Source: Astropecten irregularis
Lineage: Eukaryota; Echinodermata; Asteroidea; Paxillosida; Astropectinidae
Length of the DNA: 64,000 nt
Direction: 5' to 3'
NCBI GenBank assembly: GCA_963971285.1
Contig: OZ020250.1
Coordinates: 20,364,783-20,428,782 of the forward strand
Part shown: piece by piece, positions 1-64,000 of the stretch
Position numbering within the stretch: the first letter of the stretch is position 1
Layout of the letters: every line of letters starts with the position of its first letter
Notes under the pieces: generated by a model
Databases searched by the model: none
What the model was told of the DNA's origin: nothing
Seen by the model: only the letters and a program-made list of their open reading frames with translations
Made by a program: the position numbers and the translations under genes

Positions 1-273
1 AATTTGAACCCAATCGGACATCTGAGTCACGAGAAAATAGCGAAAACCCGACTCAATTTGATCTTATAAAACATAAATAATGGTTTTGATCTTACCCCGA
101 GATCAAACTGTTTTCGGTCTTTGTTTAACTAATTTCTGGATAAATACATCATTTCAGGCGGAAATATTTTAACAGTATGTTTCTACCAGCACCATCTTCA
201 TACCCTGTAAGTATACGTAAATCTGTGAACATTTCTGTTTTGGTCTCTTACCAAAGTGTGATACTACCTTTAA
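1..273 (-). mobile_element. M1 MITE, cut by window edge
   Basis: M1 is the ~370-bp family that fills this window: TTAA-AGGTA termini, left half with AAATGTTCACAG and GGTATGAAGATGGTG, central GATC hairpin, and a right half of type A, B or C. This copy is reversed, has a type B right half and an A-type left terminus (TTACCAAAGTGTGATACTACC). Confidence 0.85.
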
Positions 274-510
274 ATAGAATATCATTAATATAATACAATA
301 CGTCAACAGATTACTATACATCAATTATACAAACATTTCCTTTTCAAGTCTCAACAATAATTGATTTGATCGGTCCGAAGGGTTAGCCACATAGTGAACT
401 ATTTGATGCCATCTTTGGGAAAGGTTCCAGCTTATGGACATTCGAAATTATTTCATTAATCACTGTGATAGAACAGAACATTTATTGAAACAGATCATTC
501 AGACTTGTCT

Positions 511-602
511 GAAGGTCCGGTCCATATATCACCATTGCACGAAAGGTCCGGTCAATATATCACCATTGCACGAAAGGTCCGGTCAACATATCACCATTGC
601 AC
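511..602 (+). repeat. Three tandem copies of a 30-31-bp unit
   Basis: Units at 511-540, 541-571 and 572-602 read GAAGGTCCGGTCCATATATC plus ACCATTGCAC with few changes; a partial CATCACCATTGCACGATA follows. A small minisatellite. Confidence 0.85.
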
Positions 603-857
603 GATAGTGCTTTACTATCATTATGGTATGGCATCACCATTGCACGATAATGTACGTGCAATATCCCTGGGCGTGGAATCATTATTTATACAAGATGCAC
701 AACATTTATAACAAACACACGACTTTTTCTCATCAATACAATGTTTCAGATGCAAGCCTTTAATGACTTCTTGATGTCTGTTTGCCTCAAGAAGAAATAC
801 TGATTAACGCAACACAAAATGAACATCAGGGAATATAAGAATAAATCAATGACCCAC

Positions 858-939
858 CTACGCACTTGAAAATAGTTTATGGAGCGCCTAAAGGTACAAC
901 AAACGAGCAAGTCGTAAAATGTACCCAACCGTTTAAGCC
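858..939 (-). CDS. Candidate exon, gene B (9)
   Basis: Acceptor ATTGATTTCAG, donor CGTAG/GTGGGT. The frame reads LKRLGTFYDLLVCCTFRR and is part of a longer open stretch. Phase fits the exon at 2135. The chain would continue left of the window or end nearby. Confidence 0.22.
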
Positions 940-2134
940 CTGAAATCAATATCTCTTGCCCATTTCTCAAGGGTTAAGAGCAATCCTTGAGAGTTTTCCA
1001 CATAGCTACCTATCTGAGATTGAGAATACCAGTCACATTCTGGGTACCAGTTAAAAGGGTGGACCGTGGAAGGTGTTTGCTTAATATGCCTTCAATGGTA
1101 TGACGTCATAGATTTGTGGCAGATGGTATGCTGAATGACAACAAAAGACGATGACGAAAAATTGCAAAATGGGCGGAGACAGTATACATCTTGGATCATG
1201 ACAATGCATTCCTTGGTGTGAAATCTCTCCACCAATGAAATTGCAAAGTCAGGGACGTTAGGACCAATCAATGAATTGCAAAATTCACAGCTTGCATATA
1301 ACACCTAGGGACAATCATGTAACAGAAAATGTATACATTATTGACCCATCGGCATTCGACATCGATCAGAAATGACGTCATTGACACGCCTCTTTTGAAA
1401 GACTGGAGTGGGAAGCTTGAATTGGCTCGGGCAGGTGCTTACTGGCCGTTAGCCTTGGGGCACGGTGGTGGTTTCTGGCATTTTCCTGCGAGCTGAGACA
1501 GACCAGCAATGAGATGGGTTCGTGCCATAGCATTTCACGTATAATGCACCCTAAGGCTTCGAGTGGTGTATTTTCTTAACGTGTAGGAATGAAAAGACAC
1601 TATATCACTGACATAGATTGCCAATCTATCAAGTAGAAGGACGTTTTGTAGTCTCCTATACCAAACACCCGAGACAGGTATACCTAGCGAAGATTCATCA
1701 TGCAACCACCTTCATGAACCACCTAAATGAATTCCAGAAGCCAGTGTACTTTTTTTAATGGAACGTGCTTACCCACCAAATATGAAATAGATTTTAGGCA
1801 TTGAGAAATCCCACGAGAAGTTATACTGATTGTAAAAGACCAACATAGTGGACGTCACCATGGCTTCATACAGTTACAAAAGTTTTTCCTCTGGCAATTG
1901 TATCGCAGAATCTTTAAAAATAACCATTTAATTTGTCCATGTTTGTACGTGTAGGCGTTTTTTTAGCAAATGGAATAAACATAACGAAGCTTGGGGTTCT
2001 CCGAGGCTAAATATCGGACAAAACAAACCCGTAATAGCTCAAAGGAACTATAGCCATGATGAAACAGGCCCAAAGATACATCGGAATGATATAAAAACGA
2101 ATTTTTTTCTCGGTTTTTCTGTGAGTCACTTTAC
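940..2134. other. No supported feature
   Basis: Non-coding sequence with no convincing exon, RNA or repeat; would be intron if gene B is real. Confidence 0.5.
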
Positions 2135-2176
2135 CTCGGGGGATGCTGGTTAGGGTCATGGAGGCAATACTTCCAC
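2135..2176 (-). CDS. Candidate small exon, gene B (8)
   Basis: Good pyrimidine tract (CTCTCCTCTACGTTTCTAC) before TCTAAG, donor CCCGAG/GTAAAG. Reads GSIASMTLTSIPR with phase 1 in and out, compatible with both neighbours. Only 42 nt. Confidence 0.2.
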
Positions 2177-2424
2177 CTTAGAGTAGAAACGTAGAGGAGA
2201 GCAGCTAGCTCTATTTACGTTGGACTTGACCAGCTTTTATTTCCCAACCGGCACAAGTGGCTAAATCATCCGTTCGGGGTGCCACAGGGGCCACCGTGGA
2301 TAAAATGCATTGCCTCGGGTTTCTGTGCCTCGAAATTGGCGGGAAACAAATCTTCTAAAAGGTCTTTGATTTGCATTAGATTACAATAATGCAAAGCTTG
2401 TGTTATAACTTACATTCTGGTAAT

Positions 2425-2702
2425 AACCGAGGATGGGACCTTAGGGAGACTTTCCCATAGGGTCGTGCACAAACTTTACTTACCTATTTCTAAACATCCT
2501 CCAAACCAATGAACTTGAAATTGACATAATGTTCATATTGAGAGCATTCTCTGTCTTCTATTGAAATATGGAAAGAAAATATGTCTTTAAAAGGTAGCTG
2601 GTACCTTAGGGAGACATCGAAAAGTCTCCATAAGTCTTAATGTTTCCATAATGTCCAAGTTTTGATGCTAACGTGTCTCCCTAATACCCCATTTGTAATT
2701 AT
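2425..2702 (+). mobile_element. F2 repeat, copy 1
   Basis: About 278 bp from ACCGAGGATGGGACCTTAGG to CATTTGTAATTAT, with internal repeats of GTCTCC. It matches 13223-13500 almost base for base, so it is a dispersed element. No coding potential. Confidence 0.75.
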
Positions 2703-5004
2703 GAGTGAACGTTTTAGTCATCGTTATACCAAAATGAACCAAAATTGTGCCAACTATCTTGTTTAAGCACTTCTTGTGTCACAATCTTAGATATATTTTC
2801 CCTGTTTTGTACAAGGTATGACCATGAGTTTCTTAGAAGATGTATTTCAGTCATGTTTACCTGTTGTTGTTGTTGTTTACAGCAATAAATTCTATTCAAT
2901 TGCTCACAGCTGAAGTTGGTCATTCATAAGCAATGCAAACAAGTTGCACGCGTGTTTAAATTGACATGACCTATACGGTGAGTATTTAGTCTAAATGACA
3001 TCAAAGGCGATGGCCGTTTGAAACAATACGGGCCCTCTGGGTGTCAATTATGCCTTAGCTAACCTTTCAAAAAAGTTGCAGCTCATTAAAATCACTAGAA
3101 AAATCTACGACTGTTTTGGGAGTATGTATGTTACATTACTGCATGTACTTCAGCACAGTTTCTGAAAACCCAGTCAAATTGCCATTAAGCATACAGATTT
3201 CACCTGGTTTCAAATAAATCTAATTTAATGAGGGATATTTCTGACGTGCTTCTCAGTAACATCGTTTCATCTCGGATGTGAGATGAATTTGCCAGTAAAC
3301 AGCACATTGTCCATTGATTTTGCACCTAGTTCCTCATACCAGTTCTTGACTCTCAATCTTGATCCATTCTTCTCAAGCTTCCGCACTCCCAAGAAAATTT
3401 CAAAATTTGATTCTTAGTCATTGTGATAGCCACTACCTAAGTAGCCAAGCACGCAACCTCCCTGTCAATTCATGTTGAGTCTTTGGGTATATTGGCAAGC
3501 TTTGAATTCGTGTAAATAACAGAAATGGGTTTCCAGTTTTATGATGTAATTTGCAATTACGCATAGCAATTTGTGTCTGTGTATCAGAGAGTGACTATAA
3601 GGGGCTCGCAGACGACTGGCGTCAAGCATTTCTTATCTTGTGCTTGATTTCTAGTCACCAGGGCTATTTTCTTATCTCTCAGGGTTCCCGCTCAATTTTC
3701 CCGCCAAAAAATATGTCACTTTTTCCATTCGCAGTATTTGCTTCGACACGCTATCCATATATTTGAATGGATCTATATGCGTCTTGATGTCTGGATAACA
3801 TGGACTTCTAAAGAAATGAATTTGAAAGAAAACAAAATGAAAGGAGCTGGCGTTTTGGCGCCAAAGTTGAGGGACAGAAGCTTAATTAGACGGAATTGCC
3901 GTGATTGGAGGCCTTGGAAAATGGTTTACGTATATTAATCAGGCTTCTACCTTGACATTGTCGCCAACGATTTCGTATACTAATTTACTACCCCACGTTG
4001 TCGTCTTCCAGTATTACGTCTGGGTAAAATCGCTATCTAATCTCACGGAGAGTTAATATCGTGCATCGATGTATGGAGTTAATGAGTCTGTATACGATGC
4101 TGTATAGAGTCATCAGACTCTCCAGCCATGGAGCAAGATCCTCCATGCTTCGGCCAAGATGACCTCAGGGAGGGTCTTTTTGACAATTGACCGGAAGAGG
4201 AATGACCAGATTAGAAATGACAAGGACAGCGATTTTCTGAGACTGAAATAATAACAAAGACGCAGAAATGACCAAGATGAGGAATGGCCTGAATTAGATT
4301 GACCAGATCAGAAATGATTATAAGAATGAAATGGCCAAGATAGGCGAAGGGCTTAAGTGAAAGGAATCTGGACATTTATGAGCGTTTAGGAAACGGATGC
4401 TCGGGCTCCGCCTCCATTTCGTGAATATATTTCAAAATAACGGGTATCAAAATAGAGGTTGAAGGAAATTAAGAACTAATTCGTGTCCATTTCTTTTCTT
4501 TTCTGAGATATATTTGTTCTTCACTAAGATTTTAGGACAAATAGATAGGTATTATTAATAATTTTCGTGTGCCTTATCAGAAGCCTTTGTTGATAATTAA
4601 ACCCATTGATGACTATAATGAATAAATAGACAGGTCCCATTATTCACTGTATCAATCATATAATATTTCAAGTAGAGAAATAGTACTTTAGTTTTCATTC
4701 TCGAACCCTTTCAACAATTTGAGGCTTGCTGAGGAGAATTTTTTAATTTCCCGTGCTGCCATTCAGTAGCAATGTTGGGGAATCAAGTCTTAATTAAGGG
4801 CGAATACAGAATGGGACTCAATGTACGAGGCTTACTTTAGGAGGTATGGCTAACTAATTGTAGACTCGCCTAACGTCTATTCATAAGGATTCTTCGGGAC
4901 TTGTATTTTCACGACATCTGTCACTCAACGATGGACCAGTCTAGCAGTTTACCAAACCCCAACATGGACCCACGCCGGTAAAAATCGTTATACCACCCAC
5001 CAAT
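2703..5004. other. No supported gene
   Basis: Contains a GTTGTTGTTGTT run near 2863 and a purine-rich stretch (4140-4380) with loosely repeated GACCA/GATGA words. Nothing else assignable. Confidence 0.5.
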
Positions 5005-5149
5005 ATGACAGCCGATTCCGGTGACTTCTATTTTCCTCGAAGGCCGGGATTTCCTTCCGACCCTTTTTATTTTAGGAATTTTTGGTTGCCGAATATTCAG
5101 CAGCAGCAAATCGAAGCATGGTGTGCACACATAAATGCGTCACTGAGGG
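5005..5149 (+). CDS. Candidate plus-strand first exon (unrecognised)
   Basis: ATG opens MTADSGDFYFPRRPGF, continuing 48 codons to a possible donor GAGGG/GTAGGC. Aromatic- and proline-rich and unlike shadow translations, but no partner exon has a matching phase. Weak. Confidence 0.18.
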
Positions 5150-5409
5150 GTAGGCCTTATTCATGTTGCATCCATCTTGCCATTTTCCTAGTATAACACA
5201 TGGAAAAAATAACACTAATTCTAAAACAGATAACGGGTACCAGACTGTTTTGAATCCAAGCCTCAGTTTGATTGCACTGCTTCGAATGTAGGATGGATGC
5301 ACAGTGAATAGGCCCTATGCTATGTTATGCCGGTGAGTGTGGACAAACTCACATGACATGATGACTTTAATAAACATCATCAGTCAATGTTATCCGAGCA
5401 ATAATATGA

Positions 5410-5697
5410 GCTGCCGTACCGTCTTGCATCAAGGACCTAAAGAAACACGACTTGACAGCACCAATTGCCCCAAACCTGATTGATCGAGTATTGGTTATAG
5501 AGGAACCCAAACTCTGACAGTTCGTGACACAAGGCCAGCCAGAGAGAGTTCCTGACGCAACTATAGAAGCCCCAGCCTTCCTGTTTAGCATGCAGGTAGA
5601 GCTGATGGCAAGACGTGATCTGGAAGCAAACATGCTGTATCCCTTATATTCCCTCCTCCGGATGCACCCTGTCAGTTTGATGGACATGTCTTCTTAG
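5410..5697 (+). pseudogene. Protein-like frame broken by one in-frame TGA
   Basis: Frame +1 from 5410 is open for 35 codons, meets TGA at 5515-5517, then is open for 59 codons to TAG. Both halves look like one protein (KDLKKHDLTAPIAPNLIDRV before, QVELMARRDLEANMLYPLY after). The antisense frame is Ser/Cys/Arg-rich, as expected for the shadow of coding DNA. Could be a decayed gene or transposon ORF, an exon starting at ACTCTGACAG (5519), or less likely a Sec codon. Family not recognised. Confidence 0.3.
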
Positions 5698-5951
5698 CGG
5701 CGCGTCAAGCAGAGCGGAGCAAACTGATGTTGGACCTAGAAATGATGACGTGAATGAAGTGGTGCTTCTATGAAGGGTAGTGCAGCAGCATCCCTTTACA
5801 CCGAATGTATATTACCCTATACCCTCTCTACAGTGCTTTCAAAGACCCATCGGCATTACGGTTAGTAGGACAACCCTTAATTGATGGAACTTGATCAAAC
5901 CAAATCGGTTTCTGCGTTGGAGTAAACCGATTCGCTGTTACAATGTACTTT

Positions 5952-6406
5952 TTAAGGTAAAGTACAGGATTGGTAACATACCCAAACAGAAATGTTCACA
6001 GATTTATGTATAAATTTCAGGATATGAAGATGGTGTTGGTGGTTTTATCCAAACAGAAATGTTCACAGATTTACGTATAAATTTCAGGATATGAAGATGG
6101 TGTTGATGGTTTTATCATGGTGTTGGTAGAAACATACCGTTAAAATATTTCCGCCTGAAATGGTGTATTCATCCAGAAATTAGTCAAAGAAAGGCCGAAA
6201 CAGTTTTGATCTCGGGGTAAGATCAAAACCATTCTTTATGTTTAAAAGAAAAATTGAGTCGGGTTTTCGCTATTTTCTCGTGTTTCAGATATCTGATTGA
6301 GCTCAAATTTGCACAGGTTTATTATTTTATATACCGGTACATGCTGGATCAGACAAATTGTGAGTGCTGTACTGTGACCTCTACCAATCATGGATTATAC
6401 CTTTAA
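5952..6406 (+). mobile_element. M1 MITE, type B, internal tandem duplication
   Basis: Both B termini are present (GGATTGGTAAC left, CCAATCATGGATTATACC right). About 65 bp of the left half (AAACAGAAATGTTCACAG to GATGGTGTTG) is duplicated in tandem, making it longer than its sisters. Confidence 0.85.
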
Positions 6407-6865
6407 CAGTCACGATATCATGGTATAACCACGGATGAAGCAAGTTTAGGTATCGCCCAGTTCATGAAAGATGCGTGTACCAAAAGACTCGTAATCTAGG
6501 ATAAAATTGCCAAAAGTGGGATTCGAACCTCCGAGCCCTGGATCATCAAGTGATACAGACATTATAAGTATAGACGCACACGTATCTTAGAAAAGCATAT
6601 CCCAAACAAATGCTAACCCAGACCTAACATCACAGGAGCCATACAAGTCAAAATGACCTATAGTAGGACCTAAAGAAGTACTGTTTAGACAATCAAGTCT
6701 TAATACAGACCCCTTAGACCACGGAGATACAAATGACTCGTAAACGTTTCCTGTTTAGACGGACGTATTCTGAGTATAGTTGATTTACAACTCTTTGAAA
6801 CATCAAGACTTTCCCGTGATAACAGGCGCAAACTTGTGGGTATAAGACGGTATCTTCTTTTTTAC

Positions 6866-6932
6866 CAAAAGCAGCCGTAACGTCGGACAGGGTTGTGACA
6901 AACTGTTTCCTATCGTTGTTTACCATTGCAAT
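6866..6932 (-). CDS. Candidate exon, gene B (7)
   Basis: Acceptor GCGCTATATACAG, donor TTTTG/GTAAAA. Reads IAMVNNDRKQFVTTLSDVTA, phase 0 in (fits the exon at 7165) and phase 1 out. Short, so chance openness is possible. Confidence 0.28.
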
Positions 6933-7164
6933 CTGTATATAGCGCTCATCAGCATCTTAATGTGTCACCGTTACATCAACACACGCGTCCTCTATTTGCA
7001 TCAATCCATGCAATAAAACGGCACTTGTTCCATCATGTGGTTCCACTCCATGATTTAGTGCTCCCATATACAAGTTGAAGTTTCTACTTATAGCTTGATA
7101 AAAACAAAACATCAATCTTTGACTAATGCTGGACAATCTTGATATAAAAAAAACCCCAACCTAC

Positions 7165-7281
7165 CGCTAATAGCCGATCTCGCCACTTTGGTGAAAGATT
7201 TCCCAAGACTTCGTCAAATGAATAGGACGACCTTTGACCTTTCGTCATGACGTCAGCTGTATATGTTGGTGAAGTATCCTT
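7165..7281 (-). CDS. Candidate exon, gene B (6)
   Basis: Acceptor TTTCTCTCCTCCAG, donor TTAGCG/GTAGGT; 39 codons, phase 0 both sides, other frames closed. It includes SSYSFDEVLGNLSPKWRDRL, whose composition looks like real protein. No family recognised. Confidence 0.35.
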
Positions 7282-8095
7282 CTGGAGGAGAGAAACCAAC
7301 CAAAAACAAGCAAACTAGAGATTGTGGCTGTTGATAACAGAACATAAGGCTTTTTCGAACATACCAACATGTTTTGTTAGATCTGATGTGGCCAAATTAT
7401 TTTAAAGTATAAAAAGGTTGAATCCAAACAAACTAATGATGGGCAACTCAAATCATAATATTTTTATGTCACAAAGAAAGACCACCCATAACATCAACAT
7501 TTGGACTATGGAATATATCTTCAGACCAAGTCTGGTTAAGATCGGTTGTTTAAAAGTGACCAAAGTGGCCCGTAGAACAATTTGTGTGCAAATCTTATGG
7601 GATTTGTGAGGAGAAGAAAAAGAAGAAGAAAACAAAATCCGAACAAAAACAATACCTTTAAAACAATATAGCCGAAAACTTTCAGATAAAATGCTGCAAG
7701 GCGGTGAGAGAAAGTGTGTTAATTGAAACACGACAACTGTAAACCGATCAAACTTGTGAGCAGGCAGGCTGAATCAAAGCAACAATTGGTATGGTTATAC
7801 CGAAGATATACAATCTTGTTATCTGATGATGAAATGCGCTAACGGAATACGGGTCATCGTGTTTCAGGGCAGGCGGATGTTAGGGAGCTGCGGCGCGCGA
7901 GTCCCGTTCCGTGTAATCTGATCGAAGATGTCAACATTGAGATGAATATTTGATAGCATGTTATGCCACATTCTGATCGGCTACTGTATATCATTCCATC
8001 AATATATGGACTGGTATTACATAGACACATTGACTGATTCAATTTCACGTCAGTACCACATTGGTTATGCTGGTCGTGCGTTGAATCTTTAAGTA

Positions 8096-8471
8096 TTAAA
8101 GGTAGTATCATACTTTGGTAAGAAACCAAAAGAGAAATGTTCACAGATTTACGTATAACCTACAGGGTATGCAGATGGTGGTGGTAGAAACATACCGTTA
8201 AAATCTTTCCGCCTGAAGACAGTGAAGTGGTGTATTTATCCAGAAATTAGTAAAACAACGACCGAAAATCTTTTTGATCTTTTAAAAGATCAAAAATAAA
8301 AGACAAAAGACTTAGGAAATATCTGTGGCTGTTTTCCACTGTTTTCTCAAAAAGTGGGCACCGTTATGGGACTGAAATTTTCACAGATGACTGTTACTGT
8401 ATCTTCCTTGATATTTTTGCCCACGAATCTGTATTTCTTTGATAAAAACCAAAGTATGATACTACCATTAA
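8096..8471 (+). mobile_element. M1 MITE, type A
   Basis: Left GGTAGTATCATACTTTGGTA, right CCAAAGTATGATACTACC; central hairpin TTGATCTTTTAAAAGATCAA. Right half contains the type A run AAAAAGTGGGCACCG. Confidence 0.87.
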
Positions 8472-8724
8472 TGTAATGAAAACCAAGTCATAGGCCCCTA
8501 TCTAATCTTCTCATCAATGTTAGTATAATGTGATTCAAGTGTAGCACTGTCAGGACGGTACATTTTCACTTAGTCTGTATAATTATTCATTCATGAATGA
8601 ATTGAGATGTATCGCACTCAGCAATCGGGCAATAACAACTCCATTAATGTGCACAATTGGCAGTGGTTTGGGGGTATTTTGTAGAGGGGGATGTTGTGGT
8701 ATTCTACACTTTATTTCTGATAAT

Positions 8725-9080
8725 TTGAGCTCAGTCGAACCTCTGAGTCTCGAAAAAATAGCGAAAACTCGACTAAATTCTTTTTATAAAACATACAGAA
8801 AGATTTTTGTTTATCTTGCCGAGATAAAAAATGTTTTTGGTATTTGGTTTTACTCTTTCTGAATAAATACAGCATTTCAAGCGGAAAAACGATATGATTC
8901 TACCAGCACCATCTTCATACCTAGTCTGAGTATCACCCGTTCTACTCCGTGCCACACTTTACGTACGCTATTTTCTCGTGACTCAGTTGTCCGATTGAGC
9001 TCAAATTTTCACAGGTTCATTATTTCATGTACATGTTGGATCAGACAAAGTGTGATCCTGGTGCTGTTTTCCACCTTTAA
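8725..9080. mobile_element. Two M1 fragments (type B right halves) head to head
   Basis: 8725-8922 is a reversed fragment ending in TACCAGCACCATCTTCATACC. 8966-9080 is a forward right-half fragment starting CGCTATTTTCTCGTGACTC. They are separated by about 43 bp of unrelated sequence. Confidence 0.7.
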
Positions 9081-9215
9081 TAACACTGCACACGCCCTTG
9101 AAATGAAAGTTGGTTTGAACGTAATAAGCCTCATTTCAAAATTTGAAGCAATTAACACAACACGTCCACAAGATAAGCACTAATCAAATCAAGATTAGAA
9201 TGATAATATCCCAAC

Positions 9216-9271
9216 CTGGTTCCAAAGATATCCGTCTTGGTCAACATCCACAGACTTCTTTCTTTTCCCGG
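9216..9271 (-). CDS. Candidate exon, gene B (5)
   Basis: Acceptor TATTTTGACAG, donor CCAG/GTTGGG (weak). The frame that joins the next candidate reads GKRKKSVDVDQDGYLWNQ; DVDQDG resembles a calcium-loop core. A second frame is also open, so the frame is not certain. Confidence 0.25.
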
Positions 9272-9416
9272 CTGTCAAAATACAAGATAAAAGAGAGAAA
9301 GAAGAAGATGAGGCATTAAGAAAGAAAATCAATTTTAATTTGTTGGTGATGAACATTGTTATTATCTTCGCTTGATTTCATCTTCGACTTGTAATTATAG
9401 CCTAGCAGGAGTGTAC

Positions 9417-9484
9417 CTGGATAGTACGGCCAAACAGCCTGAGGTATACGCGGTTATATCGTAACATTCGTTCTTCAATTGCAA
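9417..9484 (-). other. Splice-flanked open segment, not joined to other candidates
   Basis: Acceptor GTACACACCTACAG, donor ATCCAG/GTACAC; two frames are open. Neither gives the phase needed by the candidate at 9216, so it is noted but not included in a gene. Confidence 0.15.
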
Positions 9485-9982
9485 CTGTAGGTGTGTACGG
9501 TCGATACGAACACAAGAAACATATGAGTATATACCTTAGCGTATTAAGAAGGGACTTATTGCTATCGCATGGTGAATGAAGAATAACTGTGTATAAAGGC
9601 ATGGTCAGAGAAACTACAGCTGTGTCAATGTTATGTGTCGGTTTCGTGATCAAAGGAGGAATTTTTTTTTTTTGGTCTCGAGAAGTAATAATGAATCTAA
9701 TTAATTTATGTTTCGTTTTGATGAATCTTGAGTTGATTGATTGATCTAATTATTGGACTGACAAATGATTTGGTGTTACAATTTTTTTCAGAGGGATTGC
9801 CAAAGATTAATTAAGTTCAGGTTTATGTTACACTCTGGAAGCAAAGTCCATCTTTTGGTTTAAGGAAAACAACTGCATTTTGGTAAAAAAAATTTTTTTT
9901 TAAATGCACTTCACAATTTACATTCAAAAGGGTACATAATCTTCCATTGCTAAACTGAAAAATTAGAGTCTTCTTAAAAAGC

Positions 9983-10442
9983 TTAAAGGTACAGTACAGT
10001 GCCCGATTTCACGAAACTTTACGCAGTTGCGTAAGTCCACTTACGCCATGAAATTTGTGGCGTAAGTGGACTTACGCAACTGCGTAAAGTTTCGTGAAAT
10101 CGACTGCAGGATTGGTAACAAACAAACAAAAACAGAAATGTTCACAAGTATAACTTTCAGGGTATGAAGAGCGGTGCAGGTAGAATCATACCGTTAAAAT
10201 GTTTACGCCTCAAATGGTGTATTTATCCAGAAATTTTGGAAAACAAAGACCGAAAACAGTTTTGATCTCGGGGTAATATCAAAACCATTCTTTATGTTGT
10301 TTTCGATATTTTCTCGGGAGTGATTCAGATGTCCGATTGATCTCGAAATAATTTTCACAGGCTTATTATTTCATGAACATGATGGATCAGGCAAAGTGTG
10401 AGTGCTGTTCTGTGACCTTTACCAATCATGTATTACATTTAA
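9983..10442 (+). mobile_element. M1 MITE, type B, with nested foldback insertion
   Basis: Left terminus TTAAAGGTACAGTACA is interrupted at about 10000 and resumes GGATTGGTAAC at about 10109. The right end is CCAATCATGTATTACATTTAA. The insert is described separately. Confidence 0.85.
10000..10106. mobile_element. Nested foldback element with perfect 44-bp arms
   Basis: Arms 10005-10048 and 10058-10101 are exact reverse complements around a 9-nt loop. The tips (GATTTCACGAAAC) resemble the F8 termini. The host M1 sequence duplicated at the ends is at most CAG. Confidence 0.85.
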
Positions 10443-10874
10443 AGATAACCACGTCACCGTCAACGTTACTGATTAATTATCAAATACACCTGCTCCGAAA
10501 CTCGATGGAAACAGTCGTCTGTCTTACAAGTACGATTTTTTTTTAAACCTTTGTAATGACACAATAATGCCCGTGCCAGCCGAAAATAATACGTTAAATC
10601 CTTGAGCTTTTCCACAATAAATTTTCACCGTAAATAGTTGACAGTCATCTTTATAGAACCACAAAACTACTTTTTCATTGGTGGACGTCGTTGGGCAGGA
10701 AATTGGCAGACCTCGATATAATTCAATAAAAGTAGATTTTACCAAATAATTTGGTTGGAATAAAGTCACCGATACAGGCATCACTGTATGTTTTACAAAT
10801 ATCATCTAGTGAAAGTTTCCAGGAAAGACACAAGGAAAACGAATAATTTATGAATGTTGTTGTTTTTAAACTAT

Positions 10875-11080
10875 GGGCCTTTACGAAACCAGGCTTGAGG
10901 CTAGGCTTGGGACTTATTTTGCTACCGCCATTTGAGGCCCACAAAACAAAACGAGGGGATTGGGCCACATGGTGAAGCCAAAGAAAGGCTCCAGCTTCGC
11001 CATGTATCTCAAGCCCTTCAGTTCATTTAGGACACAAAATAAACCTCAAGCCTAGCCTTAAGCCTCAATTCGTAAAGGCT
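10875..11080. mobile_element. F7 MITE, copy 1
   Basis: Inverted ends GGGCCTTTACGAAACCAGGC and AGCCTCAATTCGTAAAGGC; the interior has complementary AGGCTTGAGGCTAGGCTT and CAAGCCTAGCCTTAAGCC. Confidence 0.65.
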
Positions 11081-12178
11081 GTTAATATTGACCATAGAAC
11101 TGAGTTTGATAGCTCCATGATTTGACATACAACAACGACGGATATTAGAGCAATACATACAACCAAACATAATGAGTCATCACCCATGTCATAGAAAGCG
11201 TTGCCACAGCTTGAAAACGTTTTCAAGATTCCAAAAAAATATTGCGACCCATCACGAAATCACAACATGTTTTAAAAACGTCTGCTTTTAATACGTCTCA
11301 CACAGACTTGAAAAACAAAATTTGCAAAATGTTTGACCTTGACATTGAAAAACAAAATTCTCCAGCGGTCAGACGGGTTAGAGGTACAATACAGTCCACG
11401 AATCTTAAATCTCTTTTGACCGCGACTCTTTTCAAATTGCGCCGAGGAATATTGAAGCCCATGCAGGGCTTGCATCAAGGAACGGAAATAACCATTATAT
11501 CTTTTGAATATTGGAAACACAATCTAATAACATTCAAGGACGCGTACATTATGTTTGGTATTAGTATATAGTTACTGATGATTCGTCTGGATGTATTGTC
11601 GTGTGTTTCCCAGTACTTTAGGCCTGGACTATTCAAAAAAGTCCCTTCGGGGGTCTTACTTACACTTACTCGGCTCGGAACTCTTAGATTTTAATTTCAT
11701 TAACTGTCTGGAGGTAAAATATATCTTGCACGGGAAATGAGGTCTGAAAACCAAATATACCCCGGAGATATTTAACCCGACGTGTCTTTAAAAGCATGTG
11801 GACAATAGGCTGGACATTTATTTGCATGGGAAGGGATGTAAAAGCCTTCATTGCTCAAAGAGTTCATCGGTTTTTCTTCATGAATTAATTTCAGAATTTA
11901 CAGAAATTTGCTAAAAGGTATTGCAGACGAATTGGTTTTTATTTCACATGTACATACATGCCAGAAGTTCTCATCGACGGCAAATACAAGTCACTTTTCA
12001 ACAAACACAAGACTGTTAGCTATAATAAAACACGGCGGACCAGTAGAAACATCACAGCAAAATAGTACAACACAGTTATATTTTCAAATCTTATTTACCT
12101 TTTAGGTTCTCATTTTAATCTTTTTTTAAGGGGGCGGTTGTCGTATGAAAAACTATGCTTGTCTTATTCGGAATTACG
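11081..12178. other. No supported feature
   Basis: Open frames exist on both strands at 11242-11571 but without splice sites or recognisable motifs. Confidence 0.45.
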
Positions 12179-12506
12179 GAGCCCCTAAGGGGATTGGCAA
12201 AACAAAGTTGGAGAGAGGTAAAAACAAAAGTTAGACTCATTTCGTTCCTTCGAAACGAAATGATTTCGGGGGAACGAAATAATATTTCGAGGACACGAAA
12301 TAGTATTTGGAGTGAACAAACTACTATTTCCCAGGGAACGAAATAATATTATGAGGGAACGGGATGATTTCGCGGGAACGAAATAATATTTTGAGGAAAC
12401 GAAATAGTATTTGGAGTGAACGAAATACTATTTCAAGGGAACGAAATATTAAGAAATTTGTTTTACCTCTCTCCAAGTTTTCTTTTGCCCGTCCCCTTAG
12501 GGGCTC
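12179..12506. mobile_element. MITE with GAGCCCCTAAGGGG ends and modular interior
   Basis: Terminal inverted repeats of about 45 bp start GAGCCCCTAAGGGG on both sides and share TTGGAGAGAGGTAAAA. The interior is built of about eight GGAACGAAATAATATTT-like units in both orientations. No TSD obvious. Confidence 0.75.
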
Positions 12507-13011
12507 TGTGTTTGCCCATCCACGTACGGCCGTCTCCGTACGGAATAGCCCAGTATTCCATACAAACTTACCAAAAGTGACGTAGAATTGGGGCAGATGC
12601 GACAGCAAGATAAGAAGAGAGCTACGACTTCATTATATAAGCCGAAAACAGGTGCATTTTAAGATACTTGAACATTGTGACTTCAGACGAACCGGTGAGG
12701 TGGACTTTGTGCTTCTTATGGGATATTTATGGGAAGCCCCGTCCTAGATTAAATGCGAAGACACGAACATTGGAACTGTCTTTGCACCGTGCTGGCTTGG
12801 ATGACAGTTTGAATGAGCCTGACGGATTGTTCAAGAACCGATGTTGTTTAGGATTTGAAAGGCGACCGTTAAAGCCATTACTGTCGCGTGTTTCTGGGAC
12901 AAGCTGGGTAGGAGATCTGGCAGAGAAGAACGGGCTTTAAGGAGATTCCCATGACAGCCAATAGTATACCAGCCACTACTGTGAGAATCTTATAGGCCAT
13001 AATACTAAATG

Positions 13012-13160
13012 CCTTTTCGCACGATGCTAAAAAAAAACTCGCAAGGCTTGCGAGTTTTTCAAATGCTTGAGAAATCTTACAAAAGGATCATCGTGTGAAA
13101 GAACACCAAATGCTTGAGAGTGACTGACGTCCCTGGTGAATCCTTGAGAAATATATCAGG
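13012..13160 (-). mobile_element. F3 MITE, copy 1 (partial)
   Basis: Begins CCTTTTCGCACGATG and contains ACTCGCAAGGCTTGCGAGT and GACGTCCCTGGTGAATCC, shared in reverse with 45693-45891. Confidence 0.65.
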
Positions 13161-13222
13161 CATGAGCAAAATATTATTCTACAGACGATCCCCGACGACA
13201 TAATTCTTGAAAGTATAATACT

Positions 13223-13500
13223 AACCGAGGATGGGACCTTAGAGAGACTTTCCCATAGGGTCGTGCACATATTTTACTTACCTATTTCTAAACACCCCCC
13301 AAACCAATGAAATTGACATAATTATATTCATATTGAGAGCATTCTCTGTCGTCTATTAAAATATGGACATTAAAAATATGTCTTCAAAAGGTAGCCGGTA
13401 GCTTGGGGAGACATCGAAAAGTCTCCCTAAGTCCCGATGTCTCCCTAATGTCCACATTTAGATGCTAACGTGTCTCCCTGATACCCCCATTTGTAATTAT
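13223..13500 (+). mobile_element. F2 repeat, copy 2
   Basis: Same start and end as the copy at 2425. Shared middle TTCATATTGAGAGCATTCTC. Confidence 0.75.
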
Positions 13501-13569
13501 CAATTAAATACTTTAGCATATCAGCATTCATAAGAACATGCATGATACATCCTATAATTGACAAGAGTT

Positions 13570-13782
13570 AAAGCTTTGCATGGTGGAAGTACTCAATGTA
13601 AGGTCTGCGGTAGCACCACGTACAAGAATCTCTAAGTGTGCAGTTCTCCCTCCTGACGACGAACAGAGCACGCTGTTTGAAACGTCGAGTGTTAAACCAC
13701 AGGTTCTTCTCAGAACCACATAATCATAGAAGAGATTCTTGAACATGGGTGCTACCACAAACCTTACCTTATGATACATCCC
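13570..13782. mobile_element. F4 palindromic MITE, copy 1 (decayed)
   Basis: Shares TTAAAGCT.TGCATGGTGGA, the core GAACAGAGCACGCTGTTTGA and TTCTTCTCAGAACCACA with 38457-38695; one arm is eroded. Confidence 0.65.
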
Positions 13783-13790
13783 CTCATAAT

Positions 13791-13920
13791 GGGTGCATTC
13801 GTTTAGCTAACACGGGTCAGCCCTCACTGGGAATGGTCGTGCTATACTGCACAAAACAAGCGAGAGAATGGGGACGAGGTTGACCGGTGTCGACCCGGGG
13901 GAGCTAAACGAATGCACACC
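13791..13920. mobile_element. Small MITE, ends GGTGCATTCGTTTAGCT
   Basis: 130 bp; left GGTGCATTCGTTTAGCT (13792-13808) and right AGCTAAACGAATGCACACC are inverted; interior CGGGTCAGCC and TGACCGGTGTCGACCCGG are partly complementary. Confidence 0.7.
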
Positions 13921-14279
13921 TAAACAATCAACATCCTTCTCCAGTATAGTCAGTTATGATGAACAAGTTCAATTTGGACGTTCGATATCATGGTATACCT
14001 ATTGTTCCCTAGAGCTGTTTGAAGTGTCGGTGTGGGTATATACGCTATTAAGCATAACTCCTCCAAATATCGACCCCTCCTTCACATCGCTATAAAGGTA
14101 CGACACTTGCCACAATATTGCAATAGTGTATAGTGTTGATTTAAACCTTCAATCGATATACCCTTGTAGCTTTTACTTCCTGCATGCATGCATGCATACG
14201 GTAGTCGTTAGACCTCGCTCCAAGTGAGACATGCTCTGGTCTAAATTGGACAAGTGCCAACGCGTTCTTCTACATACAG

Positions 14280-14584
14280 CAGGCGCGGTTCTACGGGGGG
14301 GCTAGGGGGGGCTGTAGCCCCCAAAAAATTTTGTCTAGCCCCCCCCCCCAAAAAAATGCAAGTGAAAAAAAATAAATCTTGAAAATATTGGATTTTTTCA
14401 GTTATTAAGCGCCAATTACATAAAAAACGCGTTGTGTGGGCTATAATGTGCATGTTTTTCGACCCCTAATAAGACATAGCAGAAGCGAGTGTTAGAAGAA
14501 CCCAAAATATTGGATCTTCTAGCCCCCCAAAAAAATAATGGCTCTTCTAGCCCCCCCAAAATTTTGACTCTAGAACCGCGCCTG
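14280..14584. mobile_element. hAT-type MITE with perfect 8-bp target duplication
   Basis: Ends CAGGCGCGGTTCTA and TAGAACCGCGCCTG; flanks 14272-14279 and 14585-14592 are both ACATACAG. Eight-base duplications and CAGG/CCTG-type ends are hAT hallmarks. The interior is rich in CTAGCCCCCC tracts in both halves. Confidence 0.9.
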
Positions 14585-14715
14585 ACATACAGTGCTCTGC
14601 TTAACTTTAGCATTTCAAACGCACCGCAATACGGAAGCTTGAATTGCTTTCAGAGAATCCAACGATAGGAAACTTGGAATTCAATGTTAATTTATTTCAG
14701 TAATACAGAAAATAT

Positions 14716-14882
14716 GCTGAAAATATAGGTTGTGGTTTTTCATTGAAGCTGAAACTCTGTTTTCCTTTTCAAACCAGAACCGCAGCAAAAGCCTTTATTT
14801 TGATGCCATTATTTCAGAATGGAATCACGAAGTACAACCGGAGCCCAAGACGGAGCCTGAGCCTCCGTTTCGTAAACGCCCA
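14716..14882. mobile_element. F7 MITE, copy 2 (partial)
   Basis: Shares CATTGAAGCTGAAACTCTG and CCTTTTCAAACCAGA with the copy at 61783 and ends CTCCGTTTCGTAAACGCCC. Confidence 0.6.
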
Positions 14883-15732
14883 TAAAATCATACATGTATG
14901 AAGTTCGTATAGGGAAAGACGTTTGAAGGAAAATCCCCCCTTATCTTACCCTCTCATCTAAATATGCCATCCAACGCCCATATAAAGACATAGTCAACTT
15001 CACGACTGTGTATATCAAATACAACCCTAACCCCTAGCCGTACTATGTACATATACCCCATGGGCTTCCAACTGACCATCTTGTACACTTCACAGTCGGC
15101 AGTCCTACAAACCTTTTTTTATTATTTCGAACTTCAGACTCCAAACACACGTGTAAAACCCGATGAAGATTTTCATTTTAGTTCAAGCGGAGTCTCTCGC
15201 TCAGCAATAGCGAGAGAGCCCCCCGGGCAATCCGTCAGAGTTGACCTGGAATAAGTTCCCCGGACAAGCTCTGAATTCCCTTTTTTTTATGGTAAGGTAT
15301 CCAGCAAGCTTCTCGTGTTTAAATTAAGGAGCCTATATAGTTGGATTCATTCCCTGTTTGTATTTCCATTATCAAAGATATAGATCACATGTGGACGGAT
15401 TGGGCTTTTCAATAATTGTTAGTGCACAGCGCTGCAACAAAGCCAGGATTTTTGCTGCTCCATTTAGTAACCCAATTGAAAAGTAAAGTCGGGCAATTAA
15501 ACCAATTCAATTGGAGTTCTGTCTTTTTTTCTCACTAACTTCAGCCGCACCGTTCTGACGTGAAACGAAATGAAGTCAAAATGACAAAATGAATTCGAAA
15601 ACAGATTACCACCCTAAAGGAACAAAATCGACTGAAGTAAAGTCCTAAATTAATTTAGGAGCAGATTGAATCACACATAGCAACGAATTATATGTTTATG
15701 AACAAAACCCCACAATAAAATCTAGCAGGACC
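14883..15732. other. No supported feature
   Basis: Unassigned single-copy-looking DNA. Confidence 0.45.
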
Positions 15733-16111
15733 TTAAAGGTATATAGTGTCATGGTTTGGTAAAGTTGACAGAACAGCTGCGGTCTGTTCATAATTTGATT
15801 TGTCATGAAATAAAAACAAACCTGTGCAATTGTCAGTTCAATTGATCGTTGGAAACAGTTGAAAACAGCGAAAACCATTGCAATTGTTACGCGAAATTGT
15901 GAGGTAATTATAATTGTGAGGTTTTCATCTCGGATATCAAAACCATTTTCGCTCTTTTTACTCCGTTCTGGATAAATACAGCGTTTCGGGCAGAACAATG
16001 TTAATGGTATGTTTGTACCAGGTATATCTTTATACCATGTAAGTTAAAGGTAAATATGTGAACATTTCTGTATTAGTTTCCTACCAAAGTATGATAATAG
16101 TATACCTTTAG
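15733..16111 (-). mobile_element. M1 MITE, type C right half
   Basis: Reversed. It starts with the C-type half (GACAGAACAGCTGCGGTC, TTTGTCATGAAATAAAAAC) and ends with an A-type left terminus (CTACCAAAGTATGATAATAG). Confidence 0.83.
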
Positions 16112-16517
16112 AGAATTTTTTTTAAGACAGACTGGATTCAAAGATTCCAAAAACCCTTTACGAGTTGCCTCACGTGCATGTAGCAGAATAATAAGCATCG
16201 AAAGGCCTATCCACTCACTAAGCTAATTCAAGGGCCTACATTTTCCGAATGAATGATTTGGTGGAAATATTCAACTTGACATTGAATGTTGCTCAGTTTC
16301 ATGGCTATGCGGCTTTGTACTTTACCAGTAGAGGGCGATCAGATAGAGCGATCATAACATGATAAAGATAGAACTTAACAACAAGTCGTCTTCTAAAGAC
16401 TTGCCAAATAGCTTCAAACTCTATCAAATAAACACTGTTCGCAACATTATTTGTTGGTAGTCTACAGCAAACACTTTGTAATGAAAACTTATGTGAGGAC
16501 AATTTCGATAAAATACA

Positions 16518-16926
16518 AGTAATAAATTGCTGCAAACTGGGCCAACTACATAGAGCTGCTTACACCAAAACTTGCTTAAGCACCAAAAACCTTAAATTAA
16601 AATCAGTATGCCAGCCAAAACTCCTTGTGAATGTTATGCACAGCAAACAATGGCCGAATACAAGTCAAAAGCAGTAAACATCACATGAACATTTGGTTGG
16701 TAATCCTGTTTGATCAAGGAATACTTTTCATCCTCAAGAAAATATTTGTGCTTAAGCAGCTCTATGAAATTGGCTCCTGCTCATCATCCAAAATAATGAC
16801 CTGAGGGCCTGACGTTTTGATCCTACAGCAGGATCTTTCTCAAAGGCTAAGAAAGCCTTTAGAAAGATCCTGCTATATAGGATTGAAACGTCAGACCCTT
16901 CTTACTCCAAGCAAACATTTATGTAG
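16518..16926 (+). mobile_element. F6 MITE, copy 1, interrupted by F5
   Basis: Starts CAAGTAATAAATTGCTGCAAA, is interrupted at 16538-16776, continues GCTCATCATCCAAAATAATG, then shows the hairpin arms GCAGGATCTTTCTCAAAGGC and GCCTTTAGAAAGATCCTGC. Confidence 0.75.
16538..16776. mobile_element. F5 MITE, copy 1, nested in F6
   Basis: Ends GGGCCAACTACATAGAGCTG and CAGCTCTATGAAATTGGC(T)CC; inner TTGCTTAAGCACC and GTGCTTAAGCAG. F5 consensus ends are GGGGCCAATTTCAT. Confidence 0.75.
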
Positions 16927-17477
16927 ACATTAGTAGCCTATATGTTTTTCTTCTGTGATATAGAACAAAGAATGAGTCAAATTTCAACTTAACCATGAAT
17001 TAGGTAATGTTCAAAAACTGATCACTCACATTCAGCCAGTGGTTTGCACAGTGGAGAGTCGAATTGACTCATGAAACCACCCGTTCACTGTTCAAACAGA
17101 CACTTTTCCGTTTACGCGCCAAAACCGATACATTAGGTTCTACTGGGTCGTCTGCAGCCGGATGTGTTGACTTGACTATTTACTCGGTCATGGTCGTGTT
17201 GGTACCTCTTACACGAATCGGAAGCACTGCATGTTCAAGAGACTGCCCCTGAGATTCTTGTTTTATCTTCCGGACAATAAACCAAATGTAAATCTTGTCG
17301 CGAGTCTCAAAATTATAAATGGATCGTAAAGTTTCAAAGTGGAATGTTATGTACACAGAAATGGACAAAATGTTTGGCTTAAAAACTATGTTCGAGTGAT
17401 GTAGGACCTTTCCCCAAACTCCGTGGTAACACGTAGAAGTCAAAAACCGAACCTGCCAGGATTTCAAACTCTTTGTC

Positions 17478-17840
17478 TTAAAGGTATAATACATGATTGG
17501 TAAAGGTCACAGAACAGCACTCAAATTGTCCCTGATCCAGCATGTACATAAAATAATAAACCTGTGAAAATTTGAGCTCAATTGGACATCTGAGTCAAGA
17601 GAAAATAGCGAAAACGCGACTCAATTTTTCATATACAGCATAAAGAATGGTTTTGATCTTATCCCGAGATCAAAACTGTTTGCGGTCTTTGTTTTACTAA
17701 TTTCTAAATAAATACATCATTTCAGGCAGAATAATTTAACGGTATGTTTCTACCAGCACCATCTTCATACCCTGAAATGTATACGTAAATCTGTGGACAT
17801 TTCTGTTTGGGTATGTTACCAATCCTGTACTGTACCTTAA
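17478..17840 (-). mobile_element. M1 MITE, type B
   Basis: Reversed; starts TTAAAGGTATAATACATGAT, ends CCAATCCTGTACTGTACCTTAA. TTAA at both ends. Confidence 0.86.
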
Positions 17841-18496
17841 ATTGGTGGAGACCTTATCAAAAAGTTATTTACGGCAAACAAAATTTGCGTTCATTCACGA
17901 TTATCTGTCTCGACCCACGCAGGCGTGACAGAAGACATCACATGTCATGTTGATCGCAGGGGATGGATTTTGCCTTAAGCCATACCGACCAAAAAAAAAG
18001 AAGAAGAACCACAGTGTTATCACATCTTGTTGGTAAAAAAGGCACAAGCACACTACAACTCCCCAAGGATGTACAGAAATAAGCTTCAGTAATATCTCCA
18101 TCACCTTTTATCCAATTGCCACTAGCATTTCCTATTATACAGGTCTACAGGTCGAAGTGATTTTCATTTGCTGACGGAGCTAGCACTTTTAATCAATAGT
18201 CATATGCCTATCTGTTGGAGGAATGTGACACCCCGGACAGTTTGATAGAAGGGAGATGGGTGGGGGAGGAGGAGGGGGTCAAGGGGTTGGTATAAGCAAT
18301 TGGACGGCCGTAAAGTGTAGGAAATGTCAGGGTGTCAGCACAGCGTGTCTCGGTGAAATTTTGCAAAGTGCATACCAAGAGGGTTGTCCCACAGCGCATA
18401 ATTATATGCTTTTAAGTCCTTATAGGAAAAACAAATCTTTACAGAATATGTGATGGACCTTTTTGCGTGATTATTGAGCCAATGGCTTACGATGTC

Positions 18497-18861
18497 TTAA
18501 AGGTAGTATCATATTTTGGTAGCATATCAAAACAGAAATCTTCACAGATTTACCTATAACTTTGGTATAAAGATGGTGATGGTAGAAACATAACGTTAAA
18601 ATCATTCTGCCTGAAATGCTGTATGTATCCAGAAAAGAGTAAAACCAATTTGACCAAAAACAATTTTGATCTCAGGGAGATCATTTTCCCCTGTGCACAG
18701 ATTTAAAAACACTGTGAGTGTTTTAAATGTTTGTGTCCAAAAAGTGGGCACCGATGGGACTGGAAATGTCACAGATGACTGTTACTGTATATCTTTCTTG
18801 GTATTTGTGCCCAAAAATCTGCATTTGTTTGACAAAAACCAAAGTATGATGTTACCTTTAA
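18497..18861 (+). mobile_element. M1 MITE, type A
   Basis: TTAAAGGTAGTATCATATTT at left, CCAAAGTATGATGTTACC at right. Confidence 0.86.
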
Positions 18862-19797
18862 ACACAAGACACGATGAATACTATTAAATCTGGAATTAGT
18901 CCATCCAAATAATAACTTGACTTCAATTTTCCTGGCTTCCAAAGTCAAGAGATAAAAGGTGTGTGTTGATTCTATCGGGAGGTTTTATATATCAACACCT
19001 TGATATTTGTGGCCAATAATTTAATCGTCAGCCACAAAGTGACAACACCTCGGTGTGTATATTAACGTCTCTCCTGAATACAACAAGCAAACATCATTTA
19101 GGTTTGAGAAGTGTGGGTAAACACAGCAGCGTCTTTTTCACCAAGTAACAAGAGGCACTTGTGATCTTGCTATGGTTGTGTCACCTAGGGCACTTCAGTG
19201 TTAGGAGGTCACGCTGCGCATCAAGTCCCCTATCACACACCGGCGCCGTTAAGTGTGCGGCGTCCATTACCCAAGTGATGGGCTTCGGTTCAATTTTGAT
19301 TTGGGATGAAATCTCGATGGCATTTTGAGGATGCCACACGGTATATAGAAGAAGATGTATAGGGTCATGTCAAGACGTCTTAATTTGCTTCCAAGAGTTC
19401 GGTCAGAAAGGAAGGTCAATCGCATTACACTTTAACGTTGAAAAGTCACTGCCTGGCTTTGAAAACAACCGGATTAAACATCGGAGTCGAACATGAGAAT
19501 CGAACTCTACATTGGAATCGATTTCAACTCATTCGATCCAAAGACCTCGCGGACCCAAAAGATAACATCAAGACGTGTGGACAGAATCAGATACAAACTC
19601 GGTATCAAATTGGACAGCGATTGCAGACTGTAGTCGGTTATGTTTCGGTTTCTGTTTGAGATTTTCAGTTCCGTTTCCTTCAGAAAAAGAAAGTCACTTC
19701 TCTTTTGATATCTGCGGGGTATATCCGTAATACATATTGAATTTTGCTCCAATTTCGTCATGAAAGAAAAAGAAGACGTGGGAAATTGGAAACTTAC
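18862..19797. other. No supported feature
   Basis: Unassigned. A diffuse inverted pattern of TCAACACC/GTGTTG words lies around 18960-19060. Confidence 0.4.
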
Positions 19798-19854
19798 CAC
19801 CTGACGTGAGTGTTTTCAAAAGACAGCGATGGTCGCAACCTCGTTTGGGGCGAT
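19798..19854 (-). CDS. Candidate exon, gene B (4), Cys-containing
   Basis: Acceptor TTGCTTTAATACAG, donor GGTG/GTAAGT. Reads RPKRGCDHRCLLKTLTSG; the C-D-H-x-C spacing resembles the start of an EGF-like module, but it is too short to assign. Phase 1 in, phase 1 out. Confidence 0.3.
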
Positions 19855-19937
19855 CTGTATTAAAGCAACAAGAATGAAAAAAAAAGGTCAACAGTTTATT
19901 TTTATTCCGTCCTCAAAATGTCAAGTGTATCTCTCAC

Positions 19938-19995
19938 CTGTCATTTTGATTGCTGGGTGTGCATGCATGCCAGTCGAAACAAATATGTTCCCTTT
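19938..19995 (-). CDS. Candidate exon, gene B (3), weak
   Basis: Donor GACAG/GTGAGA is good, but the acceptor AAAATATAG has a poor pyrimidine tract. The phase (0 to 1) joins exons on both sides, leaving an intron of only 83 bp to the next. Reads KGNIFVSTGMHAHPAIKM. Confidence 0.18.
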
Positions 19996-22011
19996 CTATA
20001 TTTTATATTCTATTTATTCTTTTATTTGATATATAATAAATAAAAATGTCAATTTAAATTAGTTTGTCAACGCAAAGAATGACGTTCTGGGAAAGGGACA
20101 ATGATTTCATTAGTGGGTATACGGCAAAGAGGTAAATAAATCAATAGTGTCGGAATAAGAGGCCTTGTCCTATAGCAGCGGTGAACCTTGGCCGATTGGC
20201 CTGGTGGGGAAAAAAGATGCATAACAGTCATGGCAGATGAAATATTGTCAAGAAAAAGGAGGCTTGCATGTATATGGTTTACGTGTTAGTTTTTAAGCCT
20301 TGGTGCTCTGGTGATAAAGTCGAATTTTATGTTGACTTTTACTCTTGCGCGTTGTTTTATGAATACCAGGTGTGTAGGCTATGGTAGTCCATTGCGGTCA
20401 TTGAAAATAACATCTTCATATTAAACAGATTCCATTATGTATATTCACTATATTCAAATGGTTGATGGATTGAAACAAACACCTTAGTCGTCCGTGAGAT
20501 ACATTTCCTCTTATCAATGTTATGTAACGCACACTTCAGTCGTTGTCCATTGATTATACATACGCAAGGTTCACCATAGCGCATGCGAGCCGTCACTTAT
20601 GCTGCCGTCGAAATGTGTTACCTGCTACGACTGCAACAATTATGCATGATTCTTGCTTTGGGAAAAACCTCTCCCGCGCTGTACATTATTGAATTCGATT
20701 GGTTTTCATGTAAATTGCAGGCGTTTTGAAGTTGTATATGCCCGCCATTCTTCTCAAGTTGCGTCAGTATGGGGGATGGGGATTTGGTTGTTTTGCAACG
20801 GTACCGAACAAAATATCTCTTCACCTTTTTCCTCATCACAATGTACTGATCCGCCAAACTGCTATATTGCATTCCTGAGCAAAGCATCTCAGAAGATATT
20901 CCAAAAAAGTCTTCAATTAGTTTGACAATTTCAGAGCGAGAGACACAACTTAATCCAAACGTTCTGCATTATAAACGGATTTCGACAATTCTTTTTCGTG
21001 GAGACTGTGATGGAGTTGACTCAAATTTATTGGCGACTTACGTGACAAATATTACACGGATTGGAAGAGATTCTAATGCTGACAATAAATTCCCATTTTA
21101 GTCTCGATCGTTTAACTGAAATTATTGTCATCAAACAACCATTCCTGGAATGGGATTCACGAAAAATAATTGGAAAGAAAAGACCAAACAAATAACTGTT
21201 GAGGGAAAGGGTACTCTTTCTTTTCATGCTTGGCATTTCCCACTTCAAACAGGATTTGCCAAGAGAATCCACGCAAGATACGCACTTCTTAAACCTGAAA
21301 TTGGTTTGGCGAGGGGGGACCGGGAAAGTGTACTGTGTAGCATCACCCAATTACGTGTTGTTAGTTTTGATGCTGCACACGTACGGGGGCTTTCCAAGGG
21401 GGGCTTTTGTCGTGCAAATTGGTTAGCCATCGCCAATCCCGTGCTTTTTCTGGACCGATGATTGTTTCATTCCAAGATGATGGCGTTGCCCTTGCAAAGA
21501 GACGCGCCATAATTTGACTAATTTTTAAGAGTGCACCTTTTCCAGTGTGTGTATGGGGAGGTGAAAAAACTAAAAAAAACTACGCCTTTTTCCTGTGTGT
21601 CGATGCACTATTTTGGAGGCACGCACGGTGAAAAGTGCTCGAGGAAAAGATTTCCAGTGTGAGTGGGAATAAGAATTACTGATAATCAATGAGCGGATTG
21701 TGAATGATCTTGGCGTGTCTGCTTGATAAATAGACACAGACACTCTATAGTCTACCGACCTTCAGTATATCGCCTAACATAGGTCTATACATCAACTGAT
21801 GATTTCAAAAAGGTGTTTGGAATTTTTTTTTGTCGAGAGATAATTCGATTTGCAATTTTTTTCATCTATATAACAATTATCGTTGTTGCCAATGTTGTAT
21901 AGGCATATGTTTGTTTCGCCGAGATTAGATATTTTTGTTCCAATCTTATAAAATATCTTCAATAGTTGTTTCTTGAGCATGTCATAGCATTCAGTTCATT
22001 CGCGTTCATAT
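19996..22011. other. Apart from one exon candidate, no supported feature
   Basis: Overlapping open frames at 20618-20925 and 21027-21461 on both strands lack family motifs and consistent splice sites. Confidence 0.4.
21042..21115 (-). CDS. Candidate exon, gene B (2)
   Basis: Acceptor AATAATTTCAG, donor CAC/GTAAGT. Only one of three frames is open; it needs two leading bases and therefore fits the phase-1 donor at 24403. It reads KRSRLKWEFIVSIRISSN then PCNICH. Not recognised. Confidence 0.3.
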
Positions 22012-22355
22012 TTACAGGTAGTATCATAGTATAGCATGGTAGCACACCAAAACAGAAATCTTCACAGATTTACCTATAACTTTAATACAGGGTATGAAGA
22101 TGGTGATGGTAGAAACATAGCGTTCACATCTTTCTGCCTGAAATACTGTTATCCAGAAATGAGTAAAACAAAAGACTGAAAACAGTTTTGATCTCCGAGA
22201 TCAAAACCTCACAATTACAATTATCTTACAATTTCGCCTAACATTAATTCAATGTTTTTTCGCTGTTTTCTACTGTTTCCAATAATCAATTGAGCTGAAC
22301 ATTTCTCGGGTGTGTTTTTATTCCATGACAAATCAAATTATGATACTACCTTTAA
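22012..22355 (+). mobile_element. M1 MITE, A left / C right
   Basis: Left GGTAGTATCATAG; right half is type C (TTCCATGACAAATCAAATTA then TGATACTACC). The left end has TTACAGG instead of TTAAAGG. Confidence 0.82.
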
Positions 22356-23812
22356 CTTGATTTATCGGTAAAATTGTCCAGGTTTTGATTTCTATAATTT
22401 TCAATGTTTCAATAATTCCAATGTTGTTGTTCATCATTATAATCGATTTCGAAGGGACTTATGCTATCACGTGACACTATATAGGCCCCCTACCTGCACG
22501 TAAATCGTGATTGGCATTACTGCAAATTCGCTGTCTGAGTGACATTCCCATTAAAGTACATTTTCATGTCATTTCGGGCAAGCTATGCAATACATCTCTG
22601 AAGATATGTTTCGGTATGCTACCAAAGTATGTTAAACTAAGGGCACATTCGGTGGCTATTGTCAGGGACCAATCAGCGTCCAGGATAGGAATCAACTCGA
22701 AGACTACTAACCAATGAAAACACATATTAAATACCTTTCAAACTATACGATTGGTTCATTCCAAGTCACATTAAAGATGAGCTTACTTCCGCTGATAATT
22801 AATAAGTATTTGTAATTGAGCCCGTGGGCACTCCGCGGTGTGACTGATAATTTGATTTAAAAGAAAGTTCGATAATTTCATTATGTGAAAGTAAGGCAAT
22901 TGACAATAATCTGATTAATTTTTTTTTTTTTTTTCACCCGAGTATATAGGATATCCTAACTTCAACAAATTTCATTCAATTTGAGTTCCTTCTGTATTTT
23001 TTGTTTGTTGTTTTCCTAACCTGCAGCAAAACAAGTAACCTGGACGGAAATCAGCGCGACCTGGCGATTCTCCGTGTGTCTTAACCTAATTAAGATCTTA
23101 ATTATTAACCTTAGATGTACAGATGCGGGTGTTACGTATCGAACGGCTCCCTAAGCCAACCAAACAATTAGGTTAATACTGATCCCATGGAAGTGGGACG
23201 TCAAACTCCTCGGCCAACCATCTTTCCTCAATCTTGTCAAAGGCCGAGCTTATTCATTGAATCTTTTTCCAGAAAAACAAACTCCTTATTGATACTTGGG
23301 CCCTTTTCCTTTTCATGAGTTCCCACGTGCGTTACACAATTACAAGACGCACGTGTACAAATAGCACGTAACTTGGGTGCAACAACAACAAAATGTGGAA
23401 AACTGCGCTCCGGATGTAACGAGGTTCCGGTTACAACGACAAAATTGTGAAAGTCCCTCGTAATAACGGGAGTCAACTGAATACACTAAGACACGTTGCT
23501 ACAACCACGTCTTGTGTTTAACGACAACAGAATAGCGAGATTGGTAAAAAACAAACGAGCATTTTATCAGATGTAACATCTGCCGTTAGATGTCTTTGAG
23601 ATTGGGAATATTACGTAGGCCTAAGAGTGATCACTGAATCTATCTCTTTTACAGTAAATTCCCCCAAAGCAGGCGTATATCGTCATAAGTCTTTAATCAT
23701 ATCTATATATAACGACACATTATAAAACACAGCCTACTGCTGCTATCTCAAATCTAGTATTTACTTTGATAAAAAAAAAGAAGAGAAAATCAGTATTTCA
23801 ATTTTTTCATAT
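22356..23812. other. No supported feature
   Basis: Has a T-run (22919-22934) and AT-rich sequence only. Confidence 0.45.
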
Positions 23813-24199
23813 TTAAGGTACTATCATACTTTGGTAGAGGTGACAGAACAGCTGCGGTCTGTTCATAATTTGATTTGTCATGGAATAAAAACAAACAAAC
23901 CTGTGAAATGTTCAGCTCAATATTGATCATTGGAAAAAGTAGACAACAGCGAAAATCAATTACATTCATGTTACGCGAAATTGTAAGCTATAAGGGATTG
24001 TAAGTGTTACGTTTTGATCTCGCAGATCAAAACTGTTTTCGGTCTTTTGTTTTACTCATTTCTGGATAAAAACAGTATTTCAGGCGGAAAAATTGTAACG
24101 GTATGTTTCTACCATCACCATCTTCATACCCTGTATGTTATACGTACATCTGTGAACATTTCTGTTTTGGTTTCCTACCAAAGGAAGATAGTACCTTAA
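23813..24199 (-). mobile_element. M1 MITE, C right / A left
   Basis: Reversed; starts TTAAGGTACTATCATACTTT with the C body (GACAGAACAGCTGCGGTC), ends CTACCAAAGGAAGATAGTACC. Lies 200 bp from the gene B candidate signal-peptide exon, in its first intron. Confidence 0.85.
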
Positions 24200-24402
24200 A
24201 ATGTAATCGAAACAAAGGAGACGTTAGATATATCGGTTAGCTATGCCTACATGTAACAATATGACTTCTGCAATTTAAACAAGATTACAATCGCACAAAC
24301 TCTTACACGTTTTCGACATTTTTGTGAAGATAAAACAAATCTGAAAAAAGTTGGTATAACAAAGATCGATACTCTTTAACAAAATGAGGAATATGTACTT
24401 AC

Positions 24403-24469
24403 CAGTACAGTACACAACAGCAACCAGAGCCATCAGCATCAGGAGAACTACACAAACATTTGTCCCCAT
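24403..24469 (-). CDS. Candidate first coding exon with signal peptide (unrecognised gene B)
   Basis: ATG in context CAACAAAATGGGG begins 22 codons: a short polar start, then an uninterrupted hydrophobic run (VCVVLLMLMALVAVVY) and CT, followed by a strong donor G/GTAAGTAC in phase 1. A phase-1 intron right after a signal peptide is common in secreted and receptor genes. No transcript evidence; function unknown. Confidence 0.45.
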
Positions 24470-25717
24470 TTTGTTGGAGTGTTGAAGAACAATGTCTTCC
24501 TGCCTTCTTCGCGTCAAGAAAAAACACCAAAACGAAACACCGGCAAACCGAGTCAATATTATTGTCTATAGGCCGCGGTGACGAGGACCCCGAACTCGGT
24601 GTATAGTGGTTTTTACTTGTGGGCTGTCAAGCTATAAGATGTGTCAGCCGGGCGGGGAGGAAAAACTCAAAAATCGACCGAAGCTGGAAGGTGTACCAAT
24701 ATCGACTCGTAAAAAGGCCGGATGCGCCCAAACAGAGGTGCTTCTATACCTGTCAGTGGTATACCGTACGTGCGACTGTTTCTGAGCGTGTTGAAGCAGA
24801 TGTGTTCCGTCCCACGCTAAACACGACTGGCCTCTCTCTCTGTCTGTTCTCTCAATAAGAAGAAGGAGATGAAAAAAAAAACGAGTCTGAGGCGTGAAAA
24901 TTACGTCGTGCGACCACGAGACGATCAGATGATGCTGTACTCGTTCTAGGGCCGTCTAAACCGCTCTGTGATCATGAAGCCAGAAAAGTTTCGTCGTTGC
25001 GAGGTTTCACGTATAAAACACACGCACATACAAAATGAGGATTGAGATGTTGTACTAATTGCTGGATAGCGTGTATGCACTTGTTTCTTTTCGTTTGACA
25101 ATATCAGCACTGCTTCTCACAGATATATTGGGAGCTCGGAGCGAATACAGAGCCCTTTATAACATAGTACGCTGGGCTCCTCGGAAGCAGTGAGCCATTG
25201 GTTAATGCTAACTCATTAAAGACCACCCCTCCAACTACAGTGGGTTGGGTAAAAGCTACACGCAGGTGGAAATAGAGAAGAAAAAAAAAACCTTGATAAA
25301 ATATCGATATTTTTTAATCCCGCGTTTCGCAAAAGGAAAATTTAATATTCATTGCGTCTTTATTAATTTGTATAATCTAATTTTCATTGAAGACTTGAAG
25401 CTGTTTTTGTCATGCACAATGCTCATACAAATCGGTATTATTTTACAAAAGGAAATTATTGTCTTGTCAAGTTCTTTTGATTCATTTGATGTGATGATGA
25501 AATCAGATTGGTTGCCATGGTAACTAGGGTTTGTGCGTGCGATGCTCGTATGCCAGGTGTATAAAATAATCAAGCATTATTTGGTGATTATAACTGAAGT
25601 TATTAAAATGTATATGTTCTCAAAAAATTAACCACTGTGATTGTGCCATGTATGATGAACGATACAAGTACAAAGCAATTGAACATTTTAAGAGCCTTTT
25701 TTAAGTTATGACATAAT
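24470..25717. other. Upstream of gene B candidate, no other feature
   Basis: If the exon at 24403 is a true first exon, the promoter would lie here. No TATA box or initiator stands out. The GC content is higher than average between 24560 and 25000. Confidence 0.35.
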
Positions 25718-25850
25718 GGGTCGATTTCACCAAACTCATCGTAATTTAATACCAATCGTAAGACTTATTGCAGCCCCACGTAGAAGCCATATGATACGAT
25801 GGGTTATCCTTCGTAACTCGAGTTACGATTGATCGTAAGGCTTCAACCCC
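25718..25850. mobile_element. F8 MITE, copy 1
   Basis: Start GGGTCGATTTCACCAAACTC, end GATCGTAAGGCTTCAACCCC; centre CGTAACTCGAGTTACGATTG is palindromic. Confidence 0.7.
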
Positions 25851-26260
25851 TTGTCTGTGAACTAGAAACATGCTGTTTTCTTCCCAAACCCTAATCTTTA
25901 TTCTTTGAGTGATCTATATCTAAAACCTTCATGTAGCTTTGTGAATAAATCTTTAAATCTTTAGAAATATCGATCGTAGGCCTACATCTTATAAATAATT
26001 ATAAAGTTGTTTTGATTTACCGTCCGGCGCCAAAGTGATATTTAAATCAGATTTAGACGTTCCCTGACGCGTATGGGATTTCAAGAATGGCTGATTAACT
26101 TTTAATGAATATGTTATTGATCCGAGTCTGTTACATCATTAACACCTTTGACATGTGGTTGTCATTTTTAACACCCAGCACACAAAGCCGTTTCACACTT
26201 TTGCGAAATGAAAATCAGATGCCTTTCAAAATTGGAGAATGAATGAATCGTCAACATTCT

Positions 26261-26507
26261 GGGGTCAATTTCACTGTTTTGCTTATAGCACAAACATTTG
26301 CTAACCATAAAAATGTCTGTCTTAATGAAAACAGGATTAACAACCAAATTGTCATGCGTCGTGTATCACTTATGATTGTTCTTTGGCTGTTGTCCTTTTT
26401 TAAATGAATATAAAATGGATTTTTTAAATGGTGGTTTATTTTATTGATCAAGACCTTTTTGTGCTAAGCATTTTTTTTGGTGCTTAGCAGTTACATGAAA
26501 TTGGCCC
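26261..26507. mobile_element. F5 MITE, copy 2
   Basis: GGGGTCAATTTCAC start, TGAAATTGGCCC end; inner TAGCACAAACATTTGCTAAC and GTCTTAATGAAAACAGGATT shared with the copies at 45369 and 62545. Confidence 0.75.
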
Positions 26508-26821
26508 TGAACCAATAGACATCGCGGTCAAGCCAAGTCTGAAAGCCGATTTGAGAGGATGAGAAATCCATATGAGTATACATCTGTCATGGGGAGTATA
26601 CAGGCTTTAGAAATTGGGGTACATTAGCGTGGGCATATGCCACGTCACTACAGTGTGCCCACAAATCAATTCAGTGGGGGGGGGCAGATAAGGGGCAATA
26701 TTTTGGAGAGTATGGGGGCGTGTGTGGGTGCACCGGAAGATGAGTTTAAGGCAGAGGAGGAGGTTGGTACGTAGAGGCAAAATCGAAGTCAATATTTAAT
26801 GGGAAAGAAACAAATTCTTAC

Positions 26822-26917
26822 AAGTATACGTTTTGCTGGAACATCGTTATTAATCGAAGTCTCTCTGATTCTAGATCATGACAGGTGCATCCGTTGAGGG
26901 CGCTAGATAATTCCCTG
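26822..26917 (-). CDS. Candidate exon, gene C (5)
   Basis: Strong acceptor (CTGTTTTCACACCTCGCATAG), donor TATACTT/GTAAGA. Frame reads RELSSALNGCTCHDLESERL. It enters in phase 2, so it does not join the exon at 27498 directly. Confidence 0.33.
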
Positions 26918-27265
26918 CTATGCGAGGTGTGAAAACAGACAGCTGAATGCAATGAATATATTTGTGTAGGCCTATATGCAGTTTTAATTACTTGGATTTT
27001 CTGGCGTCGCAGAAAAAAACAGGAAGCCAGTCTTGAAACAAAATACATGTCTCTGTGTCGTGCTTCACGACGACGGTCAGAGCTAACGACTCGAAACATC
27101 GAGACTAGTATGTTAAACTAGCAATCAAAGTAGTGGTTGAAAGAAATGGTTCATTGATAAAATGGCTCAAGGATTGTGTATATTTCATTAGCAGAAGAAG
27201 CTTTAGGTAGTAGGATCTGTTGGTACAAGTATAATTTACTATTAGGGACACACCACCAACATAGG

Positions 27266-27358
27266 GCTGGATTGCTCAGTTGGTAAGAGCGCCGGTACAG
27301 TGTTCCGGAGGTCGCTGGATCGAATCCCGCTCCAGTCAATTGTTCTTTGTTCACTTTT
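27266..27358 (+). mobile_element. Short tRNA-like repeat, copy 1
   Basis: GGCTGGATTGCTCAGTTGGT AAGAGCGCC, then GGATCGAATCCCGC and a tail CTTTGTTCACTTTTCAATGA. Acceptor, D and T arms fold, but the anticodon loop lacks U33, so it is not a working tRNA. Confidence 0.65.
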
Positions 27359-27497
27359 CAATGACTTGAAATTAAACCAGCCAGTTTCCCTTGTGGTTAT
27401 TGGATGACTTGAGCATTTTGTATATATGAGATAACCAGATCTGCACTGTATAATTATGCAGCAGTGTGTGCGTGAAAAAAATATATCTTCGACTTAC

Positions 27498-27605
27498 CCT
27501 TGAGACACGATTACTAGTAGACAGTCCCATTGTAATTGCTTCCAGATTTCCGACTGTTAAATTCTTTGCGTCAGTTCCACAAAATCCTCCGGAACGTGAC
27601 GTAAT
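27498..27605 (-). CDS. Candidate exon, gene C (4)
   Basis: Acceptor TTATTTTCTGTACTAG, donor AAGG/GTAAGT; 36 codons, phase 0 both sides, other two frames closed. Reads SGGFCGTDAKNLTVGNLEA, with an NLT glycosylation site. Possibly the same gene as the 36-kb exons, but at least one linking exon would be missing because the phases do not join directly. Confidence 0.38.
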
Positions 27606-27708
27606 CTAGTACAGAAAATAATCAGGGAAAAACTGCTTAGTTCTTGAAAAGGAAACTGGAAGTTGTCATTGTATCTCAAACAGGAATAACACCATGAGGC
27701 TGGCCAGT

Positions 27709-27840
27709 GGTCGATTTCACGAAGCCCTACGATCGATCGTAACTCGAGTTACAAAGGATAACCCATCGTATCCTACGTATTCAACGCATCATACGTCCTA
27801 CAATATAGTAAGTTAAGATGAGTTTGGTGAAATCCACCCC
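27709..27840. mobile_element. F8 MITE, copy 2
   Basis: TGGTCGATTTCACGAAGCCC to GAGTTTGGTGAAATCCACCC; shares GATCGTAACTCGAGTTAC. Confidence 0.78.
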
Positions 27841-27842
27841 TG

Positions 27843-28035
27843 TTATCCTTTGAAAGTGAACATTAGGGCGACCATCGCACTTTAGGGCGATATTTCGGGG
27901 TCGTCTTGATGTTTTAGCTACCTTTATAAGACATTTTTCACTGTCCAAATGTTTTAAGAAGACAGGGAATGCTCTGAATATGAACATATGTCCATTTCAA
28001 GTTCATTGGTTTGGAGGATGTTTAACGTTATTGTG
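27843..28035 (-). mobile_element. F2-related fragment
   Basis: Reversed; contains TTCATTGGTTTGGAGGATGT and a tract of GGGCGA units where F2 has the GTCTCC tract. A diverged subtype. Confidence 0.55.
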
Positions 28036-28605
28036 CAAACCCTATCGAATTATCACGGAAAAGGTATTAAGCTATATTATAGCTATGGCAATTCCATGAC
28101 TATCCTTGCTTTTCTGTTTTCTTTCTTGAATCAATATTTATATAATTGTACATTGTTGCCCATGAACTTACATATGAAATATTTTACAAATATAGAAATA
28201 TCACTTTAGACATGGCTATTTTTGAGACGATTTTTATCACAGTCACTGCTCTGGGCTTGCTGATGACAGTGCACAAATTAACAAGTTTGAGCTCAGCTAT
28301 AACCTATGTCGATAGTAATTGCATTATAGTAAGACGTGTTATTGCTGTACACCTTATTCCCTAAAGGCTTGGATTCTCTCATGTTTATATAGGAAATGGA
28401 CACAAAAATAGTCATTCGCTTCAGCAATATCCGAATTAGTTTTTACACATCTTCATGTAAGATTCAACTTGTAACATGTTCCCAAACTAAACTTCGTTAT
28501 TTGTTTCGTTCGTAAATCTGTTGTACTGTGGCTAATTCGCACTGATATAATATAGAAGGTCGCCTTAACGTCCAAGCTTCCTTTTAAAGACACTTTCCAA
28601 CAGTA

Positions 28606-28720
28606 CAGTAGACAGAGAATGTTCAATATGAACATATGTCAATTTCAAGTTCATTGGTTTGGAGGATGTTTCGAAATAGGCAAGTAATTTTGTGCACGAC
28701 CCTATGGAAAGTCACCATAT
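28606..28720 (-). mobile_element. F2 fragment
   Basis: Reversed; TTCATTGGTTTGGAGGATGT and TTGTGCACGACCCTATGGAA match the left half of F2. Confidence 0.6.
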
Positions 28721-28782
28721 AACGCAATCAGAAAATCATATAAGGATACTTGACTGATTTCTGATTATAATGTGGAATGGAA

Positions 28783-28908
28783 TACAAGTAATAAATTGCT
28801 GCGAACTGCAGCTCATCAGTCAAAATAATGACGTGAAATTTATCAAATGTTTGGAGTTAGGAGGGCCTGGCGCGTTTCGATCCTAGCAGGATCTTTATCG
28901 AAGGCTTA
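28783..28908 (+). mobile_element. F6 MITE, copy 2 (truncated)
   Basis: ACAAGTAATAAATTGCTGCG, AAATAATGACGTGAAATTTA and CGTTTCGATCCTAGCAGGATC; the second arm is missing. Confidence 0.7.
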
Positions 28909-29775
28909 ATGACACGAGGACAAGAACGTGCAAGTAATTGAAGATACACATAAATGGATGAGAGGATCAGGACAAAAGGGGTGCATGGGGTAGGGAGGGA
29001 GGTTGGGTAAGTGTGGTCAGACAATGTGGAATTAAATAAATAGGAATCCTGACAAGATAATGTTGTCAATGTATACATAACATAGCGATAATTTTTAAAA
29101 ACTTTAGACAGAATTTTTTTGAAATCAATGCGGGCAAAAATCTGTGTATGCAATCTGTGTACTGTATTAGTCATACATAGGCCTATACATTAGCTGCCAA
29201 CCTATCTTAAAGGAAATTATGAATACTTCTACTAAAAAAAAGAACCACAGAGCAAACTATACATAGGAATACATGTGTATTTCCAAGCCAAAAATCAGAA
29301 TCTGTTGTCAAGAGCTTGTAAATAGTGATACATTTTTACACACACAAAATTGTCGGTCGAAAATTGATCGACCGAGAATTCTGAAATATCAATTGTAATT
29401 TTCCACACAAAATATTTTTAAAAAGGACAAATTAACACACGCGTGATTTGACCAAAGTGGGCCTCTATGATTTTCCAAACCAGCACACACAACGCGAACT
29501 CTATACGTGGTCATTCGGGTTCAGGCAATCGTGTACATTTTTCTATACGTCGTTTACCTTTTAAACACCGTATTGTCAACCATGAATAAAGAGAGCAGTA
29601 TATTGATTAGTGGCTGTTTATATGGGTCAGTTTGGACAATTTGTACCATCTAGTCATCTCTGTTTCTATATTTGTTTTCCATTTGTTCGGTCTTCATTCA
29701 TGTAACTCTAACAAACGGTGCCGAATCCAGGCAGGGCGCCCAGGAACTGTAACTGCTCGTTTAGATGACAGAAAT
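28909..29775. other. No supported feature
   Basis: Only a small perfect hairpin CGGTCGAAAATTGATCGACCG near 29353. Confidence 0.45.
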
Positions 29776-30133
29776 TTAAAGGTACAATACATGATTGGTA
29801 AAGGTCACAAACAGCACTCACACTATATCTGATCTATGAAATGATAAATCTGTGAAAATTTGAGCTCAATCGGACATCTGAGTCACGAGAAAATAGCGAA
29901 AAACCGACTCAATATTTCTTGTAAAACATAAAGAATGGTTTTGATCTTACCCCGCGATCAAAACTGTTTTCGGTCTTTGTTTGACTAATTTCGTGAAAAA
30001 TACACAATTTCAGACGGACATATTTTAATGGTATGTTTCTACAAGCACTATCTTCATATCCTGAAAGTTATACGTAAATCTGTGAACATTTCTGTTATGG
30101 GTATGTTATACCAATCCTGCACTGTACCTTTAA
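29776..30133 (-). mobile_element. M1 MITE, type B
   Basis: Reversed; TTAAAGGTACAATACATGAT to CCAATCCTGCACTGTACC, then TTTAA. Confidence 0.87.
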
Positions 30134-30446
30134 TTCATGCGACGATCGCCCAACGCCCTGGGATAATGATACAAAAACCAACCATGAAACTTATATACCC
30201 TAACCTTTTGCTATGTCTGGTTCATATCGACCACGAGTTTGCTCCTAATAAAGCCAAGCTGACACGTTTACGTCTGTCTTTAGTTCAAAACGTCAACCTT
30301 GGCAAATCTTGCACTTAATTTCTACAAACAGTTATACATTGTGTGCGGCTCTCCGTCGGTTTTCACAGAAATTGAATGTAGTGACTTCAAGATATTCCGA
30401 TTAAAACGTTAACACAAATTATATAACGCATTAGGGAAACAGTTAT

Positions 30447-30807
30447 TTAAAGGTATACTTCCATACTTTGGAAGTATACCAAACAGAAATGTTCAAAGAT
30501 TTACCTATAACTTACAGGGTTGAAGATGGTGATGGTAGAACATACCGTTAAAATGTTTCTGCCCGAAATGCTTTATTTATCCAGAAAAGTACAACCAATG
30601 ACCAAAAACGTTTTGATCTCTGGGTGAGATCAAAACACCTGTGAATAGATTTGAAAATACCGTGAGCGTTTTTCACTGATTTCTCAAAAAGTGGGAACTG
30701 TGTGGGACTGAACATTTCACAGATGACTGATACTGTATCTTCCTTAATATTTGTACCAATGAATTTGTATTTCTTTGACGAAAACCAAAGTATGACGTTA
30801 CCTTTAA
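30447..30807 (+). mobile_element. M1 MITE, type A
   Basis: The left end has an extra local inverted repeat (GGTATACTTCCATACTTTGG then AAGTATACC). Right end CCAAAGTATGACGTTACC. Confidence 0.85.
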
Positions 30808-31297
30808 ATGGAAAATGCCCAAATTTTCCATGCATTAGGGCTGACACGCGACCACATTACAAAACACTATACTGATTGTTCTAACACTCTGATTTAACAG
30901 CGCGGGTAAAACTGATGAATTGTACCCACAAACGTAACGCAATTAGCGCATGACATTTTCAAGTTGGCCAGACCTTCAAATTAGCAAAATGATTCAGTAA
31001 AATGTTTCATTGTCACTTTGTGAAATTAGATCGAGTTAGGTAAGGCCGATGCCTAATTCAATTTGGGCCCTTTTCTTTATATTAGGCAATCTACACCTAG
31101 TAATATCACTGTTGTGATAATGCAGTCAACTATAGGTGGCACTCTTGCAGTGTACGTGACAGCCTTTATGGTGATTTATACACGGCGGTGCTTAAGAATG
31201 AAGCTTGATTATTTACACTCTTCAAGGTTGTCACTCCAACGGAAATCAGTCACCAATATGATATGACATGACATCAGTGGAAAGTTCCAGATGTCTC

Positions 31298-31670
31298 TTA
31301 AAGGTAGTGTCATACTTTGGTAAGAAACCAAAGCAGAAATCTTCACAGATTTACCTATAAATTACAGGGTATGAAGATGGTGGTGGTAGAAACATACCGT
31401 TAAAATGTTTCCGTCTGAAATGGTGTATCTATCCAGAAATTAGTAAAATAACGACCGAAAATCTGTTTGATCTTTTAAAAGAACGAAAAATAAAAAAGAG
31501 AAGACTTCAGAAATACTATGGCCGTTTTTCACTGTTTTCTCAAAAAGTGGGCAGCGTATGGGACTGGGAATTTCACAGATGACTGTTACTGTATCTTTGT
31601 TGATATTTTTGCCCATGAATCTGAATTTCTTTGACAAACACCAAACCAAAGTATAAAAAATAACCTTCAA
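31298..31670 (+). mobile_element. M1 MITE, type A, decayed right tip
   Basis: Left TTAAAGGTAGTGTCATACTT; right ends CCAAAGTATAAAAAATAACC, so the last bases are degraded. Confidence 0.84.
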
Positions 31671-33042
31671 CTGACAAAGTTATCTCCAAATATGTCTTTC
31701 ATTTCAACAAATATAGAATAATAGTACCCGAACTGTCAAATACCGGCTGCCATTTTATACCATTGGTATCAAGAAATACTAAAACCGTATGACGTCACAA
31801 ACTGATGAAAGAAATATCTTCAAGTCTAATCCTGAAACAAAAAAATATATAATCAATGAAATCTGCTCTATTTATTTTGAAACAAAATATCAAATCACTC
31901 AACCAGTGATTCTCATGTCTGAATCAATCAAAGAGGTTTATATTAATTCAAAGAATTGGCATTCGAAATATTTAATATTCTGCTATTAAACGAACAAAAA
32001 AAAAGAAAACACGTTCTGAAGTCATGTGGGAAAGAAGATTGGAAGATTTCCTGGCAATGAAAACGTCATATATTTTTCATTTTGTCCCATGACAGCTAAA
32101 ACGGGACCGGACGCGGGGCGACGACAGCGGAGAAAACCTCAATTATTTCATTAATCTGGCTATATCCACCGTGATTGCCGTAGACTAGCGGCTGCAATTA
32201 CGGGCTCTCGGGTCTAGCTCAGTCCGGCAAAGTAGATACGAGAATGGCCCAGTGAGCTAGAGTAGGCCTACTCCCCTGTGCAAATGTTGATTCCCAATCC
32301 CCTAAACACTGGCAAGTTATACAAGTACATTTCTGATTCTATTAATGGATTTTTATTCGCATATAAATACATGTACAGCCATGTTGTGATCATGAGTGAC
32401 CCGGCCTCCTTTTAACCCTGTTTAGGTTTCTTCTATACAGAATTCTGACATCATGTTGACGTCATGAAGTCAGCACGCATGCGTTATCGAGTAATTTGAT
32501 TACTTCGCTTAGGTTGGTTTTGTTTTCAAGGTTTCTGGACTATCAAGTAGCTTCCTGTGTATAAATTAGAGAGTGTGTAAGCGGACTTCAAGGCTTCAAA
32601 TGCTATAACCAAGCCTAATATTCATGGACGCGTCTAAGCGAAAGTTTTGCATTATTACACAGTGGTCGTAATGGTGTTATACGGTGATAGGATGGCTGAT
32701 ACAGCACCTGGTTATTCCTTGTGCCGATTTAACAGAGCGACAACCGAATCATACAGACCAGTTCTACCGCACAGAGAACGCAGAGTGTAAAACAGGGATC
32801 GAAAACACATGGTACACTGGTTACCAAGTCAACTCGTCAGGCAACAATACGACCAACTGAAAGTCGAAATATAAAAAAAAAATCCAAGAAAGGAATTATA
32901 AGGTTATTTTATAAAATACAAATACATAACTGGTATATGGAAACCCATCTCATAAATTTTAACGCCCGATTCTAAAAAAGAGGAAGACAACTTGAAATTG
33001 CGCCTACACTACACCAACAAATTCAAGGAGAGGGTTAGCAGA
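31671..33042. other. No supported feature
   Basis: Unassigned DNA between an M1 copy and a SINE. Confidence 0.45.
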
Positions 33043-33308
33043 GAGTCAGGTTGGCGTAGCGGTTCTTTCCTCGCCTTTCACCTCTGGCGGACCGGGTTCG
33101 AGTCCGGCTTGGTCCACAAGTGAATTGGGTTTTCAGTTCCTACCTGATTCTGTGGGTTTTACACATAATATTACTCTGGGGTTTTCCTCCCACCTCTTAA
33201 ACTGCATCTTCTTCTCATCATCTTTCCATACAAAAGTTTCATCAGGCTTTCAAGCTACAGTGCAAAGGCGCTTTTGAGGAATCCTTGGTTTCATAACAAT
33301 AATAATAG
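33043..33308 (+). mobile_element. tRNA-derived SINE, copy 1
   Basis: The head carries GTCAGGTTGGCGTAGCGGTT (A-box region) and GGGTTCGAGTCCGG (B box). The body has TTTTCCTCCCACCTC and TTTTGAGGAATCCTTGG; the end is an AATAATAAT run. Confidence 0.85.
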
Positions 33309-34558
33309 AGCGAGGTTTATATTCTGCACAAGAAATATTGCTGAATGATTCAGCGAAGGTACATGCTAGGCTTGGTCTAAATACTATAGACTTATTTATT
33401 GCTCAAAGGTGCCATCACTTGACCAAAAATGGGTCAACAAGTATCTTGTGTGTAAGCTCTACTCCCCAAATTGTACCTCCTTATTAATAACCTCTAAATA
33501 CAGTACTATGCATTGTTTACCCCTATATCCAACCTGCTGTATGCATTACTACATGCCTCAAGCGAAAGATTTTCCTAGAAGTATTTGCAGAGGAACATAA
33601 TAAAAGACACTGGCATCAGATTGCATCTCAGAGATACATGAGCAACAAAATCACCCACAGCGGAGGAAAGAACATCCCAGAAGATGCGAGAAGCCGCGTG
33701 TGATGTGCTACAATATAAAAAGGTCACCTGAGAATAGCACGCTAGGCCCAGAGACCAAACCATTAACAGAAGTAACTCATATATACGGACTCTATACCAT
33801 TTCACTAACTCAGTATAAGGCGGTCTGGAGGCGTTTTGCAAGGATGAGTCGATAAAACGCGTTTATGTTACCTTCGATACTACTATCTATTCATCATCGG
33901 CTTCATAATTCAGAGCAAAATTGATGCCAGAACATAAGAAGGGGCTTCTTCTGTTACTCGATAGCAGGAAATTCGTCATGACAAGAAATACCTCTGTCAA
34001 ATTAAGCTGAGGTGATATCAAGCAATTTGGTTAATTATGGTATATGGACAGCGATGGAATGGAAAGGTAACTCCGATAGTACGTACGTGTGGCATGCACG
34101 AGGGGTATTAAAGGAACAAGCTTACGGGGCATCGAGGGGTTGGTTGATGGGAGTCTGTGACTGACGGAGCAAATCAGACATGTTATGACAATTTACCTGC
34201 CGGACATGGGTTTACTGTTTCACGGGAAAAGAGAGACGAACTCTTGACATAATTTTGTGTAATATTTCGTCGCTTGGAGGTCTGGTGGAATTATATCTAA
34301 ATCAATTTACGGGGTGAACGGGAGGGTCTCGATATATAAATGACTCCATTTATGTTGTTATATTGAAATTGATTATAATCAGGGATGGCTCTACCATAGG
34401 TTTTACCTTAAAGGCCAATTGCATTATTGCAAGTAGACCGGTCGATGTACACGTGTATAGGCAATATGCAGTGTACCAATGTGCATTATACGTGTCTGGA
34501 ATAATGCACATTTTAATTGCGACTAATTTAAGCATTGTGAAACTGTTCTATACTGTTT
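33309..34558. other. No supported gene
   Basis: A minus-strand frame at 33600-33740 follows an acceptor-like CTATTCTCAG but has no good donor. Confidence 0.4.
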
Positions 34559-34884
34559 TTAAAGGTACAGTACATGATTGGTATTACATACCCGAAGAGA
34601 AATGTTCACAGATTTAAGTATAACTTTCAGGGTATGAAGATGGTGCTGGTAGAAACATACCGTTGAGATATTTCCGCCTGAAATTATGTATTTATCCAGA
34701 AATAGTAAAACAAAACACCAAAATCATTTTTGATCTTGGCAAAATCAAAAATCCTTCTTTCGCCATTTTCTCGGGACTCACAATGTCCGATTGAGCTCAA
34801 CTTTTCACATAATTTTACATACTGGATTACACAAAGTATGGGTGCCGTTCTCATACAATTACCAATCATGTAGTATACCTTTAA
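34559..34884 (+). mobile_element. M1 MITE, type B
   Basis: TTAAAGGTACAGTACATGAT to CCAATCATGTAGTATACC and TTTAA. Shorter by small internal deletions. Confidence 0.86.
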
Positions 34885-35301
34885 GTATAATTATTGAAAA
34901 TGCTCAAATTAAATGTTTTTTAATCTGATTCCTTCCGATTGTGAGCAGTTCTGGTTAAATAGTAATTGCCCAAAATATCCTGCTTTTCCGAGAAGTTTTG
35001 TTTCTTTGTTCCGGATTGCGAATGTGTGCCGTTTTCTAATCACCGTTTGACGTCATAATGCGCATGTCCAAATGGCCAAACTAGCAATTTCATAAGTCAT
35101 GTGTGCGCATGCGTCAATACTCGCACTAAATACAAAACAAATCATACGCATCACAGTATAAAGGCCTGAAAGGTACAATTGGTAAAAACAAGAACGTAAT
35201 CCTGACGTCACAGAGAGCAAAAAAAGGCCCACGGTGGCTTAGCACTAGTACAAAGTAAACAAATATCTCACAAGTGACGTCAGTCGCTTTCGATTGAGTT
35301 A

Positions 35302-35923
35302 TTAAAGGTAACTTCATACTTTGGTATTTGCCAAAGAAATGCAGATTCATGAGCAAAAATATTAAGAAAGATACAGTAACACTCACTAACAGTCATCTGT
35401 GAAATTTCCGGTCAAATACAATGCCCAATTTTTGAGAAAACACTGAAAACGGACCCGATATTATTATACTGAACTATTTTTTGGTCTTAAGTTTTACTCT
35501 TTTCTTGATAAATACAGCATTTCAGGCAGAATAATTTCAACGGTATGTTTCTACCATCACCATCTTTATACCCAGTAAGTTATAGGTTAACATTATTATT
35601 CTTATTTTTTATTTCTGTTAATGACACAAAGGATTCCTCAAAAGCGCCCTAGGCACTGTAGCTCGAAATCCTGCTGAAACCTTTTATGGAAAGATGATGA
35701 GAAGAAGATACAGTTTTAGAGGTGGGAGGAAAATCCAAGAGTAAAATTCTGGGTAAAACCCACAGAATCAGGTAGAGACTGAAAACCCAATCCACTTGTG
35801 GACCGAGCCAGACTTGAACCCGGTCCGCAGAGGTGAAAGGCGAGGAAAGAACCGCTACGCCAACCTGACTCACCAATAATGTGAAGATTTTGGTATGCTA
35901 CCAAAGTATGATACTACCTTTAA
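35302..35923 (-). mobile_element. M1 MITE, type A, split by a SINE
   Basis: Reversed; starts TTAAAGGTAACTTCATACTT, ends CTACCAAAGTATGATACTACC. The left half is interrupted at about 35590 by a full SINE in minus orientation, so the SINE is younger than this copy. Confidence 0.86.
35591..35872 (-). mobile_element. tRNA-derived SINE, copy 2, inside an M1 element
   Basis: Same element reversed: head GTCAGGTTGGCGTAGCGGTT at 35872, body AGGTGGGAGGAAAA, tail with ATTATTATTCTT at 35591. Confidence 0.85.
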
Positions 35924-35988
35924 CACTACTTGTGCTTTCAGACGATCTCAAGTAGATTTGAAGAAACACACACCTAGCGCACACTCAC

Positions 35989-36115
35989 CGACAACTGGCT
36001 TAATGCACGTGAAATTGTACCCTCCTGATTTGTTGGTTTGATCTACAAAAAAAGAGCGGTCTAGATTCAGCTGACACAATTCCACTTTCCTTGTTTCATC
36101 CACAACAAAAGAACC
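35989..36115 (-). CDS. Candidate exon, gene C (3)
   Basis: Acceptor TTAATTTAATAG, donor TTGTCG/GTGAGT; 42 codons plus one base, the only open frame. Contains VDETRKVELCQLNLDRSFF and GGYNFTCIKP, with two cysteines and NKS and NFT glycosylation sites, so an extracellular segment is likely. Family not recognised. Confidence 0.45.
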
Positions 36116-36198
36116 CTATTAAATTAAGAAATGGAAAAAAGTGTACATGTACACGATGGTCGTATAGTGTTTCCCAAAATAGAAAAGTCGCTTATTAC

Positions 36199-36297
36199 CT
36201 CGATGGCATGTAGCATTGGGTGTTGTTCAACGGTGTCAACAATGTCAAGATAAGGAGCTTGATGCCTAAATTCTTCAAGACAACCAGGTGCTGAGAG
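36199..36297 (-). CDS. Candidate exon, gene C (2)
   Basis: Acceptor CAAATCCTAG, donor ATCGAG/GTAATA; 33 codons in phase 0. Reads LSAPGCLEEFRHQAPYLDIV and ends HPMLHAIE. A second frame is also open. It joins the exon at 35989 in phase across an 83-bp intron. Confidence 0.4.
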
Positions 36298-36713
36298 CTA
36301 GGATTTGACGGCCCAGGACCTTAAATGTCATCAGGTATCCAAAAAGGTTACGCTGAGCACTTGGCATTTCCACCACAGGAGACCACAAATTATTATGAAA
36401 TCTATAAAAGGGGGAAGAGTCCACCTTTGTAAAAAGACAGTGCACCGAAACAAGGCATTGGGTTTAGCCATTTTTGAATTATGTCAAGAAAATCAGTTTC
36501 AATCATACGTCTTTGAATTGAGCGTACAACTCATGTTACATCTATCTACTTATAACATTTCATACAATTTTCTTCCTTGTCATGATCAATATTTAGCAGG
36601 TGAATGCTGCCAATAAGAATTAAGGGAAAAACAAATTGTATTGTTCTGACATCAAAATTATTATAAATGATAGATTCTACGTCTACATAATAGTCATACA
36701 ATAGTCGTTCAGT

Positions 36714-37019
36714 TTTTGCTAAAGAAATTCAGATTCATAGGCAAAACTATCAAGAAAGATACAGTAACAGTCATCAGTGAAAATTTCTGTCGCATACGGT
36801 GCCCACTTTTTTGAGAAAGCAGTGAAAAATGGCCTCAGTATTTCTTAAGTGTTTTCTCTTTTATTTTTGATCTTATCACTGGTTTTACTCTTTTCTGGAT
36901 AAATACAAGCAGAAACATGTTAACGGTATGTTTCTACCATCGCCATCTTTATACACTGTAAGTTATAGGTAAGTCTGTGACCTGTTTTGGTATGCTACCA
37001 AAGTATGATACTACATTAA
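36714..37019 (-). mobile_element. M1 MITE, type A, truncated
   Basis: The outer tip of the right half is missing (starts TGCTAAAGAAATTCAGATTC); the left end CTACCAAAGTATGATACTAC is intact. Confidence 0.8.
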
Positions 37020-38250
37020 TTTAAATGATCACCATCACTATTCTGCTTGCGAAATTCCCAGACTGAATCACGACTTTAAACCATTTCCATTAATATACAG
37101 AGCATATACACTTTTAGCAGGCACGTATGGGTATTTTTTCCCCCTTCTCATTTGGTGTCGTTCGCTTATCTTCCCGGAAAGGCTTTTTAAGGTTTGCAAT
37201 GGATGAAAAAATGGCGAAAATTAAAATCAACAATCTCGGCGGGAACTAGTATCTCGGTAGACTGGCAACGCTAATGGCCGTAGCGTATTAGGCCTATACT
37301 CTTTGATTCCGTCATAAACTCAATCTAATCCTTTTTGGCGGGAAAGAAGAACTTGGAAACCAAATGACTGCAATATTTGGAGTTGAAATATTGGCGGGCT
37401 CCTAAACCAGCTTTATCACGGCGAGGCTGACGCAAGTTCAACACGTTATGGTTATTACAATGCCACAAACCTTACCAGGGTAAATTTACATCGCTATAGG
37501 TCTCCGGGCGTTTCGGGGAAGGCGCGGAATTTGCTTGATGTTTACGTTGGCGTGATTATGATTCGTGGTATGAGGGGATTTAGGAGGTTGTTTTGGAGCT
37601 AGGAAAATTGGAGGACACATTTTGGCAGAAGATGTAGGAGAATTTGGGGATTCATGTGAGATAGAGATTGTAAAATTCTTTCATGAAAACACGTCAGAAT
37701 ACTGAACAATTTTGATGTCGGATGTTTAGACAATAGACTACAATTATTTCTGACACGGCTGAAAACATTTATTGGAGCTTTTTTTCGACGTGATAACCTG
37801 CAAGGAGGAAGTGTCAGTTTGTAAAAAATGTTTCATCTCGAGAGGGTGAAATAGCGTCGATTCGGCCGAAGCACCTGTAGATTGATTGATTGATTTGTAA
37901 GTTTCCATATTTACTGCCGGTCCAGAGTAGTTTTCCTCCCCCGTGATAATTACTCTGTCTCGGTGATGGGCTACCGATGGGGAAATGGACAAAATGCTAA
38001 CAATTCTGTGTCATTTGGGCGTGACTCGCAGTCCGTGTTTGATGACTTGACACACGAACCCCCATGAGCTGCGGCCAAGTGATCTCATATATGCGCTACT
38101 GGAAACTGTGTTCTCATTAATATATTGCACTGAACATGGCTTTGCATCGCAACATTGTAAGTACTTAAAGAAACGCCACGCTAAATACTGGCCATCAGAA
38201 GCAGGTGGCTTTTAAGCCATTAATGGATAAATATAATTATTTTGATCTGT
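37020..38250. other. No supported feature
   Basis: Unassigned. Confidence 0.45.
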
Positions 38251-38420
38251 ACAAGTAATGAACTGCTGCAAAATGCTCACCAGCCAAAAAATGACCTGAA
38301 ATTTATATTTAAAAAAATGCTTGGCCTGACGCGTTTCTATCCTAGCAGGATCTTTCTCAAATGCTTTAAGAAAGATCCTGCTAGGATGGCAACGCGTCAG
38401 GCAATCATAACTCCAAGCAA
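38251..38420 (+). mobile_element. F6 MITE, copy 3, complete
   Basis: ACAAGTAATGAACTGCTGCA, then arms GCCTGACGCGTTTCTATCC TAGCAGGATC and GATCCTGCTAGGATGGCAACGCGTCAGGC, ending ACTCCAAGCA. Best-preserved hairpin of the family. Confidence 0.82.
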
Positions 38421-38456
38421 ATATGATTTGAATTATTATATTACTAAGTAAGACTT

Positions 38457-38695
38457 AAAGCTATGCATGGTGGATGTACTAAAATGAAGGTAAGTTTGCG
38501 GTGACACCATGTAATCTCTTCTGCGAGAGTGTGTGGTTCTGAGAAGAACCGTAGGTATTAACTCGACGTTCCGAACAGTGTGCTCTGTTCGTCCTCAGGA
38601 GAATGACTGATGACTAATACCTACGGTTCTTCTCAGAACCACACACTCTAACAGAAGAGATTACATGGTGTCACCGCAAACTTACCTTCATTTTA
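38457..38695. mobile_element. F4 palindromic MITE, copy 2, near-perfect arms
   Basis: Arms 38481-38560 and 38615-38695 are about 80 bp and nearly exact reverse complements (e.g. TTCTGAGAAGAACCGTAGG and CCTACGGTTCTTCTCAGAA). The 54-bp centre holds GTGCTCTGTTCGTCCTC. Confidence 0.85.
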
Positions 38696-39432
38696 TTATA
38701 TTACTGTTATATAAAACAGTATATAGTAATCTTTATGATTTCTAAAATCAAATATCAATGCTTGACGATGCCGAGTAGGTACAAATCTCTAAGGAATTTT
38801 GATTTGTACATGTATTATTATTATTCCTACAGAGAACGAACTACATTTATTGATATAAGCATACCGCTGTGCAATTCGCTAGACAATGTACAGGCCGATG
38901 CAGTCGTGGGATGTAATTGGACGGTAGGTATCGTCTGCATTAAATGGATGGCTTCTTATCGACATGCAATCGCTATGACAAATTGAGCTTGAAAGTTGCA
39001 CTTAAGATGGTTTCCCATCCCGGTGATCAATGTTATAATTATATTATTACATCCGTGTATTGTGGTATAAACCGCCGATGTGAAAAAAGGGGGAAAGGAA
39101 TTGTTCAGGGACAATTTAAATTGGGATGAAAGCGTATGCCTTCGGGCGGTTTAATTTATCTCCCTTTGCAAATTATTCTGCCTGAGCGAAGGGGTCTTTG
39201 GTGCAAAATGCGCGCCAAAAGTAAACGTCTGATTCAAGCCTGGTTGTGGGCTATTTACTTGACTGCTCAATGCTGTATACGTCGCAATTTCAAGAATAGG
39301 AGGGCATATAATGATGCCGTACAAAATGGTGCAAGTTCTGCGCATGTGTTGTTTTATGTTGGACTCGAGTCCACATGAGTACAGTCCATTCACACTGTCC
39401 GAAATCTGGACAATGCCGGTTTGTCCATAATG

Positions 39433-39890
39433 TACGGAGCTCCACGAGTGCCATTCCACTTATCCAGATAACCACATAAGTCATCTCGCCAAGTCGATTT
39501 TTGGAGTGGTAAAAGTTGTCTTGTCTTAATACTTTTCTCAACAAGATGACTTTTTAGGGAAAACGAAAAGTCGACTTATCCTGATAATTTATCTGGTCAA
39601 GTCAACAAAGTGCATCTTAAAAGTCGTCTTATCGTCTGAAAAATAACCTAAGTTTTATTGTGCCGACTTTACAAGGTATCAGGACAAGTTGACTTCCTTC
39701 TTTGAGTAGGCCTAGGTCGTCTTGGCGAGAAAATCTTTCATGATATGTCGACTTCGTAGTTTTCACTAAGTCATCTTGTACGATGATAACATATCTCGAC
39801 AAGTCGACTTTTAGGGCTTAATAAGTCGACTTGGTGAGATAAATGATGTGGTTATCTGGATAAGTGGAATGGCACTCGTGGAGCTCCGTA
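39433..39890. mobile_element. TA-flanked MITE with 44-bp inverted repeats and AAGTCGACTT array
   Basis: Both ends read TA then CGGAGCTCCACGAGTGCC (inverted on the right) and stay matched for about 44 bp to ATAACCACAT. The interior has at least three exact AAGTCGACTT palindromes and about seven variants. TA flanks suggest Tc1/mariner-type targeting. Confidence 0.85.
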
Positions 39891-40328
39891 GAAGGCAATG
39901 TCTTGGTACAAGCCATAGCGAAGCTATACCTTTAACATGCTTGTCTTCTTATCCGTAGGCAATATATCCCGAATTACAATCCGTTGTTTTCCCTTTTGGT
40001 GTATATCTCTTCCCCATCTATAATTTGGTTGGAGGGAACGCTCCAGAAATAAGAAGAAGGAGAGGGAAAAGGAAAAGATTGGGATGGGAAACGCCAGGGG
40101 TCGTTTTGATTTCCAGGATTCTTATCCCGATGAGTGCATAATTACACGGTCTGAGCCTGATGCACGCCTTTACACATGTTGCATGGACGTATTTAATATC
40201 TAGAAGCTCTTGCTTGTCAAACCATGCAGGAGGCTTCGGGATTTGTACAAACAAAGCGGTTGGGGCGGTCGAAGGCTGGGGGTAAGGAGAATTAGAACGA
40301 TTCTGGCTGTGAGACATATCGACCATCA

Positions 40329-40690
40329 TTAAAGGTATATACAATTGGTAACATACCCAAACAGAAATGTTCACAGATTTACGTATAACTTTCAGGGTAT
40401 GAAGATGGTGCTGGTAGATACATACTGTTAAAATAATTCCACCTGAAATGGTGTATTTATCCAGAAATAAGTCAAACAAAGACCGAAAACAGTTTTGATT
40501 TCAGGGTAAGATCAAAACCATTCTTGTTGTTTGATAAGAAAAATTGAGTCTGTTTCTCGCTATTTTCTCGTGACTCAGATGTCCGATTGAGCTCAAATGT
40601 TCACAGGTGTGTTGTTTTATGTACTTGTTGGATTAGACAAAGTGTGAGTGCTGTTCTGTGACCTTTACCAATCATGTATTATACCATTAA
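40329..40690 (+). mobile_element. M1 MITE, type B
   Basis: TTAAAGGTATATACAATTGG to CCAATCATGTATTATACC, then ATTAA. A 153-codon antisense frame over this copy is chance openness. Confidence 0.86.
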
Positions 40691-40770
40691 TTGTGACTAA
40701 CTGAAGCGATCTGAAACTGTTCTATACTGTTTTAAGCATTATTGAAAGTGCTCAAATTCAATTGTCAAAT

Positions 40771-40954
40771 GAGATCAAAACCATTATTCATCTTTTATAA
40801 GAAAAATTGAGTCGAGTTTTCGCTATTTTCTCGTGACTCAGATTGAGCTCACATTTTCACAGTTGTATCACTTCGTGTACATATTGTTGGATCAGACAAA
40901 GTGTGTGTGCTGTTCTGTGACATTTACCAATCATGTATTAGACATGTACCTTTA
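40771..40954 (+). mobile_element. M1 fragment, type B right half
   Basis: Begins at the central GAGATCAAAACC and ends CCAATCATGTATTAGACATG. Only 80 bp after the previous copy; the left half is absent. Confidence 0.78.
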
Positions 40955-41820
40955 TGTTCTGTCTAAGCTTGATGATGCAAATGATCAATGGACAATCTGC
41001 TAAGATTTCTAAGTTTTACGAGAGCTCAGATGAGCTATTACAGGGAAAGGTACATCACTGGATGGGTAAAACCAATCAATTACACACCTGTTAATGTTTA
41101 GGTTAATATTCTCAGAGAAGGCAGATATAGGCCACTAACACTAAAATCTATGCATTGTATTGGATACTTAAGACCTTGCAGGTGTCAAATTGGTTTGATA
41201 TGCATATTTTCCAGGAAGATGTCTTGAAAATCAAAGTTCAGCATGAAAAGGTTAATGATGTAAAATGCGGCATGAACTACATAGGGCTATGCTCCAAATC
41301 ACCAACCAGTGGTAGTCGAGAAGACAACACTTAGACACTCTGATGAACTGAAACTGGGTTGACAATATAACAACTCTGCATGAAATATTGACGAGCTAGT
41401 CAATTGAGATTGAAACAGCGCATCGGGGTGTTATGGAAACATTTACCAGCCTTTTGCTGGATGGGAGACATCCCTGTCTTGATTCACTGTTAGCGGCCTG
41501 GGTCATTTGGTATGAGGGAGTTGGAAGATTGAGCACTCGCTGCGCTGAAAGTCCCTGTCATCGCTCAGGTATACAATCCTACCCTCAATAGCCCGTGTCT
41601 TGTTGGTTTAATTTACATCCAGTTCTCAAAAACTCCTCACCTAAATCGCGGTCCTAGTTTCTCAGGAAGGGTATATTATCATCAATCAATCTTCGCTTGA
41701 CTGACCGCCGTCTCCCTATACAACAACCTACCCTTATTCTTCATATTAGCTGAGATGTCGTCAACTTGTTAAGCATTTTCCCTATCATCAACCGTGAATT
41801 GAGCAGCCTGATTTACTTAC
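40955..41820. other. No supported feature
   Basis: Unassigned; all frames are closed by stops at short spacing. Confidence 0.45.
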
Positions 41821-41992
41821 GACAAGGTGGGATGTCTCACAACGTGTTGCGATTGTTTTGTCATTTCCTGATACGGATAATAGCCAGTGGGGTGTGATTC
41901 CTGTGTCACCTTTTTCACTTTATACTCGTTCTGTAATACAAGCTCCTTCCTATAGACTGTATAATTGAATTCACAGATGAACGACAACCGAG
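41821..41992 (-). CDS. Candidate exon, unrecognised gene C (1)
   Basis: Donor TTGTC/GTAAGT is strong. Two acceptors are possible: CTCTCAG at 41993 or ATACAG at 41957. The frame shared by both includes YRKELVLQNEYKVKK and YYPYQEMTKQSQHVVRHP. Unrecognised; polar, probably soluble or extracellular. Confidence 0.33.
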
Positions 41993-42132
41993 CTGAGAGT
42001 ACAATTCGTAACACAGTTATGGAGATTGGAGAGTTGGCAATCTTTTCCTTTCCCCTTTTCACAAACCATCCTCCCTGCTCTGATGGATGTAACAGCGTCT
42101 GGCTATACCATGAACAGATTTCCCAAGCTGTA

Positions 42133-42537
42133 TTAAAGGTATAATACAGGATTGGTAACATACAGTATGTTAGGCCTACATTTCTGTTTGGGAATGTTGC
42201 ATACCCAAACAGAAATGTTCACAGATATAACTTTCAGGTTATGAAGATGGTGCTGGTAGAAACACACCGTTAACATATTTCCGTCTGAAATGGTGTATTT
42301 ATCCAAAAATTAGTAAGAACTCAGACCGAAAACAGTTTTGATTTCGGGGTGAGATCAAAACCATTCTTCACGTTTTATAAGAAAGATTGATTTAGGTTTT
42401 TGCTAATTTCTCGTGACTCAGATGTCCGATTGAGCTCAAATTTTCACAGAGTATTTTTTATGTACAATTTGTGTACATGCTGGATTAGACAAAAGTGTGA
42501 GTCTGTGACCTTTACCAATCATGTATTATACCTTTAA
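42133..42537 (+). mobile_element. M1 MITE, type B, with short inverted insertion
   Basis: After GGATTGGTAACATAC there is about 45 bp containing an inverted copy of the adjacent segment (ACATTTCTGTTTGGGAATGT), then the normal order resumes. Right end ATGTATTATACCTTTAA. Confidence 0.84.
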
Positions 42538-42880
42538 GGTCTAGACTGGTCTCATCGTCGCGTCCTAAATTGAGTAGGAAGAAGTACAAGCCAGAATTGC
42601 CATTTAGGCTAGCTGATCAAAAGGCCCTCCGGGAAGACTCTGTGTACAATTCATTCCATCAAAGAAAAGTGAGATGCACTCTGTTACACTGGTCAAACTT
42701 GTACTTTATAACACTTGTCTACAAATTTGATCATTCATTTAAGCCGATGCATCGTAACCTTTTCTTCCAGGCAGGAGCTATCAACATTTTTTAGGGATAA
42801 ACTCAAAATCGTCAGTGTTAGCTGTTTGAGGCCGGAGTGGTGACGATGATACCCAACTCATCCTGACGCGCACGGCATGC

Positions 42881-43250
42881 TTACAGATAGTATCATACTT
42901 TGGTAAGAAACCAAAACAGAAATGTTCACAGATTTACGTATAACTTACAGGGTATGAAGATGGTGGTGGTAGAAACATCATACCGTTAAAATATTTCCGC
43001 CTGAAATGGTGTATTTATCCAGAAATTAGTAAAATAATAAAAATCTTTTTTTGATCTTTTAAAAGATCAACAATAACAGAAAAAAGACTTAAGAAATATA
43101 CTGTGGCCCTTTTCACTATTTTCTCAAAAAGTGGGCACTTTATATGGGACTGAAATTGTCACAGATGACTGTAATTGTATCTTCCTTGATATTTTTGCCC
43201 CATGAATCTGTATTTCTTTGACAAAAACAAAAGTATGATATTACCTTTAA
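42881..43250 (+). mobile_element. M1 MITE, type A
   Basis: Left tip altered (TTACAGATAGTATCATACTT); right AAAGTATGATATTACC then TTTAA. Confidence 0.85.
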
Positions 43251-44360
43251 TATAGGCCTAATGATGTATGTTAGCTCAGTTTCGTGACAGACCTGTACAC
43301 CTAACGGCAACTGTTTTCCAATTCGGTTTCACGTTAGTGACAAATTGTGCGACCAAGGCCAAATACCCTCAGAGTTTGCACAACTGGCGTTTTGTCACGT
43401 TTATACGTACACACACAATGCAAATATAGGCCAAATAAATAATTACTGTTCTCGCTCGTTACGATGGCAATGGCAATAATAATGATTTGTATTTCAACAA
43501 GAGCACGTATCAAAATGTCTGAATATTGAAAAGAAATTTTTAATTGAAACGCGATCTTTTTCAAAGCGTGAAAAAAAGAGCTGTATGATATAGTTCATCT
43601 TTAAGGGAAATTTGCCAATCTACTATCCATTATCTTTATCGATTATCGATTATCGACATTTAAAAAATCGTCATGTTCAAAGATAAATGGACGATTCAAC
43701 CAGCGTCAATGACCCCAACGACTGTGATAACCGAGTCACAATATTATCATACTCAAGAAGTTTGTAAAGTTCAACCAAGGAAAGACACATTTTCCTACGG
43801 GTAAATGTTTATACGACACCCCAGGCAACCTTTCAGGCTGTCGATATGTACTTTACAGTACCGTCTCACGAGACTATACCGGGGAATTTGGACATGTTTC
43901 TTGGGAGAAGGCTTGTAAGAAACAAGTCAAGAATGCCTTAGTACGAGACTGGACAGTCAAGGGAGCCTAATCGACCAGGCTACAGGACGCTTTCACGACC
44001 AGGTGTTACACCTCCCTTGGCGTAATTGGTGTATAACACAAACGGCTAAAATGCCACTACCTAGATAGAACTTGATGTGTGAATCTACAGGGGGGATGAA
44101 AATATTGATTCATTTATTTGCTAGAAGCTAAAGCTTTTATATTTTACGCTTACCGTCTTTATAAGTGAACTCACCATAGAATCCTTTGGCTTTGCTTGTT
44201 TACTTCCAGTCGTCAGTCACTGACTATTTTCTACATCTGTAAGCGATCAAAGTGGTAAATGAAAGAAACAAATTAGTTGACATTTAAAGGGACAGTATAT
44301 AGTTATATTCGCACTTTTTTCAATAATTCACTGGAAATGCTTGTTTTAGAGGCTTTTCTA
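43251..44360. other. No supported feature
   Basis: Only a short ATCGATTATCG repeat near 43640. Confidence 0.45.
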
Positions 44361-44731
44361 TTAAAGGTACAGTATACAGGATTGGTAACATACACAAACA
44401 GAAATGTTCACAGATTTACGTATAACTTTCAGCCGGATATGAAGATAGTGCTGGTAGAAACATACGGTTAAAATGTTTCCCCCTGAAACGGTGTACTTAT
44501 CTCGAAATTAGTCAAACAAAGACCGAATACAGTTTTGATCTCGGGGTAAGATCAATAACCATTCTTATGTTTTATAAGAACAATTTAGTCGGGGTTTTCG
44601 CTGTTTTCTCGGGACTCAGATGTCCGATTGAGCTCAAAGTTTCACAGGTGTGTTATTTTATGTACATGTTGGATCAGACAAAGTGTGAGTTCTGTTCTGT
44701 CACCTTTACCAACGTTGTACACGCCATTTAA
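44361..44731 (+). mobile_element. M1 MITE, type B
   Basis: TTAAAGGTACAGTATACAGG at left; the right tip is diverged (CCAACGTTGTACACGCC). Confidence 0.84.
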
Positions 44732-45154
44732 AGAATATTTAATTCCTTTGAGGTTTTGATAAAGCAAGTAAATTATTTCTTAACGTACTGCAATATGTAT
44801 ATGTCCTTATTACCTTAAAGAAGAAGATGATGTATTGCTATGGTACTAAAAACTGACATTCTAAGTAAATGAAACGATGTATAAATATCTACATAGGATG
44901 TAGAAAAGAATATAGTTCTACATTGACATAGTGCCCGCGGTCAAACACCTGCTTATACACCATCCATCATTTAATTTCATTATACATACACATAGAGAAA
45001 ATTTCAATTGAGATATGATCACACCATTTCCCGCAATGATAATTCAGAGATAACGTATAGTTTGAATGGACAATGTATCAGAGTGTTGTGACATACAGCG
45101 CTCTTCATGCAGTAAATAGGGTGATTCACAATGATATACACTTCACACTGTTCT

Positions 45155-45350
45155 GGGGCCAATTTCATAAAACTGTTAAGGACAAATTTGCTTAGCACAA
45201 AAATATCTCGCCCAATAAAACAAACCACCATTGAAAATTCCATTTGATATTCAACACGTGGAAATTTGGCTGTTAACCCTGTTTTTATTAAGACAGAAAT
45301 GTCATGCTTAGCAAATTTTTGTGCTTAACAGTTTTATGAAATTGGCCCCT
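45155..45350 (-). mobile_element. F5 MITE, copy 3
   Basis: Starts GGGGCCAATTTCATAAAACT, ends TTTTATGAAATTGGCCCC. Inverted relative to the neighbouring copy at 45369, 18 bp away. Confidence 0.85.
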
Positions 45351-45368
45351 ATCACTTGCACATGCTCA

Positions 45369-45588
45369 GGGGCCAATTTCATAAAACTGTTAAGCACAAA
45401 AATTTGCTAAGCATGACATTTCTGTCTTAATAAAAACAGGGTTAACAACCAAATTTCCACGTGTTGTGTATCACTTATTATTGGTCTTTGGATGTTGTTC
45501 GCTGACCACGAATGGAATTTTCAGTGGTGGTTTGTTTTATTGTGCTCAGCAAATTTTTGTGCTGAACAGTTTTATGAAATTGGCCCCT
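45369..45588 (+). mobile_element. F5 MITE, copy 4
   Basis: Starts GGGGCCAATTTCATAAAACT, ends TTATGAAATTGGCCCCTGA; inner TTAATAAAAACAGGGTTAAC matches the copy at 45155 in reverse. Confidence 0.85.
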
Positions 45589-45692
45589 GATGTCCATGTG
45601 CAGCCACATGAAGGGTGTAAAAGTCTCAAATTGTTGATACTCTGTCATTAGATTTTTGAACAATTTGTACAAATCGGTATCAAATAAAGATT

Positions 45693-45891
45693 TTTTCACA
45701 CGGAGCTATAAAAATCGCAAGGCTTGGGAGTTTTTCTCATGCTTGAGAAATTTCTCAAGGATTCACTGGGGACGTCGGTCACTCTCAATCATTGGTGTTC
45801 TTTCACACGATGACACTTTTGTAAGATTTTTCAAGCATGAGAAAAACTCGCAAGCATTGCGAGGTTTTTTTTTTCATCGTGTGAAAAGGCC
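45693..45891 (+). mobile_element. F3 MITE, copy 2
   Basis: Ends TTTTCACACGGAG and ATCGTGTGAAAAGG are inverted; inner arms (CTCATGCTTGAGAAA, TTTCAAGCATGAGAA) are also inverted. Confidence 0.7.
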
Positions 45892-47834
45892 TTTTACTTA
45901 GCAAATTCGCTACATTCGCTTTTTACTTCCAGTATGGTCTTCTGTAACACGTTTTGCATGCTGAACAATGTTTTGAAAAAGAAACCAAAATAATGTGACC
46001 CAATGCAGCATAATGAGGAATGTTCCCCAGGTTTGAATTTTTGAGATATGTGCAGTATTAGAAGGAGCAATCCATGGGCTTTCCAATGATACCAAAATTA
46101 TTTTCATATCTTATTCCATTCCAAAATTATGACACGATAAAGAGAACTGCTTACATTATTTTATTATTGCTTTTCAATAACTTGTTATTTAGGATTGAGA
46201 CATTATACATTAGTTCCTTGTATTACCGCAGCCTGCATGCGACACGTCTGTTTTAATATGGTGTAGTCTGTGAGAAATGTACAGTGCATTGTCCGGGCAA
46301 CTTCTACCACATTAGCACAGACAAGAAGATATAAAGAGGGCTTCTTGATCTTCACTATAGCAGAGAAGCATAGCAGATGTCAAAGACCTGAGCAGTAGGT
46401 TAATTAACCATTAGTCTTTACTGTCCAATCCGTTCAGTGTACTTCTCAACATGATGTCAAAACTAGTACAGACTTGTATTTCTGAGCACCGAGCACTTCC
46501 CTTAAGAATGAAATGCGTGTACATCCAATGAAAGAGCCATTATGATTTATCAATGTCAAAAATGTTATACATTTTCGATATTTTTTTTTGCAATGGTATG
46601 TATAGGATGAACACAATCTTAAGAAATATTGTTGCTCCACGTACAGAACTAAATTGATTGAGTATAATATAAAAGATGCAATCTTTGATATAAGTATAGC
46701 TTTGGTCGCGTGTTATAGAAGTGAGGAATACAATTTTGGGACGCAAGAAAACTTGAGGCATTCAACTTAGTGGAGAGATGAATTGGAAGTCATTGTCACG
46801 TACACGTGGCAATTGCACTGCCACTGCATGCACACGGCATACATCATAATACCAATACAAGTAATAAACTGCTGCATGCAAACTGCTCATCACTTGCATG
46901 TTCTTGTCCTCTTGTCATTTAGCCTATAAGATCCTGCTAGGATCGAAACGCGTCGGGCCCCCCTAACTCCAAGCAGATACCGATATATGCTTAAGCACGA
47001 TAGCCTGCTTAGCACAATTGCTTACGACTGTTTCTCATCTGGTGTCATTTTGCTAAGAATAACGATTTTGCATGGGGTTGTTTTTTGGGCAAGTTTACTG
47101 ATGTGTGAAACTGGAGCCAAGGTATACAAGGGGTTAGTAGCATCATTTTGCAAGAAATCCTCTCACAAGTAGGTCATCCCAAGCAGTATACAGTATACTG
47201 CAGGAATCACGGTGCATACAGTATCAGACATATTACTGCGTCTGAGTGATGGAATAAATCTAGCTGGCATAAGGGGATGGATGATATGCTCCTGTAGTAC
47301 AAATATCAGATAGCCATCACTATAGTTGGGCGCACAGGTATTCGTTACTAAAGATAGTTTCCCATAATGTCAAAGAATAATACACTAAAATGAAGCCACA
47401 TAAATGCCAGATCCTGCGAGGCCTCAATTTTCTTCTATCTGTTCCCAAACCAACATCATCTTTTTTTTTCCAACGAACTCTCACTTTTATATACATCCTC
47501 AAACGGTATCCCAACTGGGATTTTTACCAGCACCGCGTTCTGACCGACTTGTCCGGGGTTAACCTAATATCACGGCCCTGCTGGCATCTTCATATACCGA
47601 GGAAACTGAACAGGCTACGGTACTAGGTAAAGGGTCTATCCCCTAAACGATTACGGTATATCGATTCCTTCTTTACACTCTCGTGTCGGCACTGCGCGCA
47701 CTTCAAGTCTTCCTTTTTGTGAAACAACGAGGTGGAAAGACCCTTCGGTGGAAAATTCAGTCAATTATTTTGCTATCACATTTTAAAAGGGTCGGATGTT
47801 AATAGGGCCTATGTTGTATAAGTGGCGACCCCGA
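45892..47834. other. No gene; one F6 copy
   Basis: Apart from F6 at 46856 nothing assignable; open frames here are short and AT-rich. Confidence 0.45.
46856..46975 (+). mobile_element. F6 MITE, copy 4
   Basis: ACAAGTAATAAACTGCTGCA start, AGATCCTGCTAGGATCGAAA and ACGCGTCGGGC near the end, then ACTCCAAGCAG. First arm lost. Confidence 0.72.
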
Positions 47835-48197
47835 TTTCGGTACTATCATACTTTGGTAGGAAACCAAAACAGAAATCTTCATAGATTTACCTATAACATA
47901 CAGGGTACACAGATGGTGATGGTAGAAACATACAGTTAAAATGTTTCTGCCTTAAATGCTGTATTTATCCAGAAAAGAGTAACACCAATGGCCAAAAATA
48001 ATTTTGATCTTTTAAAGATCGGAAAAAAAAAGTGGAAAAGATTTTTAAAAGACTGTGGGAGTTTTTCTCTGTTTTCTCAAAAAGTGGGCACCGTATGGGA
48101 CTAAATTTTTAACAGATGACTGTTACTTTATCCTCCTTGAAATGTTTGCCCTTAAATCAGCATTTCTTTGACAAAAACCAAAGTATATTACCTTTAA
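47835..48197 (+). mobile_element. M1 MITE, type A
   Basis: Left tip TTTCGGTACTATCATACTTT, right CCAAAGTATATTACC then TTTAA. Confidence 0.84.
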
Positions 48198-49018
48198 AAA
48201 CCACAGGGTCTATATGAGTTGTACACAGACTCACCCGCTGACGTATATACATGTACTGGGTAATATAGTTAAAATTAGCGGTTGGAACGTACTTTGAGTA
48301 GCTAGCCTACCTTTAGCTTTCGGGGTGAAAAAAGGAAGAAATTACAAGTAAATAGATCGATGATGAATGGCACTCGCATTGACAATTAAATAAACCTCCA
48401 TTAATATTACATTTCTCCTCCGGCTATAGGGCAAGGATATACAGGGGGAAATTGGCTGTACGTATTATAGGCCCTATACTATCCGGGACTTCAGAACCAA
48501 TACAATTCGTGTGATGAGGCGTCCACAGCAATACATACACCGATATTCGATCACGGTGAGTTAATGAGCGTGCCGACACGATGACCGTGAGCGGTAAAAA
48601 AAAAAATACACCGGCCTCGGCGCTCGTCTTCAAAGAACGCCTGCTAAACTCAAGTTTCATACACCACCGTTATCGGAGGATATTTTATTCCTTTATATCT
48701 CTTCATATATAATTCGGATATCGTATGTCTGAAAGGTTGATGTACTCAACAAAACCCACGTAGATAGTTGAGATGAGTTTCGCCAAAAGGCTAGCTCTGA
48801 CAATATAATATTTGATCTTGCCAAATAGCTTCATTACATCAATGAAAACAATTTATTAAAGTGTGTAATCGAGAAGCTTGACGAAGAGTTCCTTAGGTGT
48901 AGGAGTAAAAAGGCCAAAAATTGGAAAGCAGAGTTTTCATCATTATACTCTCCATCACGGTGAACTCAGGCCGAAAATGATAAATTAATTAGCTAACTGG
49001 CTTACTGGGATGTGATTT
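48198..49018. other. No supported feature
   Basis: A 78-codon minus frame at 48424-48660 has no supporting signals. Confidence 0.4.
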
Positions 49019-49202
49019 ATTGATTCAGTTTAATTGTCTCAATTCCATGACTAATGATAATTAGTTGAGTGATCTCAGTGTTATTAGTAGCTAAATGACT
49101 CAATAAATTTAAATTTAATTTATTTATTGAGCCATTTAGCTAATAAATAACACAATTGATTGATATATCACTCAATTAATAAACTGAATTATAATTGAAT
49201 CA
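49019..49202. repeat. AT-rich long imperfect palindrome
   Basis: TGATTCAGTTTAATTGTCTC is mirrored by the TAAACTGAATTATAATTGAA end; the centre has TGACTCAATAAATTTAAA and TTTATTTATTGAGCCA. Likely a foldback element; no second copy seen. Confidence 0.55.
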
Positions 49203-49338
49203 AGTTCCTACAATAATGAATATAGTTACTTCATGTCCAGTTTGAACAAACTCTTCATTAGTATCAACTTCCTATTTCCTCTTTACAAAATAGCCTAATT
49301 ATTTCAAACAAAAGGGGAAATAAAAGAAAAGAAAACTG

Positions 49339-49688
49339 TTAAAGGTAGTATCATACTTTGGTAAGAAACCAAAACAGAAATGTTCACGTATAACTTACAG
49401 GGTATGAAGATGGTGGTGGTAGAAACAAACCGTTAACAGATTTTCGCCTGAAATGGTGTAGGCCTATTTATCCGGCAATTAGTAAAACAACGACCGGAAA
49501 TCTTTTTGATGTTTTAAAAGATGAAAAATTAAAGAAAAAAGACTTGAGAAATACTGTGGCTGTTTTTCACTGTTTTCACTGTATGGGAGTGGAAATTTCA
49601 CAGATGACTGTTACTGTATCTGTCTTGATATTTTTGCCCATGAATCTGTATTTCTTTGATAAAAACCAAAGTATGATATTACCTTTAA
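49339..49688 (+). mobile_element. M1 MITE, type A
   Basis: TTAAAGGTAGTATCATACTT to CCAAAGTATGATATTACC, TTTAA. Lacks the AAAAAGTGGGCACC block of the type A right half. Confidence 0.85.
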
Positions 49689-50034
49689 AACAAAAACATC
49701 AATCAACCAATGCATGAATCTAATACCAATTATAACTTTAATTTCAACACTTATTGTAAAAATGCAAACAGCATAATTCAACAGAGTTATATCGATAAAA
49801 TGGAATTACTGGTAATAACATTATTTTTCCAAATAGATTGTCACTGTAATCAAAAGTCCAAATGAACAACCTCAATTATTAACTTTTGCTAATCAAACGC
49901 TTTTACCCAAAAAAGCAACAATGTCTAACTTTAATTTAAATGTTCAAAGACTGAAGACCTAGTAGTATGGGTCAAAAACTCATGAGTTGCATTATAAGTC
50001 CATTATTTTGTAAGATTTCATCAAACTAATGAAA

Positions 50035-50357
50035 TTAAAGGCACAATACAGGATTGGTAAAGGTGACAAAATATGATAATTTGATTTGTCATGGAATAAA
50101 AACACGTCACCATCGGAAAATGTAGAAAACAGTGAAAAATGCTCACAGTATTTTCAAATCTATTCACAGGAGTTTTATCTTACCCCGAGATCAAAACTGT
50201 TTTTGGTCGTTGTTTTACTGATTTCTGGACAAATTACAGCATTTCATCCGGAAATATTTTAACGATATGCTTCTACCAGCACCATCATCATATCCTGAAA
50301 GCTATAGGTAAATCTGTGAACATTTATATTTCTGTTTTGGTATGCTACCAATCCTGT
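50035..50357 (-). mobile_element. M1 MITE, mosaic (B terminus on C body)
   Basis: Reversed; TTAAAGGCACAATACAGGAT is a B-type tip, but the adjoining body (TTTGATTTGTCATGGAATAA) is type C. Left end CTACCAATCCTGTGG. The rightmost M1 copy in the window. Confidence 0.8.
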
Positions 50358-52359
50358 GGAAAACGACATTCTATATAGTTTCGCATAATAATTATGTTCG
50401 TACTATGATATTTATCCACAACAAGTGAAAAAGAGGTATTCGGCTGGGTAAAACAATATCATTATGCCCTGGAGGAGAGTCGAGGGTTCTTGAAGTGAAA
50501 TAAACATGTATCATGCAGTGTTGTCATAGAACATTGAAATTAATACCGTGTTGTTCAAGATACATTCAACTTCATTTTATCAACAGAGTGAAACTCAAGA
50601 AGAAATCCCCTCCCCTTTTTTCAAGATCATAAATCGAATTGCACCATAGTGCTCCATGCTATTTTCAAGTCAGCATCCAATTCCTTTAAATTCATTTATT
50701 GTATGCATGGCAATACGATACTATAACAATATTATTGAAAATTAATGCACTTTCTGAGAATACTGTCCAGTCCTACTCTCAAACACAAGGGGGCGTCCTA
50801 ACATTCGACTGTAATCGAATCAGGTGGTTAGGAGTTTAAAGGGAATAATTAATTATAACTTAGTTTTCAATGAAAAGTGCGCAAAGAAAAATTGACTGGA
50901 GCGGGATTTGAAACCGGCGACCTCCTGAAATGATTATTTTTCAATGATTAATGACTTAAATTACGTATTTTATAGGGAGCATTAATGTGCATTATGATGG
51001 TTAGTTATTCCTCGACTTTATCAAACAAACTACTAACAAAAAACAACATTTTTTGAAAAAATTGTTTTCTCCTATTAAATTAGGAGAAATAAAAAACATT
51101 ATTCGTCTTCCAAATGGGTAATGCTTAGACACACGGATATCGCATAACAGACAGCTTCAACGCGTAATATGCAGAATTTGCTGGCAACGAAAACATCACA
51201 ATGTTACTGTTCTTACACGTGACCAAAGAATAAGTAATTTTGTCCCATTTCGGCTTCTCGTAATTTTAGGAAATACAACAATCGTGTTTATACAGTCTGA
51301 TTGCCACGTTTCATCTCGAGAATAAAAAAGATTTTTGCTGTTTACAAGATGTGAACAAAGAGGAAGGTTTAAAAGAGATGGAAAATGAACTGATAGAGGG
51401 CGGCAGACAAAGTTTAGTTCAAATCATCTTGAAAGGTTCGACTTTGAGATGAGGAAAACACCGTCTCCAATATTACAAACGCACTGGTTTTAAATAAATC
51501 TTTTGTTAGAGTGGACCCTTAAACAAAAGAAATAATTGACACCTATAATGTGATTATTTTTTTAAAGGGAAGACCGAGGTGATAAATATTCCACTCATTC
51601 TAATTGCTGTCTAGTTAGCAGGAAAGGCATGTGGGGAAAAAAACAAAAATATTGCCTTAAATTCAAGCAAATATCCGATGCTACATCCTGGACATTAACT
51701 AACCAGTAACCAAATCCACAAACAAGTAATAAATCACATGTTGTCATGGTGACAATGATGTAATATGCGGCGATATACCAACATCACACCAGGTGAGTAA
51801 AGCACTGTTCACTTAATGATCAGCGCTTCAAGAACTTCCAATTTCTCAAGACGTCTACTTTTATATCGAGTTCAACCACAGCGATGGAGACAGTACGTAA
51901 ACTCTGTATTTGGGCTGACATGATGTATGGCTAATCAGTCATAATATTTTTGGCTATTTAATCAAGCCTTTCGATAATGTCAGCTGTATACACACAACAA
52001 GGCAATCAAATCAGAACACATTTGGCAGCCGAGGCTGGGAGTGGCCAGCAGAATGTGAGTAAACATACACATTCCTACTGTGATATGCCATTCAACCCAA
52101 TCAAAAATACACACAATGAGTTTAATTGGATTGCTGACGCAATTAAACAGCTGGTTATTTGATTTAAAGGAAGTTGGAGAGAATAAAACAACATGCCAAT
52201 GTGAACATGTATGCTAACCATGCTAGCCACCTTTCTCAGTAAAAGATGAAACAAAGTAACATTCAAGCTTCTCTTCGAGTTATGGAGTTGCATGGAATAA
52301 AAGCATAACAACATACAGTACATTAGTGCCCTTTTTGTGATGCAGTTTTTAACATCTTT
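50358..52359. other. Intergenic stretch downstream of the polycystin gene
   Basis: Holds one tRNA-like fragment. A plus-strand ATG frame at 51977 runs to a donor-like CAGAAT/GTGAGT at 52055, but no partner exon is seen. Confidence 0.4.
50883..50935 (-). mobile_element. Short tRNA-like repeat, fragment
   Basis: AAAGAAAAATTGACTGGAGC GGGATTTGAAACC: tail, acceptor side and T arm in reverse, front half lost. Confidence 0.55.
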
Positions 52360-52441
52360 GCTTGTCCTCTTAACATTTGGCCCTTGAGAAAGATCCTGCT
52401 AGGATCAAAACCCATCAGGCCCTCCTAACTCCAAGCATTTT
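52360..52441 (+). mobile_element. F6 fragment at the 3' end of the polycystin gene
   Basis: AGAAAGATCCTGCTAGGATC followed by CATCAGGC and ACTCCAAGCA. It lies about 190 bp beyond the stop codon, just after the AATAAA signal. Confidence 0.7.
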
Positions 52442-52462
52442 TGCTAAAATGGCAAGTTACCT

Positions 52463-52468
52463 TTTATT
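52463..52468 (-). terminator. Likely polyadenylation signal of the polycystin gene
   Basis: TTTATT on the plus strand is AATAAA on the gene strand, about 165 nt downstream of the stop codon. An F6 repeat starts about 20 bp further on, so the 3' end probably falls at its edge. Confidence 0.5.
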
Positions 52469-52629
52469 TCTTTTCATTAAGACAGATGCAGTCTTATTGA
52501 GTTCAGTGATGCCAACACATACTGATATCAGTCAGCCATACCAAACAGGTGTAGAGAAACAAGTAGTTTTAGTGTATAGACTTGGTAGGAGTAATGAAAA
52601 CAAGTTCATGAGTTGATTCATCCATTCGT

Positions 52630-54065
52630 TCACTTGAAGCCTGTTTGTTTCAGAGCCTTGTGTAGAGCATACTCACGGATGGCAGCATTAACAAGTGCTT
52701 CTGGATCATCAAAGAGGACTTCATTGTCCTCTCTGGACCTCTGCAGAAGCTGCTCCATCCTCTTCTCAATCTGTCTCATCGTCATCACCGGAGTGAAAAC
52801 GGGCTGTCCGTTCCTCAGAGAACGAGACTGGCGCAGTACGATGTACTTGCGCACCTGTACCTTACGGTGGGTCTTGCTGACAAGTAAATGGCTCTTGAGC
52901 TTGCAGATGTATTTTGTCAAGCATCCGCTGAGGAGAAAGTGAGTCAGGGTCTTGTGGAAGCGAGCTGATTTGTAGGTCTGTAAGATGATGACGGTGATGG
53001 AAAACAAGACCACAAATCCAACGAAGGATACAAGCGTGCTTAGGAAGATGGGAAGTGTCCTCTGGTGGTTTGTTTCCACGGGTAGCCCTCCGACGAAGAA
53101 GTTGACCACGGCCACTGCGCTAGTGGGTAGACTGTGAAAGCTCTTGAGGTGACCACTGTATAAAGTCCAGCCTGTGAAGACAAAGGTCATTATGATGGAT
53201 ATGAAGAAAGGCAGAGAGCTGAGAATGCTCAGGAAGGATGCCTCACAAGCTTGGAGAAGCAAGGACTTCCACTCGCTGCACTGAAGCTGGAAGAGTACCT
53301 TCATCATCGCAGTGAAGACCATCAAGGCTGTTAGGACTGCAGTGTAGAAATTGATTGTCTGTGTGTTGACAAAAGCTCCCAAGGAGGGAGTGGTGACTGT
53401 GGCCTCTCCAGAGAGTAGCCACTGAAAAGCCAAGAGGGCAACAGCCGAGAGGGAAGCAAAGAAATTGAGGAGTCCAATGAGGTGTCTGAGAGAAGTGTAG
53501 TAAGTTTTACCCCACCTCAGCATACAGTGAGCTTCAGTGAACATCATGCTGTATACAGATATACCAAGAAGGCCGATGCAAATGAGATATATTGTGCCTT
53601 CCAAGCCGGAGTCTCCACCGACGCTGACCAGTCCCACATCAACCACAGGCTCCTGATAACCAGTGGGAAGGACCTCAGCAACAAGTCTCACAACGCTCGT
53701 CATATTGAGCTGTGCATTGAACAGTAAGAACTCAACAAAGATGGCTCTGGTGTACCCATCAATCCAGTTGCTGTCTTTCAGGCTCTGAATGGTCTGAACC
53801 ACTTTGAGGTAACCTCCAGATAACTCGGCAACGTAGCCACCTCCGTGGTAAGTTGCGTACTTCCCAGCAAACGGGGCACTTTGGAGTTCCTCTGATGTGA
53901 GAAACCGATATCCTTCAGTCTGGAGGGATGGAGAGAATGCATCACCAGACTCTTCCCATGAGCTGAGGAACTGTGAGGTATCCTCAATGACAGGTGAATA
54001 AGACGAGCTACATGGGGTTGAGGAGCTCAGTGGAACCTCTCGTGATATGGTGTCTCGGCAGAAGT
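52630..54065 (-). CDS. Polycystin exon 14, terminal (polycystin domain, channel helices, tail, stop)
   Basis: Acceptor TCTTTTTCCTAG; ends at stop TGA (52630-52632). It carries YHGGGYVAEL, the signature NWIDGYTRAIFVEF, then helices at residues 1517-1536, 1553-1575, 1597-1617 and 1637-1661, a pore helix (1667-1686) and a last helix (1696-1721). The 115-residue tail has a short charged helix (1785-1806) that could be a coiled coil, the feature by which polycystin-1 binds polycystin-2. The helix 1597-1617 lacks the regular arginines of a voltage sensor. Confidence 0.93.
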
Positions 54066-57000
54066 CTAGGAAAAAGATAAATAATTGGGTTCATTAATGT
54101 CATTCACACTGTCTGTGTCTAGGATGCAACATGAAAGAACTATCTGTGGAAAGATGTGCTCTGTTGGTAAATCTGATACTCCATAGCAAGTTGCTGAAGT
54201 GATACTGACTTCAGGCAGTCAGACAAAAGTCTACTCTATCACTCTTTATCTTGTGCAAGCCCCTTGATGTCCTGTGAGGAGAGTATCAGTTCATCACAGA
54301 TGAACCCTGAGATTTATTCTGGGAGGAGAAGTGGTTGCTTTCCTTACTTCCTCTTTCATCTGATGGTGAATACAAAGCATCAGCTCAAAATGGTTCACAT
54401 AGACCAGATGGAGAATTTGACAAGACTGTTCTTTAGAGAGCTTTAGAGAGGAACAATCTTAGACAGACTAGCATCCCTCACATTCAAAGGGTAGATGGGA
54501 TTGACTGTAATTTGCCAATACCTGATATTGTCTTGTTGACCCTCAACTGCCTCACCAGGGGAGTGGTAAGGAGCTTAAGATGCTGGTAATTTCTCTCTGC
54601 ATTCATGACAGGTGCTAGACCAGGAAGAAGCGTTCCCTGAGCCCACTTCCAGAACTGATCCCCGCTGTGCACCTGTTGTTCACCAGAAAGCAATCAAGGA
54701 AACAGAAATTCCAATCAAGTACCAGGTATTTCATTTATGCAGGTGCAGATTCTTTTCAAATAAAAAGACATTCAACTTGATTATTTTCAAATTTGAAGTT
54801 CAGATCTATCTGGCATTGACTCAAAACCAAAATGGCATGACCATGTCTCTATTCCCAAAGAGAAAGGAAAGTGGTTTACCTGATGGAAGGATGGAGTCAG
54901 ATGCTCAGCTCCATTCACGAACATATCCTTCGTAGTGGAAGTCATGTAGTATTCATGAATGTTCCTCTTGCCGTGAGCTAGGTACAGGACGAGTGCCAGG
55001 AATATCCAAGCTGCAGCATACTTCTTGATGAATTTCACAAACTTGGCTCTGAGGCTAGTTGAGGTCAGTGGTTTCCCTAGCTGATGGCTTCTTACCAAAC
55101 GAGCAGTCTTGGGTTTTGTTTTCATCTGGGTGTCTACTTTGGGAGTGTTTTTGATTTGAAAGCTTGAGGATGCTACCTCGAAAGAGATAGATGCTCTGGT
55201 GAGACAATCGGGTTTCAGGAAGAGTGATCTGTATACTGCATTCAGCAGTGCTAGGATGGGCTGAACAAGTAACAGGTTTTGTGCACTGGCCATCACAACA
55301 GGCACAAGCCAGTTGAATGCCATCCCGGCATTATAGTCCAGAGTCAGAAGGACGGTCAAAGCAGCTGATCCACAGATTAAAGCCAATGTTGCCAACCACA
55401 TGAAGATGGCTGTCCACCAAGGAAAGAGGTTCTTGCAGCCACAGCAGGTCAGGCAGTTGAAGCAACCACTCTGACCCTCTTTTTGAAGAGCACCAGCATC
55501 ATCCTCTTGCGACACCTTCTTAGGAGGATGTTGCCGTTTTCTTTGTTTTTCTTCCTGGTTGGGCATTTTGTTCGTTTTACCGGGATTTTTCTTCCTGCTT
55601 CCTGAGGTAGAGGGTTCTTGGTTCTTCTGTGCATTTTGATTCCAGTTTAGGATTTTACCGGTCATAGAATGTTGGCCATTTCCACCTCCATGCTTAGACT
55701 TTTGGATAATCGTTCCTCTGTCAGTTTCAGGACAATGGTCACCATCTTCATGACCGGTGAGATTAGTTGGGTCCTTCAGATTGGCCTTCCTTGTGTGTCT
55801 GGACAGAGACCACCTGGAATGACCAGTACCTGTTCTGCCAAGAGGCTTAGGAGGTCCAGGACACGGCTCTTTGCCAGTGCCCTCCACGATGGGTCTCCTA
55901 TCGGGCGAGTCACCTTCTTGGTACTCATCCCATGGCAAGTTGGCATTCTGGTTGACGTTATATGGATCCTCAAATTCGTCACTCTGATCCGACCACTCTT
56001 CTGATGACCAGCTGGATGTGGACAGCACTCTTGGGATTCCAACAGATGCAGCAAGAGCGGAGCTAACATCTGTCATATCAGCACCGTCATCTTGAGATGA
56101 CAAGGAACCCAAGGTCTGAACTCCGTCTGGTATTTCAACTTTGACTTCTTCAAGAGATCCTGATTTTGTCGCACGCCTCAGTTGTCGGCCTTTAAATTTC
56201 CTCTTGATTTTGGGTGCACTCACAGTCTCTGATAATTCTGGAGATTTTTCCACACGGCTTGATTTCTTATTGGCGACACGAGGCCTAATATTGTTGAAGA
56301 CGAAGATGAGGAGATAGTACAAAGGAAGCACCATCAACCCTGCTCCTAGTCCTATCATTATACTAGTCATGTTCAAGTCCAACGATATCGTGTCGCCCGA
56401 TGAAACCTCCCCATCGGTCAGCAAAAAATGTTTGAGCACAGTCACAAGAGGCATGGAAACAAACAACGGTGTGAAGAAACAGGCGACTCGTTGGGCGTGA
56501 GTGAACTGAGAGACTGCAGGTCTAGACACCATGTTCCATATTGACAGGTGCTTAATGAGAGGATGGTAGCTCGGTAGAGTCATGAACAGGTGTTGATGAC
56601 GGGCAAGCTGTGGCAAGGTTGCTTCACTGAATGTTGCCGGTTCAAGAGCGGACGTCATGACGTGGTTGCACAGAAAGTAGGAACAGTCGCCTGTTACATA
56701 GTTCTGTACCAGGACGCGGCTAAGATGCCTGGAAAGACAATTGCAAACGCTGTTTTCAATTTTAGTTTTCCTTAGGCTTTTTGGGAAACTTTTTATTTTG
56801 GAGGAGGTTATGTTAAGAGCAGGTTTCATGGATGATTCTGGAGGCTTAAGAATATGGTAATTCAGGGCTCAAATTTTGTGAAAAAAAAGCACTGGACAGC
56901 AGGTTTAGTAATTGAAGTGTTTTACTAGATCTGAAGTTTTTTAACTAGACTTGTGGCATTCATGTACATAGGAAAACCATAATTGTATGCAATATTATGT

Positions 57001-60000
57001 CATAAATTGTCAATTTAGGCACCATTTCAATTGTGCAAGGAAAACAAAATCACTAGAGAGCTGGACTGTGCAGTACACAATTTACTAGACCGACACTGAA
57101 ATCACTGGACTCGGTCCACAGTCTAGTGGATATTTCGAGCCCTGCAATTGTGCTTCAGCAGCATCTTAAGCCTCATTGATGGATGTTTGATGGCTGTCTG
57201 ACAGGGAGTAAAAGCAGGCAATCCAATTCATATCTGGCCAATGTCATGCCTGAAGCACACATCTAGAGGCAAGACGTCAGTTCCCTAGCTGAGGGAAAGC
57301 TTTATATAGAATTTGGAGCCAATTTCATAAAATGTGCTTAAGCACGAAAAGTCTTCTTTGATCAAACAGGATTCCCAACCAAATCTTCATGTGATGTTTA
57401 TTGCTTTTGACTTGTATTCGGTCATTGTAAGCTGAGCATAAACAATCACAAGGAGTTTTGGCTGGCATACTGATTCCATTTACTAAGGTTTTTTGTGCTT
57501 AAGCAAATTGTGGAGCTTAACCAGCTCTGACACTGAAATTGGCCCCTGATCACATTGATTTATGGAAACTCACCATTGTGGACTGTAGCCTTGTCCGTCG
57601 TGCCACACCGTTATTCTCCGCACTTTGCCTATGTCTGATGATGTCTTCATGAGGTAGGAATCCACACAACTTCCTTTGAGAGCTGTGTTGTCAGGATTTA
57701 CAACCTCTATCGGTTCTGAGGAACCAGACGCACCGTGTAAGCAAAGAAACACCTGTTGAAGGAAGCCATAGATAAAATTACAGGTGAATGGCATATTGCA
57801 ATCGTACAAGAAAAGAATCGGCCAACTAAATTAAAAATAATTTTCTTCATTCATTATCATATACATAAATCTGGCTGTCAAATGTCAACACCCCAGGGAG
57901 TCAAGATGGTTTAGGAGTGATAATATTTGGAGGTAGATTTACATTTCCTTTGATTAAAAATGTGTTTACAAAAATATGCAAAAGTAATTTAAAAGAAAAC
58001 AAAGAAAACTGACTGTTGCAGATTTTGAAGTCAAGTGTTCCTGGTAACTGCCTGCTGCACATAACAAGACACTAAAGACAGTCAGTTCATGAGAGACTTA
58101 CGGTTGCTGTTGTTCCTGAGTTGATGTCCATCCCAGTGAAGAATGTTACAATGAAGTAAGACCGCCCTCTCTCCAGTTTCCCAAACAGCTGAGGAAGGAA
58201 TACACGTATAATACCTCCATCAGGATAAACTGGGATATTTTCTTAAATACTTCTGCATTAAGATGAAATATCATCAACATAACTGGAGGCAATGATAATA
58301 ATTTTAATATAAAATGAACAAGTGCCTGCGATTGATAGTAAGTTACGATGAGTTTGGTGAAATCTACCCCTGGTCATTGCCCAAGAGAGCAGTGGGATGG
58401 TTAGAGTGGATAGTCTATTCACAGGAGACTGTTCACAACCAATAATAAAACATGACTAATCTCCAGGAAGTCATCGCTACTCACCTTCTTTGAGAACCTC
58501 CAATCAGCGCACAAGGCACATCCTAACACCGGCAGGAGTATTGCCAGCATCCCTCCCATGATGACCACTATGATAAATGATCTGGTGATGTCTACCACCT
58601 CCGGCTCTTCCTCTTCCTCTAGGTAAACCTGCCTGTTGGGAGGCACGAAGAAACTGCCTCCAAAGAAGGACAGATGATCGCACAAGCAGTGGGTATGGGC
58701 GGCTGTGGTCAGTGAGCCAACCTGTTAAATGAAGGATAAGGATCAAAATGAATTCTGATTAATTGTATACTTCACATAAACATATCCACACCTCAGAAGT
58801 ATGAGGTCACTATACAAGTTGGAGTCAGGTTGGCGTAGCGATTCTTTCCTCGCCTTTCACCTCTGGCGGACCGGGTTCAAGTCCGGCCCGGTTCACAAGT
58901 GGATTGGATTTTCAGACCCTACCTGATTCTGTGGATTTTACTCAAAATATTACTCTGTGGTTTTCCTCCCACCTCTAAAGCTGTAACTTCTTCTCATCAT
59001 CTTTCCATAACAGGTTTCATTAGGCTTTCGAGCTATTGTGCCTAGGGTGCTTTTGAGGAATCCTTGGTGTCATTACCAGAAATAAATATATAACAATAAG
59101 TGACAGCGCCATGTATCCTTTGGCAATTTGGCGCTCTATAAATCCAGTTATTATTATTATTACTACAAATGTTATGCTATGAGTGTTGATTAAGATTTAC
59201 CTCACAGCCGTGTGGAAACCACTGCTCGTAAACTGTTGACCAATACATGCATCTAGCGGTGTAGATCTTGATGTCAAGGTCCAACATAACCTCTTCCAAG
59301 GGCGCCTGTCTCGTCATGTTGCTGCTTCCCGAATCATCCGCTACAACCAAGGGCCTCACGGCAAGATAGTAGGCTCCGACGGCATACAGCAGGTTCTCCG
59401 TGATGAACCAAGTGTAAGGGCGAGCGGTAATATTATGCGTCGTGTTGTAGATGGAGGAGTATAGGTCAGTGTCGGGGATCGGGAGGGTGATTCGAAGATC
59501 GTACTCCTCTAGGGTCGGATAGAAACCGTATCGGAGGAGGACCTCTAGTGGGACGGTCTCCTCCTCAGCGTTGTTGCCGGGCTGGATGTCGATATGAAGT
59601 GAGCTGTGGGTCTCCGTTACGTTGAAGTGAATATAGATGAGCTCAGTGGATGAGGCTTGCATGGTGTCAAATGAGATAGCGCTGTCCGCTCCTCGTGGAA
59701 TCAGCATCTCAATATTGCTGGAGAGATCAGCTACAATCAGCTCATCACCTGCAGACAAAAATAGAAGCTCCTGACATCTCTTGCATGGAACTGTTGAATA
59801 TCTTCATTTCAAATTGATCTCTTTCATATTGTAATGTAAATTTGTTCTTCTTGAATGGTGTCAAGTCATCAGAAACATTGATTTTAAAAATGAAAGATCA
59901 CTGGTTAAATGTTGAAAAGCAAATGGGTGTGGAAGCAAGGAGAACAATGATGGATGGAACGAAGCTGAAACGACTTCTAGATATCACGTTCTAGAGTCAC

Positions 60001-63000
60001 CCCCAAAGGTCGAGCACAGGCCAAATGGGGAAAACATGATGATGATGATAAATTATTCTTTTTCCAACCAAGTAAGTTATTTCATTGAAATGTGAACAAA
60101 GAAAAATTGAATGGAGTGGGATTCGAACCTGCAACCCCCCGGAAAACCGTACCGTAATATGATAGATAATCTTACCATTCTTATCTTTTAAGGTGAGACC
60201 AATGACCGATGTCTTGATATCGTATGCACTCAGATGCCAGGAGTAAGGATTCTCAGATACACTCATAACCTGAAATGATAACCCCAAACAAATTCACGTA
60301 TAAACTAAAAATTGGGTCTTTCCTTTAGCAAAACTGCCGAAAAAATGTCAAGACTATCTGGGCCCAACGTCAGGGCTCTGCTTACTGTGTAGAAACGGCA
60401 CTTATAGAAGCAGGAAATTTTGTGCTTATGAGATCCCATTTCATGGATGAGCAAGGAATTTTCGCTTGTGGGTGTGTTTTGTTTGTGCAAGTAGGGTTTT
60501 CTCGCTTACTCAGCTAGCCTAGAAATTTGACACTAACCTAGTGAGCGCAAAATGAGAATCATATGTGCCGAATTAAAGTAAGCAAAACCATGAAATTGGG
60601 ACCCTGAGGTCAATTTCACAAAGCCTTACGATTGATCATAACTCGAGATACGAAGAATAACTCATCGTATCTTACGACTTTTGCGTGGGGCTGCAATGCA
60701 TCATAAGTCCTACGATTGACAGTAAGTTACGATGAGTTTGGTGAAATCGATCCCTGGTCCATTTACCTGTGTACTGATGACGTCATCATCATACAATCCA
60801 GTCATTTCATCCATGGCATCCTGGGGAATCTTGAACCATGACCCATCGGGTGTCTGATAAATCCTGGTACCAGGATCCCGTAGATTCTCTTGATGCAGTG
60901 CAAGTATCATGGGACCTGTCTGGATGAGAGTAGCCGGCTCTCCTGGTACCTTGCTCTGTAGGATGGTATTGGAGACTTCCTCAATGATGCTGAAGACCCT
61001 CTGCGTCACATTACGACTCTGGAAATTTCAAACCAAAAAATACTATCATCAAATAACTACAAGGGCAACTGATTGAATTAATCTTAAGTCACTGAGAAGT
61101 GAGCAAAGAAAACCTGACTGGAACAGGATTCGAACCAACAACCTCTGGAATATCATACAGGCGCTCTACCAACTGATTTGACATCATTAGAAAGAGTATA
61201 CTGGTAAAGTTCATAGTTTCATACCAAGGAAGTGGGCATTTTGCATACCTGTCTGAGTTGGACTGGTACCCATGGCTCTTGTTCAATCAGCTTGATATCT
61301 GGTACATTCAGATCAATATCGATGTCTGCAAAGAATCACACCAACCGTACATCATACTATACATCATACATTCACAAACACACATACCTGAATTTGTATC
61401 CTTGTGGAGACATGGCTTTGTTCTTGTGTACATTTGAACCAGAATCACATTCCTGTGTTGAAATCTCTAGAGAACGTTCGTTATATAATATACTGTTTGT
61501 GACAGATAAGTATACTTTGGAAATTCCTCCTTTTCGAGTTAATTCCAAATATAAGTTTCGTGAAAACCTTACGGAGACCTAGATACACCTTAAGAATTTC
61601 CCTGTGGAAACATATTCAACCCATTGTGCCCAGTCTCCACAAGGCACCAGATATGCGTTCACTAAAATAAAAAGATCACTTTTTCAGTTTAGTCCATTTT
61701 CATATGATGCTAACATGAATGCATTTTTTTTTTTTTAATAGTCTTCCTGATATTCAAATCTTCTAGGAAGTGACGAAAACCTGGGCCCTTTTCTAAACCT
61801 CTTCCCAGCTCCGGCTCAAGCTCTGTCATCCTTGTGCTGAAAATAGAGGTTATGGTCTTTCATTGAAGCTGAAGCTCTGTGTTCCTTTTCAAACCAGAGA
61901 ATAAACTTCCGAACCGCACCCAAAAGCCTCTAACTTAAAAGGGACTCACGAAATGGAGCCCGTGACGGAGCATGAGCCGCAGCCGAGGTTTGGAAAAGGG
62001 CCCTGATGTAGTTTGAATCTATGGATAGCAGCAATCAAACATACCTTTGCTGCGAGCCAGTGTTAGTGCAACGCTCTCAGGGTAAGAGATGTTACTGAGT
62101 ACAGTTTCCTCCATAGTCCAGAAGTTGTTCCAATCATCGGGTTGGCTTTCTAACTGATCGTAGAAGGTCTGTACTTGGTTAGCAGCAGCTCTTAGCAGGT
62201 TGGATGCTCCTGGAATTGGATATCAATGGTCAAGGCAATTAAGACCTTGTCATTTCACGCTGGTTCATCTTGACTTGTGCTATACGTCTTAGCTCCAAAA
62301 TCTTTGGAGCAAATAGCCAATTAATCAATCGATTGGATTCAAACAGAAAATAGGTCGAGTATAGAAGGGAGATAGCAAGTAACTGGCTGTACCAACCTGA
62401 GTAGAAGAATCTGGAGGCATCCTCGATGACATCTACGCTTGTTCCCTCTCGAGATTCTTCCTTCAAGACGTCTATCATCTCCATATAAGAATCAGCTGCT
62501 AGCATCTGCGGTAGAGAATAGGATAGTGGTATCATCACTGACCAGGGGCCAATTTCATGGCCGTGCTTAGCACAAAAATTTGCTAACCATGAAATTTTTG
62601 TCTTAATAAAAACAGGATTAACAACCACATGTCCATGTGTTTGTATAACTAGTGATTGTTCTTTGGGTGTTGTTCGCTGACCATGAATATAAAATGGAAT
62701 TTTGAATGGGGGTTTGTTTCATCGGGCAAGACATTTTTGTGCTAAGCAATTTTTTTGTGCTAAGCAGCTCCATGAAAATGGCCCCAGGTCCTCTAAGGAC
62801 CATAATGGCAAAATTTCCAAGACGAACTCAGTCCAAGGAATTCCTTTAAGGCCTTCCAAGACATTAATTCTCCGCTCCTACATTTGGGGGTACTACTGAG
62901 GAGATGGATTTGAACCCGTGGAATCTCATTCTATACTGCACAAGTAAGTTGAAAGTAATTAGGGGAAGCCACTAGCCTACCTGTGTGTCTGGGGTGACCT

Positions 63001-63486
63001 CCTTTGGGTTATGAATGGCCTGAGTGATGGCAGCTGATTTCTGCTTGGTTGCATCAAGGTTCAGCACGCTGACCTGGGATAGTTTCTCCACCAGCGTGGA
63101 CCGCAACTAACATCAAGAGTATAATAAACCAATATGCTCAGTCAGTACCAGCTAACCAGAGTGGAATGATCTCCAGGAATGCCGATATCTTGATTTGAAA
63201 CGAATTGTTCGGTGGAATACAGTATAAGAAGAATGTACAGAAGAATGAACTACGATCAAACTGGACTGAATATCGTACAACTCACATCTTTCTTCTGTAG
63301 AAGCCAATCGCTCTCGCTGGTTGATCCCGGATCGGCCTCCTCGTTAAGAACAGAGGCAACGGTGTTAATGAACTTGGTGGTTGACTGAGTGTCCCCCTTC
63401 TCCAGATACAGATCCAGGGAGCTAACGTTACCGAGTCTCAGTGCGCTCAACTCGGTAGTTAGCATGGATGCATCGGGAGGCAATAC
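52630..63486 (-). CDS. Polycystin-1 family protein, C-terminal 1,836 aa in 14 exons (5' part outside window)
   Basis: Joining 14 exons (63286-63486, 62981-63106, 62397-62505, 62045-62209, 61249-61325, 60767-61018, 60176-60269, 59201-59748, 58485-58721, 58102-58188, 57574-57752, 54880-56728, 54522-54672, 52630-54065) gives 5,511 nt, exactly 1,837 codons, with every intron GT-AG and every phase compatible. Domains by residue of this partial protein: REJ/GAIN-like ectodomain 1-507; GPS 508-542 with HLS cleavage triad; TM1 about 573-595; PLAT about 613-715; TM2 773-790; TM3 814-836; cytosolic loop 837-1128; TM4 1129-1155; TM5 1163-1191; TM6 1263-1278; extracellular polycystin (TOP) domain with NWIDGYTRAIFVEF at 1458-1471; five further helices with a pore region before the last; tail 1722-1836. 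This is the 11-TM layout of polycystin-1, known as a GPS-cleaved membrane receptor/channel subunit that pairs with polycystin-2. In sea urchins REJ-type members act in the sperm acrosome reaction; which paralogue this is cannot be told without the N-terminus. Confidence 0.93.
54522..54672 (-). CDS. Polycystin exon 13 (start of extracellular polycystin domain)
   Basis: Acceptor GTGAACAACAG, donor ATATCAG/GTATTG, 50 codons plus one base. It reads VHSGDQFWKWAQGTLLPGL, the FW.W helix that opens the extracellular TOP/polycystin domain between the first and second helices of the channel block. Confidence 0.9.
54880..56728 (-). CDS. Polycystin exon 12 (PLAT end, TM2-TM6, cytosolic loop)
   Basis: Large exon of 1,849 nt; acceptor TTGTCTTTCCAG, donor CATCAG/GTAAAC. 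An open frame continues above 56728, but the acceptor and the match of HLSRVLVQNYVTGDC to the PLAT consensus place the exon start there. It encodes the last PLAT strand (YFLCN), SRPAVSQFTHAQR (conserved segment before TM2), TM2 and TM3. Then comes a Ser/Lys/Glu-rich loop of about 290 residues, a CFNCLTCCGC cluster directly before TM4, TM4, TM5, a basic linker and TM6. The loop is much less conserved in the family and looks disordered. Confidence 0.93.
56863..57144. mobile_element. Probable hAT-like MITE in a polycystin intron
   Basis: Ends CAGGGCTCAAATTTT and ATATTTCGAGCCCTG are inverted; inside are repeated ACTAGA/TCTAGT tracts. Flanks do not give a clear 8-bp duplication. Confidence 0.6.
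57315..57547. mobile_element. F5 MITE, copy 5, in a polycystin intron
   Basis: GGAGCCAATTTCATAAAATG to CACTGAAATTGGCCCC; closest to the nested copy at 16538 (TGATCAAACAGGATTCCCAA). Ends 24 bp from the exon 11 donor. Confidence 0.8.
57574..57752 (-). CDS. Polycystin exon 11 (PLAT domain middle)
   Basis: Acceptor CTTCCTTCAACAG, donor CAATG/GTGAGT. It continues PLAT from VFLCLHGASGSS to VWHDGQGYSPQ; the final Trp codon is split with the next exon. The WHD and terminal W positions match the PLAT consensus. An F5 MITE (57315-57547) ends 24 bp beyond the donor. Confidence 0.92.
58102..58188 (-). CDS. Polycystin exon 10 (PLAT domain start)
   Basis: Acceptor TTCCTTCCTCAG, donor CAACC/GTAAGT, 29 codons in phase 0. 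It encodes GRSYFIVTFFTGMDINSGTT, the first strands and TG...GT signature of a PLAT/LH2 domain, a cytosolic lipid- or protein-binding beta sandwich placed right after TM1 in all polycystin-1 proteins. Confidence 0.92.
58340..58373. mobile_element. F8 fragment
   Basis: AGTAAGTTACGATGAGTTTG GTGAAATCTACCCCTGG only; the end of an F8 element in the intron after exon 9. Confidence 0.6.
58485..58721 (-). CDS. Polycystin exon 9 (second half of GPS with cleavage site, TM1)
   Basis: Acceptor TCATTTAACAG, donor AAGAAG/GTGAGT, 79 codons in phase 0. It holds CLCDHLSFFGGSFF: the last two GPS cysteines (536, 538) and His-Leu-Ser at 540-542, the canonical autoproteolysis triad with cleavage expected between Leu and Ser. 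After an acidic EEEEE run comes one hydrophobic helix, residues 573-595, ending in the basic stop-transfer WRFSKK. Confidence 0.93.
58663..59260 (-). other. GPS autoproteolysis motif split by an intron
   Basis: Four cysteines (508, 523, 536, 538), two tryptophans (511, 518) and HLS (540-542) are all present, so the site is predicted to be cleavage-competent. The intron (58722-59200) falls between the second and third cysteine. Confidence 0.88.
58822..59165 (+). mobile_element. tRNA-derived SINE, copy 3, in a polycystin intron
   Basis: Longest copy. After the shared body it continues to TTTGGCGCTCTATAAATCCA and an ATTATT tail, the kind of 3' end shared with partner LINEs. The gene is on the other strand. 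Confidence 0.85.
59201..59748 (-). CDS. Polycystin exon 8 (GAIN beta subdomain and first half of GPS, residues 342-524)
   Basis: Acceptor TTTTTGTCTGCAG, donor TGTGAG/GTAAAT. It starts with two bases that complete a Gly codon. It carries beta-strand repeats with several NXT/NXS sites and ends ARCMYWSTVYEQWFPHGCE, supplying the first two GPS cysteines (508, 523) and both tryptophans (511, 518). The GPS is completed by the next exon. Confidence 0.93.
60087..60160 (-). mobile_element. Short tRNA-like repeat, copy 3 (decayed)
   Basis: TGTGAACAAAGAAAAATTGA then GGGATTCGAACCTGC; same shared tail. Lies just below polycystin exon 7. Confidence 0.6.
60176..60269 (-). CDS. Polycystin exon 7 (GAIN-like, residues 311-342)
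   Basis: Acceptor GGTTATCATTTCAG, donor AATG/GTAAGA, 31 codons plus one base. It begins VMSVSENPYSWHLSAYDI, a beta-rich stretch matching the start of the beta subdomain ahead of a GPS site. Confidence 0.9.
60606..60757. mobile_element. F8 MITE, copy 3, next to a polycystin splice donor
   Basis: GAGGTCAATTTCACAAAGCC to GAGTTTGGTGAAATCGATCC. It lies in the intron after exon 6, with its edge about 10 bp from the donor GTAAAT. Confidence 0.8.
60767..61018 (-). CDS. Polycystin exon 6 (GAIN-like, residues 227-310)
   Basis: Acceptor GAAATTTCCAG, donor ACACAG/GTAAAT, 84 codons in phase 0. It starts SRNVTQRVFSIIEEVSNT with an N-glycosylation motif and ends DDDVISTQ. The F8 transposon at 60606-60757 ends about 10 bp from the donor, so the insertion has come very close to the splice signal without breaking it. 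Confidence 0.9.
61084..61180 (-). mobile_element. Short tRNA-like repeat, copy 4
   Basis: GTGAGCAAAGAAAACCTGAC, GGATTCGAACCAAC, then GGCGCTCTACCAACTG as the D-arm part in reverse. Confidence 0.62.
61249..61325 (-). CDS. Polycystin exon 5 (residues 201-226)
   Basis: A 77-nt exon with acceptor TTCTTTGCAG and donor ACAG/GTATGC. It reads DIDIDLNVPDIKLIEQEP and runs on into a short Q-rich end. Small, but its entry and exit phases match both neighbours. Confidence 0.85.
61783..62003. mobile_element. F7 MITE, copy 3, in a polycystin intron
   Basis: Ends GGGCCCTTTTCTAAACCTC and GAGGTTTGGAAAAGGGCCC are inverted repeats. It sits in the intron between exons 4 and 5, about 40 bp from the exon 4 donor. 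Confidence 0.75.
62045..62209 (-). CDS. Polycystin exon 4 (residues 146-201)
   Basis: Acceptor CAATTCCAG, donor AAAG/GTATGT; 2 + 54 codons + 1. It contains the tryptophan-rich segment QPDDWNNFWTMEETVLSN with a possible N-glycosylation site at NIS. An F7 MITE lies 41 bp beyond the donor in the following intron. Confidence 0.88.
62397..62505 (-). CDS. Polycystin exon 3 (residues 110-146)
   Basis: Acceptor TTCTCTACCGCAG, donor CTCAG/GTTGGT, starting in phase 0 and leaving one base for the next exon. It encodes an acidic helix ending DASRFFYSG across the junction. An F5 MITE sits in the intron just upstream (62545-62786). Confidence 0.88.
62545..62786. mobile_element. F5 MITE, copy 6, in a polycystin intron
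   Basis: GGGGCCAATTTCATGGCCGT to CATGAAAATGGCCCC, about 40 bp upstream of the exon 3 acceptor side on the gene strand. Confidence 0.8.
62981..63106 (-). CDS. Polycystin exon 2 (REJ-like region, residues 68-109)
   Basis: Acceptor TTGATGTTAG, donor CAG/GTAGGC, phase 0 both sides, 42 codons. It encodes a helical segment with the run AAITQAIHNPKEVTPDTQ, the pattern seen in REJ-module proteins before the GPS domain. Only this frame joins to both neighbours. Confidence 0.88.
63286..63486 (-). CDS. Polycystin exon 1 in window (ectodomain, residues 1-67)
   Basis: Acceptor CTATACACAG then GTA; donor GAT followed by GTGAGT. Phase 0 at both ends, 67 codons. The helical, leucine-rich reading (start VLPPDASMLTTELSALRL) fits the REJ-to-GPS region. 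It is the most upstream exon found; the remaining 500 bp to the window edge hold no further exon that I can see. Confidence 0.8.
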
Positions 63487-63667
63487 CTGTGTATAGATGA
63501 GTGAGGGTTATATGTGCATGGCATCACACCTCATGATCAAATTCATCCTTTTGTGTAAACTTATGGGATTACCAGCCGCCTCAATATATTTCATTTGTTA
63601 AATTTTCTGCAGCAGTGGAAATGTGAAGTTTTGAAACTCGTTTAGATTTGTACAAAATAACAAGATA

Positions 63668-63762
63668 GGACTGAAAAGCTCAGTTGGGAAGAGCGCCAGT
63701 GCGGTATTCCGGAGGCGGCGACTCCTGCTCCCGTCAATTTTTCTGTGTTCACTTTTCAATGA
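63668..63762 (+). mobile_element. Short tRNA-like repeat, copy 5
   Basis: AAAAGCTCAGTTGGGAAGAGCGCC..., a damaged T arm, then CTGTGTTCACTTTTCAATGA. Same 3' tail as the copy at 27266. Confidence 0.62.
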
Positions 63763-64000
63763 AATTAATTTCTCTTTCCAATAAATTTGCCAATTTCTAA
63801 ATAAATGTCTCCGACATCTCGACGATCATTGATCATCAACATAAACGTTGTGCAATTTGTCCGAACATCCGGGTACAGCTGTCGATATAAGGTCGTATTC
63901 TATAAATACCTCGAGCATGGAGCCCTATTGCCTCTTGTGATATGGGCCTTAGAGACCAAGGATATTGAACCTTAGGCTCCTGACACGAAGAATCCCTGCC

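Follow-up and report, generated by a model that had tools for sequence, protein, structure and literature searches.

In the 64,000-nucleotide stretch of the Astropecten irregularis genome analysed here (the window), a short repeat, M1, recurs so densely that three questions arise, namely, what kind of element it is, whether the TTAA at its tips is a target or part of an inverted repeat, and which transposase moved it. M1 is a high-copy MITE family with a TTAA target, its non-coding DNA transposons being moved probably by cut-and-paste and most likely by a Kolobok transposase.

Abundance, structure and age of M1

Self-BLAST and end mapping identified M1 at 24 loci within 1-50375, together with one short fragment (Table 1), confirming the preliminary description, which had announced about 24 loci covering about 13% of the window. 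M1-homologous bases amount to 8287 bp, i.e., 12.95% of the window and 16.5% of 1-50375, and the hand-drawn outer limits of the 24 loci enclose 8852 bp (13.8%). The same homology search of the window gave 0 bp after 50375, and a control with 20 shuffled queries gave 0 matches. The window holds 27 matches to AAATGTTCACAG with at most one mismatch (chance mean 0.76), 21 to GGTATGAAGATGGTG with at most two (chance 0.11), and 29 exact matches to TTAAAGGTA (chance 0.86). Such matches do not equal loci, since the alignment places a second copy of the first motif, AAATTTTCACAG, in the right half of the same elements. Broken or nested loci among the 24 include 5951-6406 (tandem duplication at 5982-6116), 8718-9080, 9983-10442 and 35302-35923.

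Table 1. M1 copies and related features, in window coordinates.
Feature	Position	Strand
M1 copy cut by window edge	1..273	-
M1 type a, 67-bp internal tandem duplication (5982-6116)	5951..6406	+
M1 type b, TTAA at both ends	8096..8471	+
M1 copy, rearranged/partly inverted: left part on -, right part on +	8718..9080	.
M1 type a, foreign insert after left end, M1 homology 10107-10442, TTAA at both ends	9983..10442	+
M1 type c	15733..16111	-
M1 type a	17478..17841	-
M1 type b, TTAA at both ends	18497..18861	+
M1 type c	22012..22355	+
Short M1-like fragment, outside the count of 24	22591..22635	.
M1 type c, both ends TTTA (read inward)	23812..24200	-
M1 type a, TTAA at both ends	29776..30133	-
M1 type b, TTAA at both ends	30447..30807	+
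M1 type b, right tip lost	31298..31645	+
M1 type a, TTAA at both ends; empty site at 40687-40762	34559..34884	+
M1 type b, foreign insert at ~35591-35887, TTAA at both ends	35302..35923	-
M1 type b, decayed tips	36712..37017	-
M1 type a, TTAA at both ends	40329..40690	+
Empty-site homologue, single TTAA, of 34559-34884 flanks	40687..40762	+
M1 type a, right half only, starts in hairpin; right tip to ~40955	40772..40943	+
M1 type a, TTAA at both ends	42133..42537	+
M1 type b	42881..43250	+
M1 type a, right tip lost	44361..44712	+
M1 type b	47839..48197	+
M1 type b, TTAA at both ends	49339..49688	+
M1 copy, decayed or mixed	50035..50357	-

M1 measures about 365 bp, with inverted ends of about 20 bp. 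It has the attributes of a MITE, being short, bounded by inverted ends, devoid of recognised coding sequence and present as many interspersed copies; the only window ORF above 150 aa to overlap an M1 copy gave no Pfam match. The earlier view of M1 as a MITE family of high copy number, with a central GATC hairpin and short inverted ends, is supported. The family is not uniform, however, but divides into at least three subfamilies (a, b and c), with different ends and right halves. M1 is an ordinary kind of genome parasite, its sole odd feature being a constant left half followed by a hairpin and varying right halves.

The 475.7-Mb genome contains 15,860 exact copies of the M1 core 15-mer, and the window contains 10 where 2.1 are expected, a density about 4.7 times the genome mean; M1 density in the window is thus a local excess. 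If the window ratio of loci to exact 15-mers held genome-wide, the family would comprise about 38,000 copies and, at 345 bp each, about 2.8% of the genome, a size relevant to the annotation of this species. With regard to age, the 28 type-b copies that best match their consensus are 94.8-97.5% identical to it, and the closest pair among them is 96.2% identical. Since even these copies are already 2.5-5.2% diverged, the amplification is old, and the large burst proposed earlier holds as an amplification, but only as an old one.

TTAA as the target of M1

Two recognisable ends are present in 16 of the 24 loci. TTAA is exact at 25 of these 32 ends, the other seven reading TTTA, TTAC or CTAA, so that the TTAA tips first described hold for most of these ends but not for all. 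In the window and in loci not chosen by a TTAA-containing pattern, TTAA adjoins the end in 82 of 102 cases for type b and in 13 of 20 for type a. The presence of TTAA at both tips in 10 of the 16 two-ended loci would also suit a TTAA belonging to the inverted repeat, the true duplication being something else, and the copy at 23812-24200, whose ends read TTTA..TAAA, is inverted rather than duplicated, as expected of a repeat end. This alternative is nevertheless hardly credible in view of the empty site and the abutting copies.

When the joined flanks of 23 of the 24 loci were compared with the window itself, a test that is weak for loci with lost or inexact tips, one spanning match was obtained. 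The empty site at 40687-40762 aligns with the joined flanks of 34559-34884 over 80 columns at 83.75% identity and keeps a single TTAA, where the insertion has TTAA on both sides. Further, in 69 sequence sources, abutting M1 copies share one TTAA in five cases and double it, in the form TTAATTAA, in none. Genome-wide, shared-TTAA junctions gave 399 exact strand matches, and the reversed control gave 0. Because the empty site has a single TTAA and abutting copies share one, TTAA is the target of M1 and not part of its inverted repeat, which bears out the TTAA-targeting transposition initially put forward. A duplication of 2 or 3 bp within a strict TTAA target would produce the same sequences, as TTAA is palindromic and the first and last bases of the element are A and T.

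Transposase superfamily and search for a partner

The consensuses of all three subfamilies have AG..CT ends. In the excerpted text of PMC9587614, Kolobok elements are characterised by a TTAA target with 5'-RR..YY-3' termini, in contrast to piggyBac, and M1 displays both features. On account of these ends and this target, M1 was most likely mobilised by a Kolobok and not by a piggyBac transposase; since no autonomous partner was found in the loci searched, we infer this assignment from the ends only.

The piggyBac-like mobilisation suggested by the preliminary description shares the TTAA target, and a search of the genome with PF13843 (piggyBac) gave 90 matches, some with open frames above 600 aa. 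Yet M1 starts with AG, whereas the piggyBac elements of this genome begin with CCCTT or CTCTT in the 4 loci, out of 10 scanned, whose ends could be resolved (three families), and RR..YY ends separate Kolobok from piggyBac in the same excerpts (PMC9587614), which makes a piggyBac-mobilised MITE very unlikely. These piggyBac ends were called as inverted repeats next to TTAA that differ at no more than 2 of 14 positions, those of M1 being excluded; for one locus (L065), 1 of 20 shuffled controls scored equally.

An autonomous Kolobok partner would be expected to encode a DDE transposase with a C/DxxH motif and often a THAP domain. Genome-wide, the type-b end with C or G as the next base has 278 matches. 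Among 30 loci picked by this end on one contig, the search for an autonomous element sharing the M1 ends yielded none, M1 sequence adjoining the end in all 30. Several copies in these loci are rearranged or truncated, and two loci (L039 and L040) overlap. Locus L069 resembled a 4-kb element in which M1 ends enclose a piggyBac gene, but the piggyBac copy there has CTCTTCCGC ends of its own and was inserted into an M1 copy at a TTAA. PF20700 ('Mutator'), which may be a Kolobok relative, gave 23 matches in the genome. Two families were seen in eight of these loci, one with 24-bp inverted repeats (CTATTTAGTGTGG..), and none of the eight, of about 4.1 kb each, contains M1 ends, though the second family may extend past them. 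Pfam returned no transposase match for 9 hand-chosen ORFs, piggyBac frames being excluded, out of the 45 of at least 140 aa in the fetched loci.

Other TTAA-targeting superfamilies, such as Sola3, which prefers TTAA, or an undescribed one, could account both for the failure to find a partner in the loci searched and for ends reading AGGTA rather than AGGRR. We regard such an origin as unlikely, as RR..YY ends with TTAA are the Kolobok signature published in PMC9587614, at least in its excerpted text, and another group is not required. The Kolobok-type label is thus better supported and replaces the piggyBac one, while TTAA as target is settled from sequence alone.

The central hairpin and relation to known systems

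The subfamilies have in common a left half of about 140 bp, with about 90% identity left of the central hairpin and 49-58% right of it. Identity between subfamilies falls at the hairpin from about 0.9 to 0.35-0.47, then recovers in part (up to 0.74, a vs c). Right halves may have been replaced at this point, which would explain the subfamily differences. Whether the GATC palindrome served as a recombination hinge, at which the right side was repeatedly replaced and the ends retuned while the left module, some 140 bp long, persisted, is doubtful; if true, this MITE family would evolve via module exchange at its own hairpin and not via point divergence, and its hairpin-centred modular structure offers a testable idea on the origin of MITE subfamilies. 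It is conceivable, though short of probable, that the left half instead stays constant through selection in mobile copies, for example for transposase binding, to which the core GGTATG and CATACC motifs could contribute. The fall in identity at the hairpin and its partial recovery argue against such selection, as does the mismatch between core and right half in 22 of 100 near-full copies, in which a b right half accompanies a core nearer to a or c; the score margins of these discordant cores are mostly small, as selection would allow, and reach at least 10 bits in nine.

Segments retaining only the right end were examined for breakpoints, with 14 kept out of 17 after removal of L069 (split by piggyBac), L056 (beside masked bases) and one of two like fragments of L060. 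Seven of the 14 break at consensus 157-195, against 12.6% expected (p 0.0008), and six at 162-194 (p 0.002). The 21 left-end-only segments were excluded, since a right half from an unmodelled subfamily would look like a break there. As the intervals were picked post hoc and type-b ends had served to select many of the loci, the hairpin as a breakpoint is only hinted at.

The most probable course of events is that a transposase encoded elsewhere binds the inverted ends, each some 20 bp long (AGGTARTATCATACTTTGGT for type b, AGGTAYARTACAKGATTGGTAA for type a), presumably excises the element, and inserts it into a TTAA, which comes to lie on both sides. Several old waves of amplification, giving types a, b and c, probably took place, the copies decaying since, with right halves possibly swapped at the hairpin and the left 140 bp or so retained.

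Among the papers listed by literature searches, made by text and not by sequence, none described M1. With the piggyBac superfamily and its MITEs, M1 shares the TTAA target, but it starts with AGGTA, unlike the CCCTT or CTCTT of the same-genome piggyBac elements (4 of 10 loci). With Kolobok it shares, according to the excerpts of PMC9587614, the TTAA target and 5'-RR..YY-3' ends, but no coding sequence is recognised in M1, and its membership is deduced from the ends only. The closest parallel by description is the T2 family of Xenopus, MITEs with TTAA and AGGRR ends proposed to be Kolobok-mobilised (Hikosaka and Konishi 2018, PMC6004289); in the table rows shown there, Xenopus Kolobok ends begin with AG. 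As far as the excerpts of that paper go, both are old MITE families with a TTAA target, AGG-starting ends and many subfamilies. The terminal motif is AGGRR in T2 and AGGTA in M1; T2 includes young members, whereas type b has no young copies among its best 28; and T2 has a presumed Kolobok source, whereas M1 is without a transposase partner in the loci searched. Finally, the M1 subfamilies are set apart from T2, as excerpted, by a common left core joined to different ends and right halves.

M1 in the window and its subfamilies

The M1 repeat family is real, as the preliminary description had held: the two core words (from the left half, or core) and the TTAAAGGTA end occur 21–29 times each in the window versus chance means of 0.1–0.9, and self-comparison combined with end mapping placed 24 loci. 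M1-homologous DNA amounts to 8287 bp (12.95% of the window, 16.5% of positions 1-50375), and 20 shuffled queries yielded no match to the window. The final 13.6 kb, after 50375, contain no M1 copy (p ~0.003 for 24 loci placed uniformly, the boundary being taken from the data itself).

Alignment of 15 complete copies defined types a (n=6), b (n=6) and c (n=3), the ends being AGGTAYARTACAKGATTGGTAA in type a and AGGTARTATCATACTTTGGT in type b. The central hairpin proposed earlier was borne out by a palindrome common to the three consensuses. Its stem measures 10 bp in a, 11 bp in b and 10 bp in c, and each version, folded as DNA, outperforms almost every one of 200 shuffled sequences (z -5.4 for a, -3.3 for b, -5.3 for c); among the matches listed, the type-b palindrome appears as a 26-bp self-match in many copies. 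Between consensuses, the left core shares 89–92% identity, versus 49–58% for the right block. With gaps counted, sliding identity falls from ~0.9 to 0.35–0.47 at the hairpin and recovers in part rightward, most strongly between a and c (up to 0.74). Within each type, divergence from the consensus is about equal in the core (91–93% identity) and the right block (87–93%), as expected from neutral decay after insertion.

Exchange of modules at the hairpin is possible, though doubtful. In 100 near-full copies, right halves were assigned clearly, and in 22 copies the core is closer to that of a different type (c-like in 13, a-like in 9, in each case joined to a b right half), with a margin of at least 10 bits in only nine; some of this discordance would be accounted for by older b lineages in which the ancestral state of the core persisted. 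Seven of 14 right-half-only fragments are broken at the hairpin, the interval having been picked after seeing the data.

With regard to other features, the Histone3 match probably marks a MITE arm that mimics a histone stem-loop rather than a true histone gene. The repeat carrying the tRNA match has the look of a SINE family of tRNA origin; ARAGORN predicted no tRNA gene there.

Coordinates of M1-related and other features (window-relative unless a contig or locus is named)
Feature	Position	Observation
M1 loci	1-50375	24 loci
M1-like fragment	22591-22635	45 bp, extra to the 24 loci
Filled M1 site	34559-34884	Type-a copy
Empty M1 site	40687-40762	Homologous to the flanks of the filled site
~75-bp repeat	34513-34914; 40687-40764	Homology begins exactly at TTAA; carries filled and empty sites
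Inverted repeat	38480-38695	~80-bp arms, read by eye; relative at 13650-13770
Rfam Histone3 stem-loop match	38620-38664	In one arm of the inverted repeat
Rfam tRNA match	27265-27338	Within repeat 27257-27364, related to 63661-63762, 60082-60154, 50867-50929
ORF with Polycystin-domain match	52630-53802	Minus-strand ORF in the M1-free stretch
M1 junction array	G000:C8:26109505-26110220	Seven shared-TTAA junctions; spacings 87, 248, 96, 83, 87, 87 bp
M1 end fragments, genome locus	L060:1038-1329	Left-end and right-end fragments alternate; one junction with common TTAA

The TTAA target site

TTAA is well supported as the M1 target. Two recognisable ends are present in 16 of the 24 window loci; 25 of these 32 ends carry exactly TTAA, which stands at both ends in 10 of the 16. 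In the window and the loci chosen without a TTAA-containing pattern, TTAA lies outside 82/102 type-b and 13/20 type-a ends, counts in which a mild bias remains, as 30 of those loci were chosen by similarity to a TTAA-including consensus.

The preliminary description had considered that TTAA might instead belong to the inverted repeat, and suggested a search for empty sites. One was found, bearing a single TTAA (..CTGTT-TTAA-GCATTATTG) where the filled site has two (..CTGTTT-TTAA-[AGGTA..TACCT]-TTAA-GTATAATTATTG); the joined flanks share 83.75% identity with it over 80 columns, and small indels adjoin the site. The ~75-bp host repeat has no further copies in the window and loci searched. Furthermore, a motif scan of 69 sources returned five junctions of abutting M1 copies with one common TTAA and none doubled, four of the five coming from loci chosen by a TTAA-initial pattern; other abutting pairs (genome loci L019, L053) have an imperfect TTAA in common. 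The shared junction TACCTTTAAAGGTAGTATCATACTTTGG, a pattern fixing only five bases of the neighbouring copy, has 399 exact strand matches genome-wide (reversed control, 0), representing fewer distinct junctions since palindromic ones are counted twice and one array gives seven. The empty site and the junctions argue against a complete TTAA belonging to the inverted repeat of each element. The data fit equally well a 4-bp TTAA duplication and a shorter one within a strictly required TTAA.

The array on contig G000:C8 looks like a tandem array made of M1 ends. It brings to mind the tandem repeats described for the Xenopus MITE Xmix (PMC6004289).

Abundance and age

The assembly (475.7 Mb, 168 contigs) contains 15,860 exact matches to the 15-mer GGTATGAAGATGGTG, versus two to the reversed control word. 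The window holds 10 against 2.13 expected, a 4.7-fold excess whose Poisson value (8e-5) is descriptive only, because the window had been flagged for M1. Assuming 24 loci per 10 exact words, a one-window ratio, the genome would harbour about 38,000 copies, which would occupy roughly 2.8% of it.

The "large burst" proposed initially was indeed a large amplification, but an old one. When the genome was searched with the type-b consensus, 40 of 2974 first-look candidates were scored and 30 loci taken, giving 28 complete copies; these best-scored copies already match the consensus built from them at only 94.8–97.5% identity, and no two are more similar than 96.2%. A search by this consensus could miss a distant younger subfamily. 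Incidental near-full neighbours in the genome loci show median identities to the window-derived consensuses of 88.9% (18 type-b) and 86.4% (5 type-a). Amplification probably proceeded in several waves.

The probable mobiliser

A piggyBac-like transposase had been suggested at first. The same genome contains 90 piggyBac domain matches, and TTAA-flanked inverted ends were found in four of 10 loci examined (three families), the other six giving no defined ends; where defined, these ends begin with CCCTT or CTCTT, whereas M1 begins with AGGTA. At one of these loci (L069), the piggyBac copy sits at a TTAA within an M1 copy, placing both end types side by side. As for the autonomous element expected to share the M1 ends, none was found among the selected genome loci examined. 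Elements with the Pfam 'Mutator' domain PF20700, taken as a guess for a Kolobok relative, were present at L075-L078 and L081 (L076, L077 and L081 99.0–99.6% identical to L075; L078, 90–96%); some copies have ~700-aa open frames, no M1 ends were found, and this repeated element has the look of a DNA transposon that moved recently.

Overall, M1 is an ordinary family of MITEs, old and with a high copy number. Judging from the ends, its mobiliser is probably of the Kolobok type. Kolobok transposons generate TTAA duplications and, unlike piggyBac, have 5'-RR..YY-3' ends (PMC9587614), a rule with which the AG..CT ends of M1 agree; PMC6004289 likewise tabulates Xenopus Kolobok ends beginning with AG. 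The Xenopus T2 MITEs, presumed to be Kolobok-driven, combine TTAA with AGGRR (PMC6004289), a motif from which M1 departs with its AGGTA.
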